In this document: positions 1 through 64,000 of the stretch, in pieces
Position numbering within the stretch: the stretch's first letter is position 1
Layout of the letters: each line of letters opens with the position of its first letter
Assembly: GCA_027485675.1 (NCBI GenBank)
Contig: JAIXQP010000025.1
Coordinates: 1-64,000, forward strand
Direction of reading: 5' to 3'
DNA: 64,000 bases
Origin: Terriglobales bacterium
GTDB taxonomy: Bacteria > Acidobacteriota > Terriglobia > Bryobacterales > Bryobacteraceae
Position numbers and translations under genes: made by a program
The notes under the pieces: model-generated
Databases searched by the model: none
What the model was told of the DNA's origin: nothing
Seen by the model: only the letters and a program-made list of their open reading frames with translations

Positions 1-44
1 AGAGCCCGGCCGCGTAACCCTCAGCGTCCGCGGCGCATAGTGCC
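1..44. repeat. Chimeric duplicate of two internal sua5 segments
   Basis: Bases 1-31 match 163-193 inside the neighbouring sua5 gene at 29 of 31 positions, and bases 24-44 match 280-300 at 20 of 21. The two source segments are about 87 bases apart in the gene but fused here, so this looks like a fragment of a duplicated sua5 3' region carrying an internal deletion. The copy may continue to the left of the window. The intact sua5 stop codon (44-46) lies at its edge. Confidence 0.55.
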
Positions 45-964
45 TAGCGCTCAGCCGCCCGGGCCAAACGGTCCCGCACCCCGTCCCACTCCCCAGCCGC
101 CGGCACCGGCTCCACGACAATTTCGCCCAGTCCCGCCGCGTCCAACAAGTGGAGCGCCTCATAGAGCCTAGCCGCGTAACCCTCAGCGTCCGCCGGCAGT
201 CGCACCGCCATCTCGGCCTCCGCCTCCGTCGTGTGCCACAGATAGCCGGACTCGAGGCCCGGCGCCCCGATCCGCAGCGGCGTCCGCGGCGCGTAGTGCC
301 GCGAGTGCATCCCCGGCGCCGCATGGGCTTCGCCGTCGGCCGCTTCCCCGGCTAACTCCACCGGCCCAATCTCCGCTTCGATCATCGCCCGGGACACCAT
401 TCCCGGCCGCAACAGCAAAGCCCGCCCGCCCACCAACGAAAGCACCGTCGATTCAATCCCGACCGGGCAACTCCCGCCGTCCACGACGAAGTCCACGGCA
501 TCTCCCAATCCCGCCCGCACATGCTCCGCCGTCGTCGGCGAAAGGCCCATGAACGGGTTCGCGCTCGGCCCCGCCACCGGCACCCCGGCCAACCGGATCA
601 GCTCCAGCGCCACCGGATGCGCCGGTTGCCGCACACCCACCGTCCCCAGGCCGGCCGTCACCCCGTCCGGCACCACGTCCCGCTTCGTCAGCACCAGGGT
701 CAGCGGCCCCGGCCAAAAACGCTCCACTAATCGCTGCGCCGCCTCCGGCCATTCCGCCACCACCGTCCGGGCCATGGCCACATCGGCCACATGCACGATC
801 AACGGCGAAGTCGACGGCCGGCCCTTTGCCGCATAAATGCGAGCTACCGCCGCCGGGTCCAGCGCATTCGCCCCCAGTCCATAAACGGTCTCGGTCGGGA
901 AAGCGACCAGCCCCCCCGACCGCAACAAAACCGCGGCCTGCGCCAACTCACTCGTCGGCGTCAT
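44..964 (-). CDS. sua5: Threonylcarbamoyl-AMP synthase, Sua5 type
   Basis: Makes threonylcarbamoyl-AMP from threonine, bicarbonate and ATP, the first step of the t6A37 modification of ANN-decoding tRNAs in the cytoplasm. The YrdC-like domain spans roughly residues 5-195 and shows TETVYGLGANA (24-34), KGRPSTSPL (47-55), GPSANPFMG (132-140) and an ESTV block (171-174). A further ~100 residues with PGMHSRHYAP form the C-terminal Sua5 domain, so this is the long Sua5 form rather than short TsaC/YrdC. The ATG at 964 lies 17 bases inside the end of prfB, so the two are probably cotranscribed and translationally coupled, pairing tRNA modification with translation termination. Length of 306 residues is normal. 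Confidence 0.93.
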   Translation of the reverse strand: MTPTSELAQAAVLLRSGGLVAFPTETVYGLGANALDPAAVARIYAAKGRPSTSPLIVHVADVAMARTVVAEWPEAAQRLVERFWPGPLTLVLTKRDVVPDGVTAGLGTVGVRQPAHPVALELIRLAGVPVAGPSANPFMGLSPTTAEHVRAGLGDAVDFVVDGGSCPVGIESTVLSLVGGRALLLRPGMVSRAMIEAEIGPVELAGEAADGEAHAAPGMHSRHYAPRTPLRIGAPGLESGYLWHTTEAEAEMAVRLPADAEGYAARLYEALHLLDAAGLGEIVVEPVPAAGEWDGVRDRLARAAER

Positions 965-2082
965 CGTCCGCCGACCCAGCCGTCTTGCCGGTCCGTTTCC
1001 AAACCAGGAACGCGTGAATCAGCTCGCCGATGTCTCCATCGAGCACCCGGTCCACGTCGCCAATCGACTTCTTCGTTCGATGGTCTTTGATCATGCGGTA
1101 CGGCGCCATCACATAGCTGCGAATCTGGCTGCCGAAGTTGATCTCCATCTTCGTATCTTCGAGCTTCCGTTCCTCGACGCGGCGCTTGGCCAATTCATGC
1201 TCGTACAGCCGGGCCTTCATCTGCTTCAACGCGCTCGCCCGGTTCTTATGCTGGCTCCGCTCGTTCTGGCACTGCACCACGATGCCGGTCGGAATGTGGG
1301 TCATCCGGACGGCGGACTCCGTCCGGTTCACGTGCTGGCCGCCAGCGCCGCTGGCGCGAAACACGTCCACCTTCAAATCGTCCGGCTTCACTTCGATGTT
1401 GATATCGTCGTCCACCAGCGGAATGACGAAGACGCTGGCGAAGGAGGTATGCCGCCGCGCCGCTGAATCGAACGGCGAGATCCGCACGAGGCGATGCACG
1501 CCAATCTCGCTCTGCAGCAAGCCATAGACGTTTTCGCCTTCAATCTCCACGGTGGCCGACTTGATGCCCGCGCCTTCGCCCTCCAGCCGGTCCGTCACTT
1601 CGCACTTGAAGTTGTTCCGCTCGGCCCAGCGCAGGAACATGCGCAGCAGCATCTCGGCCCAATCCTGGCTCTCCGTGCCGCCCGCGCCGGGGTGTACCGT
1701 CAGAATGGCGCTGCGATGGTCGTTCTCGCCGTTCAACAGCATGCCGGTCTCGAGAATCTCGAGCGTCGCGGTGAGCTTCTTCAGCCCCTGTTCCACCTCG
1801 GCGATGACGGGCTCGCCCTCGCGGCCGAGTTCGAACAACGTTTCGATCTCTTCGGTCATGCCGCGCACGTCCGCATCCTCGGCTACCGCCCTTTCGAGGC
1901 GCTTCCGCTCCTGCATGATCCGTTGACTGGTCTCCGGCGAGTTCCAGAAACCGGGGTCGGCTATCTGCTCTTCTGTCGACTCGAGCTGCTTCCGTTTGGC
2001 GGGAGCGTCAAAGATAGCTCCGCACAGCAAGGGCTTGCTGGCGGAGCGGGCTATACTCCCGTTCTAATTCGTCCAAAGTCAT
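948..2082 (-). CDS. prfB: Peptide chain release factor 2 (programmed +1 frameshift)
   Basis: Recognises UAA and UGA in the ribosomal A site and triggers peptidyl-tRNA hydrolysis. Read from the ATG at 2082, the first 24 codons end in CUU followed by an in-frame UGA (2010-2008); after a +1 shift the frame continues with GAC at 2009 for 353 more codons, giving 377 residues. An ORF opened from a TTG at 2030 would lose the normal N-terminal helix, so it is not the true start. The SPF anticodon-like tripeptide lies at about 202-204 and the catalytic GGQ at about 247-249 (SGAGGQHVNRTES). It follows the phosphatase-like gene by 6 bases and overlaps sua5 by 17. Expression is autoregulated by the frameshift: low RF2 favours frameshifting. 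Confidence 0.93.
2007..2022 (-). promoter_or_regulatory. prfB +1 frameshift site with internal Shine-Dalgarno
   Basis: On the minus strand the bases read CGGAGCTATCTTTGAC. This is the classical RF2 recoding site: a slippery CUU codon, an in-frame UGA followed by C (a weak termination context), and a GGAG purine run just upstream that can pair with the 16S anti-Shine-Dalgarno. The E. coli site has AGGGGG in the same position, so the stimulator here is shorter but keeps the same UAU spacer. The downstream frame encodes the whole of RF2, which makes the site certain to be functional if RF2 is made at all. Confidence 0.92.
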
Positions 2083-2088
2083 CAAACG

Positions 2089-2544
2089 TTATTTTAGCCG
2101 TTCCCGCAGGCCGGACTCCAAACCCGGGTTCTTCATCCCGGCCTTCTTCGCCTCTTCGACGGCCTTCTCCACCGGCAGACCCTTCTGTTTGGCCTGGTAA
2201 AGCCCCCAAACGTAGCCGACCCGGTTCGAGGAGGCACAAGGCAGCACCACCTTTTGGTTCGGCTTGGCCGCGGCGAGTAGCTTCATCACTCCGGCCAACT
2301 CCTCATCCTTCGGCGGCGTCGATCCGAAAGGCACGTTCACGTACCGCATGCCCGCCTTCTCCACGATCGCTCTCTCATCCAGCCCCAGCTTCTGCATCTC
2401 TTCGGGCGTCCGCAGGTTCACCACAACCTTCACCCCGTCCTTCCCATACGCAGCCAACTGCTCCGCCGTCGGTTGACCCGAAAAGACCACATCCTGGGCA
2501 CAACCCACGCCCAGCGCCGCCAAGAACAAAACGATGGTTCGCAT
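2089..2544 (-). CDS. Secreted BLH-type phosphatase-like protein
   Basis: A 151-residue protein with an N-terminal hydrophobic segment (residues 1-16) typical of a signal peptide, followed by a small protein-tyrosine-phosphatase fold of the beta-lactamase-hydrolase-like (BLH, PF04273-like) type. It starts the fold with VVFSGQPTAEQL and carries the phosphate loop as PCASSNRVGYVWGLY, a Cys-x4-Arg motif as in this family. The conserved NLRTPEE block is present. The substrate is unknown; in other bacteria relatives act on phosphoproteins or are linked to sulfide metabolism. It is first in an apparent operon with prfB and sua5 (gap of 6 bases to the prfB ATG), though no functional link is obvious. 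A Cys at 15 is not in a good lipobox. Confidence 0.7.
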   Translation of the reverse strand: MRTIVLFLAALGVGCAQDVVFSGQPTAEQLAAYGKDGVKVVVNLRTPEEMQKLGLDERAIVEKAGMRYVNVPFGSTPPKDEELAGVMKLLAAAKPNQKVVLPCASSNRVGYVWGLYQAKQKGLPVEKAVEEAKKAGMKNPGLESGLRERLK

Positions 2545-2590
2545 AGGCCGATTCTGTCACAAGCCAACTCCCGCCGCTACACTAAAGACT

Positions 2591-3862
2591 ATGGCCCGTC
2601 TGCTCCTCGCGCTCACCCTGCTTTCCGCCTCCGCCTTTGCCGCCAAGCCCGCGGCAGTCACCTTCCACAAAGACGTCCTCCCCATCCTCCAGACCAAGTG
2701 CCAAGGCTGCCACCGCCCCGGCGAAGCCGCCCCCATGGCCTTCCTCACCTACCAGCAGACCCGCCCCTTCGCCAAAGCTATTCGCGAAGCCGTTGCCACC
2801 AAGCGTATGCCGCCGTGGTTCGCTGACCCCCACGTCGGCAAGTTCACCAACGATTGGTCCCTCTCTCCGGCGGAAATCCAAACTCTTTCCGCCTGGGCCG
2901 AATCCGGCGCGCCGGAAGGAAACGCCAAGGACGCCAAGCCCAACCCCACCTTCGCCACGGGCTGGCGCATCCCGCAACCGGACCTGGTCATCCAGCTCCC
3001 CGAGCCCTACCCAATCCCCTCCTCCGGCACCATCGACTACGTCTATACCATCGTCCCCACCGGCCTCACCGAAGACCGCTGGATCCAGTTCGCCGAACCC
3101 CGGCCCGGCAATCGCGCCCTGGTCCACCACGTCATCGCCTTCATCCGCGAACCCGGCTCGCCCTGGTTCGCCGAATACCCGGTCAACAAGTCCTTCATCC
3201 CGAATAAGACCACCAAGGGCGGCCCCTCCGGCTACATCACCGGCTACGCCCCCGGCACCATGCCGTACACCCTCCGCCCCGGCCAGGCGGCCCTGCTGAA
3301 AGCCGGTTCCGACATCGTCTTCCAGATGCACTATACGGCCAACGGCACCGCCGGCACCGATCAATCGAAGATCGGCCTGGTGTTTGCGAAGGAGCCGCCC
3401 ACCCAGGCCGTCCACACCCTCTGGCTGCAGAATTCGAAGTTCACCATCCCGCCCGGCGCGGACAACTATCCCGTCAGCACCGCGGTCACTCTCGGCACCG
3501 ACGTCGAAATCCTCGACACGACCCCCCACATGCACGTCCGCGGCAAAGCCGCCACGCTGAAAGCGGTCTACCCCACCGGCGAAGAGGAGAAGCTGCTCTC
3601 GGCCCGCTACGATTTCAGCTGGCAGCTCAGCTACCAGTACGCCCCCGGCAAGATCATCCCCAAGGGCACCCGCCTTGAAGCCGTCAGCTTCTACGACAAT
3701 TCGCCGAACAACAAGCACAACCCGGACCCCAAAGCCGCCGTCCGCTGGGGCGACCAGAGCTGGGAGGAGATGATGCTGAACTTCGTACGCGTCGCCGTCG
3801 ACGTGAACGTGAAGCCCGGCAGCCTGCTGCAGCGCCCCGCTCCCAAGCCGGCGGCCGAATAA
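2591..3862 (+). CDS. Secreted cytochrome c / copper monooxygenase-like protein
   Basis: A 423-residue exported protein. The start at 2591 is chosen because it directly begins a signal peptide (MARLLLALTLLSASAFA); the upstream 19 codons in the same frame do not. After the signal comes a short c-type cytochrome region with CQGCH (heme attachment) and a distal Met in MPPW. The remainder resembles the two-domain copper type II ascorbate-dependent monooxygenase fold, with a His pair in LVHHVIAFIRE and an HMHVRGK motif as candidate copper ligands. Proteins of this fusion are frequent in Acidobacteria and Planctomycetes, where the substrate is unknown. It is divergent from the phosphatase-like gene, 46 bases away, and 14 bases ahead of glnS. 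Confidence 0.75.
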   Translation: MARLLLALTLLSASAFAAKPAAVTFHKDVLPILQTKCQGCHRPGEAAPMAFLTYQQTRPFAKAIREAVATKRMPPWFADPHVGKFTNDWSLSPAEIQTLSAWAESGAPEGNAKDAKPNPTFATGWRIPQPDLVIQLPEPYPIPSSGTIDYVYTIVPTGLTEDRWIQFAEPRPGNRALVHHVIAFIREPGSPWFAEYPVNKSFIPNKTTKGGPSGYITGYAPGTMPYTLRPGQAALLKAGSDIVFQMHYTANGTAGTDQSKIGLVFAKEPPTQAVHTLWLQNSKFTIPPGADNYPVSTAVTLGTDVEILDTTPHMHVRGKAATLKAVYPTGEEEKLLSARYDFSWQLSYQYAPGKIIPKGTRLEAVSFYDNSPNNKHNPDPKAAVRWGDQSWEEMMLNFVRVAVDVNVKPGSLLQRPAPKPAAE

Positions 3863-3876
3863 CCGATAATTAGAGG

Positions 3877-5571
<1,695 letters not shown>

Positions 5572-6138
5572 TTAGAGGATCTTGCGGTAGAGTTCGTCGA
5601 GGGAGATCGAGATCCCGAGAGCGGTCAGGCGGCACTCCGCCCCTGGCCCCTCGGCCACGGCATAGCGCCACGCGCCGTCCGGAAGCTTGGTGAACCACTC
5701 GACGCGCATCTCGACCTGCGAAACCAGGACATACTCCCGTAGAGTCTCTACCGCCTGATAGCGGGCAAACTTACCACCCCGGTCCCAACTCTCGGTTGAG
5801 GGCGAAAGCACCTCGGCAACCAAGACCGGGTTCTTTACGATATCCGTCGTGCCGTCCTCGAACTCATACTTATCGCAGAAGACCATCACGTCGGGATACA
5901 CATAGGAATTCCGTTGGCCCGTACGCAGCCGCAAATCGCTCACACTGGTGCGGCAAGGGCCCCGATCCAGAGCCTGGTCGAGCAATGAGCCGAGCCGCAA
6001 AATCAACGTGGCATGCGCCGGCGATCCCCCCGACATCGCATACACCACCCCGTCAACGTACTCGCTCCGGAACTCCGCCTTCCGGTCCGCCTCCAAATAG
6101 GCCTCGCGCGTCACAAACGGTACAGCAGCACTCGCCAT
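5572..6138 (-). CDS. Uma2 family (DUF820) endonuclease-like protein
   Basis: A 188-residue protein of the Uma2/DUF820 family, which has a PD-(D/E)xK restriction-endonuclease-like fold. Expected elements are visible: an EYVDGVVYAMSGGSPAH block near residue 28, the acidic YVYPDVMVF strand, the VAEVLSPSTE strand with the second acidic residue, and a Lys in GGKFARY. The C-terminal part contains LREYVLVSQ, also typical. Members occur in many copies in Acidobacteria and cyanobacteria, and their natural role is not established. Its stop codon directly abuts the glnS stop. No toxin, transposase or defence gene is adjacent, so context offers no further clue. Confidence 0.85.
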   Translation of the reverse strand: MASAAVPFVTREAYLEADRKAEFRSEYVDGVVYAMSGGSPAHATLILRLGSLLDQALDRGPCRTSVSDLRLRTGQRNSYVYPDVMVFCDKYEFEDGTTDIVKNPVLVAEVLSPSTESWDRGGKFARYQAVETLREYVLVSQVEMRVEWFTKLPDGAWRYAVAEGPGAECRLTALGISISLDELYRKIL

Positions 6139-6157
6139 AGCCCAATTCTACAACGCC

Positions 6158-6787
6158 CTACTCTTTCACCAACTCCCGGAACCGCCGCATCACCTTCACC
6201 ACGTACTCCCGCGTCTCCTTAAACGGCGGAATCCCCCCAAACCGGTCCACCGCCCCCGGACCCGCGTTGTAAGCCGCCAGCGCCAACGCCAGCCCGTTCC
6301 GCCGGCCCTCATACTTCGTCACCAGCATATCCAGGAACCGCGCCCCGCCTTCCACATTCTGCGCCGGGTCATGCGCGTTCACCTGCAAATGCTTCGCCGT
6401 CTGCGGCATCAACTGCATCAGGCCAATCGCCCCCACCCGGCTCTTCGCCTTCACCTGATACCCCGACTCCACTTCCATCACCGCCTGAATCAACTCCGGC
6501 CGCAGGTTATGCTTTCCCGCATTCGGCGCAATCAAACGCGCCACCGGCTCCGGAATCTCCTTCCCGTTCGTCGCCTTCGGCAACACCACCGGCGCCGCCG
6601 GGGCCACCTCCGCCGAATCGATCATCAGCGACGTCCCGCCCGAACGCAAAAACAGGGTCTCCCCCTCCCGGATCAGGCTGTCATACACAATCCGCTGGCC
6701 GCTCTTTAACACCAAAACGCTCTGCACCATCTCTTCCGCTGCGGCGCCCATCGCCAACAGCCAGAACAAACCTGCAAATTTCACCAT
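6158..6787 (-). CDS. Lytic transglycosylase, SLT domain
   Basis: A 209-residue periplasmic peptidoglycan lytic transglycosylase. The start at 6787 begins a signal peptide (MVKFAGLFWLLAMGAAAEE); an ATG 36 bases further upstream is less likely because it puts charged residues before it. The C-terminal SLT domain shows the catalytic Glu in AVMEVESGYQ, then GAIGLMQLMPQTA and ALAAYNAGPGAV, all family hallmarks. The middle ~70 residues between signal and SLT domain are unassigned. It probably cleaves glycan strands during wall growth or turnover. It lies 48 bases downstream of the YfhO-like gene on the same strand, so the two may be cotranscribed. Confidence 0.88.
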   Translation of the reverse strand: MVKFAGLFWLLAMGAAAEEMVQSVLVLKSGQRIVYDSLIREGETLFLRSGGTSLMIDSAEVAPAAPVVLPKATNGKEIPEPVARLIAPNAGKHNLRPELIQAVMEVESGYQVKAKSRVGAIGLMQLMPQTAKHLQVNAHDPAQNVEGGARFLDMLVTKYEGRRNGLALALAAYNAGPGAVDRFGGIPPFKETREYVVKVMRRFRELVKE

Positions 6788-6835
6788 TCTCCCATCATCG
6801 ACATCGCCAGCCGATTCGTACATCAGCCGAAAACC

Positions 6836-8833
6836 TTACCTACGCCGCCTCCAGGTCCAGCCGACCAGGAAAAATCCCAGGAAAGCGCAGCCCGCACCCC
6901 AATACGCCGTCGCCGGCCGGTAGACCATCTCCACCTCGTGCGTTCCTCCCTCCACCACCACCCCGCGCAGCGCCCCAAACACCTCCAGCACCTCCGCCGG
7001 CTTCCCGTCCACCGTCGCCTGCCAACCCGGAAAGTAGGTATCGGACAGCACCACCAAACCCCGGCACCCCAACTTCGCCTCCATCCGCACCCGGTTAGCC
7101 CGGTACGGGCGCTGCACCGTCACCTGTTCCTCCCCGCCGCACTCCGCCAGCGCCGGCGCGGCCCCCACCAGCAGCGCCTCCGTCCGCGGCGAAAACTCCT
7201 CGGTATCCACTCGCTGGTTGATCTCCCCCCGCGAACTCACCGCGCTCACCCGGTGCACCGCCCACGCCCGCGGCAGCGCCCGCGGATTGGCGAAAATCTG
7301 CAAACCGCTCACGCTGTCCGCCACCTTTACCAACCCGGGCCGCGGCGCCTTACCGGCAATATAGAAGTTAATACCCAACAAATCCTGCATCCGCGGCTTC
7401 CAGGTCTCCAGCTCCAGCAGATTCTCCGTCACGCTTGCCGCAAAGCCCTGCTGCGTCGGAATCCCGTGCCAATCCCCAAAGTTGTAGGGAATCTCCGCAT
7501 CGGAGATCCCCACGCGAACCGGTACATTCTGCGCCCGCAGATAGCTCGCAATGTCGTTGTGCTGGTAGAGCCGGTCCAGATGCCCCGGCACGTTCTCCCG
7601 CGTCAACCGGTTCGCCATCCCCACCCCGAAAACACTCCCCCACTCCATCATCGCGATCACCACCAGCACGCCCGTCAACCAGGCCGGCGAAATCGTCCAG
7701 CGCGAAACCCTTCTCCGCAAAGCGTCCAGTCCATACGCCGCCAGCGGGCCCATCGCGAACCCCAACAGAACCAGCGCCCGCGCCGGCACCCGTGCCTTCC
7801 CGAACACCGGCGCCACCGCGTACAGCACCCCGTGCACAAAGTTCCCGTTGGCCAACGACAGCACAATCCCTACCGCCCCCAAACCAACCAGCCACCGCAC
7901 CTGCGGCGACCGCCGCCATCCCGCCAGCACCCCCAAAACCACCAAAGAAAAACCCACTACCCCCACAAATGGGTCAATATGCACACGGGGCCGCGCCATC
8001 ACCAACCCCCAGATGGCATCCCACCGCCACGCGAACTTCTCATGAACCGCATACGGGATCGGCTCATTCCACCGAAGCGGGTCCGCCACCCCCGCCCAAC
8101 GCTTCGCCAGGGGAGCGTACTCCTGCGCCGGCAGAATCTGCCAGGCCCCCACCAGCAGCAGGGCCGCCGCCGCCAGCGCCGCCAACTGCCACCGCACCCC
8201 GCGCCACAAAGCCACCGCCCAAACCCCGGCCACGGCCGTCGAAACGTAGATCGGCACCTCGTGGTGACCGCTCCACCACATCACCCCCAACAACGCCCCG
8301 GAAATCGTCGCGCTGAACTCCGCCTGCTTCCCCCGCATGGCCCGAAACAGGAACATCACCACCAGCGGCAGCCACACGGCCCCGTTCAAAATCTGCGGCC
8401 ACTCCGTGCTCGCCATGAAGCCGCTCAGCGAAAAGGTCAATCCGCCCAGAATGGACGCCCCCCGGCTCCGCTTCCAATCCCGGCACAGCCAGTAGGCGAA
8501 AAGCGCCGCTTGAAAGTGGATCAGCACCAGATACCAGTGCACCGTGGTCACGCTCAACTTGCCTTCGCGAAACGGCGCCAGCGCCAGCAGCCAGTTCGCC
8601 GGATACGCCACCCCGCTCACCTGCCCCAAAAACGGCTGCCCGATCCATTGATACGGGTCCCATAGAGGCAGCCGCAGGTGCCGCCACTCCGCCGCCTGCA
8701 GATGCAGCCGGGGAAAGTCGAACTGCGCCAGGTCAGGACTGTCCAGAAACGAGTACTGGCTGGTCAGCGTTAAGCGCCAATAGAAGCCAACACACAGCAG
8801 GAAGAGCAGAAGGAGCGGCGCAAATCTTCGCAT
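6836..8833 (-). CDS. YfhO-like polytopic membrane protein
   Basis: A 665-residue inner-membrane protein with about a dozen hydrophobic segments over residues 5-400, then a soluble C-terminal part of ~200 residues and a last membrane helix before a basic tail (WTWRRRR). The pattern DSPDLAQFDFPRLHL followed by PLWDPYQWIGQPFLG matches the YfhO family, relatives of GT-C glycosyltransferases that add sugars to cell-wall polymers or lipids. The acidic pair in the first periplasmic loop could be catalytic, as in GT-C enzymes. The substrate is unknown. It is transcribed divergently from the baeRF gene, with a 135-base gap that should hold both promoters. Confidence 0.75.
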   Translation of the reverse strand: MRRFAPLLLLFLLCVGFYWRLTLTSQYSFLDSPDLAQFDFPRLHLQAAEWRHLRLPLWDPYQWIGQPFLGQVSGVAYPANWLLALAPFREGKLSVTTVHWYLVLIHFQAALFAYWLCRDWKRSRGASILGGLTFSLSGFMASTEWPQILNGAVWLPLVVMFLFRAMRGKQAEFSATISGALLGVMWWSGHHEVPIYVSTAVAGVWAVALWRGVRWQLAALAAAALLLVGAWQILPAQEYAPLAKRWAGVADPLRWNEPIPYAVHEKFAWRWDAIWGLVMARPRVHIDPFVGVVGFSLVVLGVLAGWRRSPQVRWLVGLGAVGIVLSLANGNFVHGVLYAVAPVFGKARVPARALVLLGFAMGPLAAYGLDALRRRVSRWTISPAWLTGVLVVIAMMEWGSVFGVGMANRLTRENVPGHLDRLYQHNDIASYLRAQNVPVRVGISDAEIPYNFGDWHGIPTQQGFAASVTENLLELETWKPRMQDLLGINFYIAGKAPRPGLVKVADSVSGLQIFANPRALPRAWAVHRVSAVSSRGEINQRVDTEEFSPRTEALLVGAAPALAECGGEEQVTVQRPYRANRVRMEAKLGCRGLVVLSDTYFPGWQATVDGKPAEVLEVFGALRGVVVEGGTHEVEMVYRPATAYWGAGCAFLGFFLVGWTWRRRR

Positions 8834-8968
8834 GGTGGCTTCGTTTCACTCTAACGCGCCGCCGGTCGCCTGCGATGGCCCTCCAATTGCAATTGCCATC
8901 GGTGGCGCAACCCAGAAAATGACTCCCCTGTTGAACACTCTCTCGGGCCGCCTGGAGAACAAACACTC

Positions 8969-10084
8969 ATGAACGCCACCATTAGCCCGGACCAGATCCC
9001 GGACCAGATCAAGAAGCTCCTCCAGTCTCAGGAACCTCCTTGCCTTTCGATCTATCTGCCGACGCACCGGCGGCATCCCGGCAACCAGCAGGATCCCATC
9101 CGCTACAAGAATCTGGTGAAGCAACTCGACGCCGCGCTGGAGGCCCACTATCCCAAAGCCGACGCCGAAGCGCTGCTGGCTCCGTTCCTGGCCCTCGCCG
9201 CGGACGCTGAATTCTGGAACCACACCTGGGATGGCCTCGCCGTCCTCGGCTCCTCCGCCGGCTTCCGCACCATCAAGCTGCAGCGCCCCGTCCCGGAGGT
9301 CGCCACCGTCGCCACCACGTTCCACTTGAAGCCGCTTCTCCGCATTCAGCAGTCGGCGGAACGCTATCAGGTCCTCGCCCTCAACCGCCGCGAAATCCGG
9401 CTCTACGATGGCAACCGCGATCAACTCGACGAGGTCACCCTCGCCCCCGGCGTGCCGGCCACCATTACCGCCGCCCTCGGCGACGAGCATACCGAACCCC
9501 ACGAGACCGTGGCTTCCTACGGCGGCACCGCGCAAGGCTCCAACATGCGCCACACCCAGGGCACCAAAGCCGACGAAGCCGATATCGACGAGAAACGCTT
9601 CTTTCGCGCCGTGGACCGCGCCATCCTCGAACATCACTCCCGGCCGGCCGGCGTGCCGCTCATCCTGGCCGCCCTCGCGCAGTACCACACACCCTTCCGC
9701 GAAGTGAGCCACAATCCTTTCCTCTATGAGATGGGCATCGAAGCCGACCCCGCAGCCCTCACGGCGGCCGACCTTTGCGAACGCGCCTGGTCCGTCATCG
9801 AGCCGGAGTTCCGCGCCCGCCTCAAGAAGCATGCCGAAACCTACGGCGCCGCCCACGCGCGCGCCCTCGCCTCGGACGACTACGAGTATGTCGCCAACGC
9901 TGCGGCCGCCTCTCGCGTCGAAACCCTGCTCGTCGAAGCCGACCGCATCATCCCCGGCCCCGGCGGCGACGACCTGCTCGACGACCTCGCCGAACTCGTC
10001 CTGCAGCGCGGCGGCCGGGTGGTCGTGGTTCCTGCGGCCGACATGCCCACCACCACTGGCTTGGCAGCCACGTTCCGCTTCTAA
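8969..10084 (+). CDS. Bacterial archaeo-eukaryotic release factor family protein (baeRF3-like)
   Basis: A 371-residue soluble protein resembling the bacterial archaeo-eukaryotic release-factor families, most likely family 3. Supporting blocks are CLSIYLPTHR near the N-terminus, HLKPLLRIQQ in the middle, and a C-terminal L7Ae/eRF1-like region ending in a glycine- and aspartate-rich stretch before GRVVVVPAADMPTT. Family knowledge predicts ribosome binding or peptide release in an alternative termination or rescue role, but no biochemical function is known for this branch. A GGAG lies 13 bases upstream of the ATG. The 3' end overlaps the convergent phosphoesterase gene by 4 bases. Confidence 0.7.
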   Translation: MNATISPDQIPDQIKKLLQSQEPPCLSIYLPTHRRHPGNQQDPIRYKNLVKQLDAALEAHYPKADAEALLAPFLALAADAEFWNHTWDGLAVLGSSAGFRTIKLQRPVPEVATVATTFHLKPLLRIQQSAERYQVLALNRREIRLYDGNRDQLDEVTLAPGVPATITAALGDEHTEPHETVASYGGTAQGSNMRHTQGTKADEADIDEKRFFRAVDRAILEHHSRPAGVPLILAALAQYHTPFREVSHNPFLYEMGIEADPAALTAADLCERAWSVIEPEFRARLKKHAETYGAAHARALASDDYEYVANAAAASRVETLLVEADRIIPGPGGDDLLDDLAELVLQRGGRVVVVPAADMPTTTGLAATFRF

Positions 10085-10689
10085 GCCAGCAGCTTCGCGA
10101 GATCGAGGAGGTAGCCCCGCTTGCCGGCGTTCGCGCCGCGGGTGGGGCCTATCAAGCAGTCCACCCCCTCGGTCTCGTGGATATGCCCGCTGAAAAACCG
10201 CACCGGCGCATAGGCGTCGATGAACTCCCGCACCGCCACGCTCCCGAAGTGCGCCCCTTCCTTCACCCCGTCAAGCGGCGTATCCTTCGGCGGGCAGTGG
10301 CAGATCAAAACCAGCGGAGTCAAATCACGAAACGAAGCCAATCGCTCCGCCAACTGCTCTTCGGTGTATTCACCCGGGGTGTTAAAAGGGGTCCGGTTCG
10401 AATACCCTAATCCCGCCACCTGCACCCCGGCCATCTCGACGGCCTTCCCGTGCAGCGCCGTGAAGCCGAATCGCCCGCAAAACGCGGCGATGTCGGCCTC
10501 CGACTCGTGATTGCCCGGCAGCACGTACATCCGCTCGGCCCGGGGCTTCAGGATTTCGCCCATCGCATCCAGGCCCCGCGCCCAACTCACCAGGTCCCCC
10601 GCGCACACATACGCATCGGCCTCAATCGCCATCAGCTTCTCGAGCGCCTTCTTGTCGTTATGTATGTCCGAGAAAACCAGCAGCTTCAC
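10081..10689 (-). CDS. YfcE-like metallophosphoesterase
   Basis: A 202-residue calcineurin-like metallophosphoesterase. Metal-binding motifs are complete: FSDIHND (DxH) at residues 6-12, AGDLV (GD), LPGNHESE (GNHE), ICHCPP and SGHIHE. The size and simple architecture suit cytosolic YfcE-type enzymes, which hydrolyse phosphodiesters; the physiological substrate is unknown. The start codon is GTG at 10689, sharing its G with the TAG stop of speA (TAGTG). This overlap makes translational coupling to arginine decarboxylase likely. Confidence 0.88.
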   Translation of the reverse strand: MKLLVFSDIHNDKKALEKLMAIEADAYVCAGDLVSWARGLDAMGEILKPRAERMYVLPGNHESEADIAAFCGRFGFTALHGKAVEMAGVQVAGLGYSNRTPFNTPGEYTEEQLAERLASFRDLTPLVLICHCPPKDTPLDGVKEGAHFGSVAVREFIDAYAPVRFFSGHIHETEGVDCLIGPTRGANAGKRGYLLDLAKLLA

Positions 10690-12632
10690 TACTCAACCGA
10701 CTCCAGATACGTGTACCCGTGGATGCCGTCTTCGTAGAAACGCAGCATCCGCCCGGCCTCTTCGTAGCCCAGCTTGCCTTCGCGCACCGCCTTCTCCACG
10801 TCCTGCCGGAACGCTTCAATCAACGCTTTGGCGCTGAACTGCACGTAGTCGAGCACCTCGCGGACCGTATCGCCGGCAATCACGTGGTCGAGGATAATCT
10901 CGCCCGTCTCGCTCAGCTGCACGTGCACCGCGTTCGTATCGCCCAGCAGATTGTGCAGGTCGCCCAGGATCTCCTGATACGCCCCCACCAGAAACGCTCC
11001 CAGATAGTACGTCTCCCCGCCCTTGAACTCATGCAGCGGCAGCGTGTTCTTCACGTCGCGCCGGTCAATAAAGCGGTCGATCTTGCCGTCCGAGTCGCAG
11101 GAGATATCGCCGAGCACCGCATGGTGCGTCGGGTTCAGCTCCAGCCGGTGAATCGGCATCACCGGGAAAAGCTGCTTGATCGCCCAGCTATCCGGCATGC
11201 TCTGGAACAGCGAGAAGTTGCAGAAGTAGGTATCGGAAAGCATGCTCTCCAACCCTTCCAACTCCTCGGGCAGGTACTCGAGTTCCTTCGACAGCTTCAA
11301 GATCCGCCGGCAAATCGCCCAGTACATGTTCTCGGCCAGGCTCCGCTGCGTCAACGGCAGGTAGCCCAGGCTGAAGAGGTTCAACGCCGAATCGAGCGCG
11401 CCCTGCGCGTCGTGGAACGATTCGAGCAGGTTCTTCGCCGTGATGCTCCGGAAGGTCTGATGCAGGTCGATCAGCGGCTGCTCGCTCTCTTCGGAGATCT
11501 CATTCGGAATCGCCTCTTCGCCAAAGCCGCTCACGCCGAGCACATTGAAGATCAGCATCGAGTGGTAGGCCGCCACGGCCCGCCCGCTCTCACTCAAAAT
11601 CGTCGGATGCGCCACCTCAGCTTCGTCGCAGACATTCTGAATGTGATAAACAACGTCGTTGGCGTACTCCTGTAGCGTGTAGTTCACGCTCGATTCGAAG
11701 TCCGTCTGCGAGCCGTCGTAGTCGATGCCCAACCCGCCGCCGACGTCGATGAACTCAAGGCCCGCCCCGGACTTCACCATCTCGGTGTAAATCCGCGCCG
11801 CCTCAATCACCGCGCCCTTAATCTGGCGGATGTTCGTAATCTGGCTGCCCAAATGGAAGTGCACGAGCTTCAGGCAGTCTTCCATGCCTTCACTGCGCAA
11901 CTGCTCCAGCGCCCGCAAGGCTTCAGAAACCGTCAGGCCGAACTTCGACCGGTAGCCGCCCGAAGACTTCCAACGCCCGCTGCCGCGGCTCGCCAGTTTC
12001 AGCCGGACGCCAATCGAAGGCCGCACGCCCAACTGTTTGGCGTGCTTCAAAATCAGATTCAGCTCGGTATACTTCTCGACCACCGGCGTAATATTCCGGC
12101 CAATCTTCTTGGCCATCATCGCCAGTTCGATGTACTCATCGTCCTTGAAGCCGTTGCACAGGATGGGCGTTTCGTTGTCCGCAATCGCCATCACGGCCAT
12201 CAGTTCCGGCTTCGAACCCGCTTCGAGGCCATAGCCATAGGGCCGGCCGTACTCGAACACCTCTTCCACCACCTGCCGCTGCTGGTTCACCTTGATCGGG
12301 AACACGCACTTGTAGCCGCCCTTGTAGTTGTGCTCGTTGATGGCCGTCCGAAAGGCGATGTGCAAATCCACCAGCCGGTTCTGCAGAATCTCGCCAAACC
12401 GGATCAGAATCGGCGGATTGATGCCTCGCATCACCAGCGTGTCCACCAACTGCTTCAGATCCACGCTCCGGCCCGGTTCCTTGTTCGGATGGACGAAGAC
12501 GTGGCCATTCGAGCCGACGGAGAAATAGCCTTTTCCCCAAGCCGCTACGTCATACATCTCCGCCGCGTCGGTGGTTGTCCAACGTTCGGTGGGGTCCTTT
12601 CTCTTCGGGCTGTCAGCCAAGTTCAAGTTCAA
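10689..12632 (-). CDS. speA: Biosynthetic arginine decarboxylase
   Basis: PLP-dependent enzyme converting arginine to agmatine, the entry to putrescine and spermidine synthesis. At 647 residues it has the full SpeA architecture: an alanine-racemase-like barrel carrying the PLP lysine in FPIKVNQQRQ (about residue 110), the glycine-rich phosphate loop FIDVGGGLGIDYDGS, and a C-terminal beta domain with GAFLVGAYQEILGDLHN. The first ATG in frame is at codon 26, so the start is taken as TTG at 12632, which has an AGGGA Shine-Dalgarno 9 bases upstream; a shorter start cannot be excluded. It is coupled to the phosphoesterase gene by a one-base overlap. Confidence 0.92.
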   Translation of the reverse strand: MNLNLADSPKRKDPTERWTTTDAAEMYDVAAWGKGYFSVGSNGHVFVHPNKEPGRSVDLKQLVDTLVMRGINPPILIRFGEILQNRLVDLHIAFRTAINEHNYKGGYKCVFPIKVNQQRQVVEEVFEYGRPYGYGLEAGSKPELMAVMAIADNETPILCNGFKDDEYIELAMMAKKIGRNITPVVEKYTELNLILKHAKQLGVRPSIGVRLKLASRGSGRWKSSGGYRSKFGLTVSEALRALEQLRSEGMEDCLKLVHFHLGSQITNIRQIKGAVIEAARIYTEMVKSGAGLEFIDVGGGLGIDYDGSQTDFESSVNYTLQEYANDVVYHIQNVCDEAEVAHPTILSESGRAVAAYHSMLIFNVLGVSGFGEEAIPNEISEESEQPLIDLHQTFRSITAKNLLESFHDAQGALDSALNLFSLGYLPLTQRSLAENMYWAICRRILKLSKELEYLPEELEGLESMLSDTYFCNFSLFQSMPDSWAIKQLFPVMPIHRLELNPTHHAVLGDISCDSDGKIDRFIDRRDVKNTLPLHEFKGGETYYLGAFLVGAYQEILGDLHNLLGDTNAVHVQLSETGEIILDHVIAGDTVREVLDYVQFSAKALIEAFRQDVEKAVREGKLGYEEAGRMLRFYEDGIHGYTYLESVE

Positions 12633-12711
12633 CGGTAGAGTTCCCTCGCAAAGTCTCAGTGTCCGATTAATAACACGGATGGGGCAAGAAGTTTTTCGTT
12701 ACAAATAAAGG

Positions 12712-13485
12712 ATGCCCCTTCAACTCTCCGGAAAAGTTGCCTTGGTTACGGGAGCCAGCAAAGGCGTGGGCCGCGGCATCGCCATCGCCCTCGCCCGCCA
12801 CGGCGCCACCGTCGTCATCAACTACAACAGCGACCTTGCCGGCGCCCAGGAAACGCTCGCCGCGGTGGAAGCCGCCGGTGGCACCGGCATCACGGCCAAA
12901 GCCAGCGTCTCCTCGGCGGATCAGATCGACGCCATGTTCGATCTCGTCCGCCAAACCTACGGCCGTCTCGACATTCTCGTCAACAACGCCGGCGTCCAAA
13001 CCTGGAAAGCGCTCCTCGATCTCACCGAGTCCGAATGGGACCACGTGCTCGATACCAACCTCAAGGGTACCTTCCTCTGCACCCAGCGCGCCGCCGCCAT
13101 CATGAAGGAACAGGGCGCCGGCCGCATCCTCCACATCGGCTCCGGCTGCAACAAGGTAGCCTTCCCCCACCTCGTCAACTACACCGCCAGCAAGGGCGGC
13201 ATCGAACAGTTCACGAAGGTGGCCGCCGTCGAACTCGGCAAATTCGGCATCACCGTCAACTGCGTCGCCCCCGGCGCCATTGAAGTGGAACGCACGAAGG
13301 AGGAGGCCGGAGACTACGCCGGCACCTGGTCCGCCGTCACGCCGCTCGGCCGCGTCGGCACCCCGGAAGACATCGGCCGCGCCGTTCTGTTCTTTGTGAG
13401 CGAACTGGCCGATTTTGTCACCGGCCAGACGCTTTATGTCGATGGCGGCCTATTTTCCAAGCCCCACTGGCCGTATCCCGTGTAG
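12712..13485 (+). CDS. Short-chain dehydrogenase/reductase
   Basis: A 257-residue classical SDR. The NAD(P) glycine motif is TGASKGVG (residues 14-21), followed by the NNAG strand, a catalytic Ser region (GSGCNKVAF) and the active-site YTASK. The C-terminal TGQTLYVDGG is the usual family ending. A Ser/Thr after the first glycine-rich turn and a basic neighbour suggest no clear cofactor choice. It resembles glucose 1-dehydrogenase or 3-oxoacyl-ACP reductase annotations, but the substrate is unknown. It is divergent from speA (79-base gap), and its last 36 bases overlap the 3' end of the lipoprotein gene on the other strand. Confidence 0.88.
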   Translation: MPLQLSGKVALVTGASKGVGRGIAIALARHGATVVINYNSDLAGAQETLAAVEAAGGTGITAKASVSSADQIDAMFDLVRQTYGRLDILVNNAGVQTWKALLDLTESEWDHVLDTNLKGTFLCTQRAAAIMKEQGAGRILHIGSGCNKVAFPHLVNYTASKGGIEQFTKVAAVELGKFGITVNCVAPGAIEVERTKEEAGDYAGTWSAVTPLGRVGTPEDIGRAVLFFVSELADFVTGQTLYVDGGLFSKPHWPYPV

Positions 13486-14385
13486 CTTCAACTTCTCAAG
13501 CGCCTTCTCGCCTTCGGGCGTATTCAGCTCCCAATACTTCATCCGCTCGCTCGCCAGTATCTCGGCTTTTACGCCTTCGCTGGTCTCATAGCGGACCACG
13601 CGGTGCGGCGCGGCCTTCTCCACCCAGTAGGCGCGCCACCGCTTGCCCACCGTGGCCCGGTATTCGTCGAGACCCTCGCCGCCGTCTTTGCGGGAAAGCT
13701 CGGCCTCCTCCCAGCGCGCCGGGCCGTCTTTGAACCGGGACACCTGCAGCGCCAGCATCATCGGCACCTTCCGCGTCTCGCCCGGCTTCATGACGGGCCG
13801 CGCCATCCCCCGCGCCCACAGCATCAGCGCATCTTCGCTGATCCCGAATTCCGGGTACCGCACGAGTACTTCCTGATCGCCTTCGCCATCGAAGTAGCTA
13901 TGGCTTTCGACGCGAATCGCCGACTCGTTGAACACGGCCGATTTGAACAGATTCCCGCACCACTCCTGGCTCGACCAGGTCACCTTCGTAGGCGCGCCGG
14001 CCGGCTTCCCGTTCACGGAAGCCAGGGCGACGAAGGCCGAAAGCTGCAGATTGTAGTCGTAGATGCCGGTCTGAAAGTCTTCGACCAGATTCAGCTTCAT
14101 CGCCGGAAACTCGTCGTTCTTGGGCCGGACGCCGGGGTCGCTCTTGACGCGCGCGGAGTTGGCGAAGGTCTCCGCCACGGTGATCGCGACGGCCGTCCCC
14201 TTCCGCGGCGCGCCGTAGCGCGGATACGTTAGGTCATAGCTTGTGAGCTCGGCCTGCCCGTCGCCCCAGGTCTTCCAGAACGCGGCGTCATAAGCCGGCG
14301 AATCCGGCGACGTCACAATCTTCGGCTTCTCCGGGCCCCGCGCGCAGCCCGCCAAAACAATCAGACTCAGCAGCCAAACTCTCAT
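13450..14385 (-). CDS. Conserved lipoprotein, function unknown
   Basis: A 311-residue exported lipoprotein: the N-terminus MRVWLLSLIVLAGC has a good lipobox (LAGC) with the modified Cys at 14. The rest has no family I can name, but blocks such as FWKTWGDGQAELTSYDL, FQTGIYDYN, SSQEWCGN and SHSYFDGEGDQE look strongly conserved, and I recognise this as a secreted protein type common in Acidobacteria. Its ATG overlaps the TGA of the HNH nuclease gene (ATGA at 14382-14385), so it is the fourth gene of the trmJ-ATPase-HNH operon. Whether it belongs functionally with the nuclease pair is unknown. The 3' end overlaps the SDR gene on the opposite strand by 36 bases. Confidence 0.75.
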   Translation of the reverse strand: MRVWLLSLIVLAGCARGPEKPKIVTSPDSPAYDAAFWKTWGDGQAELTSYDLTYPRYGAPRKGTAVAITVAETFANSARVKSDPGVRPKNDEFPAMKLNLVEDFQTGIYDYNLQLSAFVALASVNGKPAGAPTKVTWSSQEWCGNLFKSAVFNESAIRVESHSYFDGEGDQEVLVRYPEFGISEDALMLWARGMARPVMKPGETRKVPMMLALQVSRFKDGPARWEEAELSRKDGGEGLDEYRATVGKRWRAYWVEKAAPHRVVRYETSEGVKAEILASERMKYWELNTPEGEKALEKLKLHGIRPVGLGK

Positions 14386-15212
14386 AACAGTCCCTTGCTC
14401 CGTAGAAAATCGCCGGCCGCTCCGAACAACAACTCCGCCTGCACCCAGTCCCTTTCACAAACCTGCTGATAGCAGGCCGCGCAGCGAGAGTGGGGCGCCG
14501 CAGGACTCTGCGCAAACGCAATCTCGTCCCGGAACTCCCTCACCATCGTACCTGCCCGCAACAACAGATTCGCCATGTACAGAACCCGGACCACCCGTGC
14601 GCGCTCCATCACCAAATCATCGTCCCGTTCCGCTTCCGCCCCCAGCCGGAAGAAAGCGATCGTCACCCGCGCCCGGACATCGTCCCCTGCCGGCACCGCC
14701 GCATAGCCCACGAACGAAATCAACTCCGCCGGATCGTCGTCGACATCTCCAATCGGATACAGCAACAGGGGCGCTTCCGAGCGCAACGCCACCGGATCTT
14801 CTCCATCGAGAATCCGCACTCCGGCCACAGGAAAGCGGTCCAGTTTCAGGCCTCGATTGCACCGGATACACGCCATCGCATAGTTGAACGGATGATAGGC
14901 CAGCAAGTAGTAGCCTTTGGCCTCAGCGCCTCCCGGCGCTCCATCCCATTCCTGCACGCGTGCCTTGGGGCGAAAATGCTCCAGGTCCGACTCCGCGGCA
15001 TAGGCTGGATCCGTGCCGATCTTCCGTTCGCAATATGCACACTTCCCGTCTTGCAACGCCACATAGACGCCCTTAATCTCGCTCCAGATTCCGGACGGCT
15101 CGTCGTACCGGCCCGCTTGCCGGAACCGTTCGGTTCGACTGCGAGCCCGGCGTAGCCAGGATTCACCCATGGCCGCTTCAAGCTCCGCCAGTGTCACCGG
15201 ATATCGCCGCAT
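14382..15212 (-). CDS. HNH endonuclease, PtuB/TIGR02646-like
   Basis: A 276-residue nuclease-like protein with an HNH fold of the zinc-binding type seen in Septu PtuB and retron-associated effectors. The motif set is CAYCERKIG (first Cys pair, near residue 59), SDLEHFRPKARV (catalytic His), NYAMACIRCNRGLK (Asn and second Cys pair) and FPVAG. A third Cys cluster near the C-terminus (RCAACYQQVC) is unusual and may bind a second metal. It is encoded 4 bases after the AAA ATPase and overlaps the lipoprotein gene by ATGA. Together with the ATPase it forms a probable two-gene antiphage module; the activity is inferred from family and arrangement only. Confidence 0.78.
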   Translation of the reverse strand: MRRYPVTLAELEAAMGESWLRRARSRTERFRQAGRYDEPSGIWSEIKGVYVALQDGKCAYCERKIGTDPAYAAESDLEHFRPKARVQEWDGAPGGAEAKGYYLLAYHPFNYAMACIRCNRGLKLDRFPVAGVRILDGEDPVALRSEAPLLLYPIGDVDDDPAELISFVGYAAVPAGDDVRARVTIAFFRLGAEAERDDDLVMERARVVRVLYMANLLLRAGTMVREFRDEIAFAQSPAAPHSRCAACYQQVCERDWVQAELLFGAAGDFLRSKGLL

Positions 15213-15216
15213 CGGA

Positions 15217-16281
15217 TTACCGTCCGCTCAACCGCCGCATCAATTCCAACACCTTCTCCGGATGCTCTGCCGTGGCTTCCTGCGAAAGCGCCTTCAACTC
15301 CTCCTGCGCCCCGGCCGCCCGTGTTGACTCCAAACCGAACAGCGGACTCACCAGCACCTGCTGAGCGTCCATGCCGTACATCGACCGGTCCGGCGACATC
15401 GCCGTCGCGCTCCCGTCCTCCCCCACCTCCATCACTAGGATGTATTTCGAGTCCAAAGAACCCGCAATCAAGGGACTATGCGACGTCACGATGAACTGTA
15501 GCTTCGGCAAACCACTGCGCAAAGTCTCAACAATCCGCTGCTGCCACTCCGGATGCAAATGGAGATCAATCTCATCCAGTAGAACCAGCCCGCCCTGTTC
15601 ATCCATTGGCCCATCCGACGCCTGCGCCAAATGATAGAGCAGATCGCTGATCCAAGCCACATAGGCCCGGTATCCATCCGAAAGCGCATCGAATGGCAGC
15701 CGAAGCCCTCGGTAGATAAACTCGCCGTCGAACCGCAACTCCTCCGGCATCAACCGGTTCATCAACTCCGCCACTTCTTCCCGCCGCGGCGAAGTGGGGT
15801 ACCAAAGCTCGAGCGGCATCAGTTCCACATACGGCTCAAAGAGGCCTGCCACCCGTTGGTAGCGCGGATGCCGCCGCTTCCGCAGGGAATGACCACTGAA
15901 CTCCCCGTCTTGCACGCGCCGGGTTGCCCCGTAGCCCACCACGAACGGCTCCGGCTTTCTCTCGCTGAGCCACCAATGGGGCTGCAGGTACTCTTCGTCC
16001 TGTCTGCGGTGGACCCGTACACCACCATGCTTCCCATTGTCGAACCAGCCCTCGACCTCCGCTGAGTCCTTGCCACTCCGAACCAACAGATAAGGAACAA
16101 ATCCCGACTGCGCCAGCTCTTGGCCCAGCATCGCCATTGCCGCCGCCTTCAACACTGTCGTCTTCCCCGCACCGTTGTTTCCCAACAACAGCGTGATGTT
16201 CCCCTCCGGCGGATAGGAAAAACTCATCGCCGCATTTCCAAAGCACCGCAGATTCCGAAGACGCAACTCCCTCAAATACAT
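15217..16281 (-). CDS. AAA ATPase, RecF/SMC-like (PtuA-like)
   Basis: A 354-residue ATPase of the AAA_21/RecF-like class, with an ABC-type head domain and no long coiled coil. Walker A is GNNGAGKTT (residues 34-42), the signature-like region contains LSDGYRAYVAWI, and Walker B with the following D-loop is VLLDEIDLHLHPEWQ, then FIVTSHSPLIAG. Such ATPases pair with HNH nucleases in Septu, where the ATPase senses infection or restrains the nuclease. This one is shorter than typical PtuA, which may mean a distinct branch. It lies 7 bases after the trmJ-like stop and 4 bases before the HNH gene. Confidence 0.82.
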   Translation of the reverse strand: MYLRELRLRNLRCFGNAAMSFSYPPEGNITLLLGNNGAGKTTVLKAAAMAMLGQELAQSGFVPYLLVRSGKDSAEVEGWFDNGKHGGVRVHRRQDEEYLQPHWWLSERKPEPFVVGYGATRRVQDGEFSGHSLRKRRHPRYQRVAGLFEPYVELMPLELWYPTSPRREEVAELMNRLMPEELRFDGEFIYRGLRLPFDALSDGYRAYVAWISDLLYHLAQASDGPMDEQGGLVLLDEIDLHLHPEWQQRIVETLRSGLPKLQFIVTSHSPLIAGSLDSKYILVMEVGEDGSATAMSPDRSMYGMDAQQVLVSPLFGLESTRAAGAQEELKALSQEATAEHPEKVLELMRRLSGR

Positions 16282-16288
16282 ACCGCCC

Positions 16289-17023
16289 CTATTGTCGCAA
16301 CTTCCACAAGATCTGACGAATCATCCCCTGCCACTGTACGGCATCCCGCGTCCCCAAATCCATCCGCCGCACCAGCCGCCGCAGCTTCAACTCCGTCGAC
16401 TCCCGCACCCGCTCGTGCACATACCCGCTCTCCTCAAGCGCCTCCCGCAACAGCCCCGTCAACCGGTCCACCTCCGCCGTCGCCGCCAGCGCCTGCTCCC
16501 GCTCCGGGGTCGCCTTCCACCGCCCATCCCGGATCAACTCATACAGCGTCACCGCCACCGCCTGCCCCAGGTTCATCGACCCGTGCGGCTCCCGCGTCGG
16601 AATCCGCATCAGAAAATGGCAGTAGCTCATCTCCTCATTCGACAGCCCGAACTTCTCGGAGCCAAACAGCAGCGCCGTCGGCCCTCCGTGCTTCCGAATC
16701 CTTCGCGCGGCATCCTCCAGCCGGTAGAGCGGCAACTGCATCTCCCGCTTGCCCACCGACGACGTCCCCACCACCAGCGTCGCGTCCCCCACGGCCTCGG
16801 CGATGCCCGGATACTCCCGCGCCCCCGTCACCACCTCGCCAGCATGGGTCGCCGAACGCGCCTCGTCCACCGCTACGCGGTAGGCGTCCACCAGCCGCAG
16901 GTCCGACAGGCCAAAATTGCTCATCGCCCGCGCCACGGCGCCGATGTTGAGCGGATTGCGTGGACTGGCCAACACCACGCGAAATAAAGCAGGATCCAAG
17001 TCCTCAGTGTAAACTGCCTCCAT
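16289..17023 (-). CDS. tRNA/rRNA methyltransferase, SpoU/TrmJ type
   Basis: A 244-residue SPOUT-class RNA 2'-O-methyltransferase using S-adenosylmethionine. It begins with FRVVLASPRNPLNIGAVARAM, contains LLFGSEKFGLSNEE and ends the knot with PHGSMNLGQAVAVTLYE, as in TrmJ/TrmH relatives; the C-terminal ~70 residues are helical. The ATG at 17023 is chosen over an ATG 138 bases upstream because residues upstream are low-complexity and unlike the family, and a GAGG lies 9 bases before it. That ATG overlaps the ATG of the divergent GDPD gene. It is the first gene of the operon holding the ATPase/HNH pair. Confidence 0.85.
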   Translation of the reverse strand: MEAVYTEDLDPALFRVVLASPRNPLNIGAVARAMSNFGLSDLRLVDAYRVAVDEARSATHAGEVVTGAREYPGIAEAVGDATLVVGTSSVGKREMQLPLYRLEDAARRIRKHGGPTALLFGSEKFGLSNEEMSYCHFLMRIPTREPHGSMNLGQAVAVTLYELIRDGRWKATPEREQALAATAEVDRLTGLLREALEESGYVHERVRESTELKLRRLVRRMDLGTRDAVQWQGMIRQILWKLRQ

Positions 17024-17801
17024 GCGCTGCTGCCTCTTTCTCCTGCTTGCCGTCTCGCTCTCCGCCGAAACGCTGGTTTTGGGCCATCGCGGCTGCCGCG
17101 CCCTCCGGCCGGAGAACACCATCGCCGCCTTCGAACATGCGCTGCAGGTCGGAGCCGACATCCTCGAACTCGACGTCGTCGTGACGCAGGATAATCAACT
17201 CGTCGTCCACCACGATCTCGATCTCGCCGGCAAATCGGTCCACTCGATGACGCTGGCCGAAGTCCGCGCCTTCGACCGCGGCGGCACGCGCAGCCCCAAC
17301 TTCCCCCGGCAGCAGCTCATCCCCGGCGAACGCATCCCCACCCTCGCCGAAGTCCTTACCCTCGCCAAGAAGCGCAAAGCCCGGCTCATGATCGAGACCA
17401 AAGTCGACCCCGCCATCGACCCCCAATGGTTCGCCACCGCCGTCGATCAGCAGATCCGCCAGCACGGCGTCGCGAGCCAGGTGATCCTCCAAAGCTTCGA
17501 CCATCGCACGCTCCACGCCATGCGGAAGCTGAACCCGCAGATTCCTCTCGTCCTCCTCAACCCCCGTCAGAAACTCGCCGACTACATCACTCCCGCCCGC
17601 GCCCTCGGCCCCAAGGCCATCCAGATGGTCAACGTCACCATCGTCGACGCCGACATCGTCAAGACCCTGAAGGCCGCCCAAATCCCCATTTACGTCGGCA
17701 CCACGGATGACCCCGCCCAATGGAAGCGCCTCATCGATCTCCAGATCGACGGCATCCTCACCGACGACCCCGCCGGTCTCCGCCGCCTCCTGCCGCGCTA
17801 G
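17022..17801 (+). CDS. Exported glycerophosphodiester phosphodiesterase
   Basis: A 259-residue GDPD-family TIM barrel that hydrolyses glycerophosphodiesters to glycerol-3-phosphate and an alcohol. A signal peptide occupies residues 1-15, so it acts in the periplasm. The first motif HRGCRALRPENT (residues 22-33) has the catalytic His and the Arg/Glu pair, and LELDVVVTQDNQLVVHHD supplies the metal-binding Glu/Asp and the second His. ETKVDP and LQSFDHRTL follow. The ATG at 17022 overlaps the start codon of the divergent methyltransferase on the palindrome CATG; no clear Shine-Dalgarno precedes it. It is 9 bases from the next gene on the same strand. Confidence 0.88.
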   Translation: MRCCLFLLLAVSLSAETLVLGHRGCRALRPENTIAAFEHALQVGADILELDVVVTQDNQLVVHHDLDLAGKSVHSMTLAEVRAFDRGGTRSPNFPRQQLIPGERIPTLAEVLTLAKKRKARLMIETKVDPAIDPQWFATAVDQQIRQHGVASQVILQSFDHRTLHAMRKLNPQIPLVLLNPRQKLADYITPARALGPKAIQMVNVTIVDADIVKTLKAAQIPIYVGTTDDPAQWKRLIDLQIDGILTDDPAGLRRLLPR

Positions 17802-17810
17802 CATCAAGGC

Positions 17811-19393
17811 ATGAGCCTCCGCTGGTCCGTCCTGCTCCTGGCCGCCACCTCCGCCTTCGCCGCCGAGTACAAAGCCTCCGACGACGGCCGCGTCGTCTAC
17901 TTCACCGGCGCCCCCGTCGACGAGTACGTTCCCAACCGCCTTTGGCGCTGGACCAATAGCAACATTGAGACCCTTCTCGATACCTACGCACCAAATCAAA
18001 ATCAAACTGAGATCCGCATCCCTCGCCTTACGCCGGATGGCCGCCTCGCCCTCATAAGCACCTCTCGCCTCCTCCCAGACTTTCGAACCGAACGCCGCTG
18101 GCAAATCCGCCTCGACGGCGCTACCCGCCCCCTCGTTGAAATCGCCGATGCCCAACTGGTGTCAATGAGTCCCAACGGCCGCTGGGTCGTCATCTACCGC
18201 AACCAACCCGGCCGCGCCGTCGAACTCTTCGAACTCTCCGAAGCCGGGCTCCGCTCCACCGCCATCTGGCCCGACCCCCGTCCCAATGGCCTCCCCAGCT
18301 ACGACCAGGCGTTCCCCGCCATGGTCTCCGACGACGCCCTCGTCCGCGCCGGCTGCGACACCTGCATATGGAACAGCCGCACCGGTGTCACCCAGCAGCA
18401 ACCTATTCCCTTCGACGGAACCGCCCGAACCTTCTTCCAATGGCGTTTACGAGGTCCCCAACAAGGACAAATTCTCTACAACGCCGTCGGCGTCTCGCTC
18501 GGAGTGGACTGCTTCCAACGCGAATACGCAATCCTTGCCACGGACCCTGCCGGCCGCCGCGCCCACCTTCGCTGCGGCGCCCAACACCTCCTCTACAACG
18601 CCGACACCAATCGCGTCTCCAACCTACCGCCAGAGCCCATCCTCAACTCCACCCTCACCGCTATTCTGACCCGTCCCACCGCCACCCAATTCCTCTGGCA
18701 ACCCCTCGACGGCCGTACCCCACAGCCCCTCGACCGCTTCGACATCCTCCCCCTCATTAGCGCCATCTCGCCCTGGGGTCTCTTCGCCACCAACGAGACG
18801 CCCGACTTCACCCTAGAATGGGGAGGCCAAATGCTGCCTTGGCTTCAAGGCTCCCTCGGCTACCACTACGCCTTCCTCCCCGCCGACATCGTCCCCGGCG
18901 CGGTCGACTCCTTCCGCCTGACCTCCCCCACCCGCCCCTGGCTCAACGTCCAACGCGATCGCACCGTCGCCCGCGAAGCCCTCGCCGCCGTCCCCATTAA
19001 CGCAGCCGATCCTAGGTTCCTCTTCATCCACGAGGACTACTCCGGCCTCGTCACCCCTGATTCCCCAGTCCGTCCCGGGGAGCACATCCACCTCTACGTC
19101 ACCGGACTTGACCCGAACGGAGCCGATCTGGATCTGCCAACGAGTTTCGCCAGCATCTTCGAACCACCGAATCCGAACCTGGGATCGCAGCAAGGGGCCC
19201 TACCCCTGCGCGCGATCGCCATTCAACCCTCCGGGTACTCCCGCTCTCTGCAACTCCTCACCCTCGAAGTACATCCACAGATAGTTTTCTACGCCGGCCC
19301 CGCTCAAACCGTGTTCCTCCGCCTTCAACTCAACAAAAAGGCCGGAAACGGGTTATCCGCCACCGGCCCTGTTTGGTTTTCAATCAGCCCGAA

Positions 19394-19397
<4 letters not shown>
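17811..19397 (+). CDS. Secreted beta-propeller-like protein with TIGR03437-like C-terminus
   Basis: A 528-residue exported protein. Residues 1-18 are a signal peptide (RWSVLLLAATSAFAAEYK). The central ~370 residues have repeating short strands such as SPNGRWVVIYRN, consistent with a beta-propeller. The C-terminal ~130 residues (SGLVTPDSPVRPGEHIHLY, VTGLDP, VFYAGPA) resemble the TIGR03437 domain described from Solibacter, which appears in many secreted proteins of that lineage. Function is unknown; a surface or extracellular role is likely. It follows the GDPD by 9 bases. Its last bases overlap the next convergent gene by 4. Confidence 0.7.
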
Positions 19398-23683
<4,286 letters not shown>

Positions 23684-23893
23684 AAATTAAACCGTTATTT
23701 CTATAACCGGATTCGTAGGTGCTGTGGAAATGTGGAATCCTTCCTAAATTATACAAAATTCAACCGCTTCCTGCTCAGGCAACCAGTGGATCCCGCTGCG
23801 GAAGGGGAAGGATAAACCGCCCCGGCGAGTTTCCCTCACAGCCTTCCACCGGATATTCTGGCGGGGGTCTGTGGAAAACAGATGTAAACATAT
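23684..23893. promoter_or_regulatory. dnaA-dnaN spacer with DnaA-box-like sites
   Basis: A 210-base gap between dnaA and dnaN. It contains an exact match to the 9-base DnaA box TTWTNCACA on the minus strand (TGTGGAAAA, 23870-23878) and a near match TGTGGAAAT at 23723-23731. The region is richer in A and T than its flanks (for example near 23740-23760). It may carry the dnaN promoter and give DnaA-dependent control. I see no gene here. Confidence 0.5.
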
Positions 23894-25195
23894 TTAGATT
23901 GAATCAGTTAGGCTGTGGAGCAGCCTGTTCAAATCTCCGTCCCGCTGCCGGAGCTTGTCAATCTTCTGTACCGAATGCAGCACGGTCGTATGGTGCTTCC
24001 CGCCGAAATGCCGCCCAATCTCCGGCAACGACGACGGCGTCAGCTCCTTGGCCAGGTACATGGCAATCTGCCGCGGATAGGCGATGTTCTGTACATTCGT
24101 CTTCAGCTTCAGTTGCCCCGGCTGCAAACCAAACTTCTCCGCCACCGCCCGGACGATCAGGTCCAGGGTCACCCGCCGCTCACTCCCCCCGGAAAGCTGT
24201 TTTAAGACCTGCTGTGCCATCGAAAGCGTGATGGGGGAATCCATCACCGAACTGTAGGCGATCAGCTTCACCAGGGCCCCTTCGAGCTCCCGGACGTTCG
24301 ACTTGGTTTTCGTCGCAATGTAGATCCGAACGTCCTCCGGCAGGTGAATCCCCTCGGCCTCGGCCTTCTTGTCGAGAATCGCCATTTTCGTCTCGAGGTC
24401 CGGCGGCTGCACGTCCACCATCAGCCCCCACTCGAAGCGGCTGCGCAGCCGGTCCGTCAACCCCTGCGTCTGCTTTGGCGGCTGGTCCGAACTCAGAACA
24501 ATCTGCTTGCCGTTCTCATGCAAGGCGTTGAAAGTATGGAAGAACTCTTCCTGGGTCCGCTCTTTATTCGCGAGCACCTGAATATCGTCCACCAGCAGGA
24601 TATCCGCGCTCCGGTAGTGCTGGTGAAACGTCGACATGCGATCGGTCTTGATGCAGTCGATCATCTCGTTCATGAACTTCTCGCTCGACGTGTAGATGAT
24701 CTTCATCGACGCATACCGGTCCGCCAGCGTCCGGCCGATCGCATGCATCAGATGCGTCTTCCCCATCCCGACTCCCCCGTAGATAAACAACGGGTTGTAC
24801 CGCTCGGCCGGGTTGTCCGCCACCGCCTTCGCTGCGGCGTGGGCAAACTGATTGCAGCTTCCCACCACGAAGTTGGCAAAGTTGTACTTCGGGTTCAAAA
24901 GGCTGACGGATCCTTCATTCGCCGCAACCGCCGCACCGTTCAGCGCCGCCGGCAGCGCCGCAGGCGCCACCTGGTACTCAACCTGTCGAACATCGAGACC
25001 AAGAGCCGCTACCGCCGCACTCACATGCTGGGCGTACTCCTGCTCCATCCAAACTTTGGTCGCTTCACTCGACACCCGGATGATCAACCGGCCGCCGGAG
25101 TAAGCCTGCAGCTGCGTCGGAGCTAACCAGTTTTGGAAGCTTTCTGAGCTCAACTTCTTCGCAAGCTCGTCCTTTATCTGATCCCAAACCGTCAT
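23894..25195 (-). CDS. dnaA: Chromosomal replication initiator DnaA
   Basis: A 433-residue AAA+ protein that binds DnaA boxes at oriC, melts DNA and recruits the helicase. The ATG at 25195 (MTVWDQIKDELAKKLSSESF) starts the conserved domain I; an upstream ATG at 25246 would add 17 non-conserved residues. Domain III shows the Walker A GGVGMGKTHLMHA, Walker B ILLVDDIQVL, and sensor II region. The DNA-binding domain IV carries YPRQIAMYLAKELTPSSLPE and the signature GGKHHTTVLHSVQKI. The upstream gap holds oriC-like elements. Confidence 0.97.
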   Translation of the reverse strand: MTVWDQIKDELAKKLSSESFQNWLAPTQLQAYSGGRLIIRVSSEATKVWMEQEYAQHVSAAVAALGLDVRQVEYQVAPAALPAALNGAAVAANEGSVSLLNPKYNFANFVVGSCNQFAHAAAKAVADNPAERYNPLFIYGGVGMGKTHLMHAIGRTLADRYASMKIIYTSSEKFMNEMIDCIKTDRMSTFHQHYRSADILLVDDIQVLANKERTQEEFFHTFNALHENGKQIVLSSDQPPKQTQGLTDRLRSRFEWGLMVDVQPPDLETKMAILDKKAEAEGIHLPEDVRIYIATKTKSNVRELEGALVKLIAYSSVMDSPITLSMAQQVLKQLSGGSERRVTLDLIVRAVAEKFGLQPGQLKLKTNVQNIAYPRQIAMYLAKELTPSSLPEIGRHFGGKHHTTVLHSVQKIDKLRQRDGDLNRLLHSLTDSI

Positions 25196-25569
25196 AGTTC
25201 TTTCTTTTTCTTTCGTATGCCCAACCCGCAAACGCACTCTTCCCACATGTTTTCCACAACCTGTGGAAAACCGAAAAAACCGACTGAATTGTGAAGGGGG
25301 AAGTCCTGGTGGGAAGCGTTCGGACGGCAGAAAATCAATTCTCCAACTATCGAACGGAACCTCAGAATAGCACAGCCCCGTGCGCCCATGACAAGGGTTT
25401 TCTAGATAAATAAGTCCTTTGTAATCAACAAGAAGACAAAAGAAAACCCTTTTGTTTCCATCTGATTACACCCCTGCTGACGTCACCCATACGGAGTATA
25501 TCCACAACATCTGGTGGCTGCCGCCGCACATGATATCCACAGGTAGCGTAGGTGTTTACCCTTACGACC
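25196..25569. other. Probable chromosomal origin region (oriC)
   Basis: A 374-base gap immediately upstream of dnaA with no gene. It has four DnaA-box-like sites: exact matches to TTWTNCACA at 25250-25258 and, inverted, at 25262-25270, plus two ATATCCACA sequences (one mismatch) at 25498-25506 and 25533-25541. Between them, about 25391-25470, is an unusually A/T-rich stretch for this genome, a candidate for DNA unwinding. Placement beside dnaA-dnaN-gyrB is the usual bacterial arrangement. No experimental or skew evidence is available from this window alone. Confidence 0.75.
25250..25270. promoter_or_regulatory. Inverted pair of DnaA boxes
   Basis: TTTTCCACA (25250-25258) and TGTGGAAAA (25262-25270) are perfect inverted copies of the 9-base DnaA consensus separated by three bases. 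They lie about 55 bases upstream of the dnaA start codon, where DnaA could both initiate replication and repress its own gene. Confidence 0.7.
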
Positions 25570-28170
25570 TTACTTCCAATCGTTGAAGTGCTGTATAGCG
25601 TTAAACAGTAGAGCGAACTCGCCGTGGTTCTGCCACCGGTAGCAGGGGTTCGTGGCAAACAGCAACACGCGTCCCTCCCCCGACGGCACACTCACCAGTG
25701 CCGGCTTCTGCCGCAACTCCGCCGCCCCGCGCATAAAGCCGCTCAGCACCGACGCCTCCGTGCCCGCGTACCGCAAGAGCACCTGCTTGGCCCGGTCCTG
25801 CTCCCGTACCTCGAGCAGCGGACCATTGGCATAGCGCACGGAGATCTTCTGCTTCCCGTACCCGTAGAAGATCGGATCCGACGGCTGGGCGATTTCCAGC
25901 TCCACCACCGGACCCGGCCCGTAAAACTGCCAGCTCGGTCGCCCGGCCTCCACCTGCCCGGCCAGTCCGAACTCCACCGGGAAATGCGAGGCGCTGCCCA
26001 AGGTGATCAACAATCCCCCTTCGCGCACGAACCGCTGCACCTCCAGCGCCCCTTCAAGACCCATACCCCCGGTAATGTCCTTCGACTCCCCATAGCCGTT
26101 GCTATACGCGAGCGGCCGCCCCTTCGACTCGAGATCAAACACCAGTCCCTTCGCCGTCCGCCCCTGGTTCGGAATCAGGATGACGTCATAATCCCGGCGC
26201 AACGAACCCTGCCGCACGCGATCCTTGAAGATCAGGTCGTAGGTTATGCCGATCTTGTCGAAGGCATGACGCACCCAACCCACCTCCTGCGTATTGCCCC
26301 ACGTGCTGTACATCGCCAGGCGCGGCAGATCCACCTCGTGCGTCGCCCCGGCCGGCCGCTCCGCCAGCAGAGTCGCCCGCAATCCCAACTCTTCGACCAG
26401 CGCCCGCGCCTCCGCCGTAGCGGCCAGCAGCAGCGAACCGGCCGGAATCTCTCCCTGGGCGGCGTTCAACGCCTCCACCTTCACGCCCCGGCCAAGCCGG
26501 TAGCGCAGCGTCACCAACCCGTGCGCGCCATTATGGTGCACCACCAGCCAACCGCCCTGGCCGGCCACTTCGCCGCGCGGCTCGAACCGGTCCACCCGGG
26601 TCACCGGCAAATTCAGAATCGCCTTATCGTTGCTCTCCTTCACGTCAATATGCGCGAGCAAACCCATCGTCCAACCCGTGTCGTCGTAGGTCCGCAAGGA
26701 AGGATCCGGATACACCTGCTTTTCGAGCAGAGACTTCGCCAGGCGCCCATACGGCTGATCCCGCTTGATCACAAACGACCCGTCCGCCGCCCGGCCCACC
26801 TCAATCCCCTGCATCCGCAGCGTGTTCACCACCCAGGCCACTCGCGTCATGTCCCGCTGCTTATCCGGAATCACATACGCGTAAGGTGGCTCATTCCGCC
26901 CGGCCTCAATCGAATGCAGGCTCTTCTTGTAGAAGTTCTCCACAATCGTGCGGCTGTTCCCGGCGGCCAATTCGAGGGTCGTTAACACCCCCGTCTGCCC
27001 GTAGTTGATGTTGTTCCGGAAGGACCACTCCACCTCCTTGTACGCCGGCAGCGGCCGGTACCACTGCCGCCGCGCCGCGCCGAAGCGGTCCGACGGCTCG
27101 CCGGAATCCACCTTCCGCTTCATGGTGTTCGCTCCGCCGTTCCCATAGACCTCGTACATCCGCAACATGCCGTTATGATTCGACGACATGAAACCCAGGT
27201 ATCCGGCCGACCACATATCGACGAATGCGTGCGTCCACACGCCGGGCATCCCGTAGCCGATCAACTTCGTCATCTCGTAGTTGGCAAACCACGGCAGTTC
27301 GGCATACAGAATCGGGTCCAGATTCGGGTTATGCGGAGGCTGCCCGCTAAAGGTGTAGAGGAACGGAACCGACTCGTGCAGGTCGTGGATGATCGGCGGA
27401 TGCCATTCGAGATAGGCTTTCAGCCAGTTCTGCATGGTGACCTGCGAATAGTGCATGTCCCGGTTGTTGTCGTGATAGATGTACTTGCCCCAGTAGGGCG
27501 GCCCGGGCAGCCGGTCGTCCTCGTTCTCCTCGTTCACTTTGTACTCGTTGTACCAGGCGACGTAGCGGTCCCGGCCATCCGGTTCGAGCACGGGAGTGAG
27601 AAACACGATCAGGTTTTTGCGGATCGCCTCATACAGCGCGCCCTCCTCGGCAACGATCCGGTAGCCGAGCTCCATCAGCATGTCCGGCGGCCCGGTCTCC
27701 GAGGAGTGCAAACCCGCGGTGACGTGGTAGATCGGCTTGGCTGAATTCAACAGCACGGGGAGTTCGCCCGGCCCGATCGTCCGCGGGTCGGCCAGCTTCG
27801 CCAGGTGGGCCTTATAGGTATCCAGCTGCCGGATGGTCGCCTCCTCGGCAATTGCGACCGTCCAGCAGTCCCGCCCCTCGTCCGTCTTGCCGGTGAACAG
27901 GATCTTCACCCGCGGCGACGCCTTCTCGAGCGCCCGAAAGTAGGCGAGCATCTGTCCTGAGGTCGCGAGCTTCTTCGGCATACCCACGTGGTAGCCCAGG
28001 ACCTCTTTCGGCGAAGGCACCCCCTTGCCGGCCGGCAGATGGTCCACCAGCGGACTCAGGAACTCCGGCTTGGTAGTCCACTCCTTCACCTGCCGGGCAA
28101 ACTCAGCATCATAGGCCGGCTGGCCGAACAAGGCTCCCGTGAACAGTACCGATAGAAGTAGCAGGCGCAT
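25570..28170 (-). CDS. Exported M14 family zinc carboxypeptidase-like protein
   Basis: An 866-residue secreted metallopeptidase. The start at 28170 begins a signal peptide (MRLLLLSVLFTGALFGQ); an upstream ATG adds a Cys- and His-rich stretch lacking this function. Zinc ligands of the M14 fold appear as GLHSSETGPPDM (H and E), and a further His is in IIHDLHESV; NRDMHYS follows. The C-terminal ~250 residues contain a class-I glutamine-amidotransferase-like strand pattern (DVILIPNQGRTAKGLV), as in many large acidobacterial M14 proteins. It probably cleaves peptides in the periplasm or outside. It stands alone, with oriC downstream. Confidence 0.8.
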   Translation of the reverse strand: MRLLLLSVLFTGALFGQPAYDAEFARQVKEWTTKPEFLSPLVDHLPAGKGVPSPKEVLGYHVGMPKKLATSGQMLAYFRALEKASPRVKILFTGKTDEGRDCWTVAIAEEATIRQLDTYKAHLAKLADPRTIGPGELPVLLNSAKPIYHVTAGLHSSETGPPDMLMELGYRIVAEEGALYEAIRKNLIVFLTPVLEPDGRDRYVAWYNEYKVNEENEDDRLPGPPYWGKYIYHDNNRDMHYSQVTMQNWLKAYLEWHPPIIHDLHESVPFLYTFSGQPPHNPNLDPILYAELPWFANYEMTKLIGYGMPGVWTHAFVDMWSAGYLGFMSSNHNGMLRMYEVYGNGGANTMKRKVDSGEPSDRFGAARRQWYRPLPAYKEVEWSFRNNINYGQTGVLTTLELAAGNSRTIVENFYKKSLHSIEAGRNEPPYAYVIPDKQRDMTRVAWVVNTLRMQGIEVGRAADGSFVIKRDQPYGRLAKSLLEKQVYPDPSLRTYDDTGWTMGLLAHIDVKESNDKAILNLPVTRVDRFEPRGEVAGQGGWLVVHHNGAHGLVTLRYRLGRGVKVEALNAAQGEIPAGSLLLAATAEARALVEELGLRATLLAERPAGATHEVDLPRLAMYSTWGNTQEVGWVRHAFDKIGITYDLIFKDRVRQGSLRRDYDVILIPNQGRTAKGLVFDLESKGRPLAYSNGYGESKDITGGMGLEGALEVQRFVREGGLLITLGSASHFPVEFGLAGQVEAGRPSWQFYGPGPVVELEIAQPSDPIFYGYGKQKISVRYANGPLLEVREQDRAKQVLLRYAGTEASVLSGFMRGAAELRQKPALVSVPSGEGRVLLFATNPCYRWQNHGEFALLFNAIQHFNDWK

Positions 28171-28191
28171 ATGCGAAGAAGGGTAGCAGTG

Positions 28192-28220
28192 TTGACAGGC
28201 AGGGTGGCTCATGAGAAACT
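28192..28220 (+). promoter_or_regulatory. Possible tRNA-Gly promoter
   Basis: A perfect -35 TTGACA (28192-28197) is followed after 17 bases by GAAACT (28215-28220), a weak -10 match. The tRNA starts 17 bases further on. The perfect -35 and spacing make this plausible, but the -10 is poor. Confidence 0.4.
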
Positions 28221-28237
28221 GATGGTTGTTGCGCTGA

Positions 28238-28313
<76 letters not shown>

Positions 28314-28334
28314 TAGTTTTCACGGCAGATCGCC

Positions 28335-29678
28335 ATGAAATTTCTCCTCGGGCTCCTGGTAGCCTCTCTGGCAAGCGCGCAAAACTGGGAAGTGTTGTTC
28401 GATGGGGTCTCCCCCGCAGGCTGGCTGGAGGTCACTGGCGCGCCATTCCCGTCCTCCTGGAAAATCGAGGACGGATGCCTCAAAACAGTCCCTAACCCGC
28501 AGAATATGCAGGACTTAAGGACAATGGCTTCGTTTCGTTATTTCGAGTTCCGCTTCGAGTGGAAGCTGGCTCCCGGCGGCAACTCCGGCGTGAAATACCG
28601 CATCGAGAAGACCGACCGCTGGCAGCGGCCCGGCGACTCCGGATACCAGGCCCGCGCCCGCGGCCCGGAGTACCAGCTCCTCGACGATCCCAAAGCCCCC
28701 GCCAATCAGCAGTCCGGCGCCCTTTACACCGTCCACGCGCCGAACCTCAAACAGCTCCCCGCCCCCGGCGTCTTCCACGAATCCCGCATCCTCGTTCTCG
28801 GGGACCACGTCGAACACTGGCTCGACGGCGAACGCGTCCTCTCCTACCCCCTCACCGAACCCCCGAAAGAGTCCTTCCTGTCGCTGCAGAACCACAACTC
28901 GGTGGTCTGGTTCCGCAACCTCCGCATCCGCCGTCTCGACGCCGAAGCCAAGGCCATCGCCTACCTCCAGCGCGAGGTCGGCCGCTGGCGGAAAGAGAAC
29001 GGCTGCTACTCCTGCCATAACGATGGCGACGGCCGCCGCGCGCTCGCCCTGGCCGCCCAACGCGGCTGGGCCGACGCCCCGGAGCCCGTCACCAACTGGG
29101 AAAACGACCGCGCCAACCCCGCCTTCAGCGACAAAAAGCTAGCGCGCATCCATTTCGGCGGCGCCGCAGCTCTCGCCGCCGATCAGTTGCCCGATGGCTC
29201 CTGGAAGATCGATGGTGAAGAGTCACTCGGCTCGCCGGTCACCTATGGCCGCCCGCTGGCGACCTATTTGACCCTCGAAAAAATTCGCGCCGGCGGCCTC
29301 GGAGAGGCCGCCGGCAAAGCGCTTGCCTGGCTCCGCCACCTCCAACCGCGCAGCGTCGTCGATGCCGCCGCGAAATCGATGGCCACCGGGAATCCGGAAC
29401 CGATCCTCCTCGCGGCGCAGAATGCAGACGGCGGCTGAGGTCCCTATGCTGGCCGCCCTTCGGAAGCGTTTGATACCGCCGTCGCCCTGCTCGCGCTGCA
29501 CAGGCATCACCCCGCCGCCATCGCCCGTGGCCGCGCCTATCTCACTAAGACCCAGCAGCCCGCCGGCGGCTGGCCCGAAACCACCCGGCCGCCCGGCTCG
29601 CTTAGCTATGCGCAGCACATTTCAACGTCGGCCTGGGCTACCATTGCCCTGCTAACGACGCTCGACGCGGAACGGTAG
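28335..29678 (+). pseudogene. DUF1080 / heme c / QW-repeat fusion with in-frame UGA
   Basis: A secreted protein with signal peptide (MKFLLGLLVASLASA), then a DUF1080 (LamG-like, 3-keto-disaccharide hydrolase family) domain over residues ~18-205, a CYSCH heme-binding motif near residue 230, and a C-terminal region of squalene-cyclase-like QW repeats. The frame is stopped by TGA at 29436-29438 (codon 368) in QNADGG[stop]GPYAG, exactly where the QW motif demands Trp (TGG). The same frame continues intact for 79 codons to TAG at 29676-29678 (GGWPETTR, TSAWATIALL). It is therefore a TGG-to-TGA change, a recoding event or a sequencing error. The last 27 bases overlap the next gene on the other strand. 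Confidence 0.75.
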
Positions 29679-30659
29679 CGCCATCGTCTCGCCGGTGATC
29701 CTGGTCGTCACCGGGTTGAAGACATCCACGTCGAACGGCCGGCCCACGCGGTTGCCGGCGAGGTCTTCGAGCGTCACGTCGATCTGCAGGCGGTGGTCTC
29801 CGGCCGCCCACGGCAGGGCCGGCACAAACTCCCACCGGGTCTCTCCGGCGGCTAACCGCGCCTGCCCCGCGACATCAGCCGTGATCAGCCGCAGCGCCAG
29901 CGCCGCATCGAGCGGTCTGCCGAACTCGACCACCAGCGGCTCCCGCGTGCCGGCCGGCGGCGCTCCAACGCGCCACGCCAATGGTTCAATCGGCCTCCGC
30001 TCGGGCTCCGTCACCATGAAAGTCTTGCGCAAGCCGGTCCGCAGGGGCGCCCCGGCCGCGTCTCGCCAACCAGCGTCCACCACGAGCGTATAGGTCCGCC
30101 CGGCCACGAGCGCCGGCCCGACTTCCGTCAACGGCAACACGCCGCGCTTAATCCGCCCAGGGTCGAACAAAATCGTGAAGCGTCGATTCGCGGGATCCCA
30201 CAGCTCCTGGTCGATTTCGAGAAACGGCAGCTCCACCGGCGTTCCATCGGCCTGCAGCAAGCGCAGCCGTTGCCACGCCTCGCCCCGCTGCATGGGCGCC
30301 GAGAAGACCACGTAAAACTTCAACAGATTTTCCGGTAAACGGTCCACCGTGGGATAGACCGTCTCCACGATCGCGGCCGGCGACGCCGCCGGCCGCAGCG
30401 CGGGAAACCGGGTCTCCACCCCGCGAAAAATCGCGCGGACTTCGTCCGCCAGAAAAAACCGCGGCCGAAAAACAAGCCGCCCGTTCCCGGCGCTAAAGGC
30501 GCCAAGAACGGGCGGTACGTCGCCATCGCCGACGTACACCTGGAAGGACTCGCCAGGCGCCGGTTTCTCTACCCAAAACTCCTTGCCGTCGGCGCTGCGC
30601 AACACCGTCTGCGCGAGCAGGCTGCCTGCGGACGCCATCAGCAGAAGCCAGGCTTTCAT
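29652..30659 (-). CDS. Secreted protein with Ig-like (SbsA-type) strands
   Basis: A 335-residue exported protein. The start at 30659 begins a signal peptide (MKAWLLLMASAGSLLA). The body is a series of beta-rich segments: FYVVFSAPMQRGEAWQRLRL, then GRTYTLVVDAGWRDAAGAPL and TLEDLAGNRVGRPFDV, which look like the SbsA Ig-like family. It probably belongs to the envelope or is extracellular. It follows the beta-propeller gene with one base between stop and start, so the two form an operon. Confidence 0.65.
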   Translation of the reverse strand: MKAWLLLMASAGSLLAQTVLRSADGKEFWVEKPAPGESFQVYVGDGDVPPVLGAFSAGNGRLVFRPRFFLADEVRAIFRGVETRFPALRPAASPAAIVETVYPTVDRLPENLLKFYVVFSAPMQRGEAWQRLRLLQADGTPVELPFLEIDQELWDPANRRFTILFDPGRIKRGVLPLTEVGPALVAGRTYTLVVDAGWRDAAGAPLRTGLRKTFMVTEPERRPIEPLAWRVGAPPAGTREPLVVEFGRPLDAALALRLITADVAGQARLAAGETRWEFVPALPWAAGDHRLQIDVTLEDLAGNRVGRPFDVDVFNPVTTRITGETMALPFRVERR

Positions 30660-30660
30660 A

Positions 30661-31698
30661 CTACGGCAGGCCGATCGTTCGCACATTCAGCGAGCCAGCT
30701 TCATCCGCCAGCGTCACTGCGTGAGTGGCATCGTATTTATCGAGCTGCTGCACACCCTTCAGGCTATCGACCGTTTCGTAGGGCACGCCCTGCTTCTCGG
30801 TCTGCGCCGTAATGGGGGCGTATACGTCCAGGCCCTCGGCGGTCAGCTTCATCACACCGCGGCTACTGTTCGCCATCAGAATGTAGGCGCGGCCGTCCTT
30901 TTCATACGCGATCATGTCGAGCGGCCGGTTCCGGTTGCCGAGTTCGGCAATCGTGGTGCCCTTCACCTTCGCGCCCGGCTTCAAGTCGCTGACGGGAATC
31001 CGCACGAGCGGGGTGCAGGTGTAAGCCGCCAGGATGTAAGCCTTGTCCTTGATCGTGTAAGGCACAAAAGTCCGCACCGGCGCGTTGGTTTCGAACCGTC
31101 CGTGAGCGCCGTGGAAGATCTCAATGCCCGCGCCCTTCGTGGCTGCTTGAAACGGGTAGGGGATCGACCGTAAGCTCGACGCGAAATCCTCATTCGACAG
31201 TCCGGCGACCACTACGTTTCCGTCAACAAAGCCCAGGTCCGTAATCGCCTCCATCCGCTGCCGCCCTCCCTCGGCCGGCACATCACTTAAGCTCACCGAC
31301 GATTGCTTCGCCGCCGCCAGAGCAAACTCCGAAAGGTTCCCGGCCGTATCCGCCTTCAGAATCACCGGCACCGCCTCCGGCCCGCGCCCGCGCGCCACCG
31401 AGAAGTAGATGTTCTTCGAAATCGGGTTTACGGCCATATCGGCGATCAGGATCTGATCGCCCGTGGTGCCCAGCAGCGCGGCGATCTTCGTGTTGACGCC
31501 CTTGATTTCGACCGTTACGCCTTTAGCCGGCTTGGTGTCCTTCGTTTCGAAGGCGAAAATCCGGCCACCCGCGGAGTCACCGGCAAACAGAGTTCCGTTG
31601 GGCCCAAACGTCAACGGGCCGGCCGATTTGAGTTCCGCGGCGGGGGCGGCGAGCGCCAACGCAGCGGTGAAGCAGAGAGAGGATAAAACTTTCACCAT
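30661..31698 (-). CDS. Secreted beta-propeller-like protein
   Basis: A 345-residue exported protein with a signal peptide (CFTAALALAAPAA). Repeated short strands such as GPNGTLFAGDSAGGRIFAF, NPISKNIYFSVARGR and VAGLSNEDFASSLR suggest a beta-propeller of the SMP-30/NHL kind. No catalytic residue is assigned; the function is unknown. It is one base upstream of the Ig-like gene. Confidence 0.62.
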   Translation of the reverse strand: MVKVLSSLCFTAALALAAPAAELKSAGPLTFGPNGTLFAGDSAGGRIFAFETKDTKPAKGVTVEIKGVNTKIAALLGTTGDQILIADMAVNPISKNIYFSVARGRGPEAVPVILKADTAGNLSEFALAAAKQSSVSLSDVPAEGGRQRMEAITDLGFVDGNVVVAGLSNEDFASSLRSIPYPFQAATKGAGIEIFHGAHGRFETNAPVRTFVPYTIKDKAYILAAYTCTPLVRIPVSDLKPGAKVKGTTIAELGNRNRPLDMIAYEKDGRAYILMANSSRGVMKLTAEGLDVYAPITAQTEKQGVPYETVDSLKGVQQLDKYDATHAVTLADEAGSLNVRTIGLP

Positions 31699-31716
31699 GC
31701 GGGGATGCTAGCACAG

Positions 31717-32991
31717 CTAGTGGCAGAACAAATCCCCCACGGTCGCCGCCGCGGTGTCGACAATCGCCATGTCGCTCGATACCTTCATCCGCCGAAACTC
31801 CGCCGCAATCCGGTCGGTCAGCGTGAACAACGGCTGCGCGTTCCGCACATCCCAGGCGAAACGCAGCAGGTCCCGTGCGTAGTTATCGGCGCGGAAGGTC
31901 GCCGCGGCATAAGCTAGCGCGCGGGCGCCCATCGCCTCCCGCTCCGCGCGCTGTTCGAGCCGCGCGAGCGCTGCTCGCAGGCCCGGCCCCTCATTCGCCG
32001 GATCCACCTTCACGACACAATCCCCCGGCAGCTCGCGGTAGAAACCGATATCAGTCACCACGACCGGCTTGCCGTAGAGCATCTCTTCAATCACCGACGC
32101 CGAAGCACCCTCAATCGCCGGTTGCCGCAGGTTCACGCAGACATCCGCCGCCGCAAGGCAGGTATGCAACAACTCATCGGACACCCGGCCCAGAAACTGC
32201 ACCCGACCGCCCAGGTTCCGCTCCGCCACAATCCGGTCGAGCCGCTTCTGATACGCCGGATCCGACGGGCCCGCCACCACGTAGTGCATCTGCGGCCCCA
32301 TCGCTTCGAGCACAGCATGCACCCGCTTGTTCGGGTTCACATGGCCAATGGTCACGAGCTGGAGTTGGTCCGCCGGTACGCCCAAACTCTCCCGCCCCGC
32401 CGGCTGATGATGCTCGGGCATCTCGTAAGGCAGGTTGATCTTCCGGGTTGGTCCGGGGAAAGCGAGCCGCACGGCTTCGAGCAGGTACTCCGAGTGGGCC
32501 ACTACACCCAAGGCGCCCTCCGTACACCGTTCAACTAGCGGAAAGTTCACGACCTCGTCGCCTTCCCATACCCGGTCGCCCTGCAGGCTCCGCTCGGCCG
32601 CGGCCCGGCCGGCCGCGCCGTACCAGTGCTCCATCTCGGCCACATAGGCCGCCGGTTCCCGGCGCTTTTCAAGATAGAGAGCGGCGAAGAAATGGTGCAT
32701 CACGTAGTCATGCAGAATGATGACCCCCGGATGCTGCCGCGACACTTCGAAGATCTCGCCGTGAAACGGCAAATGGTTCCCGAAGTTGTAGACCACCAGA
32801 TCGAAACCCGCCAGCCGTCCCAGATCCGCAGCCGGCGCGAACACCGTCTTCACCGCCACCGGATGCACCGGACCCTTTTCGAAATGCCAAAGCTCCACCT
32901 CGGCCACCTTCGCCAGCTCCCGCACGATGTAGGTGCTCGCGCGCCCAATGGCGCTGCGTTCGGAGAGCGGAGTGAACCAGGCGATCTTCAT
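31717..32991 (-). CDS. Glycosyltransferase, GT4-like
   Basis: A 424-residue GT-B glycosyltransferase. The N-terminal Rossmann part begins MKIAWFTPLSERSAIGR. The nucleotide-sugar part contains VTIGHVNPNKRVHAVLEAM, RVQFLGRVSDELLHTCLAAA and the donor-binding EGASASVIEEMLYGKPVVVTD. It probably adds a sugar to a surface glycan. The ATG overlaps the TGA of the DegT gene (ATGA), and it ends the polysaccharide operon. Confidence 0.85.
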   Translation of the reverse strand: MKIAWFTPLSERSAIGRASTYIVRELAKVAEVELWHFEKGPVHPVAVKTVFAPAADLGRLAGFDLVVYNFGNHLPFHGEIFEVSRQHPGVIILHDYVMHHFFAALYLEKRREPAAYVAEMEHWYGAAGRAAAERSLQGDRVWEGDEVVNFPLVERCTEGALGVVAHSEYLLEAVRLAFPGPTRKINLPYEMPEHHQPAGRESLGVPADQLQLVTIGHVNPNKRVHAVLEAMGPQMHYVVAGPSDPAYQKRLDRIVAERNLGGRVQFLGRVSDELLHTCLAAADVCVNLRQPAIEGASASVIEEMLYGKPVVVTDIGFYRELPGDCVVKVDPANEGPGLRAALARLEQRAEREAMGARALAYAAATFRADNYARDLLRFAWDVRNAQPLFTLTDRIAAEFRRMKVSSDMAIVDTAAATVGDLFCH

Positions 32992-34115
32992 AAATTGCAG
33001 AGCCGGAGCAGATGCCCGGCAATGTAGGCTACGTCTTCCTCTGTGAGGCGGATATGCGTCGGCAGGCTCAGGCCCTGCGCGCTAAGCCGCTCGGCCACCG
33101 GATAGCAGGCGCCCTCTTCAAAAAAAGGCTCCATCACGTGCATCGGGTAGAACACCGGACGCGTTTCGATGCCGGCCTCCGCCAACCCGGCCATCACCTC
33201 ATCGCGGCTCGCCGCGATCGCCGGACCCAGCACCACCGTGTAGAGCCAATAGGCGTGCTTCGCCCAGGCCTCCTCCCGCGGCAGCGCGATCGCTTCCGCC
33301 AGCGGCGAGAGGTAGTGAGCGTACCAATCCGCCACTCTCCGGTGATGCGCCGTATAGCGGTCGATCTGCTCCAACTGCGCCAGGCCAATGGCGGCCTGAA
33401 TATTGGTCATGCGGTAGTTGTAGCCGATCACCGGAAACCAGTAGCGCTTATCCGGCTGCATGCCCTGGCCACGGAAGATGCGGATCCGCGCCGCCCGTTC
33501 GGGATCGCGCAGCGTCACCATGCCGCCTTCGCCGGTCGTGATGATCTTGTTGCCGAAGAAGCTGAACGTGCCTGCGTCGCCGAGTCCGCCCACCTTCCGC
33601 CCGCGGTAGAGGGCCCCGTGCGCCTCCGCCGCGTCCTCAATCACAAACAGATTGTGCCGCCGCGCCACGGCGAGAATGGCATCCATATCGGCCGGATGCC
33701 CATAGAGATGCACGGCGAGAATGCCCTTCGTCTTCGGGGTGATGAGCCCTTCGAGCAGCGCCGGGTCGAGATTCATCGTCCGCGGCTCGGAATCGATGAA
33801 CACGGGCTTGGCCCCGCAGTAGGCTACGGCGTTGGCCGTCGCCACGAAGGTGAGGGTGGGGACAATCACCTCGTCGCCCGGCCCCACGCCCATCCCCAGC
33901 AAAGCCAGGTGCAGGGCGCTGGTGCCGTTGTTCGCCGCAATGGCGTGTTCCACTTCGCAGTACTCCGCAAAGCCCTGTTCGAACAAGGGGATAAACCGGC
34001 CGATCGAGGAGATCCAGGTCGTCTCCAGGCACTCCTGCACGTACTTGGCTTCGTTACCTTCAAACTGGGGCGCCGAAACGGCGATCTTGCGGGGTGCGGG
34101 GGCGGATGCTGGCAT
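32988..34115 (-). CDS. DegT/DnrJ/EryC1/StrS aminotransferase
   Basis: A PLP enzyme of about 375 residues that transfers an amino group from glutamate to a keto-sugar nucleotide. Key parts are NNGTSALHLALLGMGVGPGDE, VIEDAAEAHGA and the PLP lysine in SFFGNKIITTGEGG. The ATG at 34115 is used; a TTG lies one codon upstream. With the NeuD-type acyltransferase in the same operon it could make an N-acylated 4-amino sugar, as PglE and PglD do; this is inference. It overlaps the downstream glycosyltransferase by 4 bases. Confidence 0.87.
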   Translation of the reverse strand: MPASAPAPRKIAVSAPQFEGNEAKYVQECLETTWISSIGRFIPLFEQGFAEYCEVEHAIAANNGTSALHLALLGMGVGPGDEVIVPTLTFVATANAVAYCGAKPVFIDSEPRTMNLDPALLEGLITPKTKGILAVHLYGHPADMDAILAVARRHNLFVIEDAAEAHGALYRGRKVGGLGDAGTFSFFGNKIITTGEGGMVTLRDPERAARIRIFRGQGMQPDKRYWFPVIGYNYRMTNIQAAIGLAQLEQIDRYTAHHRRVADWYAHYLSPLAEAIALPREEAWAKHAYWLYTVVLGPAIAASRDEVMAGLAEAGIETRPVFYPMHVMEPFFEEGACYPVAERLSAQGLSLPTHIRLTEEDVAYIAGHLLRLCNL

Positions 34116-34119
34116 CAAT

Positions 34120-35655
34120 TCAAGCGCGGGAGAGAATTAGGTTCCAACTGACACAGTTGGCGGCGCCTTCGCGGTCCAGCGGCAAGGGCTCTCCGGAGAG
34201 ATCGTCCACGCGCTGAACCCGCAGGCCCAGAGAGACAAGTTCCTCCAGCCATTGTAACGGCTCGATCCCCGCCCGCCGCAGATGCTCGGGGCCAAACTCG
34301 ACGACAATGCGAATTTCCGGATTGGCGGCTAGCGTCCGCGCCATCCCGCGCAGGATGAACGGCTCACCGCCTTCGGCGTCGATCTTGATCACATCGATGC
34401 GCGGCTCGTGTACCAGCGCTTCATCGAGCGGGACGGTCTCGACGGTCAGGGTCTCGCCCGCCGCCGCGCCGGCAAACAGCGTATTGTGCCCTGAGTTGGC
34501 GGCATAGGCAGTGAACGCCGCGGCCCCAGCGCGGTCGCTGACCGCACGCCGGTCAAAGTGGACCATCCCCGACTCGAGAAAACCGTTGACCTGGACATTG
34601 TCATGCAGCAGCGCAAACGTCCGCGGCGTGGGCTCAAAGCTGTAGACGCGCCCATGGCCGCTCAGCTGGCGCAGCGCGTAGAGCGTGAAGATCCCGATGT
34701 GCGCGCCGATATCCACCACCACCATCCCCGGCTGCACCAGCTTCGTGAACAGGCGCATCACGCCCGGCTCCGGCAGTCCGCGCAGGCCATAGTAGGCGGC
34801 CAGCCGCCACTCCTGGCTGGGGACCCCGAGCAGGAAGCCATCCACCTCCGTCACGATCACGTCGGGACCGGCCTGAAACACCGGAGCCCGCTGATGGGTC
34901 CGGACTTCGGCGACGGAGGCCTGGACGCGGGCGAGCTCGGCGGCGTGTCTGGCCTCGACTTCAGCCAACACCTGAGCCGATTGTTCCACGTCCTGTTGCA
35001 GCGTTTCGAGGGTCCGTTGCTGCGCCTGCAGTTCGGAGAACAGGGCCCCCTGCCCCCGGCTGTTCTCCCGGGTCAACGTCGTCAACTCGCTCTGCTTCAC
35101 GACGAGATCGGCGACGTAGCGGTCCACCTTATCCGAGATCGTGAACAGTGTGTGATCCAGCTTGCCCATGCTGCGCTCGGCCTGCAGGGCGTTCTCCTGC
35201 AGTACATAGTCCAGCTTCAACTCGATGGCTTCGACTCGCGACACCCGCAGGAAGTATTCAAACAGCCGCCGCGCGCGGTTCCACAGCGCCACGTTCAGCG
35301 CCGCAATCCACCGCGAACCCGGCCACGACGAAGCATCCTGGCCGGCCGCCCACAGGCCGATGTAGCGCCGGCCCGTCGCCTTGGCCTCGGTGGATTCCAC
35401 CAACTGCAGAATCATCGACCGGCGCGGATAATGATTGCGGAGCAGCTCCCGGTAGTGGACAAACCCGCCCACATCGCACTCGCGGCCCAGCACGCGCAGG
35501 TAGCTCTCCCGCACGAAGCTGGCATCGTCCGCGATCGACAGGAGAGGCGCCAGATCCACCACGGCGTCCGCCGCCGCCGGGCTGCCCGCCCTCGGTTCGG
35601 CTGGTCCGATTTTTTCCACCAAGCGGCGCTTGATGAGGGCTGCGTTGAAATCCAA
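34120..35655 (-). CDS. FkbM methyltransferase with DUF4214-like and coiled-coil N-terminus
   Basis: A 511-residue protein in three parts. Residues ~40-110 resemble DUF4214 (SFVRESYLRVLGRECDVGGF), a module found in extracellular or surface glycan proteins. Residues ~150-250 form a long coiled coil (for example LQAQQRTLETLQQDVEQSAQ). The C-terminal ~240 residues are an FkbM-type SAM methyltransferase with VVDIGAHIGIFTLYALRQL, YSFEPTPRTFALLHDNV and VIKIDAEGGEPFILRG. It probably methylates a sugar of the exported glycan, possibly as a chain-end cap. The start codon is a TTG at 35655 without a clear Shine-Dalgarno, so the true N-terminus is uncertain. It is 9 bases from the ABC ATPase gene. Confidence 0.8.
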   Translation of the reverse strand: MDFNAALIKRRLVEKIGPAEPRAGSPAAADAVVDLAPLLSIADDASFVRESYLRVLGRECDVGGFVHYRELLRNHYPRRSMILQLVESTEAKATGRRYIGLWAAGQDASSWPGSRWIAALNVALWNRARRLFEYFLRVSRVEAIELKLDYVLQENALQAERSMGKLDHTLFTISDKVDRYVADLVVKQSELTTLTRENSRGQGALFSELQAQQRTLETLQQDVEQSAQVLAEVEARHAAELARVQASVAEVRTHQRAPVFQAGPDVIVTEVDGFLLGVPSQEWRLAAYYGLRGLPEPGVMRLFTKLVQPGMVVVDIGAHIGIFTLYALRQLSGHGRVYSFEPTPRTFALLHDNVQVNGFLESGMVHFDRRAVSDRAGAAAFTAYAANSGHNTLFAGAAAGETLTVETVPLDEALVHEPRIDVIKIDAEGGEPFILRGMARTLAANPEIRIVVEFGPEHLRRAGIEPLQWLEELVSLGLRVQRVDDLSGEPLPLDREGAANCVSWNLILSRA

Positions 35656-35664
35656 TCGACTAGT

Positions 35665-36399
35665 CTAACGCGGTGCTTCCGCACTTTGTAACGAATGTTC
35701 GTACTCGCTGCAGACCGCCTGCAGCGGGCCGTCCCGCACCACGCGCCCGTGCTCGAGCCAAATTGCGCGGTCGCACAAACTGGCGACAATACTGTGTACG
35801 TGCGACGCGCACAAAATCGTCTTGCCCTGCTGCCGGAACTCCGCCATGCGGTCGAAACACTTTTTCTGAAAGCGGTCGTCGCCCACGGCGAGAATCTCGT
35901 CGATCAACAGAATATCCGGGTCGGAGTGCACCGCAATGGCGAAGGCTAAGCGCAGCCACATGCCGCTCGAATAGGTCCGCAGCGGATCGCCCATGAACTC
36001 TTCGAGCTCGGAGAACTCGACGATGGAGCCATAGAGCTGGCTCGCCTCCGACCGCGACAGCCCGAACAGTGAGGCATTCAACGTGACGTTCTCACGGCCC
36101 GTCAAGTCGGGGTGGAAGCCAGTGCCGAGTTCGAGCAGCGCCGTCAAATGGCCCTCGGTCCGCAAGACGCCGGAGGTGGGCGGCACCACGCCCGAAATGA
36201 GATTCAGCAGCGTGCTCTTGCCCGCGCCATTGCGGCCGAGGATGGCCACCGATTCGCCGTGGCCTACCGTGAAAGACACGTTCGCGAGCGCCGTGAACCG
36301 GTCGGGCCGAAGGCGGCGCAGCAAGCCGCTCGTCTGCAGGGCGAAGGATTTGGTGACGTCCTGGAGTTCGATGCTGTGGGGAGACGGCGTACGCGCCAT
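35665..36399 (-). CDS. ABC transporter ATP-binding protein, polysaccharide export type
   Basis: A 244-residue ATPase like Wzt/TagH, energising export of a lipid-linked polysaccharide. Walker A is GRNGAGKST, the signature region is YSSGMWLRLAFAIAV, Walker B is ILLIDEILAVGDD, and the export-type E-loop HLTALLELGTGFHPDLTG is present. It lacks the C-terminal carbohydrate-binding extension of some Wzt proteins. No matching permease (Wzm/TagG) is encoded in this window, so the partner must lie elsewhere. Gaps to both neighbours are about 10 bases. Confidence 0.9.
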   Translation of the reverse strand: MARTPSPHSIELQDVTKSFALQTSGLLRRLRPDRFTALANVSFTVGHGESVAILGRNGAGKSTLLNLISGVVPPTSGVLRTEGHLTALLELGTGFHPDLTGRENVTLNASLFGLSRSEASQLYGSIVEFSELEEFMGDPLRTYSSGMWLRLAFAIAVHSDPDILLIDEILAVGDDRFQKKCFDRMAEFRQQGKTILCASHVHSIVASLCDRAIWLEHGRVVRDGPLQAVCSEYEHSLQSAEAPR

Positions 36400-36409
36400 G
36401 GATACTGGA

Positions 36410-37450
36410 TTACGGGGCGGTCAACGTAGACACTACATGTTCCCACGTCAGGACCATATTCTGTATTAAATCGTACCCGGCGCGCCCAAGCACGCGCGCC
36501 CGGGCCGGATCGTCGAAGAGGCGGTCCATCGCCGCGGCCAGTGCCACCGCCGAGGGCTCGGCGACGTAGCCGGTCTCCGCGTCGCGCACCACTTGCAGAA
36601 TACCGCCGGAATCGGTGGTGGTGATCACGGGCTTGCCGCTGTAAAAGGCCTCCATGGTCACGTAGCCGTAGGAGTCCTCGTCAAAGGGGATATAGGCGGC
36701 GCCCAGAGAGTCGGCGAAATACGCTGCCTTCTCCTCTTCGGAGATGAACCGGTCGATCACGGTCACCCGGTCCGCCAGCTTGTGCCGGGCGATCAACTGG
36801 ACGATGCGCTGCGCGTCGGAGGGGTCTTCGGACTTGCCGGCGATCACCAGGCGGACGTTCGTCCGCGTATGCTTCATCGCCTCCACCAGCAGATGTTGCC
36901 GCTTCGAAGTCGTGATGCGCCCGGCGCAGAAGATGTAGTTCCCGGTTTCGCCAAAGCGGAAATGCCTGGTCTCGAGCAGGGGCGGATACAAAACCTCGGA
37001 GGGAATCTGGTTGAAGCGTTCGAGCCGCGCCGACGTGGTGGCCGAGTTGGTATAGATCTTCCGCGCCTCGCGCAGGTAGGTGTTGTCCGCCTCGATGATG
37101 CTGCGGCGCACCGCCAGATTCTCCGGCGTCTCCTCCATGCCCTGATACGGCGTTCCCCACAGGTCATACACCTGCCGGAACTGGTGCACCAGCCAGAGAA
37201 ACTTGTTGTCGTGCGGCAGGTAGTAGGCCGGGAACTTGAAGGCGATAATCCGGTCGACGTTCGGCGTGCGCATCAGCCGGCACGCCAGGACGCTCTCGAG
37301 AATCTTGGGCGGCGGCTCCCAGCGAAAGGGAATCCGCACGAGCATGGCCTGGTGGCCAAACTCGTTCAGCTTCTCCGTCAGCGCTTCGGCCAGATGTTCA
37401 GCGCCGCCGCGCACGAACGGAACGCAGTTGTTGGCTACCAGGATCTTCAT
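36410..37450 (-). CDS. Glycosyltransferase, GT4-like (paralogue A)
   Basis: A 346-residue GT-B glycosyltransferase. The C-terminal region shows FCAGRITTSKRQHLLVEAM, LVIAGKSEDPSDAQRI and DSYGYVTMEAFYSGKPVITT with TDSGGILQ after it. The neighbour upstream in the operon has nearly the same order of motifs, so these two arose by tandem duplication. Both have a WLVHQFRQVYDLWGT-type block. It follows paralogue B by an ATGA overlap and precedes the ABC ATPase by 10 bases. Confidence 0.86.
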   Translation of the reverse strand: MKILVANNCVPFVRGGAEHLAEALTEKLNEFGHQAMLVRIPFRWEPPPKILESVLACRLMRTPNVDRIIAFKFPAYYLPHDNKFLWLVHQFRQVYDLWGTPYQGMEETPENLAVRRSIIEADNTYLREARKIYTNSATTSARLERFNQIPSEVLYPPLLETRHFRFGETGNYIFCAGRITTSKRQHLLVEAMKHTRTNVRLVIAGKSEDPSDAQRIVQLIARHKLADRVTVIDRFISEEEKAAYFADSLGAAYIPFDEDSYGYVTMEAFYSGKPVITTTDSGGILQVVRDAETGYVAEPSAVALAAAMDRLFDDPARARVLGRAGYDLIQNMVLTWEHVVSTLTAP

Positions 37451-38490
37451 GCGAGCATCCGTTCGAGCACATGCGGCCAGGCGATGCCCAGCTCGGCCAT
37501 CCGCCGTCGGCCGGCTTCGCCCATGGCCTGCGTCTGGCGGCGGTCGTCGAATAGCCGGTCCATGGCCTCGGCGATGGCGACGGGTTCGGGGGGGGCGACC
37601 AGCCCGTTCATCCCGTCCGTGATCAATTCGAGCGTGCCGCCGGCGTCGGAGGTGGTCAGCACCGCCTTGCCGGATTGGTGGGCCTCGAGACTGGGGTAAC
37701 CGTAGGAGTCCTCATCCAGTGGGAAGTAGGCCGTGGCCAGGCACTCGGAGAAGAACTGCACCTTGCGGGCTTCGTCAATCCAATCGTCGAAGATGGTGAC
37801 GCGGTCCTTCAACTTATAGCGCTGCACCAGTTGGTGGAGTTCGTCGACGTAGGCCGCGGCATCGGGGTCGGCCTTACCGGCGATGAGCAGGCGGACGTCG
37901 CTCTTGACGTGGCGCATGGCTTCAATGGCCAGCCACTGGCGTTTGTGATGCACGAGCCGGTTGAGATACAGGATGGTGTCGTTGTACCCGGTGCAGTGGT
38001 AGCGTTCGGCGTTCGGCAGCGGCGGGTAGAGCACCTCTGCGTCGATGCCGTTGAAAGACTTCAGCCGCTTGGCGACCACCTGCGAGTTGCTGAAGATGCG
38101 GTGGCATTCGCCGAGGCCGAGGCGGTCGGCGGCCATGATGGAGTCGCGGATGCGGGTGCCTTCGGGGGTGAGCGGGATGTCCTGGTAGCGGGTGCCCCAG
38201 AGATCATAGGCGCCGCGGTGGTGATGGATGAACCAGACGACCTTTTTGGGGTGGCGGAGCAGGTAACTGGGGAAGCGGATGGTGATCAGCCGGTCGCCGT
38301 GCTCGGTGAGATCGAGCAGGCGCAGGGCGGTCATCTGTTCGAGCAGCTCGTCGTATTGGGAGGAGAAGGGAAATTTGAGGACTTCCACCTGGTGGCCGGC
38401 CTTGGTCAATTCGCCGGCGAGCGAGTCGACGATGACGGTATAGCCGCCGTAGAGGAAGGGGACGACGGTGCTGGCGATGATGATCTTCAT
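37447..38490 (-). CDS. Glycosyltransferase, GT4-like (paralogue B)
   Basis: A 347-residue relative of the next gene. Corresponding blocks are ILYLNRLVHHKRQWLAIEAM, LLIAGKADPDAAAYVDEL and DSYGYPSLEAHQSGKAVLTT. The signature DEDSYGYPSLEAHQSG differs from paralogue A at sites near the donor pocket, consistent with a different sugar. Overlaps by ATGA at both ends (37447-37450 and 38487-38490) show a single translationally coupled operon. Confidence 0.86.
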   Translation of the reverse strand: MKIIIASTVVPFLYGGYTVIVDSLAGELTKAGHQVEVLKFPFSSQYDELLEQMTALRLLDLTEHGDRLITIRFPSYLLRHPKKVVWFIHHHRGAYDLWGTRYQDIPLTPEGTRIRDSIMAADRLGLGECHRIFSNSQVVAKRLKSFNGIDAEVLYPPLPNAERYHCTGYNDTILYLNRLVHHKRQWLAIEAMRHVKSDVRLLIAGKADPDAAAYVDELHQLVQRYKLKDRVTIFDDWIDEARKVQFFSECLATAYFPLDEDSYGYPSLEAHQSGKAVLTTSDAGGTLELITDGMNGLVAPPEPVAIAEAMDRLFDDRRQTQAMGEAGRRRMAELGIAWPHVLERMLA

Positions 38491-39116
38491 CGCAGCAGGC
38501 GTGTGGCGGGGACGCCGACGACGGTTACCCCCGCGGTGATATCGCGGATGACGACGCCGCCGGCGCCGACGGTGGCCCAGGGGCCGATGGTGACGCCGGG
38601 GATGGCGGCGGAGCCGGCGGCGAGGAAGGCGCCTTCGCCGACGGTGACATTGCCGGCGAGGTGGCAGCCGGGGGCGATGTGGGCGCAGGAGCCGATGTGG
38701 TTATCGTGATCGATGGAGGAGGCGGTATTGAGGATGGCGCCGTCTTCGATGGTGGAGCTGGAGTTGACGATGGCGCCGGGCATGATGGCGATGGCGGCGC
38801 CGAGGGTGGTGCGGGGGGAGAGGGTAGCGTGGCGGCTGATGGCGTTGGGGAGCCCGAAGCCGAGGGATTGGAGTTGGGCGAGCATGCGGTGGCGGATGCG
38901 ATTGCTGCCGATGGCGGGGAAGGCGTGGGTGATGCCTTGGGCGAGGAGTTGCGGCAATTGGCTGTCATCCCCGAGGTAGGGGTAGTGGAAGAGGGTTTCG
39001 GTGGGCGAGAGCGAGGTGAAGCCGGCGATTTCGAAGGCGTTGGATTCTTCGAAGATTTCGGCGATGACTTTCGCATGGCCGCCGGAACCGAGGATGACGA
39101 GGCGGGGCTGCTGCAT
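38487..39116 (-). CDS. NeuD-family sugar O/N-acyltransferase
   Basis: A 209-residue acyltransferase with an N-terminal Rossmann-like domain (LVILGSGGHAKVIAEIFEES) and a C-terminal left-handed beta-helix of hexapeptide repeats, as in NeuD/PglD. The probable catalytic His is in SSIDHDNHIGSCAHIAPG, a site that PglD uses to deprotonate an amino sugar before acetylation. It is the first gene of the glycan operon. With the DegT aminotransferase it suggests synthesis of an N-acetylated amino sugar. The coding region is unusually rich in GGC/GCC triplets. Confidence 0.86.
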   Translation of the reverse strand: MQQPRLVILGSGGHAKVIAEIFEESNAFEIAGFTSLSPTETLFHYPYLGDDSQLPQLLAQGITHAFPAIGSNRIRHRMLAQLQSLGFGLPNAISRHATLSPRTTLGAAIAIMPGAIVNSSSTIEDGAILNTASSIDHDNHIGSCAHIAPGCHLAGNVTVGEGAFLAAGSAAIPGVTIGPWATVGAGGVVIRDITAGVTVVGVPATRLLR

Positions 39117-39124
39117 GAGCCGCC

Positions 39125-39155
39125 TTTTACTCTAGCACGCCGACCCGTGTATACT
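39125..39155 (+). promoter_or_regulatory. Possible tRNA-Thr promoter
   Basis: TATACT (39150-39155) is a good -10 match with the tRNA starting 20 bases later. The -35 (TTTTAC, 39125-39130) is weak and the spacing, 19 bases, is slightly long. Confidence 0.35.
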
Positions 39156-39175
39156 AGGAGACGAGCGCTTGGAGA

Positions 39176-39251
39176 GCCACCCTAGCTCAGTTGGTAGAGC
39201 GGCTGATTCGTAATCAGCAGGTCGCCAGTTCGATCCTGGCGGGTGGCTCCA
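39176..39251 (+). tRNA. tRNA-Thr (anticodon CGT)
   Basis: A 76-base cloverleaf including encoded CCA. The acceptor pairs GCCACCC with GGGTGGC, followed by T73. The anticodon loop TTCGTAA gives anticodon CGT. The T-arm is GCCAGTTCGATCCTGGC. Its 3' half is the integration site of a genomic island, so the tRNA is reconstituted by the incoming element. Confidence 0.95.
39207..39251 (+). repeat. Left attachment core (tRNA-Thr 3' half)
   Basis: These 45 bases, from the anticodon loop to CCA, occur identically at 63130-63174. Duplicate tRNA 3' ends are the classical footprint of site-specific integration by a tyrosine recombinase. Confidence 0.88.
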
Positions 39252-39294
39252 AATCATTGAAACTAAACGCGTTAAGGAAATCAGATTTCGCGCT

Positions 39295-39321
39295 GACCTG
39301 CTGTCACAAAATCAGCAGGTC
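39295..39321. repeat. Inverted repeat near the left core
   Basis: GACCTGCTG (39295-39303) and CAGCAGGTC (39313-39321) are perfect inverted copies with nine bases between. The right arm is part of AATCAGCAGGTC (39310-39321), which repeats exactly a 12-mer of the tRNA (39212-39223) 98 bases upstream. The corresponding place beyond the right core (63233-63244) has one change. It may be a protein-binding site for recombination or a remnant of an earlier core. Confidence 0.6.
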
Positions 39322-39394
39322 AAGAAACGCTCACTCTGGCGGTCCTTTTATTTTCAATCGGTTACGGCCGATCGTCCGGACTTGGCAGCTCTGT

Positions 39395-39413
39395 CCTGTT
39401 CAGTTCCTGTTCA
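39395..39413 (+). repeat. Paired CCTGTTCA repeats, left end
   Basis: CCTGTTCA at 39395-39402 and 39406-39413, eleven bases apart (about one helical turn). Similar pairs occur at 63027/63039 and 63318/63329. They are candidate integrase arm-type sites. Confidence 0.6.
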
Positions 39414-39666
39414 AATCTTGCTGGCAGTCCCGCAAAGGAGCTCTCTGAGTTCCTAATTTGGACCTGTGTCCACTACGCCTTTGAGGCGATCCAATCCTGC
39501 CCAGAGACGTCCGTACGCATCCAGCGGCGATTCCGCGGTTCTCTTGCCAAGGCGAGCTACGGTCAAGCTTCAGCAGCGTAGAAACCTGAGCAGTTACCGT
39601 GGCCGCTTGACCGCAGAGTAGTCGAAGTCACGAGCAAGATTCGCGATAATCCACAAAGGGGTAGAT

Positions 39667-39891
39667 ATGTCGCGTGAACAAGCAATCCTGGAAGCGGTGC
39701 GAACACTTCCGATCGACAAGCAACAAGAGATCTTGAACCACGCCACCCGCCTACGCGACGAGGCAGCACCGAAAATGCCGCTCCGAAGCATCAAGGGTAT
39801 TCTTGCCGGCCGAGGAATTTCCGTGTCCGCCGATGACATCGACGAAGCCAGACGCTTGCGACCGCTCTCGCGGAGTTCGATCCATTCTTAA
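39667..39891 (+). CDS. VapB-like antitoxin, possibly truncated
   Basis: A 74-residue protein with a good Shine-Dalgarno (AGGGG, six bases before ATG). MSREQAILEAVRTLPIDKQQ and SADDIDEARR resemble the short antitoxins (DUF2281-like) that accompany PIN-domain VapC toxins, where the family usually ends EARREMW.NFPR. Here the sequence after EARR diverges (LRPLSRSSIHS), so the tail may be replaced or frame-shifted. No toxin gene is adjacent; a VapC remnant lies at the other end of the island. The function is inferred from the family. Confidence 0.5.
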   Translation: MSREQAILEAVRTLPIDKQQEILNHATRLRDEAAPKMPLRSIKGILAGRGISVSADDIDEARRLRPLSRSSIHS

Positions 39892-40103
39892 CGTCCATGA
39901 AAAGTTGGGCTTTAAGGGCTTTCCAATATTCTGCGGCTGACTCCAATTCGACTATTGCCCATGCGCCAGGAGCTTGGGAGCGCGCAGAACCGCTGTCAAT
40001 GGCGCTTCAACGGGAGTCGTTAGCCGCCGGGCGGAGCACTTCTTGCTCGCTGGGCCGCCAGCATAGCAGGATACAGCGCTTCGGACTCGGGCGAAATCAC
40101 GAG

Positions 40104-41522
40104 CTAAGCCACGGCCTCCCGGATCACCACACCGCCTGTGTCCGTCAGTCGCATATTGCGGCCTGCGTGATAGTGCATCAGCCGCATATCGTTCAACCCC
40201 ATCAAGTGCAGAATGGTAGCGTGCACGTCGCGCATTCGATAGACCTTATCCACCGCCCGCCACCCGAGTTCATCGGTCGCGCCTACCGTCACCCCCGGCT
40301 TCGAGCCCCCCCCAGCAAAGAACATCGTCATCGCTTTGGTGTTGTGATCGCGCCCAGCCTTATCCCGTAGATCCGCCGGATGGTCCGGGGTTCTGCCAAA
40401 CTCGCCCATCCATACGATCAGCGTCGAATCCAACAAGTTCCGCTGTTTCAAATCCTGAATTAGGCCCGCGATCGGCAGATCCACCTCTTGCGCATTCTTG
40501 GCGTGGCCCTTCACAATGTCCGTGTGGCTATCCCACGATTGGCTCGGCGTATAGAGCTGCACAAAGCGCGTCCCCTTCTCCACTAACTGCCGCGCCATCA
40601 AACAACGAGTTCCGAAGGACCGCGTGGTGTCTGAGTCCAGCCCGTACATCTTCCGGGTCGCCTCGTTCTCCTTGGCCAGGTTCAGTACGCCAGGTACCTC
40701 GGCTTGCATCCGAAAGGCCAGCTCGTAGGAATCAATGCGGCCTTGCAGATCCGGGTTGGTAAAGTTGCCGTCCAGATAGGCGTGGTTGTATTCCCGCAAG
40801 AGTGCCATCTGGTCTTGCATGTCCTTCGGACTCAGCTGACCAGCGGGGCGAAGGTCATTAATCGGATCGCCCTTCCACTGCATCATCGTCCCTTGATAGC
40901 TGGCCGGCAGGAACCCGGCCCCCCACTGCTGCGAGCCACTGAAGGGCAGCGCCCGGTAGTCGGGCAGCACCACGAACCCTGGTAAATTTTGATTCTCCGT
41001 GCCCAACCCGTACCCAACCCAAGCGCCCACCGACGGCCGTCCAGGTAAGACCAGTCCGGTGTTCATCAAGAACGTCGCGGCCGGATGGTTGCCGTTCTCC
41101 CCGGTGATCGTCTTCACGAAAGTCATATCGTCGACGCAGGTGGCAAGATGGGGAAACAGCTCCGACACATCCATCCCCGATTTTCCGTACTTCGAAAATT
41201 TCCACGGACTCTTCAGGATCAGCCGAGGCTTGGCGTACAGATCCGGCTGGTCCGTCCGCTTCTCGTTACTCCAATCGAGCACCGTGTTATCGAACTTCTC
41301 GAGCGCCGGCTTGGGATCAAACGTATCCATCTGCGCGACACCACCCAGCATCGTGAGAAAAATGCACGACTTGGCCCTCGCGGGATGATGGGGCGGTTTG
41401 GGCGCGAGCGGACTCGTTGAGGCTGCCATCAAGTCGGTATTCAGAAAGTCCATCAACGCCAAGCCGCCCGCGCCCACCAGGCTGCGATACAGGAAATGTC
41501 GTCTGTTCCATTCAGGATTCAT
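40104..41522 (-). CDS. DUF1501 protein, exported
   Basis: A 472-residue DUF1501 protein, related in fold to sulfatases/alkaline phosphatases. The start at 41522 gives NRRHFLYRSLVGAGGLALMD, a Tat-like N-terminus with an Arg pair. Further blocks are IFLTMLGGVAQMDTFDPKP, WGAGFLPASYQGT and VWMGEFGRTP. It is 4 bases after the PSD1 gene, with GGAG seven bases before the ATG. DUF1501 and PSD1 proteins are found as pairs in Planctomycetes and Acidobacteria; their function is unknown. Here they follow a TonB receptor, suggesting use of an imported or periplasmic polymer. Confidence 0.85.
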   Translation of the reverse strand: MNPEWNRRHFLYRSLVGAGGLALMDFLNTDLMAASTSPLAPKPPHHPARAKSCIFLTMLGGVAQMDTFDPKPALEKFDNTVLDWSNEKRTDQPDLYAKPRLILKSPWKFSKYGKSGMDVSELFPHLATCVDDMTFVKTITGENGNHPAATFLMNTGLVLPGRPSVGAWVGYGLGTENQNLPGFVVLPDYRALPFSGSQQWGAGFLPASYQGTMMQWKGDPINDLRPAGQLSPKDMQDQMALLREYNHAYLDGNFTNPDLQGRIDSYELAFRMQAEVPGVLNLAKENEATRKMYGLDSDTTRSFGTRCLMARQLVEKGTRFVQLYTPSQSWDSHTDIVKGHAKNAQEVDLPIAGLIQDLKQRNLLDSTLIVWMGEFGRTPDHPADLRDKAGRDHNTKAMTMFFAGGGSKPGVTVGATDELGWRAVDKVYRMRDVHATILHLMGLNDMRLMHYHAGRNMRLTDTGGVVIREAVA

Positions 41523-41526
41523 GAGG

Positions 41527-43929
41527 CTACTCCAAATAAACAAATTCGTTCAAATTGAAAAGAACCGTACCGAGGCGCGCCAGCGCTTCCTCGGGACGAC
41601 GGCCTTCATACAGTGTGCGCGCTCGTTCTAACTCCGCCCCAGTCGGCGGCCGCAGCAGCGCCAGGGCAAACGCCTTGTTGATCTGCTGCACCGGGTCCGC
41701 CCCAGCCAGTTCAATGACGCGCGCGGCAAACCGCTGCGCTTCTACTGCCGTCAGTTCGCCATTTAACAACGTTAGCGCTTGCGGCGCCACCGTCGTCACG
41801 CTCCGTCGAGAGCAGCTTTCGCTCATGTTCGCCGCGTCGAAAACTTCCATCAGCGGCATCGGTAGCGATCGGCGTTGAAACGCGTAAATCGATCGGCGAA
41901 GTTGCGCCTTTTCGTCCGACGGATACCATTTGAACATCTGGAAGCCTTGGGCCACTTCGTCCTTCACGCGGAAGAACATCCCTGGCCCGCCCGCTTGCCG
42001 ATTCAGCCCACCGCTAATGGCGAGAATCGAATCACGAAGCACCTCCGATTCCACCCGAATCCAGTTCATCCGTGACAGTAGCCGGTTCTCCGGATCGCTC
42101 TCGGCGATCTGTTTTGCTTCGGGGTGCCGGGTAGATTGGCGATAAGTGTTCGAGGTCAGCATCAAGCGGTGCATCGCCTTGACGCTCCACTTCTTCTCGA
42201 CGAACTGGGTGGCGAGCCAGTCGAGCAATTCAGGATGCGACGGCCGGTCTCCGTTCATCCCAAAGTCGGAGGGAGTGCGAACCAATCCTTCGCCAAAATG
42301 ATGCTGCCAAATCCGGTTTACCATCACGCGAGCGGTCAACGGGTTCGCCGGACTGGCGATCCATTCTGCCAGCGCCTGCCGGCGTCCGGATCGGTAGCGC
42401 CCGGCGTAGCCGATTTTCGCGGCTTCGCTCTTGCCGACAATCCGTTCCAGAAAGCCCGGCTCAACCGACGCACCCTTCGCCGACCGCTCCCCTCCCGCTA
42501 GAACAAACGTGGGTTCGATATCCATTACGGCGGGCGGTGCCACTTCGTTTACGCTGTAGGCAATTGGTTGGTAGCGAGCCAGGTCCAGTGTGAGTCTCTG
42601 GACCTGCTCGGTTGCGTCTTTATGCCGCTTCCGGTCGCCCACCGTCAACAACGGGCTATCCTTGTCCGCGAGCGCCTTCTGCAAACTGTTGCCTTCTTTC
42701 AGCTTCGCTTGTAGCTGACGCTCCACAGACTTCACTTGTTCCTGCGCCACCTCCAATTCGTCCTCGAGCCGGCGGACCTGCTGTCGCATCTCAAGGCGCC
42801 CCTCCGACTCGAGAAACGGCATTGGCCGCTCATCAATGCGAGTCGAGGCAAAGAACGCCTGCATCCGATAGAAGTCCTTCTGAGGGATCGGGTCGTACTT
42901 ATGGTCGTGGCATCGCGCACATCCAACGGTAAGCCCGAGAAAAGCTTGCGTTGTCGTGCCCGTCATTTCGTTCAGCCAGTCCAGCCGCAACTGCGCGTCG
43001 AAATTCGCATCCCTCTCCCACGGGCCCATCCGCAGAAAACCTAACGCCAGAATCCCCTCGTTTTCGATCTGCCCGCCACGTACTGCCGGCTTCCGTTGCA
43101 TCTCGTCCCCGGCCAGTTGTTCTTGCACGAAAACGTCGTAGGGCTTGTCGTTGTTGAACGCACGGATGACGTAGTCACGATAGCGCCATGCTGTCGGCCG
43201 CTCCCCGTCGATCGCGAACCCGTCGCTTTCGGCGAAGCGGACCAAGTCGAGCCAGTGCCGGGCCCAACGCTCTCCGTAGCGGTGGTCGGCCAGCAGCCTG
43301 TCAACTAACTTCTCGTAGGCGTTGGCAGCCGGATCCTCTAAGAATGCGCGGGCTTCCGCCTCCGTGGGGGGGAGTCCGATGAGGTCAAAATAAACCCGTC
43401 GCAGCAACACCCGTCTGGATGCCGGTGGTGCCGGGGCAAAGCCCTGCTGCTCCAGCTTCGACAACACAAACGCATCAATCGGATTAGCGATTGAGCTGGC
43501 ACCGCGCAGCGCCGGCACCTTCGGCGCCACCGGCGGCGAGAACACCCAGCTTGCATGATCCTTCCCGGCGACCGTGGTCTCTCCAACCGCCTTCATCGAA
43601 TCGATTGCTGCCTCCAACTCGGCTATCAAGCTCTCGGGCAGTGCCTTGCCTCCGATGGGCATCCGCGGGTTCTTTTCCCCCCGGACAAACTGCATGATTA
43701 GACTTCGCCCCGCTTGTCCAGGGCTGATCGCAGGACCGCGCTTGCCACCCTTAAGAAGTTCAGCCAAGTTAGTGACCGAAAGGCCGGCTTGCGCCTTCGG
43801 TCCGGAATGGCACCCCGCGCAATTGTTCTGAAGGATAGGCTGAATTTTGTCACGAAACGCCGGGTCTTCGGGCGCAGCGCTGGCTACGCCCAGAGCAACA
43901 ATGACCGGAACCAATATAATGGGCCTCAT
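41527..43929 (-). CDS. PSD1 / planctomycete cytochrome c protein (DUF1549-DUF1553)
   Basis: An 800-residue exported protein. After a signal peptide it has a planctomycete-type cytochrome c domain with CAGCHSG, then DUF1549 (RRVYFDLIGLPPTEAEARAF and WARHWLDLVRFAESDGF), a second CARCHDH motif, a coiled stretch near residue 390 and DUF1553 (TARVMVNRIWQHHFGEGLV). AGGAG lies five bases before the ATG. It likely carries electrons or acts on a substrate in the periplasm, together with the DUF1501 protein encoded 4 bases on. It is 19 bases after the TonB receptor gene. Confidence 0.9.
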   Translation of the reverse strand: MRPIILVPVIVALGVASAAPEDPAFRDKIQPILQNNCAGCHSGPKAQAGLSVTNLAELLKGGKRGPAISPGQAGRSLIMQFVRGEKNPRMPIGGKALPESLIAELEAAIDSMKAVGETTVAGKDHASWVFSPPVAPKVPALRGASSIANPIDAFVLSKLEQQGFAPAPPASRRVLLRRVYFDLIGLPPTEAEARAFLEDPAANAYEKLVDRLLADHRYGERWARHWLDLVRFAESDGFAIDGERPTAWRYRDYVIRAFNNDKPYDVFVQEQLAGDEMQRKPAVRGGQIENEGILALGFLRMGPWERDANFDAQLRLDWLNEMTGTTTQAFLGLTVGCARCHDHKYDPIPQKDFYRMQAFFASTRIDERPMPFLESEGRLEMRQQVRRLEDELEVAQEQVKSVERQLQAKLKEGNSLQKALADKDSPLLTVGDRKRHKDATEQVQRLTLDLARYQPIAYSVNEVAPPAVMDIEPTFVLAGGERSAKGASVEPGFLERIVGKSEAAKIGYAGRYRSGRRQALAEWIASPANPLTARVMVNRIWQHHFGEGLVRTPSDFGMNGDRPSHPELLDWLATQFVEKKWSVKAMHRLMLTSNTYRQSTRHPEAKQIAESDPENRLLSRMNWIRVESEVLRDSILAISGGLNRQAGGPGMFFRVKDEVAQGFQMFKWYPSDEKAQLRRSIYAFQRRSLPMPLMEVFDAANMSESCSRRSVTTVAPQALTLLNGELTAVEAQRFAARVIELAGADPVQQINKAFALALLRPPTGAELERARTLYEGRRPEEALARLGTVLFNLNEFVYLE

Positions 43930-43948
43930 CTGTACTCCTGCACGCGTC

Positions 43949-46900
43949 CTAGAAGGTGAACTTCCATCCTAATTGGACGTTTCTTTCACTATACTTGGCG
44001 GTGATCAATCCAAAATTGCCCGCTCGGGGACTGCCGGACGGGTTGCTCAGGAGCGGATGATTCGGGAAATTGAATACCTCAAATCGAAGCTGCGACCTCA
44101 CCCGCTCGCTGATCGGAATGCTCTTGAACAGCGCGACGTCCCAGTTCTGGAAGCCGGGTCCGCGGATAATGTTGAGCCCCGCGTTGCCAAACGTGCCGTC
44201 CCGCGGACGAGTAAATGCCCGCGTATTGAACCACGGCAAGCCCAAGCCCCTTTCGTTCACCGCCACGCTGCCTGTAACGTCCCAGGGTTGATTGGCGCTT
44301 CCTTGTCCCACGCCCGCCACATCAACTCCGTCAGTGACGGAAATCAGGCTGCCGGAGCGAAAGAACATGACGCCCGACAACTGCCACCCTCCCAACGCTT
44401 TACCCTGCCAACCCTTCTGGCCGCGATAGAACGGCAGCTCATAAATATAATTGATGTTTAACAGGTGCGGCCGATCCATGTCATCGAGAGACCGAACATT
44501 TCGATAAGCATCAAACGGCGTTAGGATGTCGCTGATATTCTTCGAGAAAGTATAAGAGACCCCGAAGCTCAATCCGCTCCGAAAGCGGCGATCCAGGCTG
44601 AACTGCATCGATTGATAGTTGCTATGTCCGTCGCGGGTCGTAACGTCAACTTGGCCTAACCCGAGGTAAGGCCGCAATGCATTGGCGTTGAGCCCGGGAT
44701 TCGCTTGCAGCGTACCAGCCACCATTTGGTTCACATTCCGGGTTCGCTCCTGGTTAGTCCCCGATTTACCCACATACGCTATCTCCGCCAACAACGAGCC
44801 CGGCAATTCTCGTTGGATCGAAAGGCTATAACTAATGGCGGTCGGATACTTGAACCGCAAGTCGATTCCCCGTATATAGAACGGGAAATCGCGCCGGGTT
44901 GCTCCGCCCGGGCGGTCCACCTCGCCGTTAAACACCTGGACCTGGATCTGGTTAGGCGCGTTGCGGAAAAGCGACCCTTGATTGTGCATTTGCCGGTGAT
45001 GAAAGATGCCACCTCCGGCGCGGATCACCGTTTTTGCTCCCAGCCGATATGCCAAGCCCAACCGCGGTGCAAACGCATTCGTATAAGTGTCAGCAAAGCC
45101 TCGGGGCAAGCCACGGAACAACCGATCCACGTTTGGCAGCGTGGATCCGTTCGCCCGTCCGCGAGCCGAATCGGGGAACCCGTTACCGGGCAGGACCACT
45201 CCGTTATAGGCGTCGCCCGAAACAATGTAACCTCCCCTCGGATCAATCACGGCGCGCCTCGCAGGATCAAAGAAACGGGCATCAAAATTGGCGATGTCGT
45301 TCCACTTCGCATACCAGGGCTGGTGCAAAGAATGGCGAATTCCCATTTCGACGGTTAGATTTTTGGTCGCGCGCCAAGTGTCTTGGACGTACGTTTCAAG
45401 CGAGTTGCTTCGCAGCAGCGTGTACGCTGCCGGCCCCTGCTCGGTATAGACGTCGAAGTAGCCAAGCGCCGCGTTGGCCACCGCTAGACCCGAAGTTAAT
45501 GGGTGACCCGTATCTAGGAAATTGAACTCCCCGTTTTGCTGCGCGCCGCTTTGATCGTTATTGTTCTGCTGGTCGTGCGAGAGCCATCCGCCAAACTTTA
45601 TCGTGTGCTTCGACCCCTTTACCCAAGTCATGTTCCCAGCGGCCATGTACATTGGCCCCGAGGAGCTAACCGGCCGCGACGACCCATCCAGCGTCGCAAA
45701 CCCATTGATCAAGCCACGAGGGATGCGATCCTGGATCCGCTTCACCCCAGGGACAATATAGGGGAAGTTCATGCCGTATTGGCCCCGCAGGTACCGCGGC
45801 TGCCCTTCGTTGTCGTAAATCCCAATATAGACAACGTCATTGGCGGCGGTAAACGTGAAGTCGGTGATGATGGTTGGTGACAACGTGCTGGTCACGTTCA
45901 ACGCACCGGTCATGTTTGGGCGGTCCCACCGCGAGTTCGATCGATCGAGCCCGGAGACAAACGGAGCGTCTTCGTAGTGGAGATAGTTGTTGCCCGTAAA
46001 GTTGATCCGATGCTTCCCGGCGTAGTAGTCGATCCGAAACGTGTCCTTCCGGCTTTCTCGCGGGTTTGGCAATGTTTTGATCCAGTTTTCCGATCCTTGC
46101 AGGAAGCCTGGCGTGGGCGAAGGGTAGGCGTTCAAAACACCGATGCCGTTGGCGCTAAGGCGATTGGCCGGGATGATATTGCCCGCAAATGGAACGTTGT
46201 TTGCGAGCGGATCATTCACGAGCCGAGTTCGCCGAAAGAACGTATTGGCCGGGTTCAGCAGCTCCGCAAAATTACCTTGGCGCATCGCATCGCTCGGGAC
46301 CGTCGCCGTCACCGTCTGCTCCCGCCGCCAGATCAGCCATTCCTGCGACCCGAAGAAAAAGAGCTTGTCTTTGTTCTTATTGAACTTGCCCGGAATGTAT
46401 ACCGGTCCGCCAATGGCATAACCCGGCTGGTTGAACCGAAACGGCGCGGCGCGGCGATTGTCGTCTAATACCGGACTCTGGTTCCGCGTCCAACTATTAG
46501 CGTCGAGCGCCGAGTTGCGGAAGAACCACCACCCTGTGCCGTGAAAATCCTTTGTCCCGCTCTTGGTCACAAAACGCATCTGGCCGTCCATGGCCCTTCC
46601 GTACTCCGCCGGGTAGGTAGACGTGAGCAGTTGCACTTCCTGAATCGTGTCCACGTTAAGTAGCCCGACTTGCGCCGATCCTGTAAAATCCCCGCGGGTC
46701 CGCATCGCGTTGACCCCGTCAATCGTGATGTTGTTCCCGTTCCGTCGACCTCCATTGATTGAAAAGCTTTCGTGAAGGTTATTCGGATTGAAGTTGTTGA
46801 AGTTGCCGCCGACCACTCCGGCTTTGAGCAACGCGAGATTGATCGGGTTTCGGCCGTTCAACGCAAGATCTGTGATTTGACGCGCCTCGACTACGCGGCC

Positions 46901-47311
46901 GATCTGCGCCGTCTCCTGCGACAATTACACTCCCGTCGCCTCGACCGTGATTGACTCGGTCACAGCACCTAACTCTAAGCTGACGTCGACCGTACTGCGG
47001 GCGGCCACGTCGACTTTCACTCCCGTTCGCGTGACCCGCTTGAATCCCGCCGCCTGCACGCTCACATCGTACAAACCCACCGGCAGATTAGTGAGAACGT
47101 ACGAACCGTTTTCACCTGTGTCAACCGAGCGAGCCACACCTTGAATACTGGTCGCCGTAACTCGCGCCCCAGTTACGCTCGCGCTGCTGGCGTCGAGCAC
47201 CGTGCCGGCAATTTGGCCTTGGTCTTGTTGGCCAAAAGCGGCAATGGCCGCCCAGCCTAAAAAGGACGCCCAAACGGCTGTCCGGATCCGCAGTATCCTG
47301 GTCTCTTTCAT
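43949..47311 (-). pseudogene. TonB-dependent receptor broken by in-frame UAA
   Basis: A receptor of about 1,120 codons in one frame. It starts at ATG 47311 (AGGAG nine bases upstream) with a signal peptide and a carboxypeptidase-regulatory-like domain (GQIAGTVLDASSASVTGARV). In the linker before the plug, SITVEATGV is followed by TAA (46927-46925) and, with no change of frame, by LSQETAQIGRVVEARQITDL, the usual continuation. The plug (INGGRRNGNNITIDGVN) and 22-strand barrel then run to the terminal aromatic WKFTF at 43949. A single base change (for example CAA to TAA) explains this. Unless read through, only a 129-residue N-terminal fragment would be made. PSD1 and DUF1501 genes follow. Confidence 0.82.
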
Positions 47312-47478
47312 CGTGGAAGGCTCCTGTACAGCGTGGTACGCAATGTTCGAGGGGAGTCTACCACCTTTTTTGATTCTGGAATAGGGGGTATTTGGTGGCT
47401 TGTCGCCAGTATTTGATCTCCGGTTGAATTCACACATGAAGTGTCCGCTTAGAAAAAAGCGATGAGGAAGCTGGCTGA

Positions 47479-47919
47479 GTGCAGGCCACTCAGCAGTACT
47501 CCGTCGCGGAAACGGAGCGGATGATGAAACCACATGACGTGCTGTTGAAAGCGATGGCCAAGAAGATCGCATGGTGGGAGGCCGCCGAGATCATTAGCGT
47601 GGCCAACCGGACGATGCGGCGATGGCGGGAGCGCCTGGAGGCGGATTGCTACTCGGGGCTGGTCGACCGGCGCCGGGCCAAACCGAGCGACAAACGGGTG
47701 CCTCTCGCTCAGATCGAGCAGGTCCTGCGGCTATATCGGGAAGATTACTTCGACCTGAACATCCGGCACTTTGACGAGAACTTGGGAGAGAAACATGACA
47801 GCCAACTCAGCTACACCTTCGTGCAGAAGGCGCTGCAAGGTGCCTGCCTAGTCGCGCGCGCATACTGGTTACGAGTACCGAAGCACTACACTAGCGACCG
47901 AGACAAGACTACCCCTTGA
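47479..47919 (+). pseudogene. Transposase N-terminal fragment (ISNCY-like)
   Basis: A 146-codon fragment whose first ~130 residues resemble the N-terminus of ISNCY-type transposases: an HTH region (WWEAAEIISVANRTMRRWRE), SGLVDRRRAKPSDKRVP and a YTFVQKALQGACLVARA block. Then the similarity ends abruptly in AYWLRVPKHY, and the catalytic DDE part is missing. It is a remnant of a decayed insertion sequence, sitting between two divergently transcribed TonB receptor genes. Confidence 0.6.
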
Positions 47920-47944
47920 CACTCCCCCGCGGACCATATATTCT
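47916..47944 (+). promoter_or_regulatory. Probable promoter of the downstream TonB receptor
   Basis: A perfect -35 TTGACA (47916-47921) is followed by TATTCT (47939-47944) at a 17-base spacing; TATATT (47937-47942) at 15 bases is an alternative. The receptor ATG lies 22 bases downstream. It begins inside the end of the transposase fragment. Confidence 0.6.
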
Positions 47945-47965
47945 TGCCGCCGGACCCTCCCATCA

Positions 47966-50900
47966 ATGTCTCTGACTCTTCGTCCCCTCTCGATCGGATT
48001 ACTCTCCACCGTAGCCCTGCTAGCGCAAGGTGAGCGCGCCACGATCACCGGCGCCGCCACCGACAGCTCCGGGGCAAACATCGTGGGCGCTCAGGTGGCG
48101 CTCCGCAATAGAACCACCAACATCATTCTGAAAACCGCCACCAATCAGGCCGGTCTCTTCTATCTCCCCGCGCTCTCCCCGGGCCAGTATGAACTCCGCG
48201 TCGAACATGCCGGATTCCGCGCCGCCGCGGTCTCCAACATCATACTCGGCGCCGGCACCACCGCCACTTACAACGTGCGCCTCGAAATCGGCGCCGTCTC
48301 GGAAACCGTCGAGGTCCGCGCCGAAGCTGCTCAACTGGAAGCGCAAACCACCGCCCTCGGCAAAGTCCTCCCCACGGAGACCATCAACACCCTACCCCTC
48401 ATCGGCCGCAATCCCCTCCAACTCGTATCCCTCCTCCCCGGCGTCACCCCCGTCGGCGGCGATACCAACGGCGACGCCACCAACGCCAAAATGTCTGGCG
48501 GCATGGCTCGCGACAACGCAGTCCTCACCGATGGCGGCGAAAGTCGCGCCACCGTCAACTCCAAAACCGCATTCACCATCCCCATGGAATCAGTCGCCGA
48601 GTACCGGGTCGACACCGCCACTTACGGCGCTGAATTCGGCCGCGCCGCCGGTGGCGTCGTCAACCTCGTCACCAAATCTGGCAGCAATACCTTCCACGGA
48701 TCCGGCTACGAGTACCTCCGCAACGACAGGCTGAACGCCAACTCCTGGACCAACAACCGCAACCGTGTCAACCGTGGCGTATTCCGCCGCAATGAGTTCG
48801 GCGGCTCCCTCGGCGGTCCCATCATCCGCAATCGCACCTTCTTCTTTGGCAACCTTGAGCGCACCCTCCAGTCCGCTCCCATTCAGTCACTCAACACCGT
48901 CCCCACCGCCGCGCAACGTACCGGCGATTTCAATGGCACTCTCGACCCCTCCGGCCGCCAAATCACCGTCTTCGATCCCATCACCACGCGCACCAACGGC
49001 ACCACTCTTATCCGAGACCCCTTCCCCGGCAATCGAGTCCCCTCCCAGCGCATCAACGCCGTCTCCGCCAATGTCCTCAAGTACTGGCCATCTGCCAATC
49101 GCCCTGGCGAAGGGCCCGCCGAGTTCAACAACTTCTTCGTCGCCGGCGCACGTGCCCTCGAGCAGGACCTCTGGGTCAGCCGCGTCGACCACAATCTCAG
49201 CGATAAACACCGCCTCTTCGGCCGATACTACGGCCGCCGCCAACGCAACTTCTCGAAGGGTCTCGACGATTCGATGGTCGCCCTCGTACCCCAGACCATC
49301 CAGTCGAACCCCGGCCACTCCGCCATGATCTCCGCCACCTCGACCTTTACCTCGTCCTTCATCGGCGAACTCCGCCTCGGCTACACGCGCCTCGGCGCCC
49401 TCTCCGAGTTCGACGGCAAAGGCTTCGACGTCTCCACCCTCGGCCTGCCAGCGAGTGTCGTCGGCGCCATGGGCTACAGAACTTTTCCCAACATCTCCGT
49501 CGCCCAATACACCGTCGGCACCGGACTCTCCGTCTCAAGCGGATCCTCGGCCGAGGTCAGCGGCCTCAACGGCGCCAACCTCGTCCGAACTCCGCAAGAC
49601 ACTTGGCAGCTCCAATACCAGATGACCTACCTCCGCAATCGCCACAAGGTGAAGTTCGGCGGCGAAACCCAACTCCTGCGACTCGCCTCCTTCGCCACCA
49701 ACAGCCCCGCCGGAGCCTACTTCTTCGATCGCGTCTACACCCAGGGCCCAGACCCCCTGGTCCGCGCCACCACCTCCGGCTCTGGCTTCGCCAGCTTCCT
49801 GCTCGGCGTGCCCATCTCCAACCGCCAGTCCTTCGATCCCCACCTCACCCTGTATCGCCGCTTCTTCGGCGGCTACATCCAGGACGACGTCCAAGTCACG
49901 AAGAACCTCACCCTCAACCTCGGCCTGCGCTACGAATACACGCAGCCCTGGGCCGAAAAGTACGGCCGCATCGGGTCCTTCGACTTCAACGGCATTGAAC
50001 CCGTCACCGGCATGAAAGGCACCTTTAAGTTCCTCAATCCCGGCGAATTCCAAACCGATCCCCAGCGCATGAACTTCGCCCCACGCCTGGGACTCGCCTA
50101 TAAGCTCAACGAGAAGACCGTCATCCGGCTCAGCGCCGGTTACTTCTACGCCGCATCCAACACCATCAACGCCGGCACCTCCGACTGGGGCAATGGCCTC
50201 TTCACTCTCTACGAAGGCACCCTCGGCGCACCCAGCCCCTTCGCCAACACCCCGCCTCCCGGCGGCTCCTGGTTAAACCCATTCGCCGGTGGACTCCCCC
50301 AGCCCAATCGCAACTCCACCTTCGCGGGGGAGAACCTCCGCACGTTCAATCGCGATAGTCCCCTCCCCGAAGTCGGCAACTGGAGCTTCAACATCCAGCG
50401 CCTAGTCGGCAGCAACATCGTCATCTCCGCCGGCTACGTCGGCAACAAGATCACGCACATCGCGCAGAACCGGTTCAACAACCAGAACGATCCTGCCCTT
50501 CTATCGCTCGGCTCCTCCCTGCTCGACAACGTGCCGAACCCCTTCTTCGGAAAGATCCGCAGCGGCAATCTCAGCTTCGCCACGGTCCAACGCCGTCAGT
50601 TGCTCCGCCCCTACCCGCAATACCTCCAAGTCCTCTTCCCCCGCGAAGGCTACGGCCACGGCAACTATCACTCCCTGCAGCTCTCTCTAGAGAAGCGCTA
50701 CTCGAACGGCCTCACCCTCTCGGCCTCCTTCACCGGCTCGAAGACCATCGCCAACGTCTTCGAATCCGATGCCTCGGAAGCATTCCCTCAGAACGCCCTT
50801 TACAACCCCCGATACAATCGCTCCATCGAGACCAACGACATTCCCCGCCGCCTCGTGATGAGCTACTTCTACGACTTGCCCTTCGGTAAGAAGAAGCGGT

Positions 50901-51394
50901 TTGTCTCCGACGGCGTCCTCGCCGCCATCATTGGAAATTGGCAGGTTTCCGGCATCACCGTATTCCAGTCCGGCACCCCCATCCGTATCGCGGGCGCGGA
51001 TAACACGTTCCTTTATGACTTTGCCCTCTCCGGTGGCCGCGGCAACCGTGTGGGCAATCCCGTCCTGCCTGACGGCGAAAGCTCCACCAACCGCTACTTC
51101 AATACCAGCGCCTTCACCCAGGCGCCCGCTTACACCATCCCGACCGACTCCTTGACCCAGCCACAGCTCCGGAACTACGGCCGCCGCAACTGGGACATGG
51201 GCTTCATCCGTAATCAACCCATCGGCGAACGCATCCTCGTCCAGCTCCGCGCCGACATCACCAACATCTTCAACACCCCGGCTCTCAGTCTTGGAACCGG
51301 ATCCAGTGTTACGATCGGCGCGCCCCAGTTCGGCCAAGTACTGGCAGGCGGCGCCCCCCGCAACATCCAACTCGGTCTCAGGCTGCAGTTTTGA
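47966..51394 (+). CDS. TonB-dependent receptor with CarboxypepD_reg domain
   Basis: A 1,142-residue outer-membrane receptor, apparently intact. After a signal peptide (residues 1-20) comes the carboxypeptidase-regulatory-like domain (TITGAATDSSGANIVGAQVA), then a plug (SGGMARDNAVLTDGGESR; EFGRAAGGVVNLVTKSGSN) and a large beta-barrel ending in RNIQLGLRLQF with the C-terminal Phe needed for assembly. No TonB box is obvious. It probably imports an oligosaccharide or acts as a surface binding protein; the mannonate-dehydratase-like gene 178 bases later supports a uronate-containing substrate. A good promoter precedes it. Confidence 0.92.
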   Translation: MSLTLRPLSIGLLSTVALLAQGERATITGAATDSSGANIVGAQVALRNRTTNIILKTATNQAGLFYLPALSPGQYELRVEHAGFRAAAVSNIILGAGTTATYNVRLEIGAVSETVEVRAEAAQLEAQTTALGKVLPTETINTLPLIGRNPLQLVSLLPGVTPVGGDTNGDATNAKMSGGMARDNAVLTDGGESRATVNSKTAFTIPMESVAEYRVDTATYGAEFGRAAGGVVNLVTKSGSNTFHGSGYEYLRNDRLNANSWTNNRNRVNRGVFRRNEFGGSLGGPIIRNRTFFFGNLERTLQSAPIQSLNTVPTAAQRTGDFNGTLDPSGRQITVFDPITTRTNGTTLIRDPFPGNRVPSQRINAVSANVLKYWPSANRPGEGPAEFNNFFVAGARALEQDLWVSRVDHNLSDKHRLFGRYYGRRQRNFSKGLDDSMVALVPQTIQSNPGHSAMISATSTFTSSFIGELRLGYTRLGALSEFDGKGFDVSTLGLPASVVGAMGYRTFPNISVAQYTVGTGLSVSSGSSAEVSGLNGANLVRTPQDTWQLQYQMTYLRNRHKVKFGGETQLLRLASFATNSPAGAYFFDRVYTQGPDPLVRATTSGSGFASFLLGVPISNRQSFDPHLTLYRRFFGGYIQDDVQVTKNLTLNLGLRYEYTQPWAEKYGRIGSFDFNGIEPVTGMKGTFKFLNPGEFQTDPQRMNFAPRLGLAYKLNEKTVIRLSAGYFYAASNTINAGTSDWGNGLFTLYEGTLGAPSPFANTPPPGGSWLNPFAGGLPQPNRNSTFAGENLRTFNRDSPLPEVGNWSFNIQRLVGSNIVISAGYVGNKITHIAQNRFNNQNDPALLSLGSSLLDNVPNPFFGKIRSGNLSFATVQRRQLLRPYPQYLQVLFPREGYGHGNYHSLQLSLEKRYSNGLTLSASFTGSKTIANVFESDASEAFPQNALYNPRYNRSIETNDIPRRLVMSYFYDLPFGKKKRFVSDGVLAAIIGNWQVSGITVFQSGTPIRIAGADNTFLYDFALSGGRGNRVGNPVLPDGESSTNRYFNTSAFTQAPAYTIPTDSLTQPQLRNYGRRNWDMGFIRNQPIGERILVQLRADITNIFNTPALSLGTGSSVTIGAPQFGQVLAGGAPRNIQLGLRLQF

Positions 51395-51479
51395 TCACCA
51401 ACACTGCCGTCAATGCCGAGGCCCTACGAAGCCCTGCAGATGGGGGCAACCGGAACGAGCCTGCCGTCTGACTAACTCA

Positions 51480-51503
51480 GCAAGCCGCTTAGCACCGGCT
51501 TGC
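51480..51503. other. Short hairpin between TonB receptor and UxuA-like gene
   Basis: GCAAGCC (51480-51486) can pair with GGCTTGC (51497-51503) across a ten-base loop. It lies in the 178-base gap between the two genes and could attenuate transcription or shield mRNA ends. There is no U-tract. Confidence 0.3.
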
Positions 51504-51572
51504 CAAACACGACCCAACCCGATACCATCCCTTCGGAATTCCACATCCAACTTTAGAAACGGACTTTCCTCC

Positions 51573-52745
51573 ATGAGCGACCAGAAAAACGATCCCAGCA
51601 GAAGGGACATTACAGGCATGGCTCTCGCCGGTGCCGCCGCATTAGCGGCAACCGCCCCCGCGGCCCATGCCAAGCCGATGATCCCGATCCCCCCGGGTCT
51701 AAAGATCGGCGTCTCCGCCAATCGACTCTCCCCGGAATATACGAACTACCTCAAGCAACTCGGCGTCCAGTGGCTCAGCCTCGCACCCATCCAGGCCGAG
51801 GCCACCGCCGAAGGCTTCATCAAACAAAAAGCCGCCTGGGAAGCCGAAGGCTTCCGGATCTACAACATCGGCAGCGGCGTCGGACCCTCCGGCAGCCTCC
51901 ACAACATGTCCGAGGTCACCCTCAACCTCCCTGGCCGCGACCAGAAGATTGAGGAATATCTCAACTACATCCGGTACCTGGGCAAAGCCAAAGTGCCCTA
52001 CTCCACCTACGCCCACATGGGGAACGGAATCTGGTCCAGTGGACGCGTCACCAGCGCCCGCGGCTACTCTGCGCGCGACGGCAATGCGAACAGTCCCGAG
52101 TGGAAAGGCGTCTGGGCCGGCAAGACCTTCACCGGTCCGCTCTCCCATGGACGGGTTTATACCGAACAGGAAATCTGGGACAACTACATCTACTTCATCA
52201 AGAAGGTAAAGCCCGTCGCCGAAGAGGCTGGCGTGCGAATCGGCATCCATCCCGACGATCCGCCCATGCGCATGCTCGCCGGCGTCCCGCGCTGCATCTT
52301 CTCGAACTTCGAAGGATATAAGAAGGCGATTGAGATCGCCGACAGCCCCAACATCGGGGTCTGCTTCTGCATCGGCTCCTGGCTTGAAGGTGGCGAGAAG
52401 AACACAGGCGCCGACCCAGTCGAGGTCATCAAGTATTTCGCGGCCAAGAAGAAGCTGTTCAAGGTGCACTTCCGCAACGTGACGGCGCCTCTGCCCCACT
52501 TTGTCGAAGCGCTCATCGACGATGGATACTACGATATGTCCAAGGCCATGCAGGCGCTCGTCGACGTGAAGTTCGACGGCATCGTGATCCCCGATCACAT
52601 CCCTGCCGTCGGCACCAATCCCAACCAGCCCGACACCAGCCGCGGCGCCGCCCAAGGCGAGTACCGGCCCCATCCGGGCCTGGCCTACCTGCTCGGCTCG
52701 ATGAACGCGATGTACAAGTCCGCTCTACGCACCGCACGCGCATAA
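51573..52745 (+). CDS. Tat-exported mannonate dehydratase-like protein
   Basis: A 390-residue TIM-barrel protein related to UxuA, which dehydrates D-mannonate to 2-keto-3-deoxygluconate. The start at 51573 gives a Tat signal, SRRDITGMALAGAAALAATA, so the enzyme is probably periplasmic, which is unusual for UxuA. Metal-site blocks typical of the family are GVRIGIHPDDPP, GVCFCIGSWLEGG, KVHFRNV and VIPDHIP. It lies 178 bases after the TonB receptor on the same strand, and a strong hairpin follows it. Substrate identity is inferred; a sugar-acid isomerase or epimerase role is the alternative. Confidence 0.75.
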   Translation: MSDQKNDPSRRDITGMALAGAAALAATAPAAHAKPMIPIPPGLKIGVSANRLSPEYTNYLKQLGVQWLSLAPIQAEATAEGFIKQKAAWEAEGFRIYNIGSGVGPSGSLHNMSEVTLNLPGRDQKIEEYLNYIRYLGKAKVPYSTYAHMGNGIWSSGRVTSARGYSARDGNANSPEWKGVWAGKTFTGPLSHGRVYTEQEIWDNYIYFIKKVKPVAEEAGVRIGIHPDDPPMRMLAGVPRCIFSNFEGYKKAIEIADSPNIGVCFCIGSWLEGGEKNTGADPVEVIKYFAAKKKLFKVHFRNVTAPLPHFVEALIDDGYYDMSKAMQALVDVKFDGIVIPDHIPAVGTNPNQPDTSRGAAQGEYRPHPGLAYLLGSMNAMYKSALRTARA

Positions 52746-52755
52746 GCCAACCAGT

Positions 52756-52788
52756 AAGAGCTCCCATCCCCATCCGGTGGGAGCTCTT
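52756..52788 (+). terminator. Strong hairpin, probable terminator
   Basis: AAGAGCTCCCA (52756-52766) and TGGGAGCTCTT (52778-52788) are perfect 11-base inverted copies around an 11-base loop, ten bases after the stop of the mannonate-dehydratase-like gene. Only a short T run follows (CTTCATCTTG), so termination may be partial or bidirectional. Confidence 0.65.
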
Positions 52789-53020
52789 CATCTTGCGTGG
52801 AAAATCCTGCCACGGTTCAGCAACCGCCCAACCCAAACTTGGCACCTCCTCCTTGCGATCGGCGGCCGCTCTTTCGACTGGTGGTACCAGGGCTCAGTCT
52901 TCTCCACGGAAAGAACTGCCCTGGCGCAAGGTCAACTAGCCGCGTGACAGTTTTAGAGTTTGGCTCCCCCAATACGGATGCGAACCTAACCTGACGACAG
53001 AGTTGGTGATTGATGACAAA

Positions 53021-54317
53021 CTGTCGTTCTCGGAAACCTCATCTTGAGGTCTGATCGGGGGGAATCCAGGGCTTTTGGGGTTTCTTGAGGGAGAGCCTTT
53101 GGACTTCACTTGCCCCGCGTCGTCGGCTGACAAGGCCTCTTGCCGCGCTTTACGGGCGCGGCCCCGGTGACCGTCAGTAGGCCCGCGCAGGGAATGGGGG
53201 TGGAATTGCGCTGAAGATGCCTTTATGCGGCGCGGCGCTCGTAACGATGATGGAGTCCGCCGACTTCCGGTATCGCAATAACACGCCCCATGTCCGCCGT
53301 TTGAACGGGGCGAGGTTCCGGTGTGTCCTTCTCCAATCCCAGGTGGGTCCGGCTCCGATGAGAGTAGTCCACGAAACTTTGCAGGTGACGGTACAAGCTC
53401 CCTTCGCCGAACACGATGACGTGGTCCAGGCACTCGCGGCGGATGGTGCCGATGACCCGTTCCACATAAGCCCGTTGCCAGGGGGAACGCGGTGCCGCCA
53501 GCACCTGGTTGATCCCCATGGCTTTGATTTGATCCACAAAAACTTTCCCGAAGATCCGGTCGCGATCACGCAGCAAATAGCGGGGCGCGGTGTCCCAGGG
53601 AAAGGCTTCCCGGAGTTGCTGCGCGGTCCACTCCGCGGTGGGATGAGCGGTCACGGCAAAGTGGAGAATCCGGCGGCGGTCGTGTGCCAGCACTAGAAAC
53701 ACATACAGCACCTAGAATCGAATCGTCGGCACCGTAAAGAAATCGGCCGAAACTATGGTCTTGACGTGATTGTCGAGGAAGGTCCGCCAAGTCTGCGATG
53801 GCGGATTACGGTGGTGGACCATGTACTTGCTCACGCTTGATTCGCCGAGGGCAATGCCAAGCTTGAGCAGTTCGCCGTGAATCCGCGGTGCGCCCCAGAG
53901 AGGGTTGTCGCGGCTCATCGCACGTATCAAGGTTCGGACGTCCGCCGGGACTGCCGGTCGCCCCGGCCTCCCCCGCCGAATCTTCCACGTCCAGAAGAGT
54001 CCGAAGCCCTTTCGATGCCAGCCGATCACCGTCGCCGGCTTCATGATGGCGGCACTCGGTTGCCAATCCTCCCAGACCGCCGACAACCAGGCCCACAGAA
54101 ACCGATCAGCGGCCGTCAACTTCGGCCGCTTCACCGACCGCTGCAGAGCACCGAGCTGATGACGAAGGGCCAAAATCTCAAACTGAAGCGCCGCGCGACT
54201 GCGAAAGAAAGCCAAGAAAGCCGCCGCCAGCGCCACCAACGGAGGCGACCAAGGGAATCGAAGGAAGAAAGGCAACCCCCAATTTATCAGCAACTTCGAG
54301 ATTTGCGAGAACCAGGG
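53021..54317 (-). mobile_element. IS481-like insertion element, degraded
   Basis: About 1.3 kb with imperfect terminal inverted repeats: GTTCTCGGAAACCTC at 53026-53040 on the left and, on the minus strand at the right (54298-54312), GTTCTCGCAAATCTC (13 of 15 matching). The transposase gene fills the centre. The element inserted just after the stop of the TPR gene. A second copy of the left end lies at 60512-60764. Confidence 0.65.
53223..54293 (-). pseudogene. rve-type DDE transposase with in-frame UAG
   Basis: One frame of 357 codons interrupted by a single TAG (53714-53712). The first part (193 residues) has a helical DNA-binding region and ends SADFFTVPTIRF, carrying the first catalytic Asp. 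After the TAG, LYVFLVLAHDRRRILHF continues in frame, then LRDRDRIFG (second Asp) and AYVERVIGTIRREC (catalytic Glu). A CAG-to-TAG change fits the family pattern at this position. Integrase-core transposases of this type are common in Acidobacteria. Probably inactive. Confidence 0.75.
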
Positions 54318-54325
54318 TCGCCCCG

Positions 54326-55369
54326 CTAACGCCGCCCGCGCCGTAGTTCCTGTAACGCGCGTATTTCCCGGTCCGCATCCGCTGTCCGTCCTAACTTTCG
54401 GTAAATCTGCGACAACTGCAAATGGGCCGCCTCCGCGAGTGCCGAAGCCGGCTCCGCCTGCACCACTTTCTGTAAGGCGCCTTCTGCTCCGCTTAGGTCT
54501 CCCGTCGCCGCTAACGCCTTGCCCAGCGCCAAATGCGTCTCCGGCATCCCTGGCTGCAGTTGCTCCGCCCGCTGCAGTTCCGTTATCGCTTCGGCCGCCT
54601 TCCCCAGGTTCATCAACGTCAGACCGAGCTTATACGCCGCCATTGCCGACATCGGCGCCATTCGCGCTTCCGCCCGGAACTCCGGCTCCGCCCGGGCGTA
54701 ATCGCCACCGGCAAGGTACAGCTGGCCGATCGCCAGATGAACGCCTCGCAGGTCGGCTCGCGCCGCCAGCGCCGCTCGAAAGTGCTTCTCCGCCTGCTCC
54801 CTTTGGCCGGCGCCTGCAGCAGCTTCACCCAACATCTGCTGGACGCGCGTGGCTCCGTCGGGCTGCGCGCGCAGCCGCTCAAACAGGTCTTTGGACAACC
54901 GTCCGTGGGCGTGGCTCAGGTAATAAGTCAGGTCCGGATCCTCGGGTCGCTGCAGCAACGCCGCCTCCAATTTGTCAACAGCATCCCGCGTGCGCCCCGC
55001 CTCCAATAACGCGATACCCAGCAGGTCCGCTGCCTGCGCCCTCTCGAGATGAGGAATTGCTTCCACTGCCGCTCCTTGGGCCAGCAAGGCTGTGCCCAAC
55101 ATCTGCTGTGCCCCTGGCAGATCGGCATTCAATTGCAGCGCCCGCCGCAATGGGCCGGTTGCTCGCGCATAATCTTTCTGCTGAAAGTAGACGCTTCCTA
55201 GATTTACGTGCGCCGCGGCCAGTTCCGGCGCCAGTTCGGCCACACGCTGAAACTCCCGCGCGGCCCCATCCAGGTCACCGGCCGCTTTTGCCCGCAGCCC
55301 AGCTTCCACGTGTTGACGCAGCTCCGGCGTCACGGCTTGGGCCAGCGCGAGAAAAAATAAGGGCAGCAT
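54326..55369 (-). CDS. TPR protein, exported
   Basis: A 347-residue protein with signal peptide (MLPLFFLALAQAV) and about eight tetratricopeptide repeats, for example AAREFQRVAELAPELAAAHV, NLGSVYFQQKDYARATGPLR and LTLMNLGKAAEAITELQRAE. TPR repeats hold protein partners. Its ATG at 55369 shares a base with the TGA of the CRTAC1 gene (TGATG), so the two are coupled. In an operon with a TonB receptor it could help assemble or tether periplasmic components. Confidence 0.85.
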   Translation of the reverse strand: MLPLFFLALAQAVTPELRQHVEAGLRAKAAGDLDGAAREFQRVAELAPELAAAHVNLGSVYFQQKDYARATGPLRRALQLNADLPGAQQMLGTALLAQGAAVEAIPHLERAQAADLLGIALLEAGRTRDAVDKLEAALLQRPEDPDLTYYLSHAHGRLSKDLFERLRAQPDGATRVQQMLGEAAAGAGQREQAEKHFRAALAARADLRGVHLAIGQLYLAGGDYARAEPEFRAEARMAPMSAMAAYKLGLTLMNLGKAAEAITELQRAEQLQPGMPETHLALGKALAATGDLSGAEGALQKVVQAEPASALAEAAHLQLSQIYRKLGRTADADREIRALQELRRGRR

Positions 55370-56997
55370 CACTCTTTCTCCTCTACCGTAACTATGGGGC
55401 CTGGCGCAAGCTGCTCCGTCTGCCGCCGCCCTCCGGGCCAAGTAATTTCCACGGTCCTAGGCGCGCCAGACAGGTGGACACGAATGTCTCCGGCCGACAA
55501 ATAGCTCCCCGCCCCGGTGGCATACACTGTCTGTGCTCCCGCCCGAACGATCGCGCCCACACCGTCCCGATTGGCCCGTCGGCCCACGAGGCGCAACGTC
55601 ACGCCAGGCCGCGCCGAACGGTTCAGCAAGACCATCGGGGCACCGCCCAGCACGGATACCACCGCGTCCATCTTTCCGTCGTTATTGATATCCCCAAAGG
55701 CCGCGCCCCGTCCCGCCACCGCCGGTAGCCCTAAGTCCACCGGAGCGAACTTGCCCGCCACTCCCCGATATAACGCAGGAGGTTCCAAATAGCGCAGTCC
55801 CGAATGAATCCGCTCCACGTTATCCAGGACATGGCTCTGCGCCGCGAAGATGTCCTTGGAGCCGTCGTTGTCAAAGTCGTGTAACCCGACGCCCCATCCG
55901 GAATGCCGCGACGTCAACCCGGCCAGCCCGCTGGACAGACTCGTGTAGCTGAACCTCCCTTCACCCTCATTGCGGTACAGGGCAAACTTCTCCAGCGCTA
56001 GATTCGTCACCACCAGATCCGGCCGGCCATCGTTGTCGTAGTCGCCGAAGGCCGCGCCCATACCCGCATAGCTGCGCGCATCGTCGGAGAGCGCCACGCC
56101 GGCTTCCAAGGCGCGCTCGACAAATCTCCCGTTCCGCTCGTTGTGGAACAGATACTGCTCCATCCCGTCGTTGGCCACAAAGACCTCCGCGAACCCGTCG
56201 CCGTCATAGTCGCTCACCGCCACTCCCATTCCTTTCCCGATCACGCCTCCAACTCCCGACTCCCTGCTCACGTCCCGAAACCTTCCGCCGCCCTCGTTGT
56301 GGAACAGCACATTCGCCACGCCATTGAACTTGTCCGGCCGGCAGTAGGCATGGAACGGAGTGCCGCAGAGGATGTTGCGCGCCAGGTCCCAGTCCAGATA
56401 CCGGGCTACAAAGAGGTCCAGCCTCCCGTCGTTGTCGTAGTCGAAAAATGCCGCGGAAACGGACCACCCTTCCACCGCCGCCTCTGTCGTTGCGGTAAAG
56501 GTGCCATTCCCGTTGTTGCGATAGAGAACCGTACCGCCATAACCGGTCACATAGAGGTCCGCGTCACCATCATTGTCCACGTCTCCGGCAGCCACGCCCA
56601 TGCCGTAGATGTTCGGCCCACCCCACAGTCCTGCCCGCGCCGTAACGTCAACGAAGGTCCCGTCCGGCTGCTGCCGGTAGAGCCGGTTGGCGTACGCCGC
56701 CTCCGCGCGCCGGAAGTAGGCAGGCAACCGCACCGGGTCGTCCAGCTTCCCGCCATTCACGAGGAAGATGTCCAACCGGCCGTCACCGTCATAGTCCAGC
56801 AACGCCACGCCGCCGCCCATCGTTTCGATCAGATATTTCTGTGTGGTAGGCGAGTGGCGATGGACAAAAGGCAGCGTCACGCTCCGGAAGAGCGAAAGGC
56901 TCTGCGCCGTTACCACGGCGGCGCAGAGCCAGAGGAGGTAACGCAGGGGCAAGCTAGAACTGCAGCCGGAGCGCGAATTGGATAAGGCGCGGATCAT
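55369..56997 (-). CDS. CRTAC1 / ASPIC-UnbV protein
   Basis: A 542-residue exported protein with FG-GAP-type calcium-binding repeats such as DYDGDGRLDIFLVNGG, DVDNDGDADLYVTGYGG and DINNDGKMDAVVSVLGG, forming an integrin-like propeller, and a C-terminal ASPIC/UnbV domain (VEITWPGGRRQTEQL). Proteins of this type bind calcium and may act at the cell surface. The ATG at 56997 overlaps the end of the TonB gene by 44 bases; a TTG at about 56952 just after that stop is an alternative start that would directly precede the hydrophobic signal. It is coupled to the TPR gene. Confidence 0.88.
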   Translation of the reverse strand: MIRALSNSRSGCSSSLPLRYLLWLCAAVVTAQSLSLFRSVTLPFVHRHSPTTQKYLIETMGGGVALLDYDGDGRLDIFLVNGGKLDDPVRLPAYFRRAEAAYANRLYRQQPDGTFVDVTARAGLWGGPNIYGMGVAAGDVDNDGDADLYVTGYGGTVLYRNNGNGTFTATTEAAVEGWSVSAAFFDYDNDGRLDLFVARYLDWDLARNILCGTPFHAYCRPDKFNGVANVLFHNEGGGRFRDVSRESGVGGVIGKGMGVAVSDYDGDGFAEVFVANDGMEQYLFHNERNGRFVERALEAGVALSDDARSYAGMGAAFGDYDNDGRPDLVVTNLALEKFALYRNEGEGRFSYTSLSSGLAGLTSRHSGWGVGLHDFDNDGSKDIFAAQSHVLDNVERIHSGLRYLEPPALYRGVAGKFAPVDLGLPAVAGRGAAFGDINNDGKMDAVVSVLGGAPMVLLNRSARPGVTLRLVGRRANRDGVGAIVRAGAQTVYATGAGSYLSAGDIRVHLSGAPRTVEITWPGGRRQTEQLAPGPIVTVEEKE

Positions 56998-59900
56998 TGT
57001 ATTGTCCGCTAATCACGCCGAACTGCGGATTGCCCAACTGCGTGCCCGGATAACCGAATTGCACCCGGTTGAACAGGTTGAAGATCTCCGTGCGGAACTG
57101 CAAGCCGAAGCGCTCGTTGATCTGCGTGTTCTTGAAAATGGTGAAGTTGTAGTTGGCGATGCCGTGTGAGCGGACATCGGTCAACGACCGCGCCACGTTA
57201 CCGAACTGGAAGGCCGGAGTCGGTGTAAAAGCCGACGTTTCAAACCACTTGCCCAGCCGCGACTGTGCTGTGCCTTCGAGACTGGCGCTGACGCCCGTCG
57301 AGTTCGGCCGCTGGCCGCCGCCCTGCGAGTTCGTGGTATTGACGGCCATACTCATACTGAGAGGATTGCCGCTCTGGAAGGTGGTGATGCCATTCACACC
57401 CCAGCCGCCCACCAGCCGGTCCGCGAAGCCGCCGGCGCTATTCATAAACTTCTTGCCCTTCCCGAAAGGCAGATCGTAAATAAAGCTCATCACCGCGCGG
57501 TGCGGCACGTCGTACAGAGTGACCGAACGCTCCGCAGCCAGGTTGTACCAGTTCTGTACACCCATGCCGCCGCCGGGTTCGAGCCACGCCGTCAACGTAT
57601 CGGTGTCGCTGATGAGTTTCGCCCAAGTATAAGAGACGAGCAGCGAAGCACCTTGCGCAAAACGCTTTTCCAGCTTCAACTGCGCTGAATGATAGATCGA
57701 GTTGCGATTCATCGGTGAGACCTGGTTGAAGCCCGTGTATTGGGGATAGGGCCGCAACAACTGGGCCCGCTGCACCGTCGGCTGCGCCAGTGCGCCCAAC
57801 TGCACCTGACCAACAAACGGATTCGGCACCTGCTGCGTCAGGGATGCGCCCTGCGACAGGAACTCGACCGGCAATTGATTCAGTTGTTGGTTCGGCCCAG
57901 GCAGATGCGTTCCCTTGGAACCCGCGTAAGCCAGGTCGATCGCCATGCCGCCCAGGATCTCGCGCTGCACGTCGAAGTTCCACTGTTGGGTGTTCGCTCT
58001 CGGATCCGTATATAGCGGAGCGCTCACGCCCTGGCCGTAGAACAGCCGTTGGATGTTGGCACTCCGGCCCGGCGCAACGATGATGCCGTTCGGAAACGGG
58101 TTCGAAAGGCGGTCCGCCGGCGTGATGCCGCCATCGGGCGAACCGAAATACGGCGTCGTGTAGGCGTTCGAGATATCGCCGTTCGGCGCCGTGCCGAAGG
58201 CCACGTCGTTCGGCAAATAGAACAGGCCCCAGCCCGTACGGATGACGGTCTTGCTGTTCAAGCGATAGGCCAGACCCAGGCGTGGCGAGATCACGTTGCG
58301 CAGCTCGGTGTTGTTGCGGCTCGGGCTGTCCGGCGAGTTCACCAGGCCAAAGCGGCCCTTGAAGTTCAGCCCGCCGCGTCCGCTAAGCTCATTCTCGGCG
58401 TTCGGCAACAGCACCACCATTCGGTCAAATCGTTCGGACCAGGGGCCCATCTGCTCCAGACGGATGCCGAAGTTCAGCGTCAGCTTCGAATTCACCTGCA
58501 TCTGGTCGCCCAGGTAGTAGCCTCGGTAGATCATCTGGCCTGCGACGAAGCTGTTATGCGTGAGGCCGCCACCGCTGCCGTGGCCCAGCAGGAACGACGC
58601 GAAGCCATTCCCCGTACCCGCCGCCGCCAATGGATTGACGCTGGTGAATAGCGCGTCGAAATTGAACGAGCCCGAGGGGTTGTTCTGCTGATAGTAATTG
58701 TGTGTCCCCCGGCGCCACTCGCCGCCGAATTTCACGGTGTGCTTGCCCCAGATCTTGGTCACATTGGGGCTGAGCGAGAAGATGTCGTTTCGCGCCACAA
58801 TCGTACTGCCTGTGCCGTTGGTGCCGAAAACGCCGTTGTAGCCGGTGACAATTGGGATCGGCTGCACGCGAACGGCGACGGCCGTATTCAGCGCGGCCGG
58901 CCAACCCAGGCTCGTCAGGTCGAAGCCAGCCGAGGCCGCCGTGCGGTCATAGTGGTAGCGGGAGAAGCTGGCCCGGAGATCCAGGAACATAGTGGGCGTA
59001 AGCGAGTAGGTGTCGCCCAAGACCGCCTGGTTCGTATTCATGTCTTCGGTGCACCGGTCGACGCAGGTCTTGGTGCCGTAGGGATCAATCGGCAGGTTCA
59101 GATTGCGCCAGTACGTGTAGCGCGCGAAGACGCGCTGCTTGTCGCTCACCGTATGATCCACCCGGTAGTTCTGCTGGTTTTGGTCGCCGCCGACGCTGGC
59201 GTTCGCCGTGAAGTTGTTCACCGCGGTGAATTGCGAACCGGGGGAGTTTGCGCGTCCCCACAACGGCGTCATCGCACGCGCCGCGCGGTCAATCCGGTTG
59301 TCCGGAATGATGTTGCCCGGAAACGGCGTCCGCGAAATCGTGCCGCCGGGGCAGGCCGGATTGCCCAGCCGTCCACAGGTGGTGAGCGGATCATAAATGG
59401 GAACCAGCGCGCCCGCACCGTTGCGGACATCGGAGAAGTTACCCGCCCGCATGGGGTCGGTCGGCACCGAAAATACATAGGACGATCCCTGCCGCAAACG
59501 GAAGCCCTCATACGATCCAAAGAAGAACGTCTTGTCTTTGCGGATTGGCCCGCCGAACGTGACGCCAAACTGATTCTGCGTGAAGGCCGGACGTTTCACG
59601 CCCGCGCGATTGTTGAAGAATGTATTCGCGTTCAAGCTGCGGTTGCGCAGGAACTCGTACGCGCTCCCGTGAAAACTGTTCGTGCCGGACTTGGTGGTCA
59701 GGTTGATCACTCCGCCGGCCAACCGGCCGAATTCGGGGCCTAGGTTGTTGGTCTGCACCCTGAACTCCTGCACGGCGTCCTGCGAGGGTATCAGCATGGT
59801 GTGGTTGACGTAGTTCGAGTTATTGGGAGCACCGTCGATGTAGGAGGCACTCTGATTGGCTTGTCCGCCGCCGATCTGGAAGTTCGCCCAGGCAAATGGA

Positions 59901-60418
59901 TTCGCGCCGGTGGGCGTCGCGCTCGATTGTCCGCCGGGCACCACGCCGGGCACCAGCGCCACCAGACTGAAGACGTTGCGGCCGTTCAAGGGCATTTCCT
60001 GCACCTTGCGCGCTTCCACCACTTGACCGAGTGACGCGTTCTCTGTTTGCAGCAGCGGTGTCTGTTCCGTCACTTCGATCACCTGATTCACATCGCCCAA
60101 CTGCATCGCGGCGTCAATTCGCACGGCGCTCTGCACTTCCACGGTCACGTTCTCGCGGACCAGACGCCGGAAGCCCTGCTTTTCCACTTCCACGCGGTAT
60201 TGCCCGGGCGGCAGATTCACGAATTGATAATTGCCGGCGCCATCGGTAGTGCTCGCGCGGCGGTCGGCGGTACCCATGTTGAGGAGTGTGACGGAGGCTT
60301 GCCCGATCGATGCGCCGGTGGAGTCATTCACCGTACCGACAATCGAGCCGTAGAAGGTCTGCGCTGGCGCGCCAAGACATAGCAGTAACAAAACATAGCA
60401 GCGTGCTAGGAGTCGCAT
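56954..60418 (-). CDS. TonB-dependent receptor with CarboxypepD_reg domain
   Basis: A 1,154-residue outer-membrane receptor, apparently intact, and first gene of the receptor-CRTAC1-TPR operon. After the signal peptide it has GSIVGTVNDSTGASIGQASV, then the plug (IGGGQANQSASYIDGAPNNS; EFGRLAGGVINLTTKSGTNS) and a barrel ending RLIQFALRLQF. The ligand is unknown. The upstream region is short: a solo insertion-sequence end begins about 94 bases before the ATG, so the promoter may have been changed by that element. Confidence 0.92.
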   Translation of the reverse strand: MRLLARCYVLLLLCLGAPAQTFYGSIVGTVNDSTGASIGQASVTLLNMGTADRRASTTDGAGNYQFVNLPPGQYRVEVEKQGFRRLVRENVTVEVQSAVRIDAAMQLGDVNQVIEVTEQTPLLQTENASLGQVVEARKVQEMPLNGRNVFSLVALVPGVVPGGQSSATPTGANPFAWANFQIGGGQANQSASYIDGAPNNSNYVNHTMLIPSQDAVQEFRVQTNNLGPEFGRLAGGVINLTTKSGTNSFHGSAYEFLRNRSLNANTFFNNRAGVKRPAFTQNQFGVTFGGPIRKDKTFFFGSYEGFRLRQGSSYVFSVPTDPMRAGNFSDVRNGAGALVPIYDPLTTCGRLGNPACPGGTISRTPFPGNIIPDNRIDRAARAMTPLWGRANSPGSQFTAVNNFTANASVGGDQNQQNYRVDHTVSDKQRVFARYTYWRNLNLPIDPYGTKTCVDRCTEDMNTNQAVLGDTYSLTPTMFLDLRASFSRYHYDRTAASAGFDLTSLGWPAALNTAVAVRVQPIPIVTGYNGVFGTNGTGSTIVARNDIFSLSPNVTKIWGKHTVKFGGEWRRGTHNYYQQNNPSGSFNFDALFTSVNPLAAAGTGNGFASFLLGHGSGGGLTHNSFVAGQMIYRGYYLGDQMQVNSKLTLNFGIRLEQMGPWSERFDRMVVLLPNAENELSGRGGLNFKGRFGLVNSPDSPSRNNTELRNVISPRLGLAYRLNSKTVIRTGWGLFYLPNDVAFGTAPNGDISNAYTTPYFGSPDGGITPADRLSNPFPNGIIVAPGRSANIQRLFYGQGVSAPLYTDPRANTQQWNFDVQREILGGMAIDLAYAGSKGTHLPGPNQQLNQLPVEFLSQGASLTQQVPNPFVGQVQLGALAQPTVQRAQLLRPYPQYTGFNQVSPMNRNSIYHSAQLKLEKRFAQGASLLVSYTWAKLISDTDTLTAWLEPGGGMGVQNWYNLAAERSVTLYDVPHRAVMSFIYDLPFGKGKKFMNSAGGFADRLVGGWGVNGITTFQSGNPLSMSMAVNTTNSQGGGQRPNSTGVSASLEGTAQSRLGKWFETSAFTPTPAFQFGNVARSLTDVRSHGIANYNFTIFKNTQINERFGLQFRTEIFNLFNRVQFGYPGTQLGNPQFGVISGQYNDPRLIQFALRLQF

Positions 60419-60511
60419 CCCGGGATTCTATATAGATGAGAAGCGTAAAGCAACGGTAATGCCAGATGTTTTTGTGAACAATTAAAGCGCTTACGTACCG
60501 AACGCAATCGA

Positions 60512-60764
60512 CTGTCGTTCTCGGAAACCTCGTCTTGACGTGTGACCGGACGGAATCCACAGCCTTCCTGGTTTTTGAGCGGGCGTCTTCGGACTTCACT
60601 CGCCCGATGTCGTCGGCTCGCAACGCCTCTGGCCGCTTCGCCAAAAGCCTCGTGGCCGCGGCCGCGGTGGCCGTCAATGAGGCGGCGCAAGGGCACAGAC
60701 CTTGTGTTGGATGGAATCGCGCCGAAGATGCCTTTATGCGGCGCGGCGCTCGTAGCGATGATGG
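60512..60764. repeat. Solo end of the IS481-like element
   Basis: CTGTCGTTCTCGGAAACCTC (60512-60531) equals 53021-53040, and similarity continues with small gaps to GATGCCTTTATGCGGCGCGG and its flank (about 60764), matching the end of the transposase gene (TACGAGCGCCGCGCCGCATAA on the minus strand). The rest of the element is gone. It lies in the same direction as the first copy, upstream of the TonB operon. Confidence 0.72.
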
Positions 60765-60905
60765 CGTCTGCGACCTGCCAAGTCGAGACCGCCTGCCGCC
60801 CCCCGCACGCGTTTGGTTGTGTTCAGTTAAGGTCTGCACGGACATCCATGCAGTTACGCACAGCCCTAAACCCGAGTCTTGATCCAATTCGCTGAACGGA
60901 CACCC

Positions 60906-61200
60906 TCAAAACGAGTTCCTGGTCGCGCAGTGCTGCTGCACGCCACCTCGAATGTTGGTTGAGAGGGCAGCGATCCAGATGCGGGCACTCGGTCCTTTAA
61001 TCGAATCGCTAAGGGCTCCAGCAAAATGACGAGAGTAGCCGCATAGACACCGGGCTGACTTCCTATTCGCGACCTGCAACGCTTCGATCACAACCCGCAA
61101 CTCCGCCGGGGGCCTCCCGGACTGCCTCGTCGATCCCTTGATCCAGATGTGGGATTCGTTGGGCGAGGTCCTCGTCTTCGTGCAGATACTTCAGCAATGG
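60906..61200 (-). pseudogene. IS110-family transposase remnant
   Basis: On the minus strand the bases 61200-61100 read LLKYLHEDEDLAQRIPHLDQ, then after a one-base frameshift PAELRVVIEALQV. The order IPHLDQGIDEAVREAP / RVVIEALQ is typical of the C-terminal half of IS110 transposases. Downstream only weak, frame-broken similarity remains. A dead fragment. Confidence 0.5.
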
Positions 61201-61368
61201 CACTTCCTACGCCTTGTGCGGGGCCGCCCGCCCAAACTGCGCCAGCGTGCGCCGAACCACCAACCCGTTCTGTCCAAGGATCTTGCGGCTGCACCCGCCC
61301 CCAAGGACTAGCGGACTGCTACCTGGCGCGATGGCACAAGGACGTTGTAGTCCCGCTTTGCGGCAGAG

Positions 61369-61656
61369 CGTGTCCGGCCGGCGTATCAGGCTTGCGAGCG
61401 GAGGGAACCGTTGCCGGAGCAATGGATGCTGATCGAATGGCCTGACGAGGCGCAGCCGACGAAGTACTACCTGGGAAGCCTTACGCCGGACACCAGACTG
61501 ACGGCATTGGTGGCGCCGGCCAAGCAACGATGGATCATTGAGATCATGAAGACCTAAAGCAAAAGCGTGGTCGGGTGCACTGGGTGGGCCGAGGTTGGCG
61601 AGGGCTCCATCTTCACGCCAAACTGTGCATTGCCGCCTACGGCGTTCTGATCGCGG
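61369..61656 (+). pseudogene. IS701-family transposase remnant
   Basis: The plus strand reads RVRPAYQACERREPLPEQWM, LIEWPDEAQPTKYYLGSLTP and so on to a stop, then, in another frame from 61542, DHEDLKQKRGRVHWVGRGWR and GLHLHAKLCIAAYGVLIAD. Both pieces match the C-terminal part of IS701 transposases (EEWLLIEWP and the D..DLKQ..GL region), so one frameshift disrupts the gene. The 170 bases before it are unassigned. It runs directly into the VapC fragment. Confidence 0.6.
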
Positions 61657-61893
61657 ATCCAATACCTCGTCGAGAAGGGAAAACTCAGTGTTGACGACCA
61701 ACGGATGGTAGTGGCGGCTGTCGACGACGTTCAGAATCCTGCTCGCTTGGTGCCGATCGACCGTGCCGTCGTCGACGCTCTCGGCCAAGTCCACCGGCAG
61801 GAAGTCCCCGACATGCCTGACCGGATTATTGCCGCGACCGCTCCTTCACTCGACGTACCGCCAGTGAGCCGTAATCGAAAGATCCGCGCATAG
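61657..61893 (+). pseudogene. VapC-like PIN-domain toxin fragment
   Basis: IQYLVEKGKLSVDDQRMVVA, LVPIDRAVVDALGQVHRQEV and PDMPDRIIAATAPSLDVPPV with SRNRKIRA match the C-terminal half of VapC PIN-domain toxins. The N-terminal half, with the first catalytic Asp, is missing; the fragment begins where the IS701 remnant ends. A TAG at 61891 is followed in frame by SIQTIW and another stop, as in the usual C-terminus. It cannot be active. A VapB-like antitoxin lies at the other end of the island. Confidence 0.6.
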
Positions 61894-61987
61894 TCGATCC
61901 AAACGATCTGGTAGGGGCGTCTTCAAGAGGTGTGGAAGGCCCCAAACTGGCCAGACCATGAGTCGCGCGCACGTAAAGTCCCGTGTC

Positions 61988-63013
61988 TCACCCTGATCGT
62001 CGAACAATCGCTGTGGCAGGCGCCAGTCGAAGATATTCTCGGTCCTTACAGATTGTGGCCGGACACTCCGGCCAGAACGTCCGTACCTGCGCCAGCCACT
62101 GTTCGAGCATTGCCCGGAATCGCCGAGGTCGCTTATACTCGACCGACCCCAACTGGGCGGTCAGTCCATATTCACCAAAAAGCGGAATCCGCTCCTCCCC
62201 TTTCGCGACGAAGCAGCGATAAGCCAGCCACACAAACAAGTCCAAAGCTCCCGGAGCAGAACCGAAGATCTTGACCACTTCGATATCGACCGGGATCGGA
62301 TGAGCCATCACCTCGGCAAAGAACTCGTCGCTGAGAACGACTGTGTTCTCGAACTCCTCCCCCGGAACCGACTGCGAGCGATCGCGATCGTACCAGATCT
62401 TGGCTTCGCGCAGGAAGTTAAACCGCGACCGTTGCACCACGCGCGCCCGTAGACCCGTTGATTCCGTCCCAAAGAAAATCGTCGCGCCAAAGATCCTTTC
62501 GAAAGCGGCAACCAGCCGACGGTACTCTTTGCCTCCCTTCGCCATGCCGAATGTATCTAGCATCTGAGCAGCTGACTTGAATCGGATGACCTGGCTCTGT
62601 TGGCGGACTGCAAGAGTGGCCAAGAAGATCGGCACCAGCCGATCCTGCCCGTACGGCAAACCAAACTGCGGGTGCCCGGTGATCTGCAACGTGAACGATC
62701 CGTTTCGCCGCTCATAGACGAGAGTCGAACTGGCTGGTCGGCGCACAGGTAGGCCGCAAAGGACGAAAGGCCTCGCCGCGAATCCAAGCAACTGTTGCGC
62801 CTTGTCCCGCCGCTCTCGAACGAGCTCAATTGCCTCGACGTGGCGAACCTGGCGTTTCGAAACGAGAAATTCGCCGAAAGCGCCTTCCATGATGGACTTT
62901 GTAGATTCAAGCTCATGGCTGTCCCTGTAAAACGCACCGGCCGATCGGGACGAGTCCCTCACAGCAAACTCCCAGCTATCGAGGCACGGTAAGTACCGGC
63001 CTCCGGCAGGCAT
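61988..63013 (-). CDS. Plasmid-type RepA replication initiator (RepA_C-like)
   Basis: A 341-residue protein resembling plasmid RepA (PF04796-like) initiators, which bind iterons and start plasmid replication. Typical blocks are FTLQITGHPQFGLPYGQDRL, VPIFLATLAVRQQSQVIRF and LDLFVWLAYRCFVAKGEERI. The N-terminus is uncertain: the ATG at 63013 or one at 62890 (about 40 residues in) could serve, and neither has a clear Shine-Dalgarno. Codon use differs from the core genes (more TTC/CGC/AAG mixed with AT-rich codons). Its position close to the right attachment core suggests an integrating plasmid-like element. Confidence 0.68.
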   Translation of the reverse strand: MPAGGRYLPCLDSWEFAVRDSSRSAGAFYRDSHELESTKSIMEGAFGEFLVSKRQVRHVEAIELVRERRDKAQQLLGFAARPFVLCGLPVRRPASSTLVYERRNGSFTLQITGHPQFGLPYGQDRLVPIFLATLAVRQQSQVIRFKSAAQMLDTFGMAKGGKEYRRLVAAFERIFGATIFFGTESTGLRARVVQRSRFNFLREAKIWYDRDRSQSVPGEEFENTVVLSDEFFAEVMAHPIPVDIEVVKIFGSAPGALDLFVWLAYRCFVAKGEERIPLFGEYGLTAQLGSVEYKRPRRFRAMLEQWLAQVRTFWPECPATICKDREYLRLAPATAIVRRSG

Positions 63014-63026
63014 CTTGGACCATCGC

Positions 63027-63046
63027 CCTGTTCAACAACCTGTTCA
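63027..63046 (+). repeat. Paired CCTGTTCA repeats beside the right core
   Basis: CCTGTTCA at 63027-63034 and 63039-63046, twelve bases apart, about 85 bases before the right core. Together with the left pair they match the layout of arm sites on both sides of a phage-type attachment site. Confidence 0.6.
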
Positions 63047-63129
63047 ACTACTGCCCAAACAGCATCGAACGGCCTTCTCAGTGGACGCGGAGTGTCCCTG
63101 TTTGCAGTGGTTTGCGAAGCAAAAGTTGT

Positions 63130-63174
63130 TTCGTAATCAGCAGGTCGCCAGTTCGATCCTGGCGGGTGGCTCCA
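63130..63174 (+). repeat. Right attachment core (tRNA-Thr 3' half copy)
   Basis: Identical over 45 bases to 39207-39251. The 5' half of the tRNA is absent, so this is not a tRNA gene but the right end of the integrated island. Confidence 0.88.
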
Positions 63175-63345
63175 GATCATTGAAAAACAACGAGTTGCGG
63201 AAATGACGTTTCGCTCTGACCTGCAGTCACAAAATCAGCAGCTCAAGAGAAGCTTGATACAGCAGCCCTTTTGTTTTCAATGTATTGCGATCGGTTGTCT
63301 CGAACGGGCAGTTGTGTCCTGTGCAACACCTGTTCAAATCACTGA
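63175..63345. repeat. Sequence beyond the right core, similar to the left island end
   Basis: It resembles 39252-39420, including TCACAAAATCAGCAG, a TTTTCAAT stretch and paired repeats CCTGTGCA (63318-63325) and CCTGTTCA (63329-63336). This is what a second, related element integrated at the same tRNA would look like. Confidence 0.62.
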
Positions 63346-64000
63346 CGTTTTCGTTCAGTAGAGGATACTCCGAAGAGTCTAAATCGTCCGTAGCGGGCCG
63401 GCATTTAGGTTCTCCGAGCCTCCAGATTTAGCTCTGGGCCGATTCGCTGGCTGGGTTATCTTGCGAAGTCGAACTGAGACCCGGCTTTAGCAGCTCGCGG
63501 CGAAGCGCCTTTAAACGGTCGCATTCGGAGCCACCGGGTTCTTCAAAGTCGAAAACGACCCGCGAGCGGTACCGCACCGCGGCAACCTTGAACTTGTGCC
63601 AAACCGCCGGCGTGCGAGTGGATGCTGGCACCGATATGCACGCAGTTTTGGTTGAAATTCGAGCTCGCTTGGAAGTCGAAGTCCGCGCAGCAGTTTCTAG
63701 AAAAGCCGAGAACATAGAACGGATACAAGGGCGATAGCAAGGTCGCGGCGAACCTGCTGAATGGTTGCCGCGAATCGGTATTCGGATCTTGTCCGGCCGA
63801 GTTCTTCTGGCGCTTGGCGCTACTACACGACCCAACGCGGCACACATCGATGGCGCCCGGCCGGTGAATTTCAAGATCACGACTTGTTGCCTTGGCTGCG
63901 CTCCGGCAAACTGCGTTGGTGCAAGCCGGGTTCCGACAACTTCAGCCTGGCGGAGGAGAACGCCGAGCAGTGCCCGTTCCTCCGGACCGCCTGTCTAACT
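63346..64000. other. Right edge: no recognised gene
   Basis: Two possible ORFs: 63428-63880 on the minus strand (150 residues; a possible real part is RLKALRRELLKPGL) and one from ATG 63761 on the plus strand that is open at the window end (80 codons, including DHDLLPWLRSGKLRWCKPG). I recognise neither, and they overlap, so at most one is likely real. Confidence 0.3.

Follow-up and report, generated by a model that had tools for sequence, protein, structure and literature searches.

A probable CIME-like tandem array of RepA-bearing integrative elements at a tRNA-Thr(CGT) gene in an acidobacterium

The tRNA-Thr(CGT) locus and its repeated core

The window, by which we mean the whole 64,000-nucleotide stretch of Terriglobales bacterium DNA that was analyzed, carries an intact tRNA-Thr(CGT) gene followed by cargo genes, a RepA-type gene, and a second copy of the tRNA 3' end (Table 1). 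The contig carrying this locus (C7) is numbered as in the window and runs past 64000; it belongs to a draft assembly of 54 contigs, the single assembly from which the array described here is known. The array likely adjoins a putative replication origin: genes at 20.1 to 25.2 kb, which from their translations we take to be dnaA (23894-25246, minus strand), dnaN, and gyrB, are consistent with an earlier sequence-only reading of this DNA that placed the locus about 14 kb from oriC.

The last 45 nt of the tRNA gene recur 23,923 bp downstream with 0 mismatches. The likeness continues beyond this core; 39204-39417 and 63127-63340 are 79% identical over 214 nt with the core counted and 75% identical over 165 nt without it. 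The earlier reading had described both a core repeat bounding 23.9 kb and a resemblance of ~170 bases after each core, and both were confirmed. In a Blast comparison of the repeat pair against the whole genome, the E value was 4.3e-48, which excludes chance as the source of the repeat. The core has just four matches in the genome at an E of ≤0.001, each on C7, and is therefore not widespread. The third and fourth copies lie past 64000, where a search for a further copy had been suggested, one exact (C7:129096-129140) and one degenerate (C7:152775). Direct repeats of the tRNA 3' end thus stand at both borders and the tRNA-Thr gene is left whole, as in integrative elements.

Table 1. Features of the window from the tRNA-Thr gene to the start of unit 2
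Feature	Position	Strand	Basis or remark
tRNA-Thr(CGT), target gene, intact	39176-39251	+	ARAGORN
Core (45 nt) at the tRNA, spanning anticodon loop to 3' end	39207-39251	+	Exact repeat at 63130-63174
Outer arm (P'-like), unit 1	39252-39417	+	CCTGTTCA at 39395-39402 and 39406-39413; 75% identical to unit 2 arm
Short ORFs where relatives have tyrosine integrase	39418-40103	-	None recognized
Cargo, DUF1501 protein	40104-41543	-	Pfam, 5.5e-135
Cargo, PSCyt1/PSCyt2/PSD1 protein	41527-43929	-	Pfam
Cargo, TonB-type outer membrane beta-barrel	43949-46924	-	Pfam OMP_b-brl_4
Cargo, carboxypeptidase regulatory-like domain protein	46925-47572	-	Pfam
Cargo, TonB-type outer membrane receptor	47966-51394	+	Pfam; within 47750-53021, common to G149
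Cargo, UxuA/xylose-isomerase-like TIM barrel protein	51291-52745	+	Pfam
Transposase debris (rve_3)	53223-53711	-	Pfam
Cargo, TPR protein	54326-55441	-	Pfam
Cargo, FG-GAP repeat protein	55369-56997	-	Pfam
Cargo, TonB-type outer membrane receptor	56954-60418	-	Pfam OMP_b-brl_4, 5.4e-220
Plasmid replication initiator of the RepA type (341 aa), closing unit 1 on the right	61988-63013	-	Pfam RepA_C, RPA
Inner arm (P-like), RepA to core	63014-63129	+	CCTGTTCA at 63027-63034 and 63039-63046
45-nt core, second copy, unit 1 end/unit 2 start	63130-63174	+	Repeat comparison
Outer arm (P'-like), unit 2	63175-63340	+	Motifs at 63318-63325 (one mismatch) and 63329-63336
Unit 2 start	63341-64000	.	Unit 2 extends to exact core C7:129096-129140

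The array beyond the window and the same site in relatives

The cores mark off three units (~24, 66, and 24 kb) together with a remnant of 3 kb. The sequence-only reading had proposed two related elements inserted in turn, the second starting after 63174. Related, stacked elements are indeed present, and the second begins at the core ending there, with 63175-63340 as its outer arm, but their number is at least three plus the remnant. Unit 2 carries a trans-AT-type polyketide/peptide cluster and unit 3 a C-P lyase cluster (phosphonate breakdown); the cargo differs from unit to unit, save that units 1 and 3 both have TonB-type receptors. At the three right-hand cores, repA is intact (unit 1), intact (unit 2, 93% identical), and a remnant (unit 3), and decay grows with distance from tRNA-Thr. 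No relaxase, T4SS, or mating-pair family was found among the array proteins scanned. A polyketide cluster in G202 is 87 to 91% identical in DNA to that of the array; no link between it and a tRNA-Thr core was found on its contig, which stops within the cluster.

The left flank is present in eight same-genus genomes. One of them, G004, has the empty site that the earlier reading had proposed seeking in close relatives: L153:1062 and then L153:1091 correspond to C7:39251 and then C7:155871, with 28 bp between. As the tRNA end is joined there to C7:155871, ~116.6 kb were gained at this locus, and the empty site and the extra cores past 64000 support the proposed accretion at tRNA-Thr(CGT). G149 has a shorter element (~10.5 kb) at the site. 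Its right end is 91 to 92% identical in DNA to those of both units 1 and 2, and the junction of right end and right flank recurs in this separate assembly. It shares 5.3 kb with unit 1, and this cargo (47750-53021, 98.8% identity) is more alike than the backbone on its flanks (82 to 90%). G202 has a short remnant at the site and G161 has different core-linked DNA; in G113, G169, G177, and G206, the DNA past the tRNA (1.5 to 10 kb fetched) had no right-flank match. The same 24 kb in place with no empty site, which would speak against accretion, was not observed in these eight genomes, although the absence is not a clean one in all of them. G135 has a copy of the Thr core 4.5 kb from its tRNA-Thr gene and no RepA among the matches listed, so some core-bounded pieces fall outside this RepA-att family.

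We consider it highly probable that the locus is a CIME-like array in which related integrative plasmids, aimed at the tRNA and now bereft of their integrase, stand in tandem, with unit 1 and the start of unit 2 in the window. This builds on the observed cores and arms, the repA gene or remnant at the unit ends, the empty site, and the architecture in relatives. Alternatively, a single large insertion might have acquired its repeats by internal duplication of a right-end module (RepA, arm, and core), in keeping with the 93% identity of the first two RepA proteins and with the resemblance of both right ends to that of G149. However, the outer arms are also related, yet more diverged (75%), the cargo is unlike between units apart from the TonB-type receptors, the site in G149 is occupied by one short unit that shares this right end, and the number of units varies among relatives, from none in G004 to one in G149, making duplication quite unlikely. 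A false joining of several loci in the assembly, through a tRNA end that is repeated among them, is less probable still; the genome is a draft and att repeats are frequent assembly break points, but the copies differ in both RepA and arms, the right-end/right-flank junction also occurs in the G149 assembly, and the flanks are joined in G004.

RepA, attachment arms, and integrases

The RepA-type gene at the end of unit 1 had been overlooked in the sequence-only reading. Its product exceeds the curated Pfam cut-offs for RepA_C (7.6e-10) and RPA (1.2e-9), with bit scores of 39.8 versus 26 and 38.5 versus 27. It matches 458 plasmid records; in 24 of the 25 listed, a RepA or replication initiation protein is annotated, and identity to the plasmid RepA proteins in this listing, pSB102 RepA among them, is 26 to 33%. 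In NCBIfam, it has matches only far under the cut-off, PHROGs gave no family at an E of ≤0.001, a PDB sequence search returned a single chance-level match (E of 0.84), and the AlphaFold2 model is poor (mean pLDDT of 49.7). RepA matches occur in at least 60 of 200 genomes of a family sample, this genome counted, and the RepA-att module may therefore serve as a marker for spotting such islands in draft genomes, even integrase-less ones.

Across relatives, a tRNA 3'-end match of at least 40 nt lay within 500 nt upstream of 48 of 57 distinct RepA starts, versus 24 of 2,000 control windows, and 9 starts had no qualifying match. Three of the 48 are whole tRNA-Met genes, a group departing from the standard layout in that the tRNA is whole and in the same sense as RepA. 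The 57 remained from 61 starts after removal of 3 with <300 nt upstream and 1 duplicate; RepA matches that were short or started past query residue 60, such as the unit 3 remnant, were dropped. A looser first count (51 of 58 RepA starts; 111 of 1,100 controls) was set aside because its control windows could contain the core.

An integrase lies upstream of RepA at 12 of the 57 junctions, on the RepA strand in 11, and the one at L083 has a PHROGs integrase match (6e-47). None was seen at the other 45; at least 1.5 kb of sequence was available for 42 of the 57. At 10 junctions, all of the Gly(CCC) type, the core separates the integrase frame (a clear fragment in three) from the aligned RepA start, which lies 341 to 440 nt past the end of that frame. 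In the near-complete genome G104, tRNA-Gly(CCC) is followed after 150 bp by an integrase aimed at the tRNA; RepA lies ~73 kb on, and then come a core and another integrase, which matches the first at 99.5% identity.

In the array itself, the absence of a visible integrase noted earlier holds for tyrosine recombinases. Of the four PF00589 matches in the genome, none is on C7, and a hidden Markov model built from five relatives' integrases found no match within C7:1-199,999, so that the suggested search past 64000 yielded no tyrosine integrase up to that point. Pfam scans of 15 ORFs in the window gave a single "integrase core" match, the transposase-type rve_3, and ORFs 39594-39839 and 39667-39891, in the tRNA-side stretch, had no Pfam match. 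Both attachment sites are kept and no integration gene was found on C7:1-199,999, as in a CIME.

Relatives yielded no Thr-type element whose cognate integrase is proven. Integrases lie ~125 bp after a Thr core in G201 (a contig-end fragment) and ~1.2 kb from one in G054, each with no tie to this RepA-att family. A Thr-type RepA lies 79 kb from the integrase of G156:C57 (229.7 kb), but the two were rejected as a pair because no tRNA was found in the DNA fetched around the integrase. A search of 237 genomes found the outer arm in one, namely this genome, and therefore no Thr-type left end with an integrase was identified by that route; in the site comparison, G161 nevertheless shows a 72.6% match to the outer arm.

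The ~165-nt similarity after the cores is best read as an attachment arm that two related elements have in common, because its tandem CCTGTTCA motifs (39395/39406 and 63318/63329) also occur across the core (63027/63039). The arms would presumably be integrase sites. At least two TGAACAGG repeats, a motif picked after inspection of the very sequences in which it was counted, occur in 7 of 8 Thr-type loci, L065 among the Thr-type, versus 0 of 49 others. Arm motifs go with the tRNA target; L065 has them though its RepA groups outside the other Thr rows (AU test against one Thr clade, P = 0.0002, with long-branch rows L146 and L048 left out and the group named after the tree was seen). Five of the eight Thr rows had the length needed to enter that tree, in which L065 stands on a long branch. 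Because the TGAACAGG repeats follow the tRNA target rather than RepA, their reading as RepA iterons is disfavored.

It could be argued that RepA itself directs integration as a new type of integrase, given its recurrence at the attachment site (48 of 57), its presence across the family sample, and the 45 junctions with no integrase in view. Against this, relatives have a tyrosine integrase where expected, across the core, and the idea was rejected for that reason. The core also spans the anticodon loop to the tRNA 3' end, as is usual for tyrosine integrases, RepA phylogeny only partly tracks the target, and RepA resembles plasmid RepA proteins. We thus give an integrase role for RepA very little credence; judged by its sequence relationships, the conserved neighbor of the attachment site would be a replication initiator rather than an integrase.

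Proposed mechanism and comparison with known systems

For a tandem array of integrative plasmids, we propose that the element, in the complete form that relatives show, would be a circle, int-attP-repA. A tyrosine integrase would recombine attP with the ~45-nt tRNA 3' end and restore the tRNA, and the integrated order would therefore be tRNA, core, int (facing the tRNA), cargo, repA, core. Units would pile up one after another at the single tRNA end, since a usable end would remain after every insertion. Newcomers would land on the tRNA side, an insertion order that we infer and that fits decay rising away from the tRNA. The array is presumably immobile at present, and RepA would presumably drive replication of an excised circle.

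More speculatively, and in our view rather improbably, replication might be turned on only after excision, by recombination: circle closure would recreate int-core-repA on one strand, so that repA would follow the integrase gene. When two junctions were scanned for promoters and terminators, the results did not exceed those of shuffles. Units with att and repA and without int would then be satellites profiting from an integrase in trans, and such satellites could bring along entire pathways, the 66-kb polyketide unit being an example.

The mechanism, integration at a tRNA end and accretion, is already known, and our literature searches found no paper on this RepA-att element family. CIMEs and tandem ICE-IME accretion involve att-bounded units without integration genes at one target end, according to the available part of PMC5704250. 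Like CIMEs, the array units are att-bounded, lack integration genes, and are stacked at one target end; unlike them as described there, they end in a plasmid RepA gene or remnant, have an acidobacterial host, and have no integrase-bearing partner found in the array (PMC5704250).

The same portion of that source describes IMEs with plasmid-type initiators, namely SGI1 and BcenGI2 (Rep_3) and GISul2 (RepA/RepC), targeting the trmE 3' end for SGI1 and a tRNA-Ala gene for BcenGI2 (PMC5704250). Our family resembles these in its tyrosine integrase, its gene 3'-end target, and an initiator possibly keeping the excised circle. It differs in having a RepA_C/RPA-type initiator right beside the attachment site and, among the array proteins scanned, no relaxase or transfer family (PMC5704250). 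The RepA of pSB102 (AJ304453.1) is 31% identical over 82% of the query, but pSB102, unlike the array, is recorded as a circular conjugative plasmid (MOBP, MPF_T).

The array would be an acidobacterial example of integrative plasmids stacked in a readable order. What its units imported amounts to whole pathways: genes of the nutrient-uptake type, a trans-AT-type polyketide/peptide cluster, and phosphonate breakdown. For Candidatus Solibacter usitatus, candidate islands that are linked to tRNAs and contain integrases as well as plasmid- or phage-like fragments have been reported (PMC3174227). A tandem att structure and an int-att-repA family are not among the features described for those islands in the available part of that account, whereas the acidobacterial host and the tRNA linkage are common to both (PMC3174227).

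Tandem units beside tRNA-Thr(CGT)

The 45-nt 3' end of tRNA-Thr(CGT), here the core, recurs at the end of unit 1 with zero mismatches by sequence comparison in the window, and the likeness runs past it to 39417/63340 (79% over 214 nt with the core included; 75% over 165 nt with it excluded). This bears out both the exact repeat and the resemblance beyond it that the sequence-only reading had reported. When the source genome (54 contigs, 97.4% complete) was queried with the tRNA end and arm at E <= 0.001, four matches were returned, all on contig C7 (39176, 63127, 129093, and 152775), so that the repeat is not widespread and further copies do lie past 64000. The proposal of two related elements inserted in turn, the second starting after 63174, holds for the start of unit 2, but the array is longer, with a third unit and a remnant that at its start is similar to the tRNA side of the element in the relative G149.

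Features of the array (positions on C7, the contig of the window)
Feature	Position	Content or state
tRNA-Thr(CGT)	39176-39251	ARAGORN, window
First core	39207-39251	
Unit 1	39252-63174	TonB-type receptors, DUF1501, PSCyt/PSD1 proteins, UxuA-like protein, TPR, FG-GAP, transposase debris, RepA
Inverted repeat, unit 1 outer arm	39293-39323	imperfect, by eye: CTGACCTGCTG / CAGCAGGTCAA
Copy of core portion	39310-39321	12 nt, overlaps inverted repeat, by eye
Related stretches, unit 1	53020-53260 and 60511-60771	81-90%; first overlaps transposase fragment
RepA gene, last of unit 1	61988-63013 (-)	
Second core	63130-63174	
Unit 2	63175-129140 (66 kb)	asparagine synthase, enoyl-CoA hydratase, HMG-CoA-synthase-type protein, P450s, two ABC transporter proteins
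trans-AT-type cluster, unit 2	65015-125800	L009-L012, past window
Third core	129096-129140	exact over 45 nt, by reading
Unit 3	129141 to ~152823	TonB-type receptor, phosphoesterase, PhnI, PhnJ, phosphonate-binding and transport proteins, RepA remnant
C-P lyase (PhnI, PhnJ) and phosphonate transport genes	136117-151571	L012, L013
Fourth core	152775	degenerate, 90% over 49 nt
Remnant	to 155870	

The left flank, used as query, gave some match in 18 of the 19 genomes of the genus (own included), and a long one in eight relatives (only ~1 kb in G161). An empty site, which the sequence-only reading proposed as a check, is present in G004: the tRNA-Thr end lies at L153:1062, and from L153:1091 the sequence corresponds to C7:155871-169862 at 89%. 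The insertion therefore spans about C7:39252-155870, or 116.6 kb. The element in G149 is single and shorter: the tRNA-Thr lies at C169:23243 and the core copy at C169:12770, with a broken RepA gene (91% identical), and the common right flank (C7:155867 on) follows. It has 47750-53021 in common with unit 1 at 98.8%, against 82-90% in the flanks, which we read from the sequence as pointing to recent lateral exchange. In G202 the site holds a short remnant that includes a RepA fragment; in G161, pieces similar to unit 1 occur along with a second arm-like stretch (72.6%). In G113, G169, G177, and G206, the right flank was unmatched in the 1.5-10 kb examined beyond the tRNA. In L161 (G135:C37), the 4.5 kb from tRNA-Thr to an exact copy of the core gave no RepA match; this piece may be a different kind of element using the same site.

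Cargo and its spread

Three of the unit 2 P450s were confirmed by Pfam. The unit also encodes a discrete acyltransferase/FabD-type protein and two ORFs (6143 and 6735 aa) in which KS, KR, DH, and ACP domains recur and a C-A-PCP-TE end is present, followed by a ketosynthase, a thioesterase, and a phosphopantetheinyl transferase. Pfam (E <= 1e-8) found no acyltransferase domains in the scanned parts of these ORFs, which in the 6143-aa ORF start after codon ~670. We take this gene set, which is large and fills unit 2, to be a polyketide/peptide cluster of the trans-AT kind that includes a beta-branching cassette. Five of the 237 family genomes, the source genome among them, match its HMG-CoA-synthase-type protein (E <= 1e-20); within the genus these are only the source genome and G202 (96%), whose contig (L197, L198) carries a portion of the cluster with DNA 87-91% identical, the backbone being at ~81%. 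PhnJ, part of the C-P lyase cargo of unit 3, was found in two of the 19 genomes of the genus, the source genome being one of them; it and the polyketide cluster marker are both accessory. More distant C-P lyase/phosphonate genes (73-75%) were seen in G203 (L199). The two related stretches in unit 1 are probably insertion-sequence debris.

RepA, tRNA targets, and integrases

The unit 1 RepA scores above Pfam cut-offs for RepA_C and RPA. It matches 458 of 72,556 plasmid records, all at <60% identity; among the 25 matches listed (26-33%), 24, pSB102 included, are annotated RepA or replication initiation protein. Only one of 50,697 phage records gave a match, a weak one. Matches occur in 60 of the 200 genomes sampled from the family (own included) and in 28 of 76 genera. 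The 25 named loci belong to Acidobacteriota, with one exception labelled Proteobacteria, and are mostly Bryobacterales or Candidatus Sulfopaludibacter where a finer name is given.

Of 61 distinct RepA starts, 58 had at least 300 nt upstream, and 57 remained after removal of a duplicate, copies broken at the start being left out. Of the 57, 48 have a match to a tRNA that spans at least 40 nt at 80% identity or more and comes within 3 nt of the tRNA 3' end, versus 24 of 2000 control windows placed clear of RepA; these loci are mostly the best RepA matches, and the proportion may differ among distant copies. Targets were Gly(CCC) (26), Thr(CGT) (8), Gly(GCC) (3), Met (3), and Gly(TCC), Val, Pro, and Leu (2 each). 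The fragment begins at tRNA position 25-34 and is antisense to RepA, except for Met (whole tRNA, same sense). In four genomes (L055, L057, L059, L060), an intact tRNA-Met(CAT) precedes the aligned RepA start by exactly 167 nt, in the same sense as RepA, unlike other targets. At G000:C11:186-262 (L149) in the source genome, the contig ends 185 nt past the tRNA-Met 3' end, perhaps because a further repeated element interrupted the assembly.

Upstream of RepA, within the DNA taken (up to 2.5 kb), 12 of the 57 starts have an integrase, which is on RepA's strand in 11; ten of these are Gly(CCC)-type with the core in between, and the other (L136) is Thr-type, ~1.2 kb from the core. The whole layout is seen in G104 (4 contigs): tRNA-Gly(CCC) at C3:2458040, an integrase 150 bp beyond and pointing at it, RepA at C3:2532780-2533646, the core, and a second integrase 99.5% identical, with a RepA fragment at 2548788. 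By eye, the Gly(CCC)-type integrases (L083, L092) seem to diverge where H-x-x-R and H/W are usual, and they match PF00589 only at about 1e-11 to 1e-13. The corresponding place in the units of the source array holds no recognisable integrase. The search past 64000 that the sequence-only reading called for yielded core copies but, up to C7:199,999, no tyrosine integrase; the genome's four tyrosine recombinases (two of Xer-like length, one near tRNA-Leu) are all on contigs other than C7.

The inner arm, between RepA and the core, contains tandem TGAACAGG, two or more copies, in 7 of 8 Thr-type loci and 0 of 49 others, and a paired GxGTAAT motif in 27 of 31 Gly-types, 0 of 8 Thr-types, and 3 of 7 without an assigned tRNA; the motifs were picked after viewing the same sequences, and the counts are descriptive. 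L065, Thr-type in core and arm, stands apart from the other Thr rows in the RepA tree on a long branch, and a single Thr clade was rejected (AU p 0.0002, 48 rows, 5 of 8 Thr rows included, the group being named after the tree was viewed). The arms thus track the target rather than RepA, and hence probably go with the integrase.

Probable order of insertion and known elements

Both arms and RepA persist in units 1 and 2. Unit 3 has only a RepA remnant and showed no similarity to the outer arm, which follows the core at a unit's start, in the genome search with tRNA end and arm; the last stretch is without a right core. Decay therefore grows with distance from the tRNA, as it would if each new arrival inserted next to the tRNA, an order that we infer from one array.

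At the level of titles and abstract openings, with most subscription journals outside the scope, we found no description of int-att-repA elements in Acidobacteriota. An excerpt of PMC3174227 mentions tRNA-linked candidate islands in Candidatus Solibacter. Sections of PMC5704250 describe CIMEs, att-bounded elements without integration genes, and their accretion at an att site, as well as integrative mobilizable elements (IMEs) with RepA or Rep_3 initiators.
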